Part shown: piece after piece, positions 1-64,000 of the stretch
Position numbering within the stretch: the stretch's first letter is position 1
Layout: each line of letters starts with the position of its first letter
From: Escarpia spicata
Lineage: Eukaryota > Annelida > Polychaeta > Sabellida > Siboglinidae
Assembly: GCA_963995525.1 (NCBI GenBank)
Contig: CAXEFP010000915.1
Location: 62,001-126,000, forward strand
Direction: 5' to 3'
DNA: 64,000 bases
Notes under the pieces: generated by a model
The model's database searches: none
Seen by the model: only the letters and a program-made list of their open reading frames with translations
Told to the model about the DNA's origin: nothing
Position numbers and translations under genes: made by a program

Positions 1-2
1 AA

Positions 3-248
3 CGACGTGTTCCATCAACATTTTCGTCAGAAACCAAGCAATGGACATTTAGTAGTAGTAACAGTCGAAGTGAATCGCCATCGGTTGCAGAGTCTACTGC
101 GGCGTCAGCGTCAAGAAGTGACGTACGCGATGTGACTACCAGTTTTATTTATTTATTATTACTAGGACTAGGTCTAGGTATTCTATTGCTTTTGTCTGTA
201 ATACTGTATTGTTTTAATGTTACATTACAATTACTTTTACAACATTAA
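3..248 (+). CDS. 3' end of an upstream gene: C-terminal membrane-anchored protein (partial)
   Basis: A frame open from base 3 to a TAA at 246-248 gives 81 residues without needing an ATG, so it is either a terminal exon or cut by the window edge. Residues about 5-47 are Ser/Thr/Ala rich (linker-like). Residues about 48-71 form one strongly hydrophobic helix (FIYLLLLGLGLGILLLL), followed by only ten residues. This is the architecture of a tail-anchored or single-pass C-terminal membrane protein, for example one of the ER or inner nuclear membrane. I do not recognise the family. AATAAA overlaps the stop and a second lies at 298, supporting a transcript end here. Confidence 0.45.
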   Translation, partial: RRVPSTFSSETKQWTFSSSNSRSESPSVAESTAASASRSDVRDVTTSFIYLLLLGLGLGILLLLSVILYCFNVTLQLLLQH

Positions 249-303
249 TAAATTAGAATTAAACAATTACAATTTACAACTGTTATTTGGTTATTGAAAT
301 AAA
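247..303 (+). promoter_or_regulatory. Polyadenylation signals of the upstream gene
   Basis: AATAAA occurs at 247-252, overlapping the stop codon, and again at 298-303, in AT-rich sequence. Both fit a cleavage site shortly downstream of the C-terminal anchor exon. Confidence 0.4.
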
Positions 304-1069
304 ATGAAAATTGCATATTAATCGTTGTTTGCATAACTATATCAATTAGTATGTATCAATGGTTAAGTTGAAAATTAAATAGGTGTACCGTATAGACTAC
401 TATAGTTCCCAATAGACGCTCAGAGCGTGTGCTAAGACTTTGGTGCATGACTATTTGTTTCTCAAAAGTGGTACCAGGCAACACTTTTTCAAACACACAT
501 AGTCAGCAGTGCACATCTACCAAACTGACTGATACAACATCAACACATGACAAGAATGCAACATGTTTAACAAGATTTAACAAGATTGCCATCCAGAGAA
601 TTAACTCTAGATGGCAGGTGGACAAGTAAGCCCTTTGGCTTATCGAGAGTCCAACCCTTTTATCTACATATATCCAGCCCTTCTGAGGTATGTGTCGATT
701 TTATTTTTAAACATATTCACATTACTAGCACCCACACAATCAGGAGATAATCTGTTTCATTCAGCTAAAGGCACACATGCACACTATGAATGACCTATCA
801 AGCATTTGCAAGGTGGTGCTAGCAACAGTATTGCCATCAGTTATGTCTAGCATGCATTCACTCATGAAAAATCTACTTTTATACATGTTTCCCTTATGAA
901 AAACAGTGTGTGCTTCTATGCCACTAGTTTAGATGGATAGTGTGTTTCTATTGGGATCTATACTGTATATGAATTAGACTTACAACGCAAGTATCGAGTA
1001 TCGAGTATCGAACAAAATTATGGTATCGATCGATATCGAAGAATTCTGGTATCGAACCAGCACTACTTA
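304..1069. other. Non-coding sequence upstream of the first recognised NUP155 exon
   Basis: No recognisable coding exon. I looked for the NUP155 N-terminal exon (family motif around the first conserved Asp-Leu-Ser) and did not find it. A short GTATCGA-like repeat lies at about 988-1060. Confidence 0.4.
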
Positions 1070-2030
1070 CAACTGTCCTGTGTGTGTGTCTGTTCTTACA
1101 ACTGCCCTGTGTATGTCTGTCCTTACAACTGCCCTGTGTGTGTCTGTCCTTACAACTGCTCTGTGTGTGTCTGTCCTTACAACTGCCCTGTGTGTGTCTG
1201 TCCTTACAACTGTGTCACTGTCGTGTGTCACTGTTGCATGGCTGTTGTGTGTCACTGATGTGTGTGACTGTCTTGTGTCACTGTCATGTGTCTGTCCTTA
1301 CAACTATCCTGTCTGTGTCTGTCCTTACAATTGCGATGTGTGTGTCTGTCCTTACAACTGTGTCACTGTTGTATGGCTGTCGTGTGTCACTGATGTGTGT
1401 GACTGTCTTGTGTCACTGTCATGTATCACTGTCATGTGTCTGTCCTTACAACTGTCCTGTGTGTGTCTGTTCTTACAACTGTCCTGTGTGTGTCTGTCCT
1501 TACAATTGCTCTGTGTGTGTGTCTGTCCTTACAACTGCCCTGTGTATGTCCTTGCAACTATCAAGTGTGTGTCTGTCCTTACAACTGTCCTGTGTGTGTG
1601 TCTGTTCTTACAACTGCCCTGTGTGTGTCTGTCCTTACAACTGCTTGTGTGTGTCTGTCCTTACAACTGTCCTGTGTGTGTCTGTCCTTACAACTGTCCT
1701 GTGTGTGTCTGTCCTTACAACTGTCCTGTATGTGTCTGTCCTTATAACTATCCTGTGTGTGTCTGTCCTTACAACTGCCCTGTGTGTGTCTCCTTACAAC
1801 TGTCCTGTGTGTGTCTATCCTTACAACTGTCCTGTGTGTGTCTGTCCTTACAACTATCCTGTGTGTGTCTGTCCTCACAACTGCCCTGTGTGTGTCTCCT
1901 TACAACTGTCCTGTGTGTGTCTGTCCTTACAACTGCCCTGTGTGTGTCTCCTTACAACTGTCCTGTGTGTGTCTGTCCTTACAACTGTCCTGTGTGTGTC
2001 TGTCCTTACAACTGTCCTGTGTGTGCCGCG
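1070..2030. repeat. Minisatellite of about 27 bp, GT-rich, abutting the E1 acceptor
   Basis: About 35 imperfect copies with core TGTCCTTACAACTGTCC plus a GTGTGT stretch. The array stops 4 bases before the AG of the first recognised exon, so it supplies the whole pyrimidine/GT-rich run-in to that splice site. The long frames across it on both strands are repeat artefacts. Confidence 0.9.
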
Positions 2031-2034
2031 ACAG

Positions 2035-2169
2035 TTCAACCGAGTGTGAGTGGTCTCCTCGACTTTGACTACCCAAGCTTAGCCGACCCAAAGATTGGCC
2101 TTGGCTCTGTGAAGGAACTTGGTGACATCCGAAGAGTGCCACTGCCGGTGGAACTTGTCGAACAGTTTG
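2035..2169 (+). CDS. NUP155: NUP155 E1 (first recognised exon)
   Basis: Starts after GCGACAG with two bases completing a codon from an unseen upstream exon; ends TTTG|GTCGTA (phase 1). Encodes the segment before the propeller: [11 protein letters not shown], then [14 protein letters not shown], the most conserved N-terminal motif of the family. About residues 1-45 of the recovered protein. Confidence 0.9.
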
Positions 2170-5100
2170 GTCGTATCCTTGCCACACGCTTGTTAGATTT
2201 CAAATCATATTGTTCACATCTTGTCTCTTGTAGGCTGTAACATATAAATGAGTTTGATTCAGCTTTTTGTAAATTCAGTCTGGTTACAATACAACATAAA
2301 ATACTGCATTGTAGCAATTTGCAGTTTTAATAGTTATTATTATTAAATAAGTTGGGTTGTAGCAGAATTAGGCCTCCACAACTTTTAGTTTTAGCAAAAG
2401 TATAAAATTGACATTGAATAGTTGAAATATTAATGTTGAATACCTCATGACGTTATGGTGGACAAGACAAACGTTTGCCTTGTCTACATGTGACAGACAT
2501 GCAATGCAACTGCCTGATGGGTCTCTTCCCAGACATTGGCCAAGCCTGGCTCTCAGTTGACAGTGACATCTTTGTTTGGAACTTTGAAGATGGGTATGTA
2601 TTATGTAATAATTTGTCTCATTTTAAAGGTTCTAAGACCTTTGTTGTATAAATAATTATGAATCAGACCTCTGGCTCAGCCCATCATGAATCAGCTGATT
2701 CGGGCCCATCATGAATCAGCTGGTTCAGTCCATCATGAATCAGGTGATTCAGCCCATCAAGAATCAGCTGATACAGCCAATCACAAATCAGCTGGTTCAG
2801 CCCATCACAAATCAGCTGGTTCAGCCCATCACGAATCAACTGGTTCAGCCAATCATTTATCAGTTGGGTCAGTCCATCATGAATCAGCTGGTTCAACCCA
2901 TCACGAATCAGCAGGTTGAGCTCATCACGAATCAACTGGTTCAGCCCATCATTTATTTATTGGGTCAGTCCATCATGAATCAGCTGGTTCAAGCCAACAC
3001 GAATCAGCTGGTTCAGCCCATCACAAATCAACTGGTTCAGTCCATCATGAATCAGCTGGTTCAGTCCATCATGAATCAGCTTGTTCAGTCCATCATGAAT
3101 CAGCTAGTTCAGTGTGCAGTTTAAAACACATTTGGCTGGTCGAGATATGAGAATAGATGTTTGTACTGTATCATGAGACGTGAGAATAGATGTTTGTACT
3201 GTATCATGAGACGTGAGAATAGATGTTTGTACTGTATCATGAGACGTGAGAATAGATGTTTGTACTGTATCATGAGACGTGAGAATAGATGTTTTGTACT
3301 GTATCATGAGACATGAGAATAGATGTATGTACTGTATCATGAGACATGAGAATAGATGTTTCTACTGTATCATGAGATATGAGAATATATGTTTGTACTG
3401 TATCATGAGACATGAGAATAGATGTTTGTGCTGTATCATGAGACGTGAGAATAGATGTTTTGTACTGTATCATGAGATATGAGAATATATGTTTGTACTG
3501 TATCATGAGACATGAGAATAGATGTTTGTACTGTATCATGAGACGTGAGAATAGATGTTTTGTACTGTATCATGAGATATGAGAATATATGTTTGTACTG
3601 TATCATGAGACGTGAGAATAGATGTTTTGTACTGTATCATGAGACGTGAGAATAGATGTTTGTACTGTATCATGAGACGTGAGAATAGATGTTTGTACTG
3701 TATCATGAGACGTGAGAATATATGTTTGTACTGCATCATGAGACGTTAGAATAGATGTTTTGTACTGTATCATGAGATATGAGAATAGATGTTTGTACTG
3801 TATCATGAGACACGAGAATAGATGTTTGTACTGTATCATGAGACGTGAGAATAGATGTTTGTACTGTATCATGAGACGTGAGAATATATGTTTGTACTGT
3901 ATCATGAGACGTGAGAATATATGTTTGTACTGTATCATGAGACGTGAGAATAGATGTTTGTACTGTATCATGAGACGTGAGAATAGATGTTTGTACTGTA
4001 TCATGAGACGTGAGAATAGATGTTTGTACTGTATCATGAGATATGAGAATAGATGTTTGTACTGTATCATGAGACGTGAGAATATATGTTTGTACTGTAT
4101 CATGAGAAGTGAGAATATATGTTTGTACTGCATCATGAGACGTTAGAATAGATGTTTTGTACTGTATCATGAGATATGAGAATAGATGTTTGTACTGTAT
4201 CATGAGACACGAGAATAGATGTTTGTACTGTATCATGAGACGTGAGAATAGATGTTTGTACTGTATCATGAGACGTGAGAATAGATGTTTTGTACTGTAT
4301 CATGAGATATGAGAATATATGTTTGTACTGTATCATGAGACGTGAGAATAGATGTTTTGTACTGTATCATGAGACGTGAGAATAGATGTTTTGTACTGTA
4401 TCGTGAGACGTTAGAATAGATGTTTTGTACTGTATCATGAGATATGAGAATAGATGTTTGTACTGTATCATGAGACACGAGAATAGATGTTTGTACTGTA
4501 TCATGAGACGTGAGAATAGATGTTTGTACTGTATCATGAGATATGAGAATAGATGTTTGTACTGTATCATGAGCCGTGAGAATAGATGTTTGTACTGTAT
4601 CATGAGACGTGAGAATAGATGTTTGTACTGTATCATGAGACGTGAGAATAGATGTTTGTACTGTATCATGAGACGTGAGAATAGATGTTTGTACTGTATC
4701 ATGAGACGTGAGAATAGATGTTTGTACTGTATCATGAGACGTGAGAATATATGTTTGTACTGTATCATGAGAAGTGAGAATAGATGTTTGTACTGTATCA
4801 TGAGACGTGAGAATATATGTTTGTACTGTATCATGAGAAGTGAGAATATATGTTTGTACTGCATCATGAGACGTCAGAATATATGTTTTGTACTGTATCA
4901 TGAGATATGAGAATAGATGTTTGTACTGTATCATGAGACACGAGAATAGATGTTTGTACTGTATCATGAGACGTGAGAATAGATGTTTGTACTGTATCAT
5001 GAGACGTGAGAATAGATGTTTTGTACTGTATCATGAGATATGAGAATATATGTTTGTACTGTATCATGAGACGTGAGAATAGATGTTTTGTACTGTATCA

Positions 5101-8100
5101 TGAGACGTGAGAATAGATGTTTTGTACTGTATCATGAGACGTGAGAATATATGTTTGTACTGTATCATGAGATATGAGAATAGATGTTTGTAGTGTATCA
5201 TGAGATATGAGAATATATGTTTGTACTGTATCATGAGATATGAGAATAGATGTTTGTACTGTATCATGAGATATGAGAATAGATGTTTGTACTGTATCAT
5301 GAGACATGAGAATATATGTTTGTACTGTATCATGAGATATGAGAATATATGTTTGTACTGTATCATGAGATATGAGAATAGATGTTTGTACTGTATCATG
5401 AGACGTGAGAATAGATGTTTGTACTGTATCATGAGACGTGATAATAGATGTTTGTACTGTATCATGAGGTGTGAGAATAGATGTTTGTACTGTATCATGA
5501 GATATGAGAATAGATGTTTGTACTGTATCATGAGACATGAGAATAGATGTTTGTACTGTATCATGAGACGTGAGAATAGATGTTTGTACTGTATCATGAG
5601 ACGTGAGAATAGATGTTTGTACTGTATCATGAGACGTGAGAATAGATGTTTGTACTGTATCATGAGACGTGAGAATAGATGTTTGTACTGTATCATGAGA
5701 CGTGAGAATAGATGTTTGTACTGTATCATGAGATATGAGAATAGATGTTTGTACTGTATCATGAGATATGAGAATAGATGTTTGTACTGTATCATGAGAT
5801 ATGAGAATAGTTGTTTGTACTGTATCATGAGATATGAGAATAGATGTTTGTACTGTATCATGAGATATGAGAATAGATGTTTGTACTGTATCATGAGTTT
5901 ACAATAACAATTATCACACCTGGTACAGGGCTCCCGTTAGTTAATATTGTGCGTATATATGCATGATTTTTGGCATTTCACGCATTATTTTGGACACCAT
6001 TGCGTGAACCTATGCATCGGCAGTGACGCATGTTTTAACCTGTCCTGCCACCGGCTTGTATTATCGCTCACAGTGGATGCAAACCTCAGGTATAATTTAA
6101 CAACAAAGGCACATAAAATCTTTTAAGAGTATATTTTTCTACGTGGAATGGTTACATTGTAAAAAAAAAACGAGATAAGAATATCGTTTAGCTGCATAAA
6201 TAATGTGTTGGACACCCACAGAACATGCACAGTTGCAGGGCAGCAGCTAGAACTTTTAAATAAATAATAAAACAAAAATTGGTTATCTTGTATATTTTTC
6301 ATGGCAATCTTAAGGCCAGACACCCAGGTAAATATATAATAAAAATACTCAAACTAGTTTTCTGCCAGATTACGATAGCTTTTATGTTTGCTATCAATAA
6401 AGAGTTTACTTGTACTGTATGACAATTACATACCTCTCAATTCTATCATTTGGGTAGAATAAATTGGACTATTTGCATAAATTATAAAATAATCCTATCC
6501 ACCTGCCGTGTCTGGCCTTAACTATATAAAAGGTCAATTGATACGTGAAGAAAATTTCATATCTGTCTGACACGTGCAGACGATGTGCTAAATTTACATT
6601 TCTTATCATTCATCATCCGAGAACTATTCGTGCTAGCTATTTACAGAACTTCGTTGGAAGACAACATTATCTGTTTGTTTAAAACAATCACAAGCTATCA
6701 TTGTTCTGACTAAAACATACACGCACTCACACGTACAGATGGACACTTTCCCATACCATCTCACATTGGCAGTCGAAAACCTGAACAAAGTACCCCTTGA
6801 TTTAATTTGTTACCCCTTGTTTTCAGCAACGGGGTACATTACCCCTTTCCACAAACCCTGGCGAGGGCTCTGTGGTACCTTAATTAACAATAAAATAGAT
6901 CTAGTGTATACTATTTCATGATGTTACAATAACAGTTATCACAGATGTATAGTATATTGGCAATAAATATGTTGGTTTATTATATCATGATTTTATAAAA
7001 ACATTTATTACGCATGTACAGTACTGTAACAACAAAATAGATGTAGTTCATATGTAATTGATCATGATTTTATGGTAACAGTTATTACACCTGTATAATA
7101 TTGTAGCAATAAAATATATCTGTAGTTAATATTATTTCATGATTTTTATGGTAACAATTATTACACGTGTATAGAACTGTAACAATAAAATGTATTATGT
7201 CATTTATAAATACTATATCATGATTTTACAATAACAATTATCATACAGAGTACCATTACAATAAAGTTGGCCCGACGACATACTTGCAGTAATAGCATAA
7301 AATGTTTAAATTAAAATGTAGTTAAATAAGGATGTTGACCAATTTGAAACTGAGTTATCTTGTGATCATGGTGAATATTTGCAGGAGTGACCTTGCCTAT
7401 TTTGATGGACTAAGTGAAACTATTCTGAGTGCTGGACTCGTCAAGCCAAAGCCTGGTGGGTGCCTAGACTTTCTCCCTCTTGTGTATACTGCTACAATGT
7501 AGCACATAGGCTCTGTATAAGTATCAAACAAAGCCTGGTGGGTGCCTAGACTTTCAAACTTAGGTTAAAAGGTGAGTCGGTGCATTTAGTGCAAATATTT
7601 GGAAATATGAAAGTGCAAATGCACTCATACATGTATGATTGAGATGAAAATGTTAAGTTTCAAGTATAAATGCATTTGACGAGGCATTTCCCTGGCTATA
7701 GTCAGTGAAGGATCACTGTGGACGTATAAATACATTTAGACCAGTCGTCTTCAGGCAGTAATTGCAGTGTGAAGTGGAGTTGGTGTTTGAACAAACAGGT
7801 CTGGCCGAGGTGAAATGTAAAGCACTTTGAGCAGTCTAGAGGGCTGGGCACCACATCGTACAAGACTGGAGTGGGTCATAATGATTACATGTGTACATCA
7901 TTTTACATTTAATTAATCATGACATAACTTATAAGGTTGCAAGTTCATAAACATAAAAGTCGGTGTGATATACATTAAGTATACAATGATGTATACTTAC
8001 TACAAGGACAGTGACTTAAGCCACTTATCGTTGTATGCCTTGAGTAATGCATTCTGTAACTGACGTCAATGTTTGCAGGAGTCTTCCAGCCACACATAGA

Positions 8101-11100
8101 GTTCCTCTTGGTTCGGGCTACCCCAGTCGACATTGTCCTCCTTGGTGTCAGCTTTAGCAAGCAAGTGGAAGGTTGGTTCAGGTTTCTATCAAACATTGTC
8201 CTCCTTGGTGTCAGCTTTAGCAAGCAAGTGGAAGGTTGGTTCAGGTTTCTATCAAACATTGTCCTCCTTGGTGTCAGCTTTAGCAAGCAAGTGGAAGGTT
8301 GGTTCAGGTTTCTATCAAACATTGTCCTCCTTGGTGTCAGCTTTAGCAAGCAAGTGGAAGGTTGGTTCTGGTTTCTATCAAACATTGTCCTCCTTGGTGT
8401 CAGCTTTAGCAAGCAAGTGGAAGGTTGGTTCAGGTTTCTATCAAACATTGTCCTCCTTGGTGTCAGCTTTAGCATGCAAGTGGAAGGTTGGTTCAGGTTT
8501 CTATCAAACATTGTCCTCCTTGGTGTCAGCTTTAGCAAGCAAGTGGAAGGTTGGTTCAGGTTTCTATCAAACATTGTCCTCCTTGGTGTCAGCTTTAGCA
8601 AGCAAGTGGAAGGTTGGTTCAGGTTTCTATCAAACATTGTCCTCCTTGGTGTCAGCTTTAGCAAGCAAGTGGAAGGTTGGTTCTGGTTTCTATCAAACAT
8701 TGTCCTCCTTTGTGTCAGCTTTAGCAAGCAAGTGGAAGGTTGGTTCTGGTTTCTATCAAACATTGTCCTCCTTGGTGTCAGCTTTAGCAAGCAAGCAAGT
8801 GGAAGGTTGGTTCAGGTTTCTATCAAACATTGTCCTCGGTGTCAGCTTTAGCAAGCAAGTGGAATGTTGGTTCTGGTTTCTATCAAACATTGTCCTCCTT
8901 GGTGTCAGCTTTAGCAAGCAAGTGGAAGGTTGGTTCTGGTTTCTATCAAACATTGTCCTCCTTGGTGTCAGCTTTAGCAAGCAAGTGGAAGGTTGGTTCA
9001 GGTTTCTATCAAGCATTGTCCTCCTTGGTGTCAGCTTTAGCAAGCAAGTGGAAGGTTGGTTCTTGTTTCTATCAAACATTGACCTCCTTGGTGTCAGCTT
9101 TAGCAAGCAAGTGGAATGTTGGTTCTGGTTTCTGTCAAACATTGTCCTCCTTGGTGTCAGCTTTAGCAAGCAAGTGGAAGGTTGGTTCAGGTTTCTATCA
9201 AACATTGTCCTCCTTGGTGTCAGCTTTAGCAAGCAAGTGGAAGGTTGGTTCTGGTTTCTATCAAACATTGTCCTCCTTGGTGTCAGCTTTAGCAAGCAAG
9301 TGGAAGGTTGGTTCAGGTTTCTATCAAACATTGTCCTCCTTGGTGTCAGCTTTAGCAAGCAAGTGGAAGGTTGGTTCAGGTTTCTATCAAACATTGTCCT
9401 CCTTGGTGTCAGCTTTAGCAAGCAAGTGGAAGGTTGGTTCTGGTTTCTATCAAACATTGTCATCTGAAACTTTGTCAGTGCGCTAAGTCATAATGTATAT
9501 ACAAAAGTGTTTGAATGCTCTAATGATATTCTACATTGATTGTTCTGATGTCAATGTTTGTGTAATTGTTTGCTTTCATTCCTGAAATATTTATGGTTTT
9601 GTGCATTGTTAATGTGATTGTTTCACTTCTGAAAAAGTTGGGTGTGTTTCTATTTTAAATTATGGTAATTTAATTTATTTGTTAACGTCTCTGTCAATTT
9701 CACATCTTCCAGGGTCATCCTTTGGGGAGATGCATCTGCTTCCCGAGCCTCTGTTCACTGTACCAACAGACAACATACACGTCCTGAACATCACAGGCTC
9801 AGACAATGGCAGAGTCTTCATGTCAAGCAAAGATGGCTGCCTCTACGAGCTCGCTTATCAGGTAAGTATTCAAGGTTCGTTCACCGGTACAGGCACAGTT
9901 CCATTTGTAAACATTCATTCACCTGCATAGGGACAGTTCCATTTGTAAACATTTGTAAACATTCGTTCACTTGCATAGTGACAGTTCCATTTGTAAACAT
10001 TTGTAAACATTCGTTCACCTGCATAGGGACAGTTCCATTTGTAAACATTCGTTCACCTGCATAGGGACAGTTCCAATTGTAATCATTGCTTCACCTGCAT
10101 AGGGACAGTTCCATTTGTAAACATTCGTTCATCTGCATAGGGACAGTTCCATTTGTAAACATTCGTTCACCTGCATAGGGACAGTTCCATATGTAAACAT
10201 TCATTCACTTGCATAGGGACAGTTCCATTTGTAAACTTCCGTTCACCTGCATAGGGACAGTTCCAACTGTAATCATTGCTTCTCCTGCATAGGGACAGTT
10301 CCATTTGTAAACATTCGTTCACCTGCATAGTGACAGTTCCATTTGTAAACATTCGTTCACCTGCATAGGGACAGTTCCATATGTAAACATTCATTCACTT
10401 GCATAGGGACAGTTCCATTTGTAAACTTCCGTTCACCTGCATAGGGACAGTTCCAATTGTAATCATTGCTTCACCTGCGTAGGGACAGTTCCATTTGTAA
10501 ACATTCATTCACCTGCATAGGGACAGTTCCATTTGTAAACATTCGTTCACCTGCATAAGGATAGTTCCAATTGTAATCATTGCTTCACCTGCTTAGGGAC
10601 AGTTCCATTTGTAAACATTCGTTCACCTGCATAGGGACAGTTCCAATTGTAATCATTGCTTCACCTGCATAGGGACAGTTCCATTTGTAAACATTCGTTC
10701 ACCTGCATAGGGACAGTTCTATTTGTAAACATTCGTTCACTTGCATAGTGACAGTTCCATTTGTAAACATTCATTCACTTGCATAGGGACAGTTTCATTT
10801 GTAAACATTTGTTCACTTGCATAGGGACAGTTCCATTTGTAAACGTTCGTTCACTTGCATAGGGACAGTTCCATTTGTAAACATTCGTTCACTTGCATAG
10901 TGAGTTCTATTTGTAAACATTCGTTTACCTGCATAGTGACAGTTCCATTTGTAAACATTCGTTCACCTGCATAGGGACAGTTCCATTTGTAAACATTCGT
11001 TCATCTGCATAGGGACAGTTCCAATTGTAATCATTGCTTCATCTGCATAGGGACAGTTCCATTTTTAAACATTCGTTCACCTGCATAGGGACAGTTCCAT

Positions 11101-14100
11101 TTTTAAACATTCGTTCACCTGCATAGGGACAGTTCCAATTGTAATCATTCATTCACCTGCAGCAAGCTGCTGTGTTTTATTGGGTTCAATGAAACTAGTT
11201 TTTTAATGAGATTTCCAACATGCTCTCACAAAAATTTGGACATAGACATTCCCAGACTGAAGTTGTAGTTTGTGCTAATCATGTCGTTTGACACGTCCAG
11301 TGTGATATTTCTGTTTCATTGCTTCATCTAGTGACCTGTCCATCACGTGACCTGTTGCTAGGCAAAATGTTCATCAAGCCATCACAAATGAATGCTAAAA
11401 ACATGTAGCTCTTCCATCAATGTTGTTGACATTTTTTCTTTGTGAACTAACAGAGGACAGTCGTTTAGGAGAGGACAGTCGTTTAGGAGAGGACAGTCGT
11501 TTAGGAGAGGACAGTTGTTAAGGAGAGGACAGTTGTTTAGAAGAGGACAGGGCACTTGTGTAGAATCTGGACCCATCTCAATTTCGCCATTATAACTTGA
11601 GTTTTGCCCAACTTCGATACCTCAGTGCGTTAGTTCCATTATTCAACATTATCACATGGATATTTACGTTTAAGAATTATTGTGTGTTAACGCACTTTTG
11701 AAGCGTAAATAGCGCCCCGGTTTGCATCAACATGCGCCGCTATATCGCTCATTTTACGAGCGCGATGTGGTAACGCACTACCGCAGTGATGCAGACCAGT
11801 GATGCAGACCAGCGCACACCGGGTTGCTATTTGGGCTTCAAAAATGTGCTAAGATGCAATATTTTCGTAATATATACATGCCTGGGATGATGTTGAATAA
11901 TGGGACTAACGCTCTGATGTATCAAAGTTAGGCAAAACTTAAGTAATAACAGCGAAATCGAGGTGGGTCCGGATTCTACACAAGTGCCGAGGACAGTTGT
12001 TAAGGAGAGGACAGTTGTTTAGGAGAGGACAGTTGTTTAGGAGAGGACAGTTGTTTTTGAGAAGACAGTTGGTTAGGAGATGGCAGTTGGTTAGGAGACG
12101 GCAGTTGTTTAGGAGACGACAGTTGTTAAGGAGAGGACAGTTGTTTAGAAGAGGACAGTTGTTTTTGAGAAGACAGTTGGTTAGGAGATGGCAGTTGGTT
12201 AGGAGACAGCAGTTGTTTAGGAGACGACAGTTGTTTTTGAGAGGACAGTTGTTTAGAAGAAGACAGTTGTTTTTTAGAAGAGGACAGTTGTTTTTTAGAA
12301 GACAGTTGGTTAGGAGACAACAGTTGTTAAGGAGAGGACAGTTGTTAAGGAGAGGACAGTTGTTTAGGAGAGGACAGTTGTTAAGAGGAGACAGTTGTTA
12401 AGGAGAGGACAGTTGTTTTGGAGAGGACAGTTGTTTAGGAGAGGACAGTTGTTTAGAAGAGGACGGTTGGTTAGGAGACAGCAGTTGTTTAGGAGACGGC
12501 AGTTGTTTAGGAGAGGACAGTTGTTAAGGAGAGGACAGTTGTTTAGGAGAGAACTGTGTGCAGGAAAGATATATTTAACAGATTTGTCACTGATGAATTT
12601 AAACTTTCATGTAATGAACATTATCCTAGTGACATCAGTTTCTAGTTAACATTGGTGCCTGTTGTAACAGAATTGTACACAAGCTTGACCTGTGTTATCT
12701 GTATACTGTATACTATTATTTGTTATCTGTATACTATTATGTGTTATCTGTATACTGTATACTATTATGTGTTATCTGTATACTATTATGTGTTATTTGT
12801 ATACTGTATACTATTATGTGTTATTTGTATACTGTATACTATTATGTGTTATCTGTATACTATTATGTGTTATCTGTATACTATTATGTGTTATCTGTAT
12901 ACTAATATGTGTTATCTGTATACTATTATGTGTTATCTGTATACTAATATGTGTTATCTGTATACTATTATGTGTTATCTGTATTCTATTATGATGTTGT
13001 AGGCGGAAGATGGTTGGTTCAGCAGAAAGTGCAGAAAAATCAACCACTCAACGAGTCGTCTCTCTTTCGTTGTTCCATCCTTTCTCAACTTCTCCTTCAT
13101 TGATGATGGTATGCACAATGTTCTTACTCAGTAACTTTGTTGATGATGGCACGCACAATGTTCTTACCCATTAACTTTGTTGATGATGGCACGCACAATG
13201 TTCTTACCCATTAACTTTGTTGATGATGGTATGCACAATGTTCTTACCCAGTAACTTTGTTGATGATGGCACGCACAATGTTCTTACTCATTAACTTTGT
13301 TGATGATGGCACGCACAATGTTCTTACCCATTAACTTTGTTGATGATGGCACGCACAATGTTCTTACCCATTAACTTTGTTGATGATGGCATGCACAATG
13401 TTCTTACCCATTAACTTTGTTGATGATGGCACGCACAATGTTCTTACCCATTAACTTTGTTGATGATGGCATGCACAATGTTCTTACCCATTAACTTTGT
13501 TGATGATGGCACGCACAATGTTCTTACTCATTAACTTTGTTGATGATGGCACACACAATGTTCTTACCCAGTAACTTTGTTGATGATGGCATGCATAATG
13601 TTCTTACTCATTAACTTTGTTGATGATGGCACGCACAATGTTCTTACCCATTAACTTTTTTGATGATGGCACGCACAATGTTCTTACCCATTAACTTTGT
13701 TGATGATGGCACACACAATGTTCTTACCCATTAACTTTGTTGATGATGGTACGCACAATGTTCTTACTCATTAACTTTGTTGATGATGGCACGCACAATG
13801 TTCTTACCCATTAACTTTGTTGATGATGGCACGCACAATGTTCTTACCCATTAACTTTTTTGATGATGGTATGCACAATGTTCTTACCCATTAACTTTGT
13901 TGATGATGGCACACACAATGTTCTTACCCATTAACTTTGTTGATGATGGCATGCACAATGTTCTTACTCATTAACTTTGTTGATGATGGTATGCACAATG
14001 TTCTTACCCATTAACTTTATTGATGATGGTACGCACAATGTTCTTACCCATTAACTTTGTTGATGATGGTACGCACAATGTTCTTACCCATTAACTTTGT

Positions 14101-17100
14101 TGATGATGGTACGCACAATGTTCTTACTCATTAACTTTTTTGATGATGGTATGCACAATGTTCTTACCCAGTAACTTTGTTGATGATGGCACGAACAATG
14201 TTCTTACCCATTAACTTTGTTGATGATGGTACGCACAATGTTCTTACTCATTAACTTTGTTGATGATGGTACGCACAATGTTCTTACTCAGTAACTTTGT
14301 TGATAATGGTACGCACAATGTTCTTACTCATTTACTTTGTTGATGATGGTACGCACAATGTTCTTACTCATTAACTTTGTTGATGATGGTACGCACAATG
14401 TTCTTACTCATTAACTTTGTTGATGATGGTACGCACAATGTTCTTACTCATTAACTTTTTTGATGATGGTACGCACAATGTTCTTACCCATTAACTTTGT
14501 TGATGATGGCACACACAATGTTCTTACCCAGTAACTTTGTTGATGATGGTACGCACAATGTTCTTACCCATTAACTTTGTTGATTATGGCACGCACAATG
14601 TTCTTACCCATTAACTTTGTTGATGATGGTACGCACAATGTTCTTACTCATTAACTTTGTTGATGATGGTACGCACAATGTTCTTACTCAGTAACTTTGT
14701 TGATGATGGTACGCACAATGTTCTTACTCATTTACTTTGTTGATGATGGTACGCACAATGTTCTTACTCAGTAACTTTGTTGATGATGGTATGCATAATG
14801 TTCTTACTCACTAACTTTGTTGATGATGGTACGCATAATGTTCTTACTCACTAACTTTGTTGATGATGGTATGCATAATGTTCTTACTCATTAACTTTGT
14901 TGATGATGGTATGCATAATGTTCTTACTCACTAACTTTGTTGATGATGGTATGCATAATGTTCTTACTCACTAACTTTGTTGATGATGGTACGCACAATG
15001 TTCTTACTCATTAACTTTGTTGATGATGGCACGCACAATGTTCTTACTCAGTAACTTTGTTGATGATGGTACGCACAATGTTCTTACTCATTAACTTTGT
15101 TGATGATGGTATGTACAATGTTCTTACTCATTAACTTTGTTGATGATGGTACGCACAATGATACACTCATGCACACCGCACATGTACATACATGATACAA
15201 CTATATATTGAAGTAACTTCACATTTTCCTATAAACCAAGCGTGTCTTTTTTGTGTGAGATATGTTGGTAACTGTTACCTTAACGTGACACAAGTGTTAA
15301 TTCGGTGGTTCTTACAGTGTACTTTGTTTTCCAGATCCTCTCCTACACATTAGTATAGATGACAGCAGGAAACTGCTGTATACATTATCAGAGAAAGGAA
15401 CCATTCAGGTACAATGTTTCTTATTGGTTATGGTATTTTATTTTATTTTAAAGTTGTATTATGACACAAATAATATTTCAATTAACTTGCAAACTTGTTA
15501 TCAAAAAATAAATGTAATTTTACAAGTATTGGTAATTGTGCAATGTTTATAGGAAATGTTGTTTATGTTAGCAGTGTTTACACAGAGATGTTTACACAAA
15601 GATCCCATCATGTCTAATCCTGTTCAGGTCTCCAGGATTGATAAAATCATAGCTTTAAAAATGACACTTATTTGTCATTGAGTAAAAGTGATAAATAAAA
15701 ATTACAACTAAATCTGTGGTCAGATCTTCTAAAACACCGGGATGAGAAATTTCCGTTTTTGCCGGATTTCCGGTTTTTATACTGCTCCAAAGAGCATTTT
15801 TGTGAATCGTGTAAATCCGGGGAGAAAAAAATGAATGTTGGGGGGTAAGGCATATAAAATCCTGGACAATTCACTGACGATCTATCTGCGGATTGAGTTA
15901 ACCATCTATACCGGGTGTCGCCATGACATTAATGACGTTGCCTGGCGATTAGAGACAGAACCGACCCAACCGAACCCGTGAATCTGCGAAGTAAAACCCT
16001 TACTTCTGTCAGCTGTTCGCTATTGAAAATGTTAACATTTTCTATTGAATATTGCTCAAAATACACCATATGTTGTCTACAATTAAAACATATCTCTGAG
16101 GTGTCCCCCCTTCCCCATTAGATGAAACAGTCCTCTCGGACTGAAATGTGGGCCACAGCAAAATTTCCGTTTTTTTCTCTGAATGTTACTCTCATCCCTG
16201 AAAACAGGATCACTACACAGATCATAAAATGCTTGCATAGAACTTTTAAAGACATTTTATGTATGTAAATGGGTCGAAACTGGATCTTTACTCAGTGTCA
16301 AAAACATAGACATACATGCATTGATTGAATAATAACTGTTCGTGCCCAGTTCTGTAGACATATGTTGAATGGAGTGTTTGCCATGACAGCTGTTTGACCT
16401 TGGAGAAGACGGCAAGGGCATGGGGTGGGTGGCAGCCATATCTCAGCAGACGACACTCCAGAACTCTGCTCTTGTGGCCAGGTGAGTTCTACAGAAGACG
16501 TTTTGATTGGTCTCCCAAGGATAAAAACTATTTTTATTACTGTTTGTCTTTTATGTGTAGTTGTAAAATATGCACTTGTAAGTTGCTTCTAGATTCAATT
16601 ACGTTCATAATTTGGAAGTGTAGTAAGTTACCTTTCTGAGTCCTTGTTTGCTCAGATAGAGCTTTCAGAATCCTCTCGATGCTTTCATCAGTGTTGTGAA
16701 TCTGTGTGTGTCTGTGTGTCTGTGTGTGTCCATGTGTCTGTGTGTGTCTGTGTGTATCCATGTGTGTCCGTGTGTGTCCATATGTGTCCGTGTGTGTCCA
16801 TGTGTGTCTGTGTGTGTCCATGTGTGTCTGTGTGTTTATATGTGTCCGAGTGTGTCCATGTGTGCATGTGTGTGTCCATGTGTGTCTGTGTGTCTGTGTG
16901 TGTCCATGTGTGTCTGTGTGTGTTCATATGTGTCTGTGTGTGTCCATGTGTGTCTGTGTGTTCATATGTGTCCGTGTGTGTCCATGTGTGTGTCCGAGTG
17001 TGTCCATGTGTGCGTGTGTGTGTGTCTGTGTGTGTCCGTGTGTGTCCGTGTGTGTCTGTGTGTGTCCATATGTGTCCGTGTGTGTCCGTGCGTGTCCGTG

Positions 17101-20100
17101 CGTGTGTGTCCATGTGTGTCTGTGTGTGACCATGTGTGTCTGTGTGTGTCCGAATATGTCCATGTGTGCGTGTGTGTCCATGTGTGTCTGTGTATGTCCA
17201 TGTGTCTGTGTGTGACCATGTGTGTCTGTGTGTGTCCATGTGTGTCCGTGTGTGTCCGTGTGTGTCCGTGTGTGTCCATGTGTGTCCGAGTATGTCCATG
17301 TGTGTCCATGTGTGTCTGTGTGTGTCCGTGTGTGTCCATGTGTGTCCATCTGTGTGTGTGATGAGAACATATTTAAAAAGAATACACTGTTGGTTTCCAT
17401 AGAACTATAGACAAGTCAAACTTCAAGCCAATAGTACACATCGCTGCCATCTCAAAGACGGAGTCCATTAATGTCCACCTGGTGGCCATTACACACACTG
17501 GTGAGTGCCATTAAGTCAGAAAAATGCACTTGAAATGTTACACAAGTTTCATGTATCGCTGCATCTTAAATGCACAGTTTTATTGGCAGAAATGGAAAAA
17601 TGCAATACATTAGCTGTTTTATACAAAATGTGTGTTTTACATTAACAACTAAAAATAAAGTTGAAATAATAAACTTTTTGATGTAAACAAAATGTACCAT
17701 GCTTATTTTTTCCAAAAAATTTTTGTTTTTGATCATTAAACCTATTTTAAAATTAGTGTAAACATGCATCTAAGAATCGCTGAGTGTGCGACGTAAACAT
17801 GCTGAATATGAGACTAGAGACAGTGGAATAAACTACGTTGTGTTTGCAGGAGTGCGCCTGTACTTCACAACGTGTCCCTTCTACCAGCGAAGTCGCCCCT
17901 CCATGTTGTCTCTCATCCACGTGCCCATGCCCCCGGGGTTCTCTGCCAGTGCCCCTCCGCAACGTCCCACTCGTGTCCACATCGCCCACTACAGGAAGGG
18001 TATGGTACCGCCATGTGGGGGTCATTTAAATCTCCACCATTTTGTGCAAATATTGTCTAATTTGGAAACGCTGCCATTCTTTAACGAACACATACAAATA
18101 TAATTCTTGAAAATGTTCACTATACATTCTATTGCATTTGTTAAAATGCTGTGTTTAAAATTTTTTAATAACTGGTAAAATGCAGAAAATACTTGTTTGT
18201 TTTGCAATAAATACTGGTTTATCTTTCAAACTATTGATGTTTTTTTATTTTGGGTAATTGCACAGAGTATAGTATGCTGAATGCAACATTGAAAACCTTA
18301 ATTACCACCAGAAATATAATTTTTCCAAATGCAGAATTTTTTTGGGTTGTTGAGAAAATAGGAAAATAGTCATCAAAGATTGCATAATGGATTTGATTAC
18401 TTTATATATCGACACACTTGATCCGTGAATAATAGTTATTTAGAAGTAAGTAATTGTTATAAAAGTAGACTTTATTGAAACTACAATCAGCCCAATCAAG
18501 GGATGAGTGAGTAAAACAAACGAAGCTATCATAATCTTGCAGAAAACCAGTTTGAGTAATTTTTGTCAAAAAGCACCATTTCACTTGGCGTGTCTGGACT
18601 TAATGGTTGATCAGAATGGAATGAATGTGTTTTTTACCTTGGAATGTTCATTGGAAATTAACACAGTTCAAGAGGTTGTTCGATGCAAGTCGGTGGCTGT
18701 TGTCATTGTAAGCTTAAAAAACCAACCCTAAGATGGTGTAAGTTATTGTCAGATGTGTACATTTTAAAGATTCAGCTTTGCAAAACATTTTATGTAGTGC
18801 GAGTTCTGCAGAAAACATCACACACAAATACGTAGTCACTCTTACCTTGTGTGGCCCTGTATAACAATCTTACCTTGTGTGGCCCTGTATAACAATCTTA
18901 CCTTGTGTGGCCCTGTATAACAATCTTACCTTGTGTGGCCCTGTATAACAATCTTACCCTGTGTGGCCCTGTATAACAATCTTACCTTGTGTTGCCCTGT
19001 ATAACAATCTTACCTTGTGTGGCCCTGTATAACAATCTTACCTTGTGTTGCCCTGTATAACAATCTTACCTTGTGTTGCCCTGTATAACAATCTTACCTT
19101 GTGTGGCCCTGTATAACAATCTTACCTTGTGTGACCCTGTATAACAATCTTACCTTGTGTGGCCCTGTATAACAATCTTACCTTGTGTGACCCTGTATAA
19201 CAATCTTACCTTGTGTGGCCCTGTATAACAATCTTACCTTGTGTTGCCCTGTATAACAATCTTACCTTGTGTTGCCCTGTATAACAATCTTACCTTGTGT
19301 GGCCCTGTATAACAATCTTACCTTGTGTTGCCCTGTATAACAATCTTACCTTGTGTGGCCCTGTATAACAATCTTACCTTGTGTGGCCCTGTATAACAAT
19401 CTTACCTTGTGTGGCCCTGCATAACAATATATTAAGTTGGCCAAGTTCTGAGAGAACTACTCAGGTAGAGATATAATTTTTTTTAATCCTAACTTGGTGG
19501 TGATTGTGTAGCCTATATCACTTGATGGTGATTGTGTGTCACTTGGTGGTAATTGTGTAAGCCTGTGTCAAATGGTGGTGACTCTGTAGCCTGTGTCACT
19601 TGGTGATGATTGTGTAAGCCTGTGTCATATGGTGGTGACTCTGTAGCCTGTGTCACTTGGTGGTGATTGTGTAAGCCTGTGTCATATGGTGGTGACTCTG
19701 TAGCCTGTGTCACTTGGTGGTGATTGTGTAAGCCTGTGTCATATGGTGGTGACTCTGTAGCCTGTGTCACTTGGTGGTGATTGTGTAGCCTGCATCACCA
19801 GAGACCGTGTTGGTGGTGACTCTGTAGCCTGTGTCACCAGAGACCATGTTGTTGGTGGTGACTCTGTAGCCCATGTCACCTTGTGGTGATTGTGTAGCCT
19901 GTGTTACCAGGGACTAAGCTGTTGGTGGTGACTGTAGCCTGTGTCACTTGGTAATTGTGTTGCCTGTGTCACCTTGTGGTGATTGTATAGCATGTGTCAC
20001 CAAGGACCATGTTGTTGGTGGTGTCTTTGTAGCCTGTGTCACCACGGACCATGTTGTTGGTGGTGACTCTGTAGCCTGTGTCACCACGGACCATGTTGTT

Positions 20101-23100
20101 GGTGGTTTCTGGGAAAAACTGGTTTTTGACAGGGCAGCGGGAAATACCCGGCATTTACCGGTATTTACCAGTAATTTCTGGGAATAACTCCTAAAACGAG
20201 AATAAGTCCATAACTGAGATTAACATTCGTTAGTTCCTGTAACTAAACCTAGTCCAGCTGGAAAGATAATTAATATCGAGAGCAAATACTGGTTACCAGT
20301 CCAGGTCTAATCCTTGTTTGTGTTTGCCAGGAAATCCATGACATGAAAGAGTAAAATATTCAGTTAGTAAATAAATGTCATTGTTACTTTCATAAAGGAC
20401 AGTGCTCAATTCTGCTGTCTGGGTCTTCTTCTAAAGAAGTATGGTGATGAAGTCATATAGCCTGTACTAGTGCTGTCTCATATTGTCAGGTGTCAGTTTG
20501 CAATCTGTTTAAAGAACAAAGAAATGTTGAGCTTTGGACATTGGCAGGTACGTATCAGGGTCCATACACAATGACAGATACCAAATTCAAGGCATTTTAA
20601 TAGAGAATGAACTGGTGCCAGACTATTGACTGCAACCCACAGCTGGTCAACAAAAGATGGAGTGACATGAAAATGCTAATCAGTAACACATAGTAACAGC
20701 CATGTCAATTTAAGTGGTCATGGAAGATAAATTTGAAAGAACAGGAAGCCCTGCATCATAGAAAGGGTCCATGGGACCATGGGCAACTGTTGTGCAATAT
20801 ATGCTGATGGGCAGCAGAAGTGCTCCCCTGCCAGAGTGGGGAGGGTGGCTACTGATGAACAAAGGTTACCAGGGTCAGTGGGCAACTGTAGCCAACAGCA
20901 GTTCCATGGGTTATGCAATATAAGCTGATAAGGCAACTTTATTTATTTGTTGCAGTTTTCAGTCAAACTACATTATGTTTGTCCAGAATCATTCTGGTGA
21001 TGGTACAGTAGCTTTATTGCAATACAGCTCCAAATTTAATACTTTTAAATGTTGTTCCCATTATCCTGGTTTTTACCACTTGTTGAGGGTTTTTTCCCAA
21101 GACAGCATTTACCGGTATTTTCCACCCGGTGTTTACCAGGGTGGGAAAAACGTGCCAACCCTGGTGTCACTTGGTGGTGACTCTGTAGCCTGTGTCACTT
21201 GGTGGTGATTGTGTAGCCTGTGTCACTTGGTGGTGATTGTGTAGCCTGTGTCACTTGGTGGTGATTGTGTAGCCTGTATCACTTGGTGGTGATTGTGTAG
21301 CCTGTGTCACTTAGTGATGATTGTGAAGCCTGTGTCAACAGGAAACATATTGGTGGTGATTGTGTAGCCTGTGTCAACAGGAAACATGTTGGTGGTGATT
21401 GTGTAGCCTGTGTCAACAGGAAACATGTTGGTGGTGATTGTGTAGCCAGTGTCACCAGGGACCATGTTGTTGGTGACTCTGTAGCCTGTGTCACCAGAGA
21501 CCATGTTGTTGGTGGTGACTCTGTAGCCTGTGTCACCAGGGACCCTGTTGCTGGCAGCAGCCACTGCGGAGGATGGGGACGTGTTGTGGACGACGACTGC
21601 TGACAGTTTCCCCTTCCAACTCCACCTGCGCGAGACACACGTGAGTGCAGCTTTATTCTCACTCTCTCATTTTGTGCTTTATAAGAGTGACACACAACAT
21701 GTTCCATGGCCATTGGCGGGGTAACGTTTTATGGTCAGTCACGAGGGAGCCATCTGAGTCTGTGCAGCTGATTGAAGTTGCTGTATCAATTTATTAAATC
21801 ATGAACTGCAGTTTAAGTTTTGGCATACAGCAGTGTCAACTGGCCATGGCAGTCTGAAGCAGAGAGAGTAAGATCCAAGTAGTTGTCTTGGTATTTTTGC
21901 TGTGGAATGATAATATAATTGTGAAATGTTAAAGATCTATGTGGTGACATTTTGTTTTCCTATTTGATGTTACTTTGTTGATGAACATTGCACATTAAAA
22001 TGTCATCTTATAAATGTTATGTTGCTGTTTTAATGGCTTTTGTCTTGTCCACTGAAGATGACAATGGCTACAAAAGGGTGAAATAATTAATCTGTCTGTT
22101 ATGTCACATGTTGCCTAGCAACCAGGTCTTTCAAAAATGTTGCCATAAATGTAAAGCTGCCAGACATTGTATTTTTCGTGGGAATTCTAGCCCCAACTTT
22201 TTCTTGGCAAAAAGGGCAAATTTGCCTAAGCGAGAACATTATATGCGGGAATGGTTAATATGTTGTATGTATGAGGCCACTGAACTTCACTGTATGTAGG
22301 AAGAGATCCAGGATGTGTCTTGTATGTAGGAAGAGATCCAGGTCAGAGTCTGGATGTTTCTTGTATGTAGGAAGAGATCCAGGTCAGAGTCTGGATGTGT
22401 CTTGTATGTAGGAAGAGGTCCAGGTCAGAGTCTGGATGTGTCTTGTATGTAGGAACAGATCCAGGTCAGAGTCTGGATGTGTCTTGTATGTAGGAAGCGG
22501 TCCAGGTCAGAGTCTGGATGTGTCTTGTATGCAGGAAGAGGTACAGGTCAGAGACTGGATGTGTCTTGTATGTAGGAAGAGGTGTAAGTCAAAGTCTGGA
22601 TGTTTCTTGTATGTAGGAAGAGATCGAAGTCAGAGTCTGGATGTGTCTTATATGTAGGAAGAGGTCCAAGTCAGAGTCTGTATGTGTCTTGTATGCAGGA
22701 AGAGGTCCAGGTCAGAGTCTGGATGTGTCTTGTGTGCAGGAAGAGGTCCAGGTCAGAGTCTGGATGTGTCTTGTGTGTAGGAAGAGGTCCAGGTCAGAGT
22801 CTGGATGTGTCTTGTGTGCAGGAAGAGGTCCAGGTCAGAGTCTGGATGTGTCTTGTTTGCAGGAAGAGGTCCAGGTCAGAGTCTGGATGTGTCTTGTATG
22901 TAGGAAGAGGTCCAGGTCAGAGTCTGGATGTGTCTTGTGTGTAGGAAGAGGTCCAGGTCAGAGTCTGGATGTTTCTTGTGTGTAGGAAGAGGTCCAGGTC
23001 AGAGTCTGGATGTGTCTTGTGTGTAGGAAGAGGTCCAGGTCAGAGTCTGGATGTGTCTTGTGTGTAGGAAGAGATCCAGGTCAGAGTCTGGATGTGTCTT

Positions 23101-26100
23101 GTGTGTAGGAAGAGGTCCAGGTCAGAGTCTGGATTTGTCTTGTGTGTAGGAAGAGGTCCAGGTCAGAGTCTGGATGTTTCTTGTGTGTAGGAAGAGATCC
23201 AGGTCAGAGTCTGGATGTTTCTTGTATGTAGGAAGTGGTCCAGGTCAGAGTCTGGCTCCAAGCGCTTTACACTTTACTTCCTGGCTGACCTGTTCAATCG
23301 ATCACCATCTTGACGTCTCTGGGAAGCATTGAGCCACACTGCAATAAATGCGCGAAGACTATTTGTACACAAATATCCACCACTGTCTCTAGCCAGGTAC
23401 TCATTCATACAGCTAAGTGAATTGAAGCAATGTAGAGTAAACAAACTTGCCCAAGGTTCGACCCCACGCACAGGATTTGAACCCGCATTCTCTCAGTCGA
23501 GAGTCAGAGGCTCTTACAGCTGTGCTACTGCGCCCCTGCTGTGTCTTGTAGGAAGTGATGCCAATCCAGGGTCAGAGGCTCTTACAGCTGTGCTACTGCG
23601 CCCCTGCTGTGTCTTGTAGGAAGTGATGCCAATCCAGGGTCAGAGGCTCTTACAGCTGTGCTACTGCGCCCCTGCTGTGTCTTGTAGGAAGTGATGCCAA
23701 TCCAGGGTCAGAGGCTCTTACAGCTGTGCTACTGCGCCCCTGCTGTGTCTTGTAGGAAGTGATGCCAATCCAGGGTCAGAGGCTCTTACAGCTGTGCTAC
23801 TGCGCCCCTGCTGTGTCTTGTAGGAAGTGATGCCAATCCAGGGTCAGAGGCTCTTACAGCTGTGCTACTGCGCCCCTGCTGTGTCTTGTAGGAAGTGATG
23901 CCAATCCAGGGTCAGAGGCTCTTACAGCTGTGCTACTGCGCCCCTGCTGTGGCTTGTAGGAAGTGATGCCAATCCAGGGTCGGGCGTGGGCAATCTCGGA
24001 GATGCCGTCCTGGAGCGCTGGGAGAGATTTGTCTAATGGAGGAGACGGGAAAGGCAGACCCCCCAGCCGTCGTCACCCAACACCTTGACCCACCCAGGAA
24101 GTTTGTCCTCATCAACTCACAGGTGAGGGGATCATTGTCCTTAACTCACAGGTGTGGGATCATTGTCCTTAACTCACACGTAGTGATCATTGTCCTGAAT
24201 TCACAGGTGTGAGGATCATTGTCTTTAACTCAGGTGAGGAGATCATTGTCCTTAACTCACAGGTGAGGGGTCATTGTCCTTAACACACAGGTTAGGGGAT
24301 CATTGTCCTTAACTCATAGGTGAGGGAGCATTGTCCTTAACACACAGGTGAGGGGATCATTGTCCTTAACTCATAGGTGAGGGGTCATTGTCCTTAACAC
24401 ACAGGTGAGGGGTCATTGTCCTTAACTCATAGGTGAGGGATCATTGTCCTTAACTCACAGGTGAGGGATCATTGTCCTTAACTCACAGGTGAGGGGATCA
24501 TTATCCTTAACTCACATGTGAGGGGATCATTGTCCGTAACTCACATGTGAGGGATCATTGTCCTTAACTTATAGGTGAGGGGATCATTGTCCTTAACTCA
24601 TAGGTGAGAGATCATTGTCCTTAATTCACAGGTGAGGGATCATTGTCCTTAACTCATAGGTTTGGGGATCATTGTCCTTAATTCACAGGTGAGGGGATCA
24701 TTGTCTTTAACTCAGGTGAGGAGATCATTGTCCTTAACTCACAGGTGAGGGGTCATTGTCCTTAACACACAGGTGGGGGGTCATTGTCCTTAACTCACAG
24801 GTGAGGGATCATTGTCCTTAACTCACAGGTGAGGGGATCATTATCCTTAACTCACATGTGAGGGGATCATTGTCCGTAACTCACATGTGAGGGATCATTG
24901 TCCTTAACTTATAGGTGAGGGGATCATTGTCCTTAACTCATAGGTGAGAGATCATTGTCCTTAATTCACAGGTGAGGGGATCATTGTCCTTAACTCACAT
25001 GTGAGGGATCATTGTCCCTAACTCAGGTGAGGGGATCAATGTCCTTAACTCATAGGTTAGGGGATCATTGTCCTTAACTCATACAAGGGGATCATTGTCC
25101 TTAACTCACAGGTGAGGGGATCATTTTCCTTAAATCACAGGGGACGGAGTCTTGGTAATCGTCATCAAAAACAGTTAAACATTAGTATTATTTATCAAAT
25201 TATTTTGTATTTTTCCATATCAGAATCCAAATGCAACATTTGACAGTGGAAGAGTGACACTGCATTGTACATGTTGATAATTGTTAACGAGTGGTCTGTG
25301 GGCAGCTCTAATGTATACCTTTGCCTCTGCAGGGCTGCTACCTCATGACGAAGCAGCAGCCAGTAGACCAGCTGCGACAGCTGCTGCTGAATGCATCCCC
25401 TGACTCGGAGCAAGTGAAGGCATTCTTCAAACTCCACCGGGTAGGTCATCCACACCCTCTCCCTCATCCACACCTTCTCCCTCATCCACACCCTCTCCCT
25501 CATCCACACCCTCTCCCTCATCCACACCCTCTCCCTCAACCACACCCTCCCTCATCCACACCCTATCCCTCATCCACACCCTCTCCCTCAACCACACCCT
25601 CCCTCATCCACACCCTATCCCTCATCCACACCCTCTCCCTCAACCACACCCTCTCCCTCGTCCTCACACTCTCCCTCATCCACACGCTCTCCCTCATCCA
25701 CACACTCTCCCTCAACCACACCCTCATGCACACCCTCTCCCTCATCCATACCCTCTTCCTCATCCACACACTCCCTCAACCACACCCTCATGCACACCCT
25801 CTCCCTCATCCACACACTCTCCCTCATCCACACACTCCCTCAACCACACCCTCATGCACACCCTCTCCCTCATCCATACCCTCTCCCTCATCCACACACT
25901 CCCTCAACCACACCCTCATGCACACCCTCTCCCTCATCCACACCCTCTCCCTCATCCACACCCTCTCCCTCATCCACACACTCCCTCAACCACACCCTCA
26001 TGCACACCCTCTCCCTCATCCACACACTCCCTCATCCACACACTCCTTCAACCACACCCTCTCCCTCAGCCACACCCTCTCCCTCATCCACATACTCTCC

Positions 26101-29100
26101 CTCATCCACACACTCTCCCTCAACCACACCCTCTCCTCATCCACACACTCTCCCTCACCCACACACTCTCCCTCAACCACACCCTCTCCCTTAACCACAC
26201 CCTCTCTCTTATCCACACACTCTCCCTCATCCACACCCTCTCCCTCATCCACACACTCTCCCTCAACCACACCCTCTCTCTTATCCAAACACTCTCCCTC
26301 ATCCACACCCTTTCCTTCATCCACACCCTCTCCCTCAACCACACCCTCTCCCTTATCCACACACTCTCCCTCAACCACACCCTCTCCCTTATCCACACAC
26401 TCTCCCTCATCCACACCCTCTCCCTCATCGACACCCTCTCCCTCATCCACACACTCTTCCTCATCCACACACTCTCCCTCAACCACACACTCTCCCTCAT
26501 CCACACACTCTCCTTCATCCACACACTCTCCCTCAACCACACCCTCTCCCTCATCCACACCCTCTCCCTCATACACACACTCTCCCTCAACCACACCCTC
26601 ATGCACACCCTCTCCCTCATCCATACCCTCCCTCAATCACACCCTCTCCCTCATCCACACACTCTCCCTCAACCACACCCTCTTCCTCATCCACATACTC
26701 TCCCTCATCCACACACTCTCCCTCAACCACACCCTCTCCCTTATCCACACACTCTCCCTCATCCACACACTCTCCCTCAACCACACCCACTCCCTTATCC
26801 ACACACTCCCTCATCCACACCCTCTCCCTCATCCGCACCCTCTCCCTCAACAACACCCTCTCCCTTATCCACACACTCTCCCTCAACCACACCCTCTCTC
26901 TTATCCACACACTCTCCCTCAACCACACCCTCTCCCTCATCCACACACTCTCCCTCATCCACACACTCTCCCTCAACCACACCCTCATGCACACACTCTC
27001 CCTCTTCCACACCCTCTCCGTCAACCACCCACTCTCCCTCATCCACACACTCTCCCTCATCCATACCTCTCCCTTATCAACACACTCTCCCTCATCCACA
27101 CCCTCTTCCTCAACCACACACTCTCCCTCATCCACACCCTCTCCCTCATCCACACACTCTCCCTCAACCACACCCTCATGCACACCCTCTCCCTCATCCA
27201 TACCCTCTCCCTCATCCACACACTCCCTCAACCACACCCTCATGCACACCCTCTCCCTCATCCATACCCTCGCCCTCATCCACACACTCTCCCTCAACCA
27301 CACCCTCTCCCTCATCCACACACTCTCCCTCATCCACACACTCCCTCAACCACACCCTCTCCCTCTCCCTCATCCACACATTCTCCCTCAACCACACCCT
27401 CTCCCTCATCCACACCCTCATCCACACACTCTCCCTCATCCACACCCTCTCCCTCATCCACACACTCTCTCTCAACCACACCCTCTCCCTCATCCACACA
27501 CTCTCCCTCATCCACACATTCTCCCTCAACCACACCCTCTCCCTCATCCACACCCTCATCCACACCCTCTCCCTCATCCACACCCTCTCCCTCATCCACA
27601 CCCTCTCCCTCATCCACACCCTCTCCCTCATCCACACCCTCTCCCTCATCCACACCCTCTCCCTCATCCACACCCTCTCCCTCATCCACACCCTCTCCCT
27701 ATCCACACCCTCTCCCTCATCCACACCCTCTCCCTCATCCACACCCTCTCCCTCATCCACACCCTCTCCCTCATCCACACCCTCTGCCTCATCCACACCC
27801 TCTCCCTCATACACACCCTCTCCCTCATCCACACCCTCTCCCTCATCCACACCCTCTCCCTCATCCACACCCTCTCCCTCATCCACACCGTAGTCCACAA
27901 CATTGGAACTGCTGACACCATTATATAATATAAAACGTTACATTTTTGATATGTATCCTATAAACAGCTTCTATGATCTTGGATAATTCATGGGCAATAC
28001 TTATGGCAAAGCTACAATTTATTATAATGATTCCATTAAACCCCTGGTTATTATTAATGAAACAATGTGTTGCATTAATACACATTACGTGCCACGTCCC
28101 CATCACAATCAACGGTCCTCATCAATGGTCCTCATCAATGGTCCTCATCAACGGTCCTCATCACTTGAGGACAACTTCAGGAACTGTGCATAGCATCATG
28201 AACAAGTGATTTACGTTCATCTGACGTACTGTATGAATCCAAAAACCGGTAATAATCCTTAACCAATAGGGAATTTTAAAAAAAAGTTACTTTTCTTCGG
28301 TTGTGTAATCGCTGAAGGTTTGGCATCTAAAAAGCAACGCATCTAGGAGTAAACATTGACCCGCCTCCACACCTCCATGCCTCCACACCTCCATGCCTCC
28401 ACACCTCCATGCCTCCACGCCTCCACCCCTCCATGCCTCCACACCTCCATGCTACATAGGCTAGCTGGGTTAAAGTAGTAGCTGGGTGTTGATTGATGTG
28501 TGTGTTTGTAGGAACAAGCGTGTGCCACCTGTCTAATCCTGGCTTGTAGTACTCGGGCGGTCGACAAAGAGGTGGGTCTTGTAGATGACATCACCTTCGT
28601 GTGACCTTCACAGCTCCTGTGTAGCTCTAAGTTAACTATCTTGCAAGGTATTCAGTAGTCGTTGAAGTTTCTTGTAGAATTTGCTAGATGTATGAATAGG
28701 CTTTTCAACTATATTTTTGTTTAAACTTTATATTCAGTATAAAAATCTTTAAAATAATTTAATATATTAGCAATGTGTAGAAAACAGCGGTTTTCTGCAT
28801 TCCACAACTTTGTACCATTTCTGTACACTGTAGAGCTGAATATTGTTAAACTTGGCAGACTTAAAACATCGCTGTTTTGATGTGTATGATGCGCTACCAA
28901 CCACCCGTCCAGCGCCATGTGTTTCTTTGTCGTCCACATCGTCATGCCTAACTGATGTTCACCATCGTCATGCCTGATTGATGTTCACCATCGTCATGCC
29001 TGATTGATGTTCACCATTGTCATGCCTGGCTGATGTTCACCATCGTCATGCCTGGCTGATGTTCACCAGTTGGGGTCATGGTCATTACCAGTGTCTTCAT

Positions 29101-32100
29101 TGTTCATAGATATCAACATTACACATCTGCAACACTTCAGCCTGACTGCTGTGAAATAATGTCAACAAACATATGAGAGTATTCATTAATGAATGCTCTT
29201 CTACCCTTACCATCAATTTACGTGTATAATACGCCCCCATGTATAATATGATCCTGACTTTTGCTAACTTTTGATAGAATTTCTATATCATGTATAATAT
29301 GCACCCCGACTTTTGAGATAAAAACCCGATTTTCCCGCTTATAATATTTTGCTTGAATCCATCTGAGAATCGTAAACATGTCACCTACACAAGTTATGGC
29401 ATTGCTGCCGGCTTGTCACTTGCTAGTGACTAATGTGTACGCACTACGTAACTTGTGTTGTAGCTTGACGATTGCGCAACTGATTAAATCAGTGCGTGCT
29501 AGAACTTACATTGTGTCGTTCTGATTTCACTTTTAAATTAACACCAAGTTCTATTCTGAAATGCTACATATAAACCTGGTACTTTCAACTGCGAAGCACA
29601 CATGCACTACATTCGTCTTTATTTACATTCACAACATTTGCATTCACAATTTTAAACATGGAGTCACACTTGTAGACACTCGACCCTTGATGCGGGCATC
29701 ATTCACGTGATTCAAGAATGCCAATCATAATCATAGCGGGACGCTTCCCGGTCTCGTACGCTTCCCACTCATTGGTGTTATTCGCGAAGTCAGACATATG
29801 GGCTCTCGTCTTTTTCATTTCTCGCTGCTAGTTTAGGGCTAGAGAGGCAGTTACGGGAGTGCGATTCTTGCCTTTCGTGATAATATTACTAGTTTTCTAG
29901 CAGTGTTATCCTGGTCTACAAACATTGATAAATTGATCAGAGAAATTTAGTTTAGCCTTAGCACCATGTATAATATGCACCCCAACTTTTGAGTAAAAAG
30001 TGAAGGAAACAAATGCGTATTATACACGGAAATTTCCGGTATTTACGTTTACCTCCTCTGACTGTGACACTGATACGGAACACCTGACTAACATGTGATC
30101 GGCTGTTAAGTTACGCAACTAAAGACAAATAGAACGAGAAACTTAGTGCTGAAATTGTCTTATTCAAATTTAGTGTCGTCATAGCGACATCGAGACGTGA
30201 CTTGTTTGTGGTTGTTCACAGGTGGTGGAGGGAGCGACCCGGGCTTACTTCCTGTATGGGGGAGAGCCGGAATGTAACTTTGCTGTGTCTGCAGGGGGAG
30301 TCAACACCATGTATAGTGAGTGACATGTGTCACCAGGACACTATTCTTGAGACATCAACAATTGTCCTGGTGGCGCACCCTGGTCATCATTTCTCAATAT
30401 GCAACATCACTGTTACAGAACAAAATCAACTTTTAAGAGCAGATTTGAGCTTATGAGCTGATAAGAACGTTAGTGAGTTGGTCCCCAGAGCATTCTTATG
30501 AGCTGATAAGAACATTAGTGAGACGGTCCCCAGAGCATTCTTATGAGCTGATAAGAACATTAGTGAGACGGTCCCCAGAGCATTCTTATGAGCTGATAAA
30601 AATGTTAGTGAGATGTTCCCCAGAGGATTCTTATGAGCTGATAAAAATGTTAGTGAGATGTTCCCCAGAGCATTCTTATGAGCTGATAAAAATGTTAGTG
30701 AGATGGTCCCCAGAGCATTCTTATGAGCTGATAAAAATGTTAGTGAGATGGTCCCCAGAGCATTCTTATGAGCTGATAAAAATGTTAGTGAGATGGTCCC
30801 CAGAGCATTCTTATGAGCTGATAAAAATGTTAGTGAGATGGTCCCCAGAGCATTCTTATGAGCTGATAAAAATGTTAGTGAGATGGTCCCCAGAGCATTC
30901 TTATGAGCTGATAAAAATGTTAGTGAGATGTTCTCCAGAGCATTCTTATGAGCTGATAAAAATGTTAGTGAGATGTTCCCCAGAGCATTCTTATGAGCTG
31001 ATAAAAATGTTAGTGAGATGGTCCCCAGAGCATTCTTATGAGCTGATAAAAATGTTAGTGAGATGGTCCCCAGAGCATTCTTATGAGCTGATAAAAATGT
31101 TAGTGAGATGGTCCCCAGAGCATTATTATGAGCTGATAACAATGTTAGTGAGATGGTCCCCAGAGCATTCTTATGAGCTGATAATAATGTTAGTGAGATG
31201 GTCCCCAGAGCATTCTTCAGTGTCATTATTTTATTCCACGTTAATCTTCATGTAATTGCGTAGTGTGGTATAACTATTCAAGGGTAAATACTGATTTTAG
31301 CTCTGTGAAATTCTATTCATGTCTGTGATGGCTCTTAATTATATCAGTTTCCACCCTGTAATGCAGAAAGATATTTCATAGATGATTGTTTCTTGTGGGA
31401 AACAAATTGTAAGTTTGCTGCTATACTTTACCTGCTGATGCTGCTAAATAAAACAGTCTTGTGAATGAAGTTGTGAGACTACTAGATGAACTCACAGAAT
31501 AACTCTGACTTGCAGATGGGCCGCAGTCTTTCCTGAGCGGAGCCAGTGGATTCGGTACACCAAGGAGAGGAGGTGAATTCAACATTTATTTTGAAATACG
31601 ACTTGCAGGTCATGTGACTTGTTTGACCGATGTGTCTGTAAGTCATGTGACATGTTTGACCGGTGTGTCTGTAGGTCTTGTGACATGTTTGACCTGTGTG
31701 TGTCTGTAGGTCAAGTGTGTCTGTGGATCATGTGACATGTTTGATCGGTGTGTGTCTGTAGGTTATGTGACATGTATGACCAGTGTGTGTCTGTAGGTCA
31801 TGTGTGTCTGTAGGTTATGTGACATGTTTGATCGGTGTGTGTCTGTAGGTCATGTGTGTCTGTGGATCATGTGACATGTATGACCAGTGTGTGTCTGTAG
31901 GTCATGTGTATCTATAGGTTATGTGACATGTTTGATCGGTGTGTGTCTGTAGGTCATGTGTGTCTGTGGATCATGTGACATGTTTGATCGGTGTGTGTCT
32001 GTAGGTCACGTGACATGTTTGACCGGTGTGTGTCTGTAGGTTATGTGACATGTTTGACCAGTGTGTGTCTGTAGGTCATGAGACATGTTTGACCAATGTG

Positions 32101-35100
32101 TGTGTAGGTCATATGATATGTTTGACCGGTGTGTCTAGGTGAGTTTCCCCAGACGTCCACTCCATTCCCTAACGTCACGCAGCAACTGCAGTTCCAGAGT
32201 CCATCATCCAGCGCCTTCGCTCCAGGCTCCCCGGAGGTCATCTACTCCGGCAAACACAATGGCCTCTGTCTCTACCTCTCTCGCATTCTCAGGTGTGTTA
32301 AGTATCTCTGGGTCTCTCGCATTCTCAGGTGTGTTAAGTATCTCTGGGTCTCTCGCATTCTCAGGTGTGTTAAGTATCTCTGTGTCTCTCGCATTCTCAG
32401 GTGTGTTAAGTATCTCTGTGTCTCTCGCATTCTCAGGTGTGTTAAGTATCTCTGGGTCTCTCGCATTCTCAGGTGTGTTAAGTATCTCTGGGTCTCTCGC
32501 ATTCTCAGGTGTGTTAAGTATCTCTGTGTCTCTCGCATTCTCAGGTGTGTTAAGTATCTCTGGGTCTCTCGCATTCTCAGGTGTGTTAAGTATCTCTACC
32601 TCTCTCGCATTCTCAGGTGTGTTAAGTATCTCTGGGTCTCTCGCATTCTCAGGTGTGTTAAGTATCTCTGTGTCTCTCGCATTCTCAGGTGTGTTAAGTA
32701 TCTCTGGGTCTCTCGCATTCTCAGGTGTGTTAAGTATCTCTGGGTCTCTCGCATTCTCAGGTGTGTTAAGTATCTCTGGGTCTCTCGCATTCTCAGGTGT
32801 GTTAAGTATCTCTGGGTCTCTCGCATTATCAGGTGTGTTAAGTATCTCTGGGTCTCTCGCATTCTCAGGTGTGTTAAGTATCTCTGGGTCTCTCGCATTC
32901 TCAGGTGTGTTAAGTATCTCTGGGTCTCTCGCATTCTCAGGTGTGTTAAGTATCTCTGGGTCTCTCGCATTCTCAGGTGTGTTAAGTATCTCTGGGTCTC
33001 TCGCATTCTCAGGTGTGTTAAGTATCTCTGGGTCTCTCGCATTCTCAGGTGTGTTAAGTATCTCTGTGTCTCTCGCATTCTCAGGTGTGTTAAGTATCTC
33101 TGGGTCTCTCGCATTCTCAGGTGTGTTAAGTATCTCTGGGTCTCTCGCATTCTCAGGTGTGTTAAGTATCTCTGGGTCTCTCGCATTCTTGTTGTTGCCA
33201 GGCCACTGTGGGGTGTGTTCTGTCCTGACTGTATTTGTTGTTGTCAGGCCACTGTGGGGTGTTTTCTGTCCTGACTGTACTTGTTGTTGCCAGGCCACTG
33301 TGGGGTGTGTTCTGTCCTGACTGTACTTGTTGTTGCCAGGCCACTGTGGGGTGTTTTCTGTCCTGACTGTATTTGTTGTTGCCAGGCCACTGTGGGGTGT
33401 GTTCTGTCCTGACTGTACTTGTTTTTGTCAGGCCACTGTGAGGTGTGTTCTGTCCTGACTGTACTTGTTGTTGCTAGGCCACTGTGGGGTGTGTTCTGTC
33501 CCGACTGTACTTGTTGCCAGGCCACTGTGGGGGTGTGTTCTATCCTGACTGTACTTGTTGTTGCCAGGCCACTGTGGGGTGTGTTCTGTCCTGACTGTAC
33601 TCGTTGTTGCCAGGCCACTGTGGGGTGTGTTCTGTCCTTACTGTACTTGTTGTTGCTAGGCCACTGTGGGGGTGTGTTCTCTTCTGGCCATACTTGTTGT
33701 TGCCAGGCCACTGTGGGGGTGTGTTCTGTCCTGACTGTACTCGTTGTTGCCAGGCCACTGTGGGGTGTGTTCTGTCCTTACTGTACTTGTTGTTGCTAGG
33801 CCACTGTGGGGGTGTGTTCTCTTCTGGCCATACTTGTTGTTGCCAGGCCACTGTGGGGGTGTGTTCTGTCCTGACTGTACTTGTTGTTGCCAGGCCACTG
33901 TGGGGTGTGTTCTGTCCTGACTGTACTCATTGTTGCCAGGCCACTGTGGGGTGTGTTCTGTCCTTACTGTACTTGTTGTTGCTAGGCCACTGTGGGGGTG
34001 TGTTCTCTTATGGCCATACTTGTTGTTGCCAAGCCATTGTGGGGGTGTGTTCTGTCCTGACTGTATTTGTTGTTGCCAGGCCACTGTGGGGTGTGTTCTG
34101 TCCTGACTGTACTTGTTGTTGCCAGGCCACTGTCGGGGTGTGTTCTGTCCTGACTGTACTTGTTGTTGCCAGGCCACTGTGGGGATGTGGTATGGTCAAG
34201 GAAATGCCTGCGCCATCTGGACAAAAGAAATATGTAAGTGCAATGAACATTCTTCAGGATAAAGCCGGGTAGTTAGCAGAATTAGGTGTTGAGTGTAGGG
34301 GAACCAAGTGAACGCACCGCACATCAAAGGACAAATGTGGTTAGTCCTACCTGCCTCTGTAATACTGCTAATAACAGCTGTTTACAATAGGAATGTTTTG
34401 TTGACATTTGTGGGCACAACTTTGCAAAGATGGTCTGTGTATATACCGTCTTTTCCTTTTTCGTTTTGAAATTAGCGAATGAAAAAGGAAAAAGCAAACA
34501 ATGTTAATTTTTCGTTTTCATATTTGATGTGTACAAAAAATTAATACAAACTACTATTCGTGGTATTTCTAATACAGGTTAGAAAAGAAAAAAAACGATA
34601 AAACAGTTTTTCGTTTTCACTGCATCAGAATGAAAAACGAAATATGACTGCAGCGCCACTCGTTTTTAGTTTTTGCATTTAGGAAGCTTCGGCTGCCTTA
34701 CCGCTTTAGCTAGGGGGCTTCAGCGGGACAATTTGATCGCACTGGCGGCATTTTGAAAACAAATTCGCTGAAATTGCATCGCTGACAAAGTGGTATTGTT
34801 ATCGATGCGACTAGTATGGACGAATATTGGTCGTTTCAGCGCCGTTATTTTATGAAAGGTTTCAACTATTAAATTTATGAACTATAATATGTTTTATGGA
34901 TAAGCACCATATCTTCAGATAATGCGTTTTTTATGTCCTCAGCTGATAAGTTTTTTTCTGTCATCAACTAATGAGTTCTTCCTGTCACCAACTGATGAGA
35001 TCTTTCTGTCACCAACTAATGAGTTCTTTCTGTCACGAACTAATGAGTTCTTTCTGTCACCAACTAATGAGTTCTTTCTGTCACTAACTAATGAGTTCTT

Positions 35101-38100
35101 CATGTCACCAACTGATGAGTTCTTTCCGTCACCAACTAATGAGTTCTTTCTGTCATCAACCAATGAGTTATTTCTGTCACAAACTCATGGATTCTTTCTG
35201 TCACCAAATAATGAGTTCTTTCTGTCACCAATTACTGAGTTCTTTCTGTCATCAACCAATGAGTTATTTCTGCCACAAACTCATGGATTCTTTCTGTCAC
35301 CAAATAATGAGTTCTTTCTGTCACAAACTCATGAATTCTTTCTGTCACCACCTAATAAGTTCTTTCTCTCACAAACTAATGAGTTCTTTCTGTCACCAAC
35401 TCATGAATTCTTTTTGTCACCAACTGACAGGTTCTTTCTGTCGCCACCTAATGAGTTCTTTCTCTCACAAACTAACGAGTTCTTTCTGTCACCAAATAAT
35501 GGATTCTTTCTGTCACCAACTGATGAGTTCTTCCTGTCACCAACTAATGGGTTATTTCTATCCTCAGCTGATGAGTTCTTTTTGTCATCAACTAATGAGT
35601 TATTTCTGTCACCAACTCATTACTTGGTGACATAATGAATCCATGAGTTGGTGACAGAAATATATCATTGGTTGGTGACAAAAAGAACTCATCAGCATAG
35701 GATAGAAATAACTGTTACCAACTAATGAGTTCTTTCTGTCACCAACTCATGGATTCTTTCTGTCACTAACTGATGAGTTCTTTCTGTCACCAACTAATGA
35801 GTTCTTCCTGTCACCAACCAATGAGTTCTTTCTGTCACCAACTCTTGGATTCTTTCTGTCACTAACTGATGAGTTCTTCCTGTCACCAACCAATGAGTTC
35901 TTTCTGTCACCAACTCATGGATCCTTTCTGTCATCTACTGATGAGTTCTTCCTGTCACCAACCAATGAGTTCTTTCTGTCACCAACTCATGGATCCTTTC
36001 TGTCACCAACTGATGAGTTCTTTCTGTCACCAACCCATGGATCCTTTTTGTCACCAACTAATGAGTTCTTCCTGTCACCAACCAATGAGTTCTTCCTGTC
36101 ACCAACTCATGGATCCTTTCTGTCACCAACTGATGAGTTCTTCCTGTCACCAACTTATGAGTTATTCCTGTTACCAACTCATGGATCCCTTTTGTCACCA
36201 ACTAATGAGTTCTTTATGTCACCAACCAATAAGTTCTTTCTGTCGCCAACTAATGGGTTCTTTCTGCTTTCTGTCACCAACCAATGAGTTATTTCTGTCA
36301 CCAACTCATGGGTTTTTTCTGTCATCAACTGGTGAGTTCTTTCTGTCACCAACTAATGAGTTCTTTCTGTCACCAACCAACGAGTTCTTTCTGTCACCAA
36401 CTCATGAGTGTTTTCTGTCCTCAGCTGATGAGTCGATTCTACGGTGAACAACTCAGCTGGATCCTGGTCAAGTTGAATGCCATGCACGAGTTCATGAACA
36501 GAAACATAGTTCAGTTCTCCTATCCCCATGGAAAGGTATTGATGGGGTGACTAATGGGCATAAGTTTACTGTGATAGTTCAGTGCACTATTAATGATAAC
36601 TAGTGATAGTTCAGTGCACTGTCAATGATACATCACATCAATTATTATTGTGCATCAGTAGTTCAGTGTATCTGTGCTTAGTATTGTGATCATGCAAGAG
36701 AAGTTGTCCAAGAGGTTCTGTCACATACTTCCTGCATATTCGTATTTTAGAACACAGGGCAACACGCTTATATTGAACACGGATACAACGAATTGACAGA
36801 TATAACGAAACAATTTCTTACGTGCGGGTTTTTTCCCTATCCTCCATTATAAGCGTTATAAGTCATATTATGAACACGGGTATAACGAATTCACAGTTAT
36901 TACGAACACCTTTTCCTGAAAAAAATTTGCAGTATACCAAATTTCTGTCCAACTGAAAAACGCCCGGTTATTCGCAAATACTACCCGCCCGTGACCTGGA
37001 AGCCATGCCATGGACGCGCAGAGCACAGTGTAAATGAGGGAAATCACTTGTAACAGGGCTAGGCAGTGAAACAACGCTGCAGTGCACTGCGACTGGCTTG
37101 AGGATTTCCTTTTGTCTGGTGCCCTAGCCAACAGCAAACAAGCGTCAATCGAGGACTTCTTCAAAGCAGATTAACTGGTGTCATTCTGTTTGTGTTGTAC
37201 AAGAAGTAGTAGTTACCTTGGCTCCGTCCTGCCACAGTTCATGTTTTAGAGTGCTTGAATGCGACATGCTCGCCATGTGTTTACATCATACTGTATTTCG
37301 TGAGTTTTTTACAGACGGTCTGCTATCTTATACTATAACTACACTTAATAGTAACATTTGTAACTGTTTGATGTGCCATCTAAATAAATGTTACAAAAAT
37401 ATCTTTGCGTTTGATAGATACCTGGCGAGTAGTTTAAAAACTGTCACATGCAACACTGCCTCCTAGTGGGTAAATGCGTAGACATATATAATGAATTCAC
37501 TGATATAATGAACTCGTTAGCTACCTACAAAGTAGTTCGTTATAAGCGTGTTGCACTGTATTGTATTTGCTGTGTAAGTGTGTGCTAGATGCACTGATGA
37601 GTGTCTGTGATGATTCGACGTCTCTTGCTGTGTTTTGTAGTGTCCATGGTTTGCACCACCAGAGGGCCGGCGGGTACCGAGGCGATACCCTCGCTGACGA
37701 ACAAGTCAGACGAAAGTATCAAGGTAAGTCTTGTCAGATGCAAGCAGCTAATATATGATTCAGTAGACCTATTTATTGCTCCACCTTAACCTATGTAGTT
37801 TATTTATATTTACTGATGGCACGTGTGGAAAGGCACAGGATAATGCTATGTCATTAAAGTTGGTCTTAGAGGAAGGAAAGTAACCATCAACACAGGCATA
37901 TTCACAATTGTCTCGCAAATTCATGTGAGGATTCTGGTTGCGAGAGTCACCTCAGTTGGTGTTGTGTCCAACATTAAATAAGATAGTAATACTTTAAATA
38001 AGCTACTAGTTTCATCAAAATTACATAAAACTAATTTCACAACCGAATGAACTTGAATTGGGATGAGCAAAACACTGGTTAAGCGAGGTTTCCATGTTTT

Positions 38101-41100
38101 TGTAGCAGAGGCAGACAACCAAGAGAGTCAGTCTCTGAAGCAGTTGCATGTGCTGGTGGCGCGGATGTATGAGTCTCTCGCCCTCTGGAAGATCCTCTGT
38201 GACCACCAGTTCCATGTCATTTGTGCTGCACTCAGCGCGGTTGGTAACTTTATTTCAATTCATTTCAACATTTTTACTAGGCGTAATCTACTGACATTTT
38301 TACAGCTTCATTATTTTATTTCTGTATTTAAATATAATTTACTTGTACCACTGATATATTGGTTGTGTTTCTTGTGCTGTGTACTTATATATTGATTGTG
38401 TTATGCTGTGCTGTGTACTTATATATTGATTGTGTTATGCTGTGCTGTGTACTTATATATTGATTGTGTTATGCTGTGCTGTGTACTTTATATTGGTTGT
38501 GTTTGCTGTGCTGTGTACTTATATATTGGTTGTGTTATGCTGTGCTGTGTACTTATATATTGATTGTGTTATGCTGTGCTGTGTACTTATATATTGGTTG
38601 TGTTTGCTGTGCTGTGTACTTATATATTGGTTGTGTTTGCTATGCTGTGTACTTATATATTGGTTGTGTTTGCTGTGCTGTGTACTTATATATTGGTTGT
38701 GTTTGCTGTGCTGTGTACTTTTATGTGTATCATGCTAATTGTGCTATATAAGATCGATACTTTTTATCAATATATCAGCTTAGTGGAAGCCTGATCATGG
38801 TATAAATCAGCTTTGTTTACTGTACAGCTGGAAATAACATTGCAGATTTGCATTAAGATTTGTGCGTAACTTGTGCATCATTTTTGTGGTTCTGCTTCAG
38901 AACCATAAAAATATACGCATAAGTCATCTTGACAACTACAAAATTTATATACTAAAACTCACATTAATCCCATTTTGAGATGGTCATGATACAGGGGTGT
39001 TCTTTACAGTGGTCATGATACGGGGTGTTGTTACAATGGTCATGCTACAGGGGTGTTGTTATGATGGTCATGATACAGGTTTTTTTTTTATAATGGTCAT
39101 GATACAGGGTGTTGTTACTATGGTCATGATACACGGGTGTTGTTACTATGGTCATGATACAGGGTGTTGTTACTATGGTCACGATACGGGGGTGTTTTTA
39201 TTATGGTCACGATATGGGGTGTTGTTACGGTGGAATACATTGTAATTGTATAAACATAAATTTTCTGGGTTATAAAGTAAACTTTCAGTTTCCATGAGTG
39301 GAATCCTCTTATAAATATTTTGAGTTTTTGTTTTGAAACATTAGATACTTTATCTTTTGTGATATAATACAATAAACATTATTAAATGAAGTATTTATGC
39401 GTTGGTCTTACTTCTCTCCATTGTAGGATCAACAGAACACATTGCGCGGGATGACATTCCGTAACTTTGTCATCATGGGACGCGAGGTAGGCAACTCTTG
39501 CCTTCAGTTACTTGTTGACTTAGATTTGTGCCTTGGAGACAGCACTGTCATTAAAGAGCAAGATAAAAACATGACCTTTATGACATTCTTAAACCGTAGT
39601 CCATCGTTACTCCTCACGTACAGTTTTGTTACAGAAAATAACAAGTGTCAACATAATTAACCTATCCATCACGTCACCTTTTACCTAGCAAAACCTCCAT
39701 CAAGCCATCTGAAAACATGTGGCGTGTTCGGACATTCCATTGTATATTTTGTTGAAATTCTGGCCACAAACGTGTTTCTTTATGACAAACACATGAGGAA
39801 AAGTTTTTAAAGTGACGACTGTATGCAGGAATGTTTGATTGATGAGATATCATACAACAATAGTAATGTAATTCATTATCAACATTGTTGGCATAGGTTG
39901 ACGGAGGTCACGTACTAGGTTGACGGAGGTCACGCACTAGGTTGCCGGAGGTCACACACTAGGTTGACGGCGGTCACGCACTAGGTTGACGGAGGTCACA
40001 CACTGGGTTGGTGGAGGTCACGCACTGGTTGACGGAGGTCACGCACTAGGTTGACGGCGGTCCCGCACTAGGTTGACGGAGGTCACGCACTAGGTTGACG
40101 GAGGTCACACACTGGGTTGGTGGAGGTCACGCACTGGTTGACAGTGGTCACACACTGGTTGGCGGAGGTCACATACTAGGTTGACGGAGGTCACACACTG
40201 GGTTGGTGGAGGTCACGCACTAGGTTGGTGGAGGTCACGCACTGGTTGACGGTGGTCACACACTGGTTGGCGGAGGTCACGCACTAGGTTGACAGTGGTC
40301 ACACACTGGGTTGGTGGAGGTCACGCACTAGGTTGGTGGAGGTCACGCACTGGTTGGCGGAGGTCACGCACTAGGTTGGCGGAGGTCACGCACTAGGTTG
40401 GCGGAGGTCACGCACTAGGTTGGCGGAGGTCACGCACTAGGTTGACGGAGGTCACGCACTAGGTTGGCGGAGGTCACGCACTAGGTTGACGGAGGTCATG
40501 CACAAATATTCGATTGTGACTTGGGCAAACATTGACGTATTGAATACATTAATTACACAGAGGTATACCACGCAGACATGATACCATTCCAGTGATTTAG
40601 TAACATTTGTTGAAATATCTACAAGCTTGGTTGTAAAACTATATGTAACATTGTGTGACTCGTGATATTGTGTAACTTGTAACACTGGGTGACTTGTGAC
40701 ATTGTGTAACTTGTAACACTGTGTGACTTGTAACACTGTGACTTGTAACACTGTGACTTGTGACATTGTGTAACTTGTAACACTGTGTGACTTGTGACAC
40801 TGTGTGACTTGTGACACTGTGATATTGTGTGACTTGACATTGTGTGACTAGTGACAATTTGAAACTTGTGACATTGTATGATTTGTGACATTGTATGGTT
40901 TGTGACACTGTGTGACTTATGGCACCATGATATGTGACATTGTGTGACTAGTAACAATGTTTGATTTGTTAATTTTTGTGACATTGTGTGATATGAGACA
41001 TTGTGTGACACATGTGACATTGTGTGACTTGTGACATTGTTACAGATCAGTCGGGTGCTCATCCACAGTCTCATCAAAATGTACCTGGATGACAACGCAG

Positions 41101-44100
41101 CGACAGACGCCATCAGCCACCGTCTGCGAGAGGTCTGTCCTACGCTGTACAGCCCAGAGGACGCCATCTGCTCCAAGGTAGGGATACACATAGACACCCT
41201 TCTTCTCCTCCTTCTTCATCTTCTTCTTCTGCTCCTTCTTCTCCTTCTTCTTCTCGTTCTTCTTCTTCTCGTTCTTCTTCCCCTCCTTTTTCTCCTTCTC
41301 CTCATTCTTCTCCTTCTTTTCCTTCTTCTATGACTTATTCTCCTTCTTCCCCTTCTTCTCCTCTTTCTTCTCCTTCACCTTCTTTGTCTTCTACTTCTCC
41401 TTCTTTTCTTCCTTCTTCTTCTTCCCCTTCTTCTTCTCCTTCTTCTTCTTTTCCTTCTCTTTCGTCTCCTTCTCCTTCGTCTCATTCTTCTCCTTCTTCT
41501 CCCTCTCCTTCTTCTTCCCCTTCTTCCCCTTCTTCTTCTACTTCTTCTCCTTCTTCTTCTTCTTCTCTTTCTTCTTCTTCTCCTTCTTTTCCTTCTTCTC
41601 TTTCTTCTTCATCTCCTTCCTTTCCTTCTTCTTCTCTTCCTTCTTCTCCTTCTTCAATTTCTTCTTCCCCTTCTTCTTCTTCTGCTTCTTCTTCCCCTTC
41701 TTCTTCCCCTTCTTCTTCCCCTTCTTCTTCTCCTTCTTCTCCTTCTTTGTCTCTGTCTTCTTCTCCTTCTACTCCTTCTCCTTTGTCTCCTTCTTCTTCT
41801 TCTTCTCCTTCTTCTTCCCCTTCTTCTTCTCCTTCTTCTTCTCCTTCTTCTTCTCCGTCTTCTCCTTCGTCTCCTTTTTCTCCTTCTGTCAGCTCTGGTG
41901 TGGAGCACCTGTCAGCTCCAGTGTTGAGCACCTGTCAGCTCCGGTGTAGTGCACCTGTCAGCTCCGGTGTGGAACACCTGTCAGCTCTGGTGTTGAGCAC
42001 CTGTCAGCTCCGGTGTGGAGCACCTATCAGCTGCGGTGTTGAGCACCTGTCAGCTCCGGTGTTGAGCACCTGTCAGCTCCGGTGTGGAGCACCTGTTCCA
42101 GCTGAGCTTTAAGAGTGGACACTGGTGCTTTCAGGGCAATGAGAAGATACAGATTGCCCGGACTGCCCAGCAGCCCGCTGACCGCAACAAGGCCTTGCAG
42201 GAAGCTCTACAGGTCAGTTCTAGTAGCCAGTGGTTAGTGTTGTGTTCAAGTAGGTCATTCAACAGTCAGGAGGATACTTTGTCTGTCGTCAGTCAACGTA
42301 GTTAAAAATACTTAATTTGAAATGCGAAAGCAAAACGTTTTAGTAACTGCAGGTTCTATTTGTTTTATAGCTTTATTTTTAGGAACATGAGTCACTGCAG
42401 TTACAGTTTACGTAAATATTTTCAAACTTGTAAGTGTAAATAAAATTTTACTGTAACATACTTTTCTTGCCGTATCCAGAGTTGTGCATTTTTTATTGTG
42501 TGACTTTGCCTAGTTGTTCAAAAATGTGACTGTTTATTAGTGGTTCATGGATGGTGTGACTTTTTCTTGTAGTAGTTCAGTAATGATGTGAGTTCTTATG
42601 TAGTTGTTCAAGGGTGTTGTGACTTTGTCTAGTAGATGTTTCAGTACATTGCGGCTTTGTTGTATGTTCGTTCAAGAATGTTGTGACTTTGTCTTGTGGT
42701 TTTTCTACGATAGTTTGACTGTCTTGTAGTTGTTCAACAATGGTATGACTTTGTCTTATATTTGTTCAATGACATTTTGACTTTGTCATTAAATAATTTT
42801 TGATCATTATGACTTTGTCATGTAGTTGTTCATGGTCACTGTGACTTTGTCTTGTAGTTGTTCATGGATGTTGTGACTTTGTCATGTAGTTGTCCATGGT
42901 CATTGTGACTTTGTAGGTATTCATGATCATTGTGACTTTATTTTGTTGTTGTTCATGATCATTGTGACTCTGTCGTGTAGTGTCATGTTCAAGGATGTTG
43001 TGACTTTGTCAAAAAGACCAAAAGACATCAGTTGAAAATACAGTTATCTTCAGAATCAGGTTCAATATAAGAAGAAACAGACCAAATCAGACTTCACTGC
43101 TAACAAGGCTGACGATTTCAAACTATAACCAAAGAAGTTATGGCAAATGCTGAAAAGCCTCGGAACTTTGTCTCAGCATAAAACTAAGCCAGGGAGTATA
43201 GGACTCGATATCAATAACGACATTTTTTTTGATAAGTCAATGGTATCTGAGCATTTTAACAATTATTTTACTAACCAAGTAGACTGTAATGGTAAATATG
43301 AAGGGCAACACATCCAAGACTTCTACAGGTCACTGGGTGTCACCTGTAATAGTTTCTGTTTAGTGAAGTCAATGAGAACAAAGTACTACGTATTCTTAGC
43401 AAACTAAACTCAAACAAGGCAACTGGTCTGGATCTATTGTCACCCAGATTTATTAAGGATGGTGCGTCTTCTTTGACACATTTTAAATTGATCTTTGTCC
43501 ACTGGCAAAATTCCAGAAGATCTTAAATCAGCAAGGTGTTGCCCAAGGGTGATTACAGGCCGATCTCGATTCTAAATATGATCTCGAAATTATTTGAGAG
43601 GATCGTGTATCAACAGCTGGACGAGTATCTCAAAGCATATCAGCTCCTATATGAGCAACATCAGCTCCTATATGAGCAACATCAGCTCCTATATGAGCAA
43701 CATCAACTCCTATATGAGCAACATCAGCTCCTATATGAGCAACATCAGCTCCTATATGAGCAACATCAGCTCCTATATGAGCAACATCAGATCCTATATG
43801 AGCAACATCAGATCCTATATGAGCAACACCAGCTCCTATATCAGCAACACCAGCTCTTATATGAGCAACACCAGCTCCTATATCAGCAACATCAGCTCCT
43901 ATTTGAGCAACATCAGTTCCTATATCAGCAACACCAGCTCCTATATCAGCAACACCAGCTCCTATATGAGCAACATCAGATCCTATATGAGCAACATCAG
44001 CTCCTATATGAGCAACATCAGCTCCTATATCAGCAACATCAGATCCTATATCAGCATCAGTCTCATTCTAGATCCTTCTATTCTACCGAAACATGTTTAA

Positions 44101-47100
44101 TACTTCTCATAGACTTCTTAAAACTGGAGTAAGATAAATGTAATTCTATAGATATGGTGCTTTTTGACCTTCAATCAGTTGAAATTGGTGGTACCTTATT
44201 GAAACCGATGACTGTCACATGTGGTGTACCTCAAGGGTTAATTCTCGGACCCTTACTGTTTCTAATATATATTAATGATATTTCATCGGCTGTTCGCTTC
44301 AAACTTCTTTTGTACGCTGACAATTTGGCCCTCATAGTTTCGGGTAAGAACACCCAACACATCCAAGAAAGTGTCTCTTCGGAGCTTGAGGCAGCCAGAG
44401 AATGGCTGATAAATAACAAACTGTCCCTCCATTTAGGCAAAACTGAATCAATTCTTTTTGGATAAAAACGTAAACTGCACACATGCAACTCCATCCAGGT
44501 GAAATGTGCTGGCAACACATTGACGTGTCAGACGCATGTTAAATACCTTTAATGTTAAGTACCTCGGTGTAGAGTTAGATCAGTCATTAACTGGAGGAGT
44601 GGCTGAGAAGATAATTTGTAAATCAAATGCTAAGTTAACATTCTTGTACAGGCAAACAAGAAATGTCAACATGAAAACAAAAACACTTCTTACCTCTGTC
44701 TTAATACAATGTCATTTTGACTATGCCTGTTCATCATGGTTCTCGGGTTTAACCAAGAAATATAAAACTAGACTACAGTGCACCCAGAACAAGGTAATCC
44801 GTTTCCTTCTTAATGCACCAGCCAGAACCCACATTGGATCAACAGAGTTTAGACAGGTCAACATGTTACCAGTGGATCTACGGGTTAAGCAACTAAAATT
44901 GAACCTTGTCTATAATATTGTCAATGACAGAGCACCGATTTATTTGTCCGATTCTTTCAACGTAACACGCAAGCAGCATGGTATAAATACAAGATTTAGT
45001 ACTTTGTCTCTTCATGTGACGTATGTTAAATCTTTCGGTCAAACTTCTTTTTACTACACAGACATGGAATGAATTGCCATATAACATACAAGGTGCTACG
45101 AACAAGAACCAATTTAAACATTTAGTCAAACAGTTTTTGTTCAATTACCTTAATGATCATTAAGCCAGCACAGTTTACTTTTAATTCATCGTATTTTTGA
45201 GGGACATGTATTTTATGTTTCATTTTTTATTGATTACGCATCTTTTGTAAAAAGTGTTTAATTTAAAAACTGGTATGTATTTGTAGTACATGAGTAGGTT
45301 TTTCAAATGACTTAATAATGCTTATAATCAGGAGGTAATATCCCTCCCTTAATATTACAATTATCAATGTCTTTTGACATCTGAACAGTAACTAGTATTT
45401 GTTTATTATTGTTGTTTTAGTCTGTTATTTTGTCATATTCTATTAATATATGTCTCATGTATTTGTCTGTGTCTGTCCAAGGACCACAATGGAGACAAGT
45501 GCTGCACTTTCTTGTGTCATCCTTTATATTTAATGTAACCTGTATTTATATTTTATGTGTACAAGCTGACACTTTATATGGAATAAATCAATCAATAGTT
45601 GTTCATGGTCATTGTGACTTTGTGTTGTAGTTGTTCATGGTCATTGTGACTTTGTTTTGTAATTGTTCATAGTCATTGTGATTTTGTTTTGTAGTTATTC
45701 ATAGTCATTGTGATTTTGTCTTGTAGTTGTTCAAAGACGTTGCAGCCGAGTTAGACCTGCCGACTGTGTGTAACCAGTTCGCGGCGGTTGGCTTCTACTC
45801 TGGCATCGTGGAATTGACATTGACTGCATCAAAGAAGAGAGACCTGCAGTGTTGGGGCTGCACTTCTACAAGAATGGGGAGCCACCCACTGACTCACAGG
45901 GCCTCATTGCCTACAGCAACAGGTGAACTAACCTTAAGCCTCTCACTCCCAGGGCCTCATTGCCTACAGCAACAGGGGAACTAACCTTAACCCTCTCACT
46001 CCCAGGGCTTCATTGCCTACAGCAACAGGTGACCTAACCTTAACCCTCTCACTCCCAGGGCCTCATTGCCTACAGCAACAGGTGAACTAACCTTAACCCT
46101 CTCATACTCAGGGCATCATTGTCTACAGCAACAGGTGACCTAACCTTAACCCTTTCACTCCCAGGGCCTCATTGTCTACACCAACAGGTGAAGTAACCTT
46201 AACCCTTTCACTCCCAGGGCCTCATTGTCTACACCAACAGGTGAAGTAACCTTAACCCTCTCACTCCCAGGGCCTCAGTGCCTTCAGCAACAGGTGAAGT
46301 AACCTTAATCCTCTCACAAGGCATATGACCACATTTTACCTACAGTATTGCCGAGGTGAAGAAGAGATGTGTTTGTTGACAGAATGGACTGCTACAAGTG
46401 TATCACGGAGACCCTCAACTACCTGCTGTCAGCCAGTCAGTCCCACCCCCACGCCCCCAGCGTACCCAAGCTGCCCGGTCCACTGCAGGTCACTGACGAT
46501 CCCAACAGACTGGCCAACAGTTTGAGGACTTCACGAATGTGTGGTCCAGTCACCCTTGAGTCTTACCAAAAACATCCAGCTTCACCCCTTTGGGGCCCAA
46601 CAAAACCTCCACTTACACCCCTGAGGCTTAACAAAACACCAAACTGCATCCTCCTAAGGTTCAACAAAACCTCCAAGTGCATCCCTTTTGATGCCAAGAT
46701 AGAGGGGCATACACACGATCAGCCCTGGTTATTGTCTCGTTTTCTACTCTACCTTGCCCAGTACTCTTTGCAAGACCCACTTTCTGTTTCCGTCCTTGTG
46801 CTTAGTAACTCTTCTCTTGTTTTGTAGAACATCTTCACCCGTATGTGCATTGAGTTGCATGAAACATTTCTGTTGTGTTTAGTCAGAGGAAGTATTCCGC
46901 CTCTCGTTGAGGTCTGATGACGAGCTCTTCCACGTGGCCCTCTATGACTGGCTCATCAACAAGAATCTCTCTGAGAAGTTACTTGAAGTGAGTTCACTTT
47001 AAGATACCAACAACAGTCTGAGAAGTTATTTTAGGTGAGTTCACTTTCAGATATCAACAAGAGTCTCTGAGAAGTTACTTGAGGTGAGTGCACTTTCAGA

Positions 47101-50100
47101 TATCAACAAGAGTCTTTGAGAAGTTACTTGAGGTGAGTTCACTTTCAGATATCAACAAGTCTCTGAGAAGTTACTTGATGTTAGTTCACTTTCAGATATC
47201 AACAAGACTCTCTGAGAAGTTACTTGAGGTGAGTTCACTTTCAGATATGAACAAGAGTCTCTGAGAAGTTACTTGAGGTGAATTCATTTTCAGATATTCC
47301 CATTAGTACTTCTTTCATACTGTCTTAATTTGTTTGTCAAATAAACCATTTTGACAAATCTAATAATAAAATTAAGAATGTTTTCAATTGCAGTTTAGCA
47401 AGACTGGAGTTTATATACCAGTGCAGGTTTAGAAAAAGACCCAATCATCCAGTGTTGTAAGCATAGACTGTGTCTGATGACTCATCATCAGCTCATAAAA
47501 CCCAATCATCCAGTGTTGTAAGCATAGACTCTGTGCCTTATGACTCATCATCAGCTCATAAGACCCAATCATCCAGCGTTGCAAGCATAGACTGTGCCTG
47601 ATGACTCATCATCAGCTCATAAGACACAATCATCCAGTGTTATAAGCATAGACTATGTGCCTGATGACTCATCATCAGCTCATAAGATCTAATCATCCAG
47701 TGTTGTAAGCATACACTGTGTGTCTGATGACTCATCATCAGCTCATAAGACCCAATCATCCAGTGTTGCAAGCATAGACTGTGCCTGATGACTCATCATC
47801 AGCTCATAAGACCCAATCATCCAGTGTTATAAGCATAGACTATGTGCCTGATGACTCATCATCAGCTCATAAGATCTAATCATCCAGTGTTGTAAGCATA
47901 CACTGTGTGTCTGATGACTCATCATCAGCTCATAAGACCCAATCATCCAGTGTTGTAAGCATAGACTCTATGCCTTATGACTCATCATCAGCTCATAAGA
48001 CCCAATCATCCAGTGCTGTAAGCATAGACTCTGTGCCTTATGACTCATCATCAGCTCATAAGACCCAATCATCCAGTGATATAAGCATAGACTATGTGCC
48101 TGATGACTCATCATCAGCACATAAGACCTAATCATCCAGTGATATAAGCATAGACTATGTGTCTGATCATTCATCATGAGCGCATAAACCCGATTTTCTC
48201 TTTAAAATTGATTTCTTATGTACTGAACATTTTCAACACCAGGACGCCGCACCGGAACATTTTAGCTGGTGCATCATGGAAATATTGTCCTCAGTGATGC
48301 AGCGGTGGCTTTTTCATAATGGAATAGGCTCCTAAATTTATTAAGGGATTCTGTTTACCGGTTGATTATGAGCCTTAGTAGTGAAACAGCCCTTTGGACT
48401 GACGCACAACAAAGGGCACGGGGGGGGGGTTTCGTGCTACCCCATGTACAAATGATCTTTTATGGTTGGTCTGATGTGCCAAAAGGGTTAGTTTTAGGGA
48501 TAGTGTTTGGTTGAAGGCTAGGGTGAAGTTTAAGTTCTGTTGACAAGATTGACATCAGATGTATACATGCATTTGTACGTGTAACAAATAGCCATCTGTG
48601 TGATGTGAAGGGTGTTTGTCACAGATCCAGTCGCCCTACCTGGAGGACTACCTGAAGCGTGCTGCGTCCCTACACCCCGACAACCTGGCTATTCTCGACC
48701 TGCTGTGGCGCTACTACGAGAAGTCCAAGAACTACTCAGCTGCTGCACGCATCCTCGCAAAGCTGGCTGAGAGACGCAGGTACGTGGCGTGACAGTTGTC
48801 ATAATTGTCACAAAGTTACCTGAGACACAGGTACGTGTCATGACAGCTGTCATACATTGTCACCAAGTTACCTGATTCACAGGTATGTGTTATGACAGGT
48901 GTCATACATTGTCACCAAATTACCTGACACACAGGTATGTGTTGTGACAGGTGTCATACATTGTCTCCAAGTTAGCTGACATACAGGTACTTGTTATGAC
49001 AGGTGTCATACATTGTGTCTCCGAGTTACCTGAGACACAGGTACGTGTCATGACAGGTGTCATACATTGTCTCCAAGTTACCTGAGACACAGGTACGTGT
49101 CATGACAGGTGTAATACATTGTCACCAAGTTACCTGAGAGACAGGTACATGTCACGACCGGTGTCATACATTGCCACCAAGTTACTTGACTCATAGGTAC
49201 TGGTATGTGTTTGTCACAAATTTTACACTTTACGCTAGATTGCCTTGTTTATGTTTGGTATAACGCACCCTAGCGAATACGCGGGACACTAACCACATAA
49301 ACAAACTCGATTTCCCCTCGATTATCACCCACCAAAGCACCGGCTTTGGCCTGCGACTAACTTCCTCAAATACACTTTCTCTGACTACCGTTTATCTACA
49401 GCTGTTTCTTAATATATGTCTATGGATAGTTTATGAATAATATTTATAAAATGACAATACTTGTCTCTTGAATCTTTCCAAATATTTTCGAAAATTTCTG
49501 CACCAATATCCACAATGATCCAAGCCCAAGATTTTCCTGCCAACTAAAATCAATTTGTTTAAATATCTCTTGGGAGAATTTGTGAAATGCTTCTTATTGG
49601 CAGACATTATTTTGTTTATAAAACTGAATGAGGAAGGTAAGCTAAAACTGGTTTGAATAAATTTCCAGTTTTCCTGGTTATCAGAAACGATTTGGTTTGA
49701 TTAAAGTGTCTTATAAAACTTTCATGTAAGAATGGTGGCCTTGCAGCATGGATGTCAACCTTGGGCAGCGTATTGAATATCTCTCGCGGGCAGCCATGTG
49801 TGCTAAAAGTTCAACGTTACGCACAACTTCAGCAGTAGAAGGCGAATTTCTTCATGAACTTGAAAAGAAAATGGAGGTAGGTTTTGTAGGAAATCATGAA
49901 CTTACAGGGGTGTGCACCCATTTTCTTTGGTTTCTGTGGTTCCTGAGTTCTGCCATCTCAGCAGACATGACTTGGCAAGTGATTTATGCATCTCACATAC
50001 GAGCAACAGGCTACCAGAACACTGTAAACATCTGATAGTTTAAGTGGACTTTTCAATGTTGTTTCATCACCAAGCTTTGAATATAGTATGATATTGGTAA

Positions 50101-52093
50101 AAATTTAAACACAATGATGGATTCAACAGTCAAGGTTGGCATTGAGATCACTGCCACGGCGTTGGATGCTGCTAACAGGGGGTGTACGCTAATTACGGCA
50201 TGTACACTTAATAGAACGAATACAGTATTATGACACCATTATATCTATACACTGTGATGACTTTCATAGTGAAAGATACCTGTTTTGAAATATACTTCAA
50301 ATATTAGAATTTTAAAGTACGTCACAGTTTTATGGAAAGATGTGATACAAAAAGAAAACTGTATCATCCATAATTCGTAACTGCGACACTTTATAGACAA
50401 TAAAAAGCTAAGGTAATACAACCACCTTACAATTATGGTCATCTCAGTAATACAACCACCTTACAATTATGGTCATCTCAGTAATACAACCACCTTACAA
50501 TTATGGTCATCTCAGTAATACAACCAGCTTACAATTATGGTCACCTCAGTAATACAACCACCTTACAATTATGGTCATCTCAGTAATACAACCACCTTAC
50601 AATTATGGTCATCTCAGTAATACAACCACCTTACAATTATAGTCACCTCAGTAATACAACCACCTTACAATTATGGTCATCTCAGTAATACAACCACCTT
50701 ACAATTATGGTCATCTCAGTAATACAACCACCTTACAATTATGGTCACCTCAGTAATACAACCACCTTACAATTATGGTCATCTCAGTAATACAACCACC
50801 TTACAATTATGGTCATCTCAGTAATACAACCACCTTACAATTATAGTCACCTCAGTAATACAACCACCTTACAATTATGGTCATCTCAGTAATACAACCA
50901 CCCTACAATTATGGTCATCTCAGTAATACAACCACCTTACAATTATGGTCACCTCAGTAATTCAACCACCTTACAATTATGGTCATCTCAGTAATACAAC
51001 CACCTTACAATTATGGTCACCTCAGTAATACAACCACCTTACAATTATGGTCATCTCAGTAATACAACCACCTTACAATTATAGTCACCTCAGTAATACA
51101 ACCACCTTACAATTATGGTCATCTCAGTAATACAACCAACTTACAATTATGGTCATCTCAGTAATACAACCACCTTACAGTTATGGTCACCTCAGTAATA
51201 CAACCACCTTACAGTTATGATCACCTCAGCAATACAACCACCTTACAATTATGGTCACCCCAGTAATACAACCACCATACAAGTATGGTCACCTCAGTAA
51301 TAAAACCGCCTTACAATTATGGTCACCTCAGTAATACAGCCGCCTTACAATTATGGTCACCTCAGTAATACAACCACCTTACAATTATGGTTACCTCAGT
51401 AATACAACCACCGTACAATTAGAGTCACCTCAGTAATAGAGCCACCTTACAATTATGGTTACCTCAGTAATACAGCCACCTTACAATTATGGTCACCCTG
51501 GGACAGTCACACATGACTTCTGTAAACGTAAAGTATAGGGTATTAGTCCCACTAAAATGGTTACCTTATTGCTCAGGTAATTTTGGCCCCGTCCTGAGGC
51601 TGACAATGATAGTGAGATTTCACCCTATAATTTGAACGTCTGTGACAATTTAATATTAATCAATTAAATATACTTCAATATGAATTGTCTTTGCATTGTA
51701 AATTGCAGCTGGCTAGCTGCAGAGATGTGTTTGATGTTGGATATGGCAGCAATCCCGTTGTAAATCTTTGTTGATGATGTAGGGGGCAGCGACCCAATTG
51801 TAGATCTTTGATATATGTAGCAGCAATCCCGTTGTAAATCTTTGTTGATGGGGTAGGGAGCAGTGACCTAATTGTAGATCTTTGTTTGATGTTGTATGTG
51901 GCAGCAATACTATTATAAATCTTTGTTGAAGGTGTAGGGGGGCAGTGACCCAATTGTAGATCTTTCATTGATGTTGTAGGTGGCAGCGATCCAGCTGCAG
52001 ATCTTTGAGTTGTTGTCAAAGCAGTCAGCCAAGAGTTCTGAGTTGAGTGATGCTCTTGCCCAGCTGAATGCTGAGTTGGTCAACATCACCTCC
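2035..52093 (+). CDS. NUP155: NUP155 (nuclear pore complex scaffold nucleoporin), 30 exons, both ends missing
   Basis: Thirty exons in order on one strand reproduce the NUP155/Nup154 family from just before the conserved RRVPLP.ELVEQF motif to the C-terminal third of the solenoid. NUP155 is a structural inner-ring (Nup93 subcomplex) nucleoporin: an N-terminal seven-bladed beta-propeller (E1 to about E12) followed by an alpha-solenoid (from about E13), needed for pore assembly at the nuclear envelope. Diagnostic stretches include [12 protein letters not shown] (E3), TDN..DNGR.F..KDGCLYE (E5), [18 protein letters not shown] (E14), YSGKHNGLC (E17), [10 protein letters not shown] (E21), DLLWRYYEK (E28) and GEFLHELE (E29). 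Intron phases match across the joins except as noted for E12, E25 and E26/E27. About 1,090 residues are present against roughly 1,390 in vertebrates. The first exon(s) and about 270 C-terminal residues were not found. Confidence 0.95.
2497..2593 (+). CDS. NUP155: NUP155 E2
   Basis: Acceptor TGTGACAG, donor GATGG|GTATGT (phase 2). Encodes [20 protein letters not shown] then [12 protein letters not shown], the first propeller strands with the family's D-SDIF-WN signature. Follows a 327-bp intron that is one of the few without an array. Confidence 0.92.
2655..3117. repeat. 24-bp minisatellite in intron 2
   Basis: About 19 copies of a 24-bp unit with core ATCATGAATCAGCTGGTTCA, beginning about 60 bp after the E2 donor. 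No similarity to the neighbouring exon ends is visible. Confidence 0.9.
3146..5897. repeat. 33-bp satellite-like array with higher-order structure (about 83 copies)
   Basis: Unit core TGTACTGTATCATGAGACGT plus GAGAATAGATGTT; occasional 34-bp units carry an extra T. Variants (ATATGAG, CACGAG, CGTTAG, GATAT) recur in the same order at about 3743, 4141, 4410 and 4873, so blocks of 8-14 units were themselves duplicated. Largest array in the window (2.75 kb). The 33-bp period keeps frames open on both strands; these are not genes. Confidence 0.95.
5898..6884. other. Unique AT-rich part of intron 2
   Basis: No exon of NUP155 is expected or seen between E2 and E3. It begins with a motif (TTTACAATAACAATTATCAC) that recurs in the degenerate repeat further right, so it may be an insertion that split that repeat. 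Confidence 0.35.
6885..7265. repeat. Degenerate AT-rich tandem repeat of about 80 bp, about 5 copies
   Basis: Recurring core ATCATGATTTTA followed by GTAACA.TTATTACAC and a TGTA.AATAAAAT segment. The copies are diverged, so this is older than the neighbouring 33-bp array. Confidence 0.6.
7385..7455 (+). CDS. NUP155: NUP155 E3
   Basis: Acceptor TTTGCAG, donor CCTG|GTGGGT (phase 1). Encodes [20 protein letters not shown] followed by PKPG, nearly identical to vertebrate NUP155. The last 9 exon bases plus 18 intron bases recur 82 bp downstream. Confidence 0.95.
7447..7555 (+). repeat. Two-copy duplication spanning the E3 5' splice site
   Basis: A 27-bp sequence, CAAAGCCTG|GTGGGTGCCTA plus GACTTTC, occurs at 7447-7473 across the real exon end and identically at 7529-7555. 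This is the smallest splice-junction repeat in the locus. A stop codon before the second copy prevents in-frame use. Confidence 0.85.
7556..8078. other. Intron 3, with a possible SINE/LINE tail
   Basis: Mostly unique. TGTAAAGCACTTTGAGC at about 7817-7834 resembles the GTAAAGCGCTTTGAG-type 3' tail of L2/CR1 LINEs and their partner SINEs, so part of the intron may be an old insertion. Confidence 0.3.
8079..8171 (+). CDS. NUP155: NUP155 E4
   Basis: Acceptor TTTGCAG, first donor GGAAG|GTTGGT (phase 1). Encodes [20 protein letters not shown] followed by [12 protein letters not shown] (propeller blade). The last 46 exon bases are the seed of the array that follows. Choosing the first donor gives the length expected for the family; later in-frame donors would insert multiples of 21 residues. 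Confidence 0.92.
8126..9466. repeat. 63-bp minisatellite spanning the E4 5' splice site (about 21 copies)
   Basis: Each unit holds the last 46 bases of E4, the donor GAAG|GTTGGT and 17 intron bases. Donors recur at exactly 63-base steps (8171, 8234, ... 8738); a +4 insertion near 8790 then breaks the frame and a stop follows at 8849-8851. Copies are over 95% alike. Since 63 is a multiple of 3, the first ten donors are all phase-equivalent. Confidence 0.97.
9713..9861 (+). CDS. NUP155: NUP155 E5
   Basis: Acceptor CTTCCAG, donor TATCAG|GTAAGT (phase 0, strong). Encodes [16 protein letters not shown], then [20 protein letters not shown], the most conserved propeller segment of NUP155. Confidence 0.97.
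9880..11160. repeat. Minisatellite of about 38 bp at the start of intron 5
   Basis: About 34 copies, core GGGACAGTTCCATTTGTAAA then CATTCGTTCACCTGCATA. It starts about 20 bp after the E5 donor. The unit's GTAAACATTC resembles the donor GTAAGTATTC with the same following GTTCACC, so it may be a diverged splice-site-derived array; that part is uncertain. Confidence 0.92.
11451..11550. repeat. 18-bp minisatellite, left part
   Basis: Units of GAGGACAGTTGTTTAGGA, interrupted on the right by an inverted-repeat element and continuing at 11989. Confidence 0.85.
11551..11988. mobile_element. Fold-back MITE inserted in the 18-bp array
   Basis: Starts GGCACTTGTGTAGAATC and ends with its reverse complement. 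The two halves stay complementary (with mismatches) for about 200 bases each, so the 438-bp element could fold into one long hairpin. It is flanked on both sides by GAGGACAG, which would be an 8-bp target duplication (hAT-like) but is also the array unit, so this cannot be decided. It encodes nothing. Confidence 0.8.
11989..12558. repeat. 18-bp minisatellite, right part
   Basis: Continuation of the GAGGACAGTTGTTTAGGA array after the MITE, about 32 units with insertions of T and substitutions. Confidence 0.9.
12690..12995. repeat. 21-bp minisatellite abutting the E6 acceptor
   Basis: Units of TGTTATCTGTATACTATTAT(G), some with a 5-bp addition. The last unit runs into ATGATGTTGTAG, the acceptor of E6, so the array supplies the branch-point region. 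Confidence 0.88.
13003..13108 (+). CDS. NUP155: NUP155 E6
   Basis: Acceptor GTTGTAG, donor GATGATG|GTATGC (phase 1). Encodes [20 protein letters not shown] then [15 protein letters not shown]; the GWFS..CRKINHS motif is diagnostic of the NUP155 propeller. The final TGATGATG is the seed of the following 40-bp array. Confidence 0.96.
13101..15155. repeat. 40-bp minisatellite spanning the E6 5' splice site (about 51 copies)
   Basis: Unit: TGATGATG (last 8 exon bases) | GTATGCACAATG plus TTCTTACTCA.TAACTTTGT. Every unit repeats the exon end and donor. The donor position varies between GTATGC, GTACGC, GCACGC and GCATGC: copies nearer the exon are mostly GC, those further right mostly GT. The unit length is not a multiple of 3. 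Confidence 0.97.
15335..15408 (+). CDS. NUP155: NUP155 E7
   Basis: Acceptor TTTTCCAG, donor ATTCAG|GTACAA (phase 0). Encodes [20 protein letters not shown] followed by KGTIQ, a canonical propeller blade. Confidence 0.96.
15409..16389. other. Intron 7, no array
   Basis: Unique sequence. GGGATGAGA at about 15740 has a weak inverted match near 16190, which could mark an old non-autonomous element of about 460 bp; not convincing. Confidence 0.3.
16390..16481 (+). CDS. NUP155: NUP155 E8
   Basis: Acceptor CATGACAG, donor GGCCAG|GTGAGT (phase 2). Encodes [20 protein letters not shown] then [10 protein letters not shown], matching the family's YDLG.DG.GM segment. Confidence 0.93.
16695..17356. repeat. 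GTGTGTC-type low-complexity array before E9
   Basis: Units of 10-12 bases, TGTGTGTC(C/T) with ATG/CGTG variants. It ends about 45 bp before the E9 acceptor. Frames on both strands are artefacts of the simple sequence. Confidence 0.9.
17403..17500 (+). CDS. NUP155: NUP155 E9
   Basis: Acceptor TTCCATAG, donor CACTG|GTGAGT (phase 1). Encodes [20 protein letters not shown] followed by [14 protein letters not shown]. Matches the RTID.S.FKPIV motif. Confidence 0.95.
17501..17849. other. Intron 9
   Basis: 349 bp of unique AT-rich sequence; nothing recognised. Confidence 0.5.
17850..17999 (+). CDS. NUP155: NUP155 E10
   Basis: Acceptor GTTTGCAG, donor GGAAGG|GTATGG (phase 1). Encodes [20 protein letters not shown], then [14 protein letters not shown] and the [13 protein letters not shown] end, all recognisable NUP155 propeller sequence. 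Confidence 0.97.
18000..18837. other. First part of intron 10
   Basis: Unique AT-rich sequence without recognisable exon, element or array. Confidence 0.4.
18838..19432. repeat. 28-bp minisatellite in intron 10 (21 copies)
   Basis: Highly homogeneous units, core CTTACCTTGTGTGGCCCTGT then ATAACAAT, differing mainly at one GG/TT/GA position. Each unit carries CTTACCTTGTG, which on the minus strand reads as a strong donor; no plus-strand splice role is apparent. Confidence 0.95.
19497..20108. repeat. Array carrying the E11 3' splice site, left block
   Basis: Irregular 28-57 bp units such as GTAGCCTGTGTCAC(C/T) followed by TTGGTGGTGA or CAGAGACCATGTTG. The latter copies the real junction GTGTCACCAG|GGACCCTGTTG of E11. 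Roughly 20 units. The block stops at an insertion. Confidence 0.85.
20109..21162. mobile_element. Insertion splitting the E11 acceptor array (possible hAT-like element)
   Basis: 1.05 kb of unrelated sequence between two blocks of the same array. Its right end reads on the minus strand CAGGGTTGGCACGTTTTTCC, typical of hAT-type ends. Near both ends are inverted motifs around TACCGGTATTTACC. The left border is unclear and no transposase is seen. Confidence 0.45.
21163..21539. repeat. Array carrying the E11 3' splice site, right block
   Basis: Units of 28-45 bp ending in TGTGTCAC(C)AG|GGACCATGTTGTTG, i.e. the acceptor and first bases of E11, repeated up to the genuine one at 21539. Variants have TGTCAACAG|GAAACATGTTG. 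Confidence 0.88.
21540..21640 (+). CDS. NUP155: NUP155 E11
   Basis: Acceptor TGTCACCAG, donor ACACAC|GTGAGT (phase 0). Encodes [20 protein letters not shown] followed by [14 protein letters not shown], matching the GILLMA...D.DILW..N...FPFQ pattern. Phase requires this acceptor rather than the GGCAG nine codons in. Confidence 0.92.
21641..22299. other. First part of intron 11
   Basis: Unique sequence, no exon or recognised element. Confidence 0.4.
22300..23255. repeat. 41-bp acceptor-like minisatellite upstream of E12 (about 23 copies)
   Basis: Unit core CTTGTGTGTAG|GAAGAGGTC then CAGGTCAGAGTCTGGATGT. Each unit resembles the E12 acceptor region CTTGTAG|GAAGTGATG..CCAGGGTC, so it appears to be an older, diverged amplification of the same 3' splice site. 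Confidence 0.92.
23256..23535 (-). mobile_element. tRNA-derived SINE, minus strand
   Basis: Read on the minus strand it begins GCGCAGTAGCACAGCTGTAA (A-box region), has a B box GGTTCAAATCC at about 23473-23483, then a body of about 200 bp and a tail GTGTAAAGCGCTTGGAG. This is the order of a Pol III SINE with an L2/CR1-like tail. Its head has been captured in the 68-bp array at the E12 acceptor. Confidence 0.8.
23506..23981. repeat. 68-bp array: SINE head + E12 acceptor + start of E12 (7 acceptors)
   Basis: Acceptor TCTTGTAG|GAAGTGATG occurs at exact 68-base steps: exon-like starts at 23552, 23620, 23688, 23756, 23824, 23892 and the genuine 23960. Each unit holds the first 22 bases of E12, about 29 bases of the SINE head (minus-strand A box) and 17 bases of intron. 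Exon and SINE are joined at a shared GTC. Copies are almost identical, so the expansion is recent. Confidence 0.96.
23960..24122 (+). CDS. NUP155: NUP155 E12 (contains a +1 frameshift in a C run)
   Basis: Acceptor CTTGTAG (seventh of the array), donor TCACAG|GTGAGG (phase 0). The incoming frame gives [16 protein letters not shown], matching the family's DG..WAL segment; the outgoing frame gives [20 protein letters not shown], matching PVVVQQH..PPKKFVLLSAQ. The two frames differ by one base, best placed in the C6 run at 24059-24064. The exon is 163 bases, one more than the flanking phases allow. This is either an assembly error or a true frameshift. Confidence 0.88.
24114..25142. repeat. 29-bp minisatellite spanning the E12 5' splice site (about 35 copies)
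   Basis: Unit: AACTCACAG (last 9 exon bases) | GTGAGGGGATC plus ATTGTCCTT. Each copy has a near-consensus donor CAG|GTGAGG. Because the unit also ends in a pyrimidine-rich stretch, each copy has the form Yn-CAG|GTGAGG of a zero-length-exon recursive site. Some copies lack a G or have ATAG/ATG variants; a block of about 420 bp is duplicated (24230-24620 and 24710-24980 share variants). Confidence 0.95.
25333..25440 (+). CDS. NUP155: NUP155 E13
   Basis: Acceptor CCTCTGCAG, donor CCACCGG|GTAGGT (phase 0). Encodes [20 protein letters not shown] then [12 protein letters not shown], the propeller-to-solenoid transition (family motif RPVDQLR.LL). The frame stays open through the whole following array to 27915 if the intron is retained. 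Confidence 0.96.
25448..27893. repeat. 18-bp C-rich minisatellite filling most of intron 13 (2.4 kb)
   Basis: Units CATCCACACCCTCTCCCT(C) with 12-, 18- and 24-bp variants (AACCACACCCTCATGCAC), starting 7 bases after the E13 donor. The right-hand 350 bp is nearly perfect; the left is a mosaic. The 864-codon frame continuous with E13 is a consequence of the period being a multiple of 6. Confidence 0.95.
27894..28361. other. Unique part of intron 13
   Basis: No exon recognised; a short CAATGGTCCTCAT repeat (4 copies) at about 28108-28162. Confidence 0.4.
28362..28452. repeat. 16-bp minisatellite before E14
   Basis: About six copies of CTCCACACCTCCATGC, pyrimidine-rich, 60 bp upstream of the E14 acceptor. 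Confidence 0.85.
28512..28571 (+). CDS. NUP155: NUP155 E14
   Basis: Acceptor TTTGTAG, donor AAAGAG|GTGGGT (phase 0). Encodes exactly 20 residues, [20 protein letters not shown], the best-conserved helix pair at the start of the solenoid. Confidence 0.97.
28942..29066. repeat. 26-bp minisatellite in intron 14
   Basis: Five copies of CACCATCGTCATGCCTGATT + GATGTT. Confidence 0.85.
29205..30050. mobile_element. Non-autonomous DNA transposon with inverted CGTGTATAATACGC ends
   Basis: CGTGTATAATACGC near 29220 recurs inverted near 30015, and TGTATAATATGCACCCC-AACTTTTGAG subterminal repeats lie inside both ends. About 0.8 kb, filling most of intron 14. No intact transposase frame; the family was not identified. 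Confidence 0.55.
30222..30315 (+). CDS. NUP155: NUP155 E15
   Basis: Acceptor GTTCACAG, donor ATGTATA|GTGAGT (phase 1). Encodes [20 protein letters not shown] then [20 protein letters not shown] is the family motif. The GTGAGT donor is chosen because it gives the phase that E16 needs. Confidence 0.93.
30452..31217. repeat. 45-bp minisatellite in intron 15 (17 copies)
   Basis: Unit core GAGCTGATAAAAATGTTAGT then GAGATGGTCCCCAGAGCATTCTTAT. ATGTTAGTGAGATG in the unit resembles the E15 junction ATGTATA|GTGAGTGA, but the array begins 137 bp after the donor, so derivation from the splice site is uncertain. Confidence 0.92.
31516..31572 (+). CDS. NUP155: NUP155 E16
   Basis: Acceptor GACTTGCAG, donor AGGAG|GTGAAT (phase 1). 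Encodes [18 protein letters not shown], the low-complexity loop with an F.GTP-like element that precedes the conserved YSGKHNG block. Confidence 0.82.
31604..32130. repeat. 35/19-bp array carrying the E17 3' splice-site region
   Basis: Units TTTGACCGGTGTGTGTCTGTAG|GTCATG with longer and shorter forms, about 17 TAG|GT sites. The genuine junction is TTTGACCGGTGTGTCTAG|GTGAGTTT. Each unit is an acceptor directly followed by GT. Confidence 0.88.
32139..32292 (+). CDS. NUP155: NUP155 E17
   Basis: Acceptor GTGTCTAG, first donor CTCAG|GTGTGT (phase 2). Encodes [20 protein letters not shown], then [20 protein letters not shown] followed by LR. YSGKHNG.C.Y.SRI is a hallmark of NUP155. Flanked on both sides by splice-site arrays. 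The last 20 bases (CTCTCTCGCATTCTCAG) seed the downstream array. Confidence 0.96.
32272..33188. repeat. 36-bp minisatellite spanning the E17 5' splice site (about 25 copies)
   Basis: Unit: CTCTCGCATTCTCAG | GTGTGTTAAGTATCTCTGGG(T). Exon tail and donor are copied every 36 bases with almost no divergence. Being 12 codons long, all donors are in the same frame, and the frame from E17 stays open through the whole array ([12 protein letters not shown] repeated). The pyrimidine tract before each CAG|GT also makes it a plausible acceptor. Confidence 0.97.
33189..34185. repeat. 46-bp minisatellite spanning the E18 3' splice site (about 22 copies)
   Basis: Unit: TTGTTGTTGCCAG | GCCACTGTGGGG plus TGTGTTCTGTCCTGACTGTAC. 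Acceptor and first 12 bases of E18 recur every 46-47 bases up to the genuine junction at 34172. It joins the preceding 36-bp array without any unique sequence. Some copies have CTAG, TCAG or CAAG at the AG. Confidence 0.97.
34173..34233 (+). CDS. NUP155: NUP155 E18
   Basis: Last acceptor of the 46-bp array, donor AAATAT|GTAAGT (phase 0). With the AG of E17 it gives [20 protein letters not shown] then Y, continuing SRILRPLW as in invertebrate NUP155 proteins. Only this copy of the exon start is followed by coding sequence. Confidence 0.88.
34234..34927. other. First part of intron 18
   Basis: Unique. Several TTTTTCGTTTTC and inverted GAAAAACGAAA motifs at 34460-34650 suggest a small inverted-repeat element; borders not determined. 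Confidence 0.35.
34928..36424. repeat. 24-bp minisatellite derived from the E19 3' splice site (about 60 copies)
   Basis: Unit TTCTTTCTGTCACCAACTAA + TGAG. The true junction reads TTTTCTGTCCTCAG|CTGATGAGTC, and units at about 34937 and 35560 still have TCCTCAGCTGAT(A/G)AG; most have lost the AG (CACCAACTGATGAG). It contains an inverted block at 35643-35712. Confidence 0.93.
35551..35712. repeat. 70-bp inverted repeat inside the 24-bp array
   Basis: 35551-35620 and 35643-35712 are reverse complements at roughly 90% identity with a 22-base loop. The array runs forward, is inverted for about three units, then resumes forward. Confidence 0.88.
36425..36535 (+). CDS. NUP155: NUP155 E19
   Basis: Acceptor CTGTCCTCAG, donor GGAAAG|GTATTG (phase 0). 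Encodes [20 protein letters not shown] then [17 protein letters not shown], matching the QLLE.VL.EL..L.EFLDRN helix. Confidence 0.92.
36755..37558. mobile_element. Pogo/Tigger-like DNA transposon remnant
   Basis: Ends are inverted: CAGGGCAACACGCTTATA on the left, and CAGTGCAACACGCTTATAAC on the minus strand at the right, with TA outside the right end. On the plus strand 37094-37172 reads a short frame ending [15 protein letters not shown], the kind of C-terminal tail seen in pogo/CENP-B-type transposases. About 804 bp, internally deleted. Confidence 0.6.
37663..37723 (+). CDS. NUP155: NUP155 E20
   Basis: Acceptor CACCACCAG (preceded by TTGCTGTGTTTTGTAG, a stronger AG whose phase would not fit), donor ATCAAG|GTAAGT (phase 1). 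Encodes [20 protein letters not shown], corresponding to the QQ.LQRKF region. The start is the least certain part; the reading frame is fixed by E21. Confidence 0.75.
37724..38105. other. Intron 20
   Basis: 382 bp, unique, nothing recognised. Confidence 0.5.
38106..38239 (+). CDS. NUP155: NUP155 E21
   Basis: Acceptor TTTTTGTAG, donor AGCGCG|GTTGGT (phase 0). Encodes [20 protein letters not shown] followed by [29 protein letters not shown] is a family hallmark. Confidence 0.96.
38353..38722. repeat. Minisatellite of about 34 bp in intron 21
   Basis: About 12 copies, core GTGCTGTGTACTTATATATT then G(A/G)TTGTGTTATGCT. No similarity to E21 or E22 edges. Confidence 0.9.
38985..39237. repeat. Minisatellite of about 27 bp in intron 21
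   Basis: About nine copies, core ATGGTCATGATACAGGGGTG then TTGTTACT. Confidence 0.88.
39427..39486 (+). CDS. NUP155: NUP155 E22
   Basis: Acceptor CCATTGTAG, donor CGCGAG|GTAGGC (phase 0). Encodes [20 protein letters not shown], matching QE.LK..TFKDLVI..KE. Confidence 0.92.
39487..39892. other. First part of intron 22
   Basis: Unique sequence; part (about 39660-39860) resembles 11330-11420 and 22090-22260 (CACCTTTTACCTAGCAA, TGAAAACATGT, GAACATT..ATGCGGGAATG), so a dispersed repeat family is likely. Confidence 0.4.
39893..40500. repeat. 22-bp minisatellite in intron 22 (about 28 copies)
   Basis: Core AGGTTGACGGAGGTCACGCA + CT, with GGTTGGTGGAGG and GACAGTGG variants interspersed. Confidence 0.93.
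40640..41041. repeat. Minisatellite of about 17 bp abutting the E23 acceptor
   Basis: Core CTTGTGACATTGTGTGA. The last unit leads into TTGTGACATTGTTACAG, the E23 acceptor, so the 3' splice-site context lies within the repeat. Confidence 0.88.
41046..41177 (+). CDS. NUP155: NUP155 E23
   Basis: Acceptor ATTGTTACAG, donor TCCAAG|GTAGGG (phase 0). Encodes [20 protein letters not shown], then [25 protein letters not shown]...CP.LYS..DAICSK is diagnostic. Confidence 0.97.
41196..41885. repeat. 690-bp CTT/CTTC homopyrimidine tract
   Basis: Almost pure C/T on the plus strand (units CTTCTTCTCCTT and similar), starting about 18 bases after the E23 donor. It is the kind of mirror-symmetric polypyrimidine able to form H-DNA. 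The frames on both strands (Ser/Pro-rich, Glu/Arg-rich) are artefacts. Confidence 0.95.
41886..42107. repeat. 23-bp minisatellite before E24
   Basis: About nine copies of GTCAGCTCCGGTGTGGAGCA + CCT, ending about 28 bp before the E24 acceptor; the last copy ends CACCTGTTCCAG, itself acceptor-like. Confidence 0.9.
42135..42212 (+). CDS. NUP155: NUP155 E24
   Basis: Acceptor GGTGCTTTCAG, donor CTACAG|GTCAGT (phase 0). Encodes [20 protein letters not shown] then LQEALQ, corresponding to the ANELLQ.S......RE..L.ESL segment. Confidence 0.93.
42480..43010. repeat. Array of about 32 bp carrying the E25 3' splice site, left block
   Basis: Units TGACTTTGTCTTGTAG|TTGTTCATGG..., repeating the E25 junction TTTTGTCTTGTAG|TTGTTCAAAG. 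Left copies are diverged. It is cut by a LINE and resumes at 45599. Confidence 0.88.
43011..45596 (+). mobile_element. 5'-truncated CR1/L2-type LINE inserted in the E25 acceptor array
   Basis: Contains pre-RT sequence and reverse-transcriptase motifs in several frames: [20 protein letters not shown] near 43400, [20 protein letters not shown] at about 43550, [20 protein letters not shown] at 44222-44280, then LLYADN where the family has YADD, then [12 protein letters not shown] and the C-terminal [10 protein letters not shown] block to about 45150. It ends in an AATAAATCAATCAATAG tail. The part between DLQ and GVPQG is deleted, the frame is broken at several points and the catalytic second Asp is lost, so the copy is dead. 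No endonuclease domain is present. Confidence 0.9.
43634..44060 (+). repeat. 21-bp in-frame array inside the LINE reverse transcriptase (about 20 copies)
   Basis: Unit CTCCTATATGAGCAACATCA + G, encoding LLYEQHQ. In related LINEs a single LLYE.QSGFR follows this point; here it is repeated about 20 times before [15 protein letters not shown] resumes. Variants TATCAGCAACAC and GATCCTATA cluster to the right. Confidence 0.95.
45599..45740. repeat. Array of about 32 bp carrying the E25 3' splice site, right block
   Basis: Four units TTGTTCATGGTCATTGTGAC then TTTGTCTTGTAG, ending at the genuine acceptor 45726; E25 itself starts TTGTTCAAAGAC. Confidence 0.93.
45727..45922 (+). CDS. NUP155: NUP155 E25 (contains a -1 frameshift)
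   Basis: Acceptor GTCTTGTAG, first donor CAACAG|GTGAAC (phase 2). Encodes [38 protein letters not shown], then in the next frame [20 protein letters not shown] then AYSNR. The shift falls at the CC of GACCTGCAG (45841-45849), where one C is missing relative to the family's KKDP. Only with that base do the phases of E24 and E26 agree. Either an assembly error or a true lesion. Confidence 0.9.
45896..46320. repeat. 53-bp minisatellite spanning the E25 5' splice site (8 copies)
   Basis: Unit: GGCCTCATTGCCTACAGCAA CAG | GTGAACTAACCTTAACCCTC then TCACTCCCAG. It repeats the last 24 exon bases and the donor. Each unit also has TCTCACTCCCAG|GGCCTC, an acceptor-like site, so each copy looks like a 23-nt mini-exon with both splice sites. 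Confidence 0.95.
46383..46519 (+). CDS. NUP155: NUP155 E26 (3' boundary uncertain)
   Basis: Acceptor TTGTTGACAG. Encodes [20 protein letters not shown], then [11 protein letters not shown] and DDPNRLAN, matching SYKCITDTL and P..PGP..S.DPN.L.N. The donor is taken as AACA|GTTTGA because this gives the phase needed by E27 at 46887. It is weak; alternatives lie up to 46551, and a second frame there reads QFEDFTNVW. Confidence 0.82.
46520..46882. other. Intron 26
   Basis: About 365 bp; three degenerate copies of a repeat of about 37 bp around AACAAAACCTCCA at 46570-46690. Confidence 0.45.
46883..46987 (+). CDS. NUP155: NUP155 E27
   Basis: Acceptor TGTGTTTAG (or TTTAGTCAG, exon from 46887, which closes the phase with E26), donor CTTGAA|GTGAGT (phase 0). 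Encodes [20 protein letters not shown] then [15 protein letters not shown], matching S.RS.DELF..ALY.WLI....DKLL. Confidence 0.93.
46962..47295. repeat. 49-bp minisatellite spanning the E27 5' splice site (7 copies)
   Basis: Unit: TCTCTGAGAAGTTACTTGA(A/G) | GTGAGTTCACTTTCAGATAT then CAACAAGAG. It repeats the last 20 exon bases and a GTGAGT donor seven times. Confidence 0.95.
47448..48187. repeat. Minisatellite of about 62 bp in intron 27 (12 copies)
   Basis: Core CCCAATCATCCAGTGTTGTA then AGCATAGACT and GATGACTCATCATCAGCTCA. Blocks of four units are themselves repeated (47600-47760 and 47780-47930 share variants). Not similar to exon edges. Confidence 0.93.
48188..48624. other. End of intron 27
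   Basis: Unique, with a run of nine to ten G at 48420; nothing coding recognised. Confidence 0.4.
48625..48779 (+). CDS. NUP155: NUP155 E28
   Basis: Acceptor TTTGTCACAG, first donor ACGCAG|GTACGT (phase 2). Encodes [20 protein letters not shown], then [20 protein letters not shown] and [17 protein letters not shown] is invariant in the family. Confidence 0.97.
48761..49210. repeat. 52-bp minisatellite spanning the E28 5' splice site (8 copies)
   Basis: Unit: AAGTTACCTGAGACACAG | GTACGTGTCATGACAGGTGT then CATACATTGTCACC. The genuine junction is AAGCTGGCTGAGAGACGCAG|GTACGTGG. Diverged relative to the exon but the donor is kept. Confidence 0.92.
49211..49746. other. End of intron 28
   Basis: Unique; no exon or element recognised. 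Confidence 0.4.
49747..49876 (+). CDS. NUP155: NUP155 E29
   Basis: Acceptor GCCTTGCAG, donor ATGGAG|GTAGGT (phase 0). Encodes [40 protein letters not shown] then KKME; matches ..L.QRLEYI.RA...AKSS and [13 protein letters not shown]. Confidence 0.97.
49877..50406. other. First part of intron 29
   Basis: Unique; nothing recognised. Confidence 0.4.
50407..51500. repeat. 34-bp minisatellite in intron 29 (32 copies)
   Basis: Core AATACAACCACCTTACAATT then ATGGTCATCTCAGT. Homogeneous on the left, diverging from about 51170. A three-unit order (ATCT, ATCT, ACCT) recurs. Confidence 0.96.
51712..51985. repeat. Array carrying the E30 3' splice site (5-6 copies)
   Basis: Units of 45-65 bp: TTGATGTTGTAG|GTGGCAGCGATCC-like sequence then a diverged ..GTTGTAGATCTTTG. 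The genuine sequence at 51968-52005 is TTGATGTTGTAG|GTGGCAG followed by CGATCCAGCTGCAGATCTTTG. Each unit therefore holds the acceptor and about 30 bases of E30. Confidence 0.9.
51980..52093 (+). CDS. NUP155: NUP155 E30 (last recognised exon)
   Basis: Acceptor GATGTTGTAG, donor ACCTCC|GTGAGT (phase 0). Encodes [20 protein letters not shown] then [15 protein letters not shown], matching ARIQLQI.E.L...........D.V.QL..EL..IT. A further exon beginning near LY.EFADPF is expected but not present in the window. Confidence 0.95.
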
Positions 52094-52103
52094 GTGAGTA
52101 GAC

Positions 52104-53632
52104 GATTCAACTACAGTCTCACAACTAGCAGTCTGTATAGAACTCCAGACACACAACTAGCAGTCCATGTAGAACTCCAGTCTCACAGCTAGCAGTCTGT
52201 ATAGAACTCCTGACACACAACTAACAGTCCATGTAGAACTCCAGTCTCACAGATAGCAATCTATATAGAACTCCAGTCTCACAGCTAGCAGTCTGAGTAG
52301 AATTCCAGTCTTACAGCTAGCAGTCTGTTTATAATTCCAGTCTCACAGCTAGCAGTCTGTATATAACTCCAGTCTCACAGCGAGCAGTCTGTGTAGAACT
52401 CCAGTCTTACAGCTAGCAGTCTGTAAAGAACTCCAGACACACAACTAGCAGTCCGTGTAGAACTCCAGTCTCACAGCTAGCAGTCTGTAAAGAACTCCAG
52501 ACACACAACTAGCAGTCCGTGTAGAACTCCAGTCTCACAGCTAGCAGTCTATATAAAACTCCAGTCTCACAGCTAGCAGTCTGTGTAGAACTCCAGTCTT
52601 ACAGCTAGCAGTCTTATAGAACTCCAGTCTCACAGCTAGCAGTTTGTATAAAACTCCAGTCTCACAGCTAGAAGTCCATATAGAACTTCAGTCTCACTGC
52701 TCACTAGCAGTGAGACTAGAACTCCAGTATCACTGCTTGCAGTCCATATAGAACTTCAATCTCACTGTTTGCAGTCCATATAGAACTTCAGTATCACTGC
52801 TTGCAGTTCATATAGAACTTCAGCCTCACTGCTTGCAGTCCATATAGAACTCCAGTCTCACTGCTTGCAGTCCATATAGAACTTCAGTCTCGCTTCTTGC
52901 AGTCCATATAGAACTCCAGTCTCACTTCTTACAGTCCATATAGAACTTCTTGCAGTCCATATAGAACTCCAGTCTCACTGCTTGCAGTTCATGTAGAACT
53001 CCAGTCTCACTGCTTGCAGTCCATATAGAACTTCAGTCTCACTGCTTGCAGTCCATATAGAACTTCAGTCTCACTGCTTGCAGTCCATATAGAACTCCAG
53101 TCTCACTGCTTGCAGTCCATATAGAACTCCAGTCTCACTGCTTGCAGTCCATATAGAACTTCAGTCTCACTGTTTGATGTCCATATAGAACTCCAGTCTC
53201 ACTGTTTGCAGTCCATATAGAACTCCAGTCTCACTGTTTGCAGTCCATATAGAACTCCAGTCTCACTTCTTACAGTCCATATAGAACTTCTTGCAGTCCA
53301 TATAGAACTCCAGTCTCACTGCTTGCAGTCCATATAGAACTTCAGTCTCACTGCTTGCAGTCCATATAGAACTTCAGTCTCACTGCTTGATGTCCATATA
53401 GAACTCCAGTCTCACTGTTTGCAGTCCATATAGAACTCCAGTCTCACTTCTTGCAGTCCATATAGAACTTCAGTCTCACTGCTTGCAGTCCATATAGAAC
53501 TCCAGTCTCACTGCTTGCAGTCCATATAGAACTCCAGTATCACTTCTTGCAGTCCATATAGAACTCCAGTCTCACTGCTTGCAGTCCATATAGAACTTTA
53601 ATCTCACTTCTTGCAGTCCATATAGAAACATT
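52104..53632. repeat. 32-bp minisatellite after E30 (about 46 copies)
   Basis: Two related subfamilies: CAGTCTGTATAGAACTCCAG then TCTCACAGCTAG on the left, and CAGTCCATATAGAACTCCAG then TCTCACTGCTTG on the right. Right units contain CACTTCTTGCAG|TCC, an acceptor-like motif. The array is the boundary between the NUP155 exons and the unrelated gene downstream. Confidence 0.95.
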
Positions 53633-53687
53633 ATAAGTTGTCTGCCGTTTGCATTGTGTGAACACGCATTTGTTGTATCATCTACAG

Positions 53688-53735
53688 AAACAGACTGCAA
53701 GGGCATCCAGATGAAATCAGACGCTTCTTGTGCAA
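53688..53735 (+). CDS. Cys-rich gene, exon a
   Basis: Acceptor CATCTACAG, donor TGCAA|GTGAGT (phase 1). Encodes TDCKGIQMKSDASCA; starts with two bases of a split codon, so an upstream exon exists. Confidence 0.6.
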
Positions 53736-56700
53736 GTGAGTATCTTAACCAGGTAACCCGATAGTGAAGATTACAACTAACATTTGTAACGAACCAAAAA
53801 TGGAGTGATCCATGCGTTCATTCATTCTGTAGTTATTTGTCACCCCATTTGGTTCAGCAATCCTTCATTTTGTTTCAGCCCACCTTGTGGTGCTCGTGTT
53901 GGAATATATTTGTTGGTGCTTTTAGTGGACTTCCTTATTTATTTCTCTTTGCTCCATGTAAAGTATTGAACCACCAGTTGTTCTTATCCCTCTCTGGTTC
54001 AATTGCAAGGCATATGTCATTAGTACATTAGTAGTTTCTGTGTGTTATGATTCATTGACATTTCAAGTTACGTTAATTCAAGAGGTCAGTCTGAAGACTG
54101 TCAATAATATGTAACACTTAGTTACGACATTGCGTCATGTTTGTTGACTGCACATTTCTGTGTTACTGTGTGTCATGTGACGACTGCGGGTTTGCTTGTA
54201 GCTGCGGCTGCTGGTTGCCTAATGACGATGATCAAAACTACTGATGGCTCAACAACCTACTGCCCTGAAGGCGACTGTGCAGTTGGCTATGTGTGGTCCA
54301 GTGCCGATTCTGGAAAATGCACAGGTGAATGCGATACATGTAGGCAGAACAACGTGTTAATTCTTAGCTGATAAATTAATTTTGTGTACTATATGTATAA
54401 CAAATATTTTACCTTATGCAAGTTCAATGAATAACTGTTGGATTAATCAACTGTACACTTTTAATGCATAATGTGTGAATATTTTATTTGTTTATCTGTA
54501 CTTTGGTTGCAAGACACAAGTATATTTATTTAATATTTTTTTATTTAACATTCAATTAATTGTTTGCTGTCCTTTTCATGCATACTCTATATATATTTTA
54601 ATATAATTTTACTTATGCTTAATCCATAATGCCTATAATGTAAAAGTAGTCGGTATTTCAACCCATTGTGTTATAGTTAACTAAGCACTTTTCGCAGTGG
54701 AATCTTGAACCAAATATAAACAGCAGATAAGTGATAGATGCTTAACAAGAGAATATTGTCATCTTAGACACGACACTGCCTCGCAAACATCATCCATGAA
54801 GCTGTATCAGTCAAGTATATTCAAGTTTATGTAGGTATGATTGTAGTTAAGATACTACAAATGTATTCTCATATTAATACTACACACGCACGCACATAAA
54901 TAGAATAACATTGACAAATATCATACAGTTTAGACTGTGTCGCGACCCAATGTAATAGATAAATAAAAGCTAACACGTAAATAAGAGATAGAACAAAAAC
55001 ATCAGATGGCAAGTGAACTATGAAACCTGTAATTTACAGAGAAACCAACATTTCTATGTGTAACTTACCCTTCTGAGATATTTCTCAGTTTAGTATGGAA
55101 ACCTGTTCACACAGCCAGCATTTACACAACCAGCAGATAATGTGTTCCTTTAATTTATATGCTCTCGGATTGAATACTTTCTTATATATATATATTTTGC
55201 AATGTTCCTTTACTATCGTCACTTCATTCCACTAGCCCTATCTTTAGAGCATGTTTGCACTAAACAACAGCGTGTGGAACCTGGCTTACATTTAATGTGT
55301 TTGTTGTGACAAAGATACTATTTAAAGGAATTTGAACATTTCCAAGATTAAATAAAGTTGTGATTTTTGTAATATTCCGGCTAATCTAATTGGGAAAATA
55401 AAAATACTATACGTGCACTGTTTACACATGTATATGTTATAAACATTAATACCACTTATATAGTAACATTCTTAATCAAGTAGATTACAAATCGGTCAAT
55501 GTGCTCATGTAGATATCCCAATCATGTCAACAGAATCAAGTAGTAAAATGACATACTTATTTAATTTACTTTGTGCCTACTGTCGCATAATTAAGGCAGA
55601 GACGAGACATCTCAGACTTCCTCCTTCACAGATCTTCAGGTTGTTTTGGGTCTTTCTCTTTTTATTTCCCTTGGGGTTCCATCTCACGGCTGTCTTGGTT
55701 ATCGCCATCCTTTCAGAACATAAGACCCATCTCCGTCTTATGGCAAGTCATTCGTGTTACTCATGTTACTTTGTGGAAATCATTTGTGTTACTCATGTTA
55801 CATTGTGAAAGTCATTTGTGTTACTCATGTGCACAGAGTTTCAGAAGTTGTAATAATCATATGGTAATGCTTTATCTGGCCAGTTTGCTCAGCCAAGTGC
55901 GACAAGTGTTCACAGTCAGGAGGCGTCATCACATGTGACATCTGTCAATCAAACTACATCAAGGACAAAAGCAAGATGTGCAAGAGTAAGAACAGTGCTT
56001 TGCCTATAGCTGTCACCCGTTGGTTGTACATTAATTTTGTTTAATGTGTTGACATTAGTTATTGCACAAAGCATGATTTATTGTACACGCATCTTGCTTT
56101 TCTTTCATAATAACCTGTCCAGATGGTTGACACATATAACAATACGTTCACATTCCCTAACAATATCTAACAGCACTAATCACTAGTAGTAGCCCATTGA
56201 TGTTACAACAAATTATGGAACTGAGATCAGATGTTTTCTGGTTGTTGATCCTGTTCAGAGTCCTGCCTGTTGGTTGTTTGCAGTGTGTTCAGAGGTGACA
56301 TTTGCAGTAGTGTGTGTTAGGTAGTTGATAGGATATATAGGAAATATTGCACATAAGTGCATTGAAGTATGTTGTTGTAACCTTAGGTGATAAAACAATT
56401 AAATAGCATATATAAACAGACCAGTTTTTAAATTCCAGCATCTCGGTTAAACTTGACAACTTAGACACATCAATCAAAAAACGCCAGACTAGTGTCATGT
56501 TGCCAATGCAACTGGGTAACAGAATATTCCCATTATCACATGTACTGTTATTCTGTATTGTTGCTCTCCCCTCTGTCCCTAAAAGCTGGGATGAGGCTGG
56601 CATCGATATGAGTCCTCAATTATTTAGTTTTACTTATTACACTGCTAACGTCTCCACCACCCATCTCCACTCCCCGGTCCCTTGATCTCCACTTCCTCCC

Positions 56701-57088
56701 AATCCAACAAAGTCTGTCTTCATACAGTCCTCCCATCTTCCTCTTCTCCTATCATCTACTCTCTCCGTTGACCGTTCCCTTCCATTCGTTCCATGTGTCT
56801 AGCCAATGTTAACTGACTCCTCATTAGCGTCCTCCTAAAGCTCTTTTTTCACTCCTGCATTTCCTCCCACCCAGTATTGCATGTGTACATATTTGTTTTT
56901 CATATTAAACTTATACTGATTCGTTCACTTTGTAGGAATGCAAAAGATGCTACATCACCAACAAATGCAACGCCGATAACTTGAATTCAGCCTCTGGGTT
57001 CCTGCATGGTGGATTCTGGGTAAAAGTGAATATTGCGATAGCATCGCTTATCATGTACTCTGTCAGCCTGCTGCTGCTGCTGCTGTAA
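53688..57088 (+). CDS. Cysteine-rich secreted or GPI-anchored protein, C-terminal exons (gene-level, 5' end not found)
   Basis: Four clear exons and one candidate micro-exon give about 150 residues with many Cys pairs (CXXC, CX3C), then a hydrophobic C-terminus (about 20 residues ending SLLLLLL) immediately before the stop. That is the form of a GPI-anchor signal or a terminal transmembrane helix. The spacing KCDKCSQSGGVITCDICQSN resembles furin-like/growth-factor-receptor Cys repeats, but I do not recognise the family. No signal peptide exon is seen upstream; the array ending at 53632 lies where it would be expected. Confidence 0.65.
54202..54324 (+). CDS. Cys-rich gene, exon b
   Basis: Acceptor TTGCTTGTAG, donor GCACAG|GTGAAT (phase 1). 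Encodes TAAAGCLMTMIKTTDGSTTY then CPEGDCAVGYVWSSADSGKC and T; Cys pattern C-x15-C-x4-C-x13-C. Confidence 0.7.
55884..55985 (+). CDS. Cys-rich gene, exon c
   Basis: Acceptor TGGCCAG, donor GCAAGA|GTAAGA (phase 1). Encodes VCSAKCDKCSQSGGVITCDI then CQSNYIKDKSKMCK, with CX3CX2C and CX2C spacings. Confidence 0.75.
56284..56294 (+). CDS. Cys-rich gene, candidate 11-nt micro-exon
   Basis: Exon c ends in phase 1 while the last exon needs phase 0, so a linking exon of length 3n+2 is required. TGTGTTCAGAG, flanked by GGTTGTTTGCAG and GTGACA, fits exactly and would give the join CKMCSEECKRC. Not proven. Confidence 0.35.
56936..57088 (+). CDS. Cys-rich gene, terminal exon
   Basis: Acceptor CACTTTGTAG; 50 residues to TAA at 57086. 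Begins ECKRCYITNKCNADNLNSAS and ends in IASLIMYSVSLLLLLL, a C-terminal hydrophobic signal. CTG5 codes the Leu run. Confidence 0.75.
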   Translation, partial: ECKRCYITNKCNADNLNSASGFLHGGFWVKVNIAIASLIMYSVSLLLLLL

Positions 57089-59439
57089 TGGACACATCAG
57101 GTGGAATGGGAAAACAAGACGACGACAGATACTGACAAGCGACCTCACTCAAATCACACCCTAGATCTCACTGCAGGCACGTAACACACAGTTGTACTGC
57201 ATGTCAGCAATGCTGTTGTGTTCTATGTCTGCACTTGTATGCTTTATAGATGCAAGATGACATTAATGTTAACGGTGGCTCCTTATCATGATGCCATCAT
57301 TTCGTTGTTTCCTGCCGTTGTCTGTTAATGCAGCGTGGCTGTTGGCACACTCCCAACAGAACTGTTTCACTGTGATATGTACATAATTATGATTAACCAG
57401 CAAATGTAAATTTAGATTAATGACATTGATTTTTTGATATTCAATAGAAACAAATGCAAATTTTTTCTATCGGGTTATTTTTAACACTGAAATGGATATT
57501 TACAAATGATTTGGTATAGTATGTTTTATTTACAAATGATTCGGTATAGTCAGTAATAATATGTTTGTTGTTATGTTATCAGGACATGTTTGTGAGTGTT
57601 TCACAATTGTTTACATACAGCTGATAGGAGCCACTTATTTTAAACAGACTTGCCACATTTTCTTGGTAAGAGATCCTTTATTGTTGACTTGAAACTATAA
57701 ATCCGTAACATGTTTATCTCTAGGTAACCGGACAATAGCATTCTTGCCAATCAAATGTCGGCATCTATGAAACTACAGAAAATAACACAATCAAACTAAA
57801 CTTGTTGGAAATCTATCTAGCATCAACAGTTGTTGGCTTTTCGACCACTATAGCTAACATCTAACTTTGTCATTTGGGTTGAAACAAACAATGTATTTTC
57901 AATGTTGCCAACAGAATCTAGACACTGTAAACTTGTGTGTAGCTTCAGTGATATGAAATGTGTAGATTAGATATATGCGAAATAGGAGGTTAACTATTGT
58001 CTCAATGAATTGTACCACTAGCCTGTAGATATGAATTCTTTGTAATTTTACTTTATTTGTTCACATTTTCTAGAAGTAAAATGTCCTTGAATGTTGAAGG
58101 GCAGATTCACAAAAAGATGTTAATATGATGGAGAGAAGGTAATTATGTGCAATCATACCACTAGATCATGCCGACAGAAGTCATGGTCAGATACAAAATA
58201 TTTATTGGGCGCAAATGCCAAATATGCCAAATACTTACTGAATATTTTTCACACAGAAATTGATTTGTAGAGGAAAGAAATCTTGTGATGCATTTCATTA
58301 GAATGTGCAACATTTCACATGTCCCATGCCAGCTTTTTTGTAGAGTTGGATGAACCATGTGTGGTTTACTGATATCTATGTTCAAAATACAACATTGTTG
58401 CCTTATATTTTAGATGCCAGTATGTTATAATGAAAATGTTAGGTTTTTGTAGTAAAATATTTAAAGATTTATCGACATGCTCGTCTAGCTGTGGATATCT
58501 GACCTGGTGAAAACTGGATGCTCATTGGTTCCAAGATGAACACAGTTTATGGTGTGTAGACCTACATTTAGCTGGGTAATGTTGGGTTTTTGTTAATATT
58601 GGGGTAATAAGCAAACTTCACACGATTCAAGTATGTATACTATCAGTAGTAACTTGTGTATTAGTTATTTTTATATAAAGGAACACAAGAAGACACTTAT
58701 TTTGTTAATCCCTAACTTGAACGTCTTTGAAATATTTGACATTCATTAACACTGTCTCTATAAACTTATTTAAAAAGTCAAGGTCGCAATAACAGTAGAT
58801 ACGTTACTAACATGTATAGTTGAATATAATACACCTTTATGATCAACACATCAAGAACTGGCATTACGTTAGTTAAGCAAAGAGCAAGCCGATTCATACT
58901 TTAAAACAGTATGGTATTATCCAAAGTTTTGCAAACACTACATTTAAAATTGGCAAAATTAACTATTGCATTACAGTAGCACCCATCCAAGGCAAACACC
59001 CCAGAAAATATAGGTATCGGCAGTATAGTCGCTCATACTAGAGTACAGTTTTAGTTGTCGAACATTAACATGTGGTCGCCTACTGATGTCTCTGTAGAAA
59101 CCTTGCAAGTTGGCTCCTTTCCTCCAGCCATCTGTTTACTACATAGCACATAGACAACATTTGCATCACATGTTGGTGTGCTATGATATATATATACAAC
59201 TGGGTGATGTTGGGGGTGAAGGTTGAAATACTTCCTTGTTTATGTGTTTTCTCTGTGAATTAAAAATACTCTGTACAAATTCCTAAATTGTTATCCCACT
59301 TGGGTTGTTTGTCTTCCACCCCTGTTTCTACGACTGAGTCATTGCTTAGCCTTCTGAAGTTTCTTCCTACCTAGCTGCCATTGCCATGTTATATGTGGCA
59401 TGCTAATTTGCTGTGCTATTTCCAATAGTTCTCCCAACC
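57089..59439. other. 3' UTR and intergenic sequence
   Basis: AT-rich, no exon or repeat recognised. I could not place the transcript end. Confidence 0.4.
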
Positions 59440-59930
59440 CTCTCACATGTCAGTGTCAAGTGCAATTCATTCACCCCTTCCTCCAGTCTCCCTTCCTCTA
59501 CACCCCCTCCTCCCAACCATATCACAGGTTAGGGTGAAATACAACTCATTCACCCCTTCCTCCAGTCTACCTTTCTCTACACTCCTCCTCCCAACCCTAC
59601 CACATGTTAGAGTGAGATACAACTCATTCACCCCTTCCTCCAGTCTACCTTCCTCTAGTCCATCCTTCCAACCCTGTCAGAGTCAGATACAACTCATTCA
59701 CCCCTTCCTCCAGTCTCCCTTCCTCTAGTCCCTCCTCCTAATCCTGTCACATGTCAGGGTCAGATACAATTCATTCACACCTTCCTCCATTCTCCATTCC
59801 TCTAAACCCCTCCTCCCAACCCTGTCACATGTCAGAGTCAGATACAACTCATTCACTCCTTCCTCCAGTCTCCCCTCCATTACACCCCTCCTCCCAACCC
59901 TACCATTCTCTTCGTATTGTCCCGGACTCT
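59440..59930. repeat. Pyrimidine-rich minisatellite of about 72 bp (6-7 copies)
   Basis: Core CCTCCCAACCCT(G/A)TCACATG then TCAGATACAACTCATTCACC and CCTTCCTCCAGTCTCC. Confidence 0.92.
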
Positions 59931-60061
59931 CTCCCCACTCACCCTTCTTCCATTCCCCACAATCTGTCCTTGTAAAGATGACTCGACATTGCGCCAGTTG
60001 TGACACAAATACATAGTAAGCACACAATTCGCCAGATGGCAGCATTGCATTTTCAGTGTCC

Positions 60062-60955
60062 TTATGTGAGGTGTTTCCGTGGTGAGAAGAGACATGGAGG
60101 TGACATATGTTGTGGAGGATGACGCAATAGAGAAGGCGTCATGGTGAGGAGAGGCATGGAGGTGACATATGCTGTGAAGGATGACGCAATAGACAGGGCG
60201 TCATGGTGAGGAGAGACATGGAGGTGACAAATGTTGTGGAGGATGACGCAATAGACAGGGCGTCGTGGCCAGGAGAGACATGGAGGTGACAGAGATTGTG
60301 GAGGAGGACGCAATAGACAGGACATCATGGTGAGGAGAGACATGGAGGTGACAGATTTTGTGAAGGATGACGCAATAGACAGGGCGTCATGGTGAGGAGA
60401 GACATGGAGGTGACAGACGTTGTGAAGGAGGACGCAATAAACAGGGCGTTATGGTCAGGAGAGACATGGAGGTGACAGAGGTTGTAGAGAAGGACGTAAT
60501 GGACAGGGCGTCGTGATGAGGAGAGACATGGAGGTGAGAGAAGTTGTGGAGGAGGAAGGAATGGACAGGGAGTCGTGGTGAGGAGAGACACGGAGGTGAC
60601 AGAGGTTGTGGAGGAGGACGCAATCGACAGGGCGTCGAGGTGAGAAGAGACATGGATATGACAGATGTTGTGGAGGAGGACGCAATGGACAGGGCGTCGT
60701 GGTGCGGAGATACATGGAGGTGACAGATGTTATGGAGGAGGACACAATAGACAGGGCGTCATGGTCAGGAGAGACATGGAGGTGAGATATGTTGTGGAAG
60801 AGGACGCAATAGACAGGGTGTCGTGGTCAGGAGAGATATGAAGGTCACACGGATTGTGGAGGAGGACGCAATAGACAGGGCGTCATGTGGAGGAGAGGCA
60901 CGGAGGAGACAGAGATTGTGGACGATGACGCAATAGACAGTGCGTCATTGTGAGG
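60062..60955. repeat. 62-bp minisatellite (14 copies)
   Basis: Core GAGAGACATGGAGGTGACAG then TTGTGGAGGAGGACGCAATA and GACAGGGCGTC. It abuts a minus-strand LINE fragment. Frames on the minus strand are artefacts. Confidence 0.95.
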
Positions 60956-60959
60956 GTAG

Positions 60960-61130
60960 TTTGGTGCCATACATTGCAGGTGGCCGAACCACCGAAGGCG
61001 TCGCTGGGTGATGAGTATTGATGCATGCTTCTGACCGGTACGTTCCATGATCGTGTTATTGCTGATATTGGCCCGTCGGAGGCTCTTCCTGGCGAAAGCA
61101 CCGATTTTCTTGGCAGATCACGTCATCACG
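60960..61130 (-). mobile_element. LINE reverse-transcriptase C-terminal fragment, minus strand
   Basis: Minus-strand translation gives SLRRANISNNTIMERTGQKH then ASILITQRRLRWFGHLQCM; the RRLRW.GH motif is typical of the C-terminal end of LINE ORF2 proteins. Truncated at both ends; stops appear upstream. Confidence 0.75.
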
Positions 61131-61239
61131 GGGCTTGCTTAATCAAAACTAGAAGAAAATGCTTGTTGTTCCAACAGATGCCACCACTGCTACTAGCAGT
61201 TCACGGACAGCCGTCTCAGATCTGCTGAACTGGGATGAA

Positions 61240-61610
61240 ACGTAAGAAAGTTCATTCCATTCATTTTCATACATAAAAGCCTGCTCAAAAGCGCTGTACA
61301 CAATCAATAGAATAATCATGGACAGAAAAAACAAAGCATAAAAACGAATGCATGATAAAAAATGAAAATTTTCAGAAGGTTGGATATAATAAGATGAATA
61401 TATATATACTGTTTAAAAATGTAATAAAAACTGACTAGAAAGAGTTAAGCACCAAAATGGGCCAGGAACAAATGTGTTTTTAGCAGCCTCTTGAGAGTGT
61501 TCAATGTTTTTGCTTCACGAATGTGAGCCAGTAGCGCATTCCTACCTCGGGCACTTGAGCCATCTTTGCAACTAAATATATCCAGATCAGGAAGGCAGTA
61601 ACATGAAAAC
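61240..61610 (-). mobile_element. CR1/L2-like LINE 3' fragment, minus strand
   Basis: Minus strand encodes RNALLAHIREAKTLNTLKRL then LKTHLF, the usual C-terminus of CR1/L2 ORF2 (LP..IR.....FKR.LKTHLF). It is followed by a 3' part containing GTGTACAGCGCTTTTGAGC, the AGCGCTTTGAG-type tail. Confidence 0.7.
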
Positions 61611-61629
61611 GAACTAAGAACACTTGTTT

Positions 61630-62104
61630 TGAAATATTGGCCTATACTTTCATGCAAGATCAGGCAACAGCGGTTCGTTGTAACGGTGGAGTCTGTGCTG
61701 CTGCACGGATGCGAGTCATGGACATTAACAAAGACTCCCAGAACGCAACTAGATGGGTGTTTTACAAGTATGTTGCAAGCCATATTCAACATTAACGGGG
61801 AAAACACGTGTCACTTGTATAGAGATACAAACGGAATTACTCAGAAGATCCATGAAATAAGGGTGAGATTTGCTGGACACTGTTGTAGACATAAATATGA
61901 AATAATGATTGCACCCAATTAAGCCCATCCCGTTGCAGCAAACACATGGAAGAACAAGTCAGACCAGATTATACATTTATCGACTCGCTAAAGGGAATGT
62001 GGGGTTGGAACCACGGGAACAAAGGACAGCGTGGGGATATGAAGAAGACTAGTGTTTGGAAAGAGAGTTTGACCCGAGTGACCGACATGAGTGAAGTGAG
62101 ATAG
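61630..62104 (+). mobile_element. LINE ORF2 3' end, plus strand, frameshifted
   Basis: Encodes VLLHGCESWTLTKTPRTQLD, later IRVRFAGHCCRHKYE, then in another frame FIDSLKGMWGWNHGN and VWKESLTRV to TAG at 62102. LLYGCE.WTLTK...LDG and R.AGHC.R are standard for the C-terminal region of several LINE clades. Non-functional. Confidence 0.78.
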
Positions 62105-62690
62105 TAGGCCCTTATATGTAGATAACACACTATTACAACAAACCAGACATTGCTCCCTGGTTCTCGTAATTGGTGTTGGCAAATTGAAATTGGGCTGTTA
62201 CGTACGTCTTGTAGTGAGCCACCTTTGCACTGACTGTTTATTCGTGCCTGCTGGCCCCGCTGTAATAATTATACACTTGTGTATTGGACCGTGTGACTGA
62301 CAGTATTGCCGCTCTCAACAAATCAACGGCTGTAATTGAGTTTCCGCCAGGAACAAACAGCTAGACGTGAAGCTCGCTCACGGCATATTTCTGTCCGGAC
62401 TCTGGGGTATACCCGTTCCGCTCCGACCGTTGACAGTCGCAGGTGACTTCTGCTGCTCCTGTGCTTTTTCCCGTTCCATTCAACGACATGCGATCGAGGA
62501 GCTTGATGTTGGCTTACAACTTTGGCGTGTAGCTATTTCTTGGAGTTCGGAAATGGAGCCATCCTCATTGGATTTCCTGGCAGAAGTACAGGGAGATCCC
62601 CGTCGACTTTCCGGTCCTGATAGTAACGCTGGTTCTCTTTGTCCCGGTCCAGGCTGCGTCTTACTTTTGTCACGTCGTAGGCAGTTAGCT
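62105..62690. other. Sequence between LINE fragment and gypsy element
   Basis: No host gene recognised. It probably includes the 3' end of the minus-strand gypsy element (pol tail and possible LTR), but I could not identify LTR ends. Confidence 0.35.
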
Positions 62691-63125
62691 TTAGTTTCTA
62701 GGCCTGCGACTCATGCATAGCTGGGCTGGTGACACATTACAGCTTTCCAGCGGCGTAATGCGGTAATCTAGCAAGGCCAAGTGTTTGTATGTACACTTTC
62801 GCCAAAGTCGTTTCACAATCTGTACCGCTCTTTCTGCCTCACCGTTCGACTGTGAGAAGGCAGGAGATGAAGTGCAGTGTTCGAACTGGTAGTCTTTGCA
62901 GAATAGCGCAAATTCGCGAGACGAGAACTGAGTCGCATTGTCAGATCTAAATTGTTCTGCAATACCGTGCAGACTCATCTGTGACTTGAGGGAATCAATT
63001 GTCGCTGCGCTGCTCAAATTCTCGAGTTTGTTGACTTCTATGTACTTGGAATAGTAATCCACAGTGACCAAGTCGTTATTTCGTTACTACTCGAAAATGT
63101 CCGCAGCTACCTCAATCCAAGGCAG
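62691..63125 (-). pseudogene. Gypsy integrase catalytic core (with stops upstream)
   Basis: Begins PWIEVAADIFE, then two stops, then VTVDYYSKYIEV (first D), RSDNATQFSSREF (second D) and SNGEAERAVQIVKRL (E), so the D,D-E residues are still readable. It ends ALLDYRITPL..C..SPAQLCMSRRPR, the usual C-terminal helix region. Confidence 0.9.
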
Positions 63126-63161
63126 ATCGGGTGTTTTCGTTGGCTTGAGCGTTTCGGTTCG

Positions 63162-63401
63162 TTACTTATTCTGGTGCGTATTACACGCAGCGCAATCATT
63201 CACGAGATTTTCGATTTGTTGCGTCATCCCTGGCCTGTATAGTGCTTCTCGTGCTCGTTGCTTGCATTTCGTTATGCTCATGCGCGACTCGTGTATTTGT
63301 GCAAGCATGTTTGGCCTCGTGCATGGCGGCACCACGATTTTCATACCTTTGTACACTACACCGTCAGATACGGAGAGTTCGTCACGTATTGTCCAGTACA
63401 T
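63162..63401 (-). pseudogene. Gypsy integrase zinc-binding (H2C2) domain
   Basis: MSITKCKQRAREALYRPGMT then IENLVNDCAACN: the linker and CxxC half of the integrase zinc finger (KCK.RAR...YWPGM...I......C..C). The second His is not evident. Confidence 0.85.
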
Positions 63402-63425
63402 TCTGATTGTGTGCGATGTTTCCTG

Positions 63426-64000
63426 CTATGTATCTGGCCAGCCCTTGAGGATCATAGTGTGTAGCTCGTTCAGGTAATTGGTTGTGCATTCCTGAAACTG
63501 CTTGTATCGTGTATGTGTTACGGTGATGAAGTTGATCATATTGACCATGACAGGCTCAATATAAGGTACTACATCGGGCAGGTGGGCACGCCTCAGTGCA
63601 TCTCCCATAGGGATTTCCTTGCTTGACTTGTACGTCACGTTCAAGCCGTACTGTTGCAGTCTTAGCAACATTACTTGTAGCCTCATGGGCGCTGATAGCA
63701 GTGGCTTTGCGCATATAGCCTGAAGTGGTTTGTGATTGCTCTCAACCGTTGTAGTTTTTCCAAAGATGTGGTAATTGAATTTCTTGCAGCTATGCACGGT
63801 AGCTAACATTTCCTTTTCCATTTCCCTCATCTCTGTTGGGTTGGTGTGAGCGTTCTCGACGTGTAGGCTACTGGACGACCGTCTTGTAGGAGGACTCCTC
63901 CTAGTCCGTTGCTACTCGCATCACACTGTATTGTGACATCTTTTGTCACATCGTAATACGCCAACACTGGCGCACTGCAACAAAGTTCCTTCAGCTCTTC
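63426..64000 (-). pseudogene. Gypsy RNase H domain (frameshifted)
   Basis: Starts at the window edge with a segment including CDASSNGLGGVLLQDGRPVA (first catalytic Asp) and AYTSRTLT. A frameshift follows at about 63835, then EKEMLATVHSCKKFNYHIFG, TVESNHKPL and the end SAPMRLQVMLLRLQQYGLNV. These are the conserved RNase H blocks of gypsy elements. Confidence 0.88.

Follow-up and report, generated by a model that had tools for sequence, protein, structure and literature searches.

Why do so many splice junctions of a single gene lie inside tandem arrays whose repeated unit contains an exon edge, a splice site and an intron edge, and which of the repeated copies would the spliceosome use? The gene in question lies in a 64,000-nucleotide stretch of the genome of the annelid Escarpia spicata (hereafter the window), which corresponds to positions 62001-126000 of contig C742 in an assembly of 1.06 Gb and 1097 contigs. 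A first-pass annotation, made from the letters of the window, had pointed to a precedent for such arrays in amphioxus Adh. This precedent is genuine: the term ‘mirage’ was coined for amphioxus Adh3, followed by cases in globins, TnC and PGBD5, as described in the available text of these reports (PMC3087553, PMC3902484).

NUP155 and its junction-spanning arrays

The gene encodes NUP155: its joined exon translations match the human NUP155 chains of PDB 5a9q (E-value 9.9e-132). Twenty-nine exons were placed by tblastn with a human NUP155 query that agrees by eye with the stretches matched in 5a9q, and the exon translations were joined by hand for the PDB comparison. The donors of E4 and E20 were set by reading frame, the E4 donor being spanned under either choice. 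A tblastn search of the window with human NUP155 found no match to the C-terminal exons (the last ~200 residues). The resulting gene model is as follows:

2035..52093, + strand: NUP155-like gene, E1-E29, from the PDB 5a9q match and tblastn with human NUP155
2035-2172 and 51980-52093, + strand: terminal modeled exons, E1 and E29 respectively

This model provides 57 scorable junctions, namely 29 acceptors and 28 donors, with the E25 donor left out as it is deleted in the window. TRF returned 125 rows for the window and placed 50.6% of it in tandem repeats; these rows were split or merged by hand into 42 arrays in or beside NUP155. Within the introns, which total 46,840 nt, arrays make up 27,842 nt (59%). 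Based on TRF and the gene model, 13 of the 57 junctions (23%, as against the half first reported) are inside an array that reaches at least 7 nt into the exon. These are seven donors and six acceptors, and 12 of the 28 introns have at least one:

8130..9461, + strand: E4 donor mirage; exon end 8171; 63-bp unit, 21 copies; unit of 42 nt exon and 21 nt intron; exon overlap 42 nt
13100..15160, + strand: E6 donor mirage; exon end 13108; 40-bp unit, 51.5 copies; exon overlap 9 nt
21164..21554, + strand: E11 acceptor mirage; exon start 21540; 39-bp unit, with related units at 19492-20110; exon overlap 15 nt
23503..23981, + strand: E12 acceptor mirage; exon start 23960; 68-bp unit, 7 copies; exon overlap 22 nt
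24114..25148, + strand: E12 donor mirage; exon end 24122; 28-bp unit, 36.6 copies; exon overlap 9 nt
32277..33187, + strand: E17 donor mirage; exon end 32292; 36-bp unit, 25.4 copies; exon overlap 16 nt
33188..34189, + strand: E18 acceptor mirage; exon start 34173; 46-bp unit, 21.7 copies; exon overlap 17 nt
34955..36433, + strand: E19 acceptor mirage; exon start 36425; 24-bp unit, 60.9 copies; exon overlap 9 nt
42527..43010, + strand: distal part of the E24 acceptor array; motif TAGTTGTTCA in common with 45596-45733
45596..45733, + strand: E24 acceptor mirage; exon start 45727; 32-bp unit, 4.3 copies; exon overlap 7 nt
45884..46317, + strand: E24 donor mirage; exon end 45922; 53-bp unit, 8.2 copies; exon overlap 39 nt
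46955..47297, + strand: E26 donor mirage; exon end 46987; 49-bp unit, 7 copies; exon overlap 33 nt
48771..49201, + strand: E27 donor mirage; exon end 48779; 52-bp unit, 8.2 copies; exon overlap 9 nt
51731..52007, + strand: E29 acceptor mirage; exon start 51980; degenerate 40-41-bp unit; exon overlap 28 nt

At all 13 junctions the tandem unit consists of exon edge, splice site and intron edge, the arrangement by which a mirage is recognized, and the unit length of 24-68 bp, which agrees with the range first given, is that of a minisatellite. The units differ between arrays; hence, each array appears to have arisen independently from its own junction, as had been suggested. Intron 17 is entirely array, with the E17 donor mirage being directly followed by the E18 acceptor mirage. 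The E24 donor units resemble 23-nt pseudo-exons with AG and GT. The E24 acceptor array is split in two by a LINE-like insertion (43010-45596; RVT_1 in 44133-44462). This insertion has a 21-bp minisatellite of its own, with 20 copies in the window and 56 in the related locus on contig C4 described below. Eight further arrays stop short of a junction by 20 nt or less, at the acceptors of E1, E6, E17 and E22 and at the donors of E5, E13, E22 and E29:

1066..2025, + strand: array beside the E1 acceptor, ending 9 nt before the exon
9876..11161, + strand: array beside the E5 donor, 14 nt after the exon; splice site outside the array
12691..12998, + strand: array beside the E6 acceptor, ending 4 nt before the exon
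25446..27889, + strand: array beside the E13 donor, 5 nt after the exon
31607..32134, + strand: array beside the E17 acceptor, ending 4 nt before the exon
40644..41040, + strand: array beside the E22 acceptor, ending 5 nt before the exon
41198..41887, + strand: CTT-rich array with a 9-bp unit, 20 nt after the E22 donor
52109..53627, + strand: array beside the E29 donor, 15 nt after the exon

The first-pass annotation had named 15 junctions, and TRF together with the 29-exon model recovers 13 of them if its E25, E27, E28 and E30 are taken as our E24, E26, E27 and E29, a correspondence that we infer as it came with no coordinates for individual exons. The remaining two were not confirmed: the array at the E17 acceptor stops 4 nt short of the exon, and one of the donors called E3 and E4 equates with either E5, where the array does not begin until 14 nt into the intron, or E3, which has no array. 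An Rfam scan of the window and eight other loci gave no match.

Concentration of arrays at exon edges

As an array grows from one unit, our seeding null collapses each array to a single unit and drops it at random, with at least 7 intron nt for each (fewer for units of less than 8 bp). With all 42 arrays, the 13 spanning arrays compare with an expected mean of 2.48 and a maximum of 11 in 100,000 draws; the 21 arrays that span a junction or lie within 20 nt of one compare with a mean of 5.34 and a maximum of 17. A conservatively merged set of 34 arrays, which leaves out units shorter than 15 bp, same-family arrays that insertions have divided and the array that lies in the LINE, gives a comparable picture over 200,000 draws: 13 spanning arrays versus a mean of 2.17 and a maximum of 10, with no draw reaching 13, and 20 spanning or near a junction versus a mean of 4.49 and a maximum of 16. 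Even when seeds may fall no farther than 200 nt from an exon, the mean is 4.56 and a single draw in 20,000 reaches 13. The proposal that the junction arrays exceed chance is thus upheld, with 13 observed against 2.2-2.5 expected in the collapsed-gene nulls. The offsets of the array edges likewise cluster at the junction, with 20 of the 34 arrays falling between -15 and +42 nt. Seven of these 20 abut the exon without containing the splice dinucleotide, suggesting that arrays can be seeded by something other than the splice site itself.

Decoy splice sites within the arrays

Each copy in an array was aligned individually to the true unit, i.e. the one adjacent to the exon, as had been proposed in the annotation, and the decoys of most arrays retain the splice dinucleotide. 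On the donor side, GT is kept in 20/20 decoys at E4, 34/36 at E12, 24/24 at E17, 6/7 at E24, 6/6 at E26 and 7/7 at E27; the E6 decoys are divided between GT (29/51) and GC (22/51). On the acceptor side, AG is kept in 5/9 at E11, 6/6 at E12, 20/21 at E18, 2/3 at E24 and 3/6 at E29. These counts point to no general loss of splice signals in the decoys, with the clear exception of the E19 acceptor, where AG is found in only 3/60 (2/54 on C4). The dinucleotide pattern of the decoys on C4 is like that in the window.

Identity to the true unit drops clearly with distance only at E11, and slightly at the E24 donor; in most arrays the far units are as similar to the true site as the near ones. At the E4 and E17 donors, the 20 and 24 decoys are 97-100% identical to the true unit. 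Homology and reading frame are best read as indicating that the copy touching the exon body is the likely working splice site and that the rest are decoys. Units with a length that is a multiple of three are found in 4 of the 13 arrays, among them E4 (63 bp) and E17 (36 bp), where the frames are open for 240 and 334 codons, the open region at E17 extending from 32270 to 33271.

A second NUP155 copy and changes in copy number

The C-terminal exons of NUP155 were found on contig C4 only (three candidates, all on C4, with E-values of 7e-12, 0.001 and 2.7). The minus strand of C4:275001-315000 holds E9-E29, with 24 mismatches and 8 gap positions over 2405 aligned nucleotides. All 11 mirages within this range are present, with an exon overlap identical to that in the window. 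Their TRF copy numbers (window/C4) differ in all 11 cases:

E11 acceptor: 6.1/7.2
E12 acceptor: 7.0/15.0
E12 donor: 36.6/16.3
E17 donor: 25.4/3.8
E18 acceptor: 21.7/50.3
E19 acceptor: 60.9/55.1
E24 acceptor: 4.3/13.3
E24 donor: 8.2/10.2
E26 donor: 7.0/13.0
E27 donor: 8.2/10.2
E29 acceptor: 7.0/6.3

The copy number is thus unstable between C742 and C4, whether these are alleles or paralogs of a multi-copy segment, and at E11 and E29 the difference is no more than about one unit. In comparison with C4, the window has lost 1 nt in E24 (45727-45922), 5 nt in E12 (23960-24122) and 2 nt in E19 (36425-36535), and ~104 bp spanning the E25 end and donor are missing (46520). Judged from these lesions, the window NUP155 looks like a decaying copy. 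The C4 loci examined stop matching the window at the right end of the 52109..53627 array.

Searches with different parts of the window recover many relatives of this segment. Of the 46 protein matches scored (among 953 candidates), 44 are at E24, on ten large contigs and many small ones; each has stops within the matched stretch, and one of them is the C4 locus and none the window. With an 801-bp query from the right flank, at least 40 matches were obtained (the 40 scored of 127 candidates), all with 99-100% identity over the full length; the C4 NUP155 locus is absent among these best 40 of 127. An intron piece yields 50 matches (40 scored of 1489 candidates): seven, including the window, are full-length at 99-100%, and 24 of the 31 high-identity matches begin at window position 6252 with 98-99% identity. 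At one locus with this start (L029), the left flank differs from the window. By these matches, the large segment that includes the window gene is present in at least 40 dispersed copies; a NUP155-bearing segment of tens of kilobases has thus spread recently.

Four of the five same-strand loci match the window exactly in E3 and E4 and have the E4 array, and the fifth has apparently undergone an internal deletion; this comparison excludes L023 and L025, which are on the other strand. Among 24 copies, position 6252 of the window is separated from E24 by 32.1-48.4 kb, a figure that pools the arrays with other indels. In the underlying table, coordinates were entered by hand, C1:54.33 Mb was left out with its E24 match on the wrong side, C513 and C807 are without a scored E24 match, and the E24 position on C742 is that of the gene model. 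These many recent copies constitute a replicate set for the rate of array change.

Mirages in other genes of the genome

The first-pass annotation had framed the arrays as a process of one gene or locus, a view that needs to be widened: junction-spanning arrays are present in at least four other genes, namely those for clathrin heavy chain, an axonemal dynein, GTPBP10 and a coiled-coil protein. The clathrin heavy chain gene, which was picked as long and conserved, has 28 exon matches on contig C10; in a stretch of 5.9 kb with seven exons, a single array has a score of 100 or more, and it is an acceptor mirage that overlaps the exon by 17 nt. Additionally, 21 loci of 10 kb were surveyed on contig C1, one at its start and twenty at even steps, and five of them are minisatellite-rich, one (L017) with repeats of longer units; the distribution of such stretches is thus patchy. 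An axonemal dynein heavy chain (L015; best match DNAH3, E-value 1e-39) has four arrays, whose offsets from the junctions, counted by hand, are +19, -22, -5 and +1 nt; the first of these arrays spans its junction. In GTPBP10 (L019; E-value 2e-29), one intron has mirages at both ends with 34 nt between the arrays; these are the two arrays of the locus that were placed on exons, and a further five or more, each exceeding seven copies, are outside the count, as are the arrays of L008, which also stand outside the gene assignment. A coiled-coil gene (L020) has two donor mirages, with its exons drawn from reading frame and GT/AG alone; a Pfam search with its ORF gave no match. In one of its arrays two units read GAGAAAGGT and 23 read GAGAAATAT, and hence most decoys of that array are without GT.

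Genome-wide, the pair pattern CAGGTAAGTN{15,45}CAGGTAAGT was found 395 times, versus 278 for the reversed motif. These matches are dominated by long arrays, and single arrays yield dozens of them among the first 100 places; thus, the pattern count says little about the number of arrays.

Relationship to known junction repeats

In the available text of the amphioxus reports, mirages are likewise tandem duplications across an intron-exon boundary, on the donor or the acceptor side, and many, though not all, of their units keep the splice signals. Their units are 10-72 bp in Adh3 and 150-160 bp in the globins, and the copy number of BflGb6 differs between haplotypes (6 and 3), as reported in PMC3087553; Adh3 is reported to show somatic length mosaicism, and splicing to be undisturbed (PMC3087553, PMC3902484). 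The annelid case differs in extent: as described there, BflGb6 and BflGb9 have one such junction each and PGBD5 has two repeats, whereas here NUP155 has 13 and at least four other genes have further ones, arrays reach 61 copies, one intron consists of nothing but mirages and the mitochondrial gene order is of annelid type.

Three other phenomena are related more distantly, going by the available text on each:
The variable internal tandem repeats of human segmental-duplication genes (PMC2812944): these are minisatellites at the exon-intron boundaries of recently duplicated genes, with ~30-bp units in ~4 copies, and 27 intron modifications are described. The repeats there are in exons and lead to new or alternative introns, whereas here it is the existing junctions that extend into the intron as repeats, in more copies and also in conserved genes not known as duplicated.
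The gain of introns from AG/GT proto-splice sites (PMC4974935, PMC3443670): this also involves tandem duplicates with splice sites, and the E24 units resemble its products in being like 23-nt exons. A new intron arises there, whereas existing junctions are multiplied here.
The intron-1 minisatellites of earthworm metallothionein genes (PMC12783039): these are also annelid, intronic and labile, but as described their units are without spanned splice sites.
Intronic minisatellites near alternative exons have also been reported from C. elegans (PMC4039745). Among the top-ranked results in the open-licence literature, we found no report of an annelid mirage. Hence, as far as the available text of these papers goes, the NUP155 arrays are a real and striking feature belonging to a known class, at a density above that of the described cases.

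Origin of the mirages

We propose that the minisatellites would be born by the tandem duplication of short stretches straddling exon-intron boundaries. Exon edges would be either the preferred place of the first duplication or the place where arrays survive longer, possibly because the end copy of an exon-touching array is under purifying selection. The arrays might then grow and shrink by slippage, unequal exchange or gene conversion. By exon definition, the spliceosome would use the copy fused to the exon body, and the decoys would leave with the intron. If intron length is nearly neutral in this genome, arrays could fill a whole intron, as in intron 17. We consider this account, taken as a whole, to be probable. 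A bolder version is more tentative, and we would not yet lean on it: exon-intron boundaries might be mutational hot spots for array birth in more than one animal phylum, perhaps via DNA structures coupled to transcription or splicing, with introns wholly rebuilt from multiplied junctions and the spliceosome picking among dozens of near-identical sites in many genes.

The most serious alternative is survival bias alone, wherein intronic tandem duplications arise everywhere and those at exon edges persist because their end copy cannot be lost. The combination of a fixed exon overlap with a labile copy number speaks for it, as does a clear fall of identity with distance only at E11. Against this, arrays without a splice dinucleotide are likewise concentrated at 15 nt or less from exons (7/20), so that nearby splice signals would have to anchor arrays too. 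It is a possibility to be reckoned with, if not one that we favor. That the arrays have a selected function, serving alternative splicing or variable protein repeats, could be read from the long open frames at E4 and E17, with their units in multiples of three, and from the alternative splicing and new introns reported for the boundary repeats of human segmental duplications in the available text of PMC2812944; however, just 4 of the 13 units are multiples of three, about the chance expectation, making such a function improbable. Tolerance of the arrays in a dead copy, to which the lesions in E24, E12, E19 and the E25 donor and the presence of at least 40 copies might point, is very unlikely, as the C4 locus, the sole place found with the C-terminal exons, has the same 11 mirages in E9-E29, and clathrin heavy chain, dynein and GTPBP10 have mirages too. 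Arrays covering 59% of the intron sequence would touch some junctions by chance, but this is scarcely credible as an explanation when 13 spanning arrays were never reached in 100,000 or 200,000 draws and the one array of the clathrin stretch with a score of 100 or more is junction-spanning as well. An assembly artefact, with repeats collapsed or inflated in one unplaced contig (C742) that has small exon indels relative to C4, can hardly be entertained given the same arrays and exon offsets on C4, the E4 array on four other copies, and arrays in other genes on C1 and C10.

So far, mirages have been described in a handful of amphioxus genes, and duplicated human genes provide a related case. Their dense occurrence in several conserved annelid genes makes both the choice of the spliceosome among near-identical sites and the seeding of minisatellites at exon edges testable.

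Additional features of the window and assembly

Positions 100-900 of the window are a high-copy dispersed repeat (2304 candidates, of which the 40 scored have 95-100% identity). An integrase core domain (rve, E-value 5e-11) on the minus strand at 62694-63083 probably marks an LTR retroelement at the right end of the window. Flank pieces recur two or three times on contig C659, ~108-118 kb apart. Two adjacent 51-bp arrays at L008:76-1017 look like reverse complements of each other. The locus L003:1-10000 (C1:6500001-6510000) has a GC content of 57.5%, versus ~41% at most sampled loci, and long ORFs on both strands; it may be a foreign or virus-like insert.

Contig C1097, read with the invertebrate mitochondrial code, has the order ND3-ND2-COX1-COX2-(short ORF)-COX3; the short ORF before COX3, which gave no Pfam match, was taken as ATP8. 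An ATP8 that adjoins COX3, apart from ATP6, is the annelid mitochondrial arrangement; amphioxus, with a genome about half as large as this one, has a different gene order.
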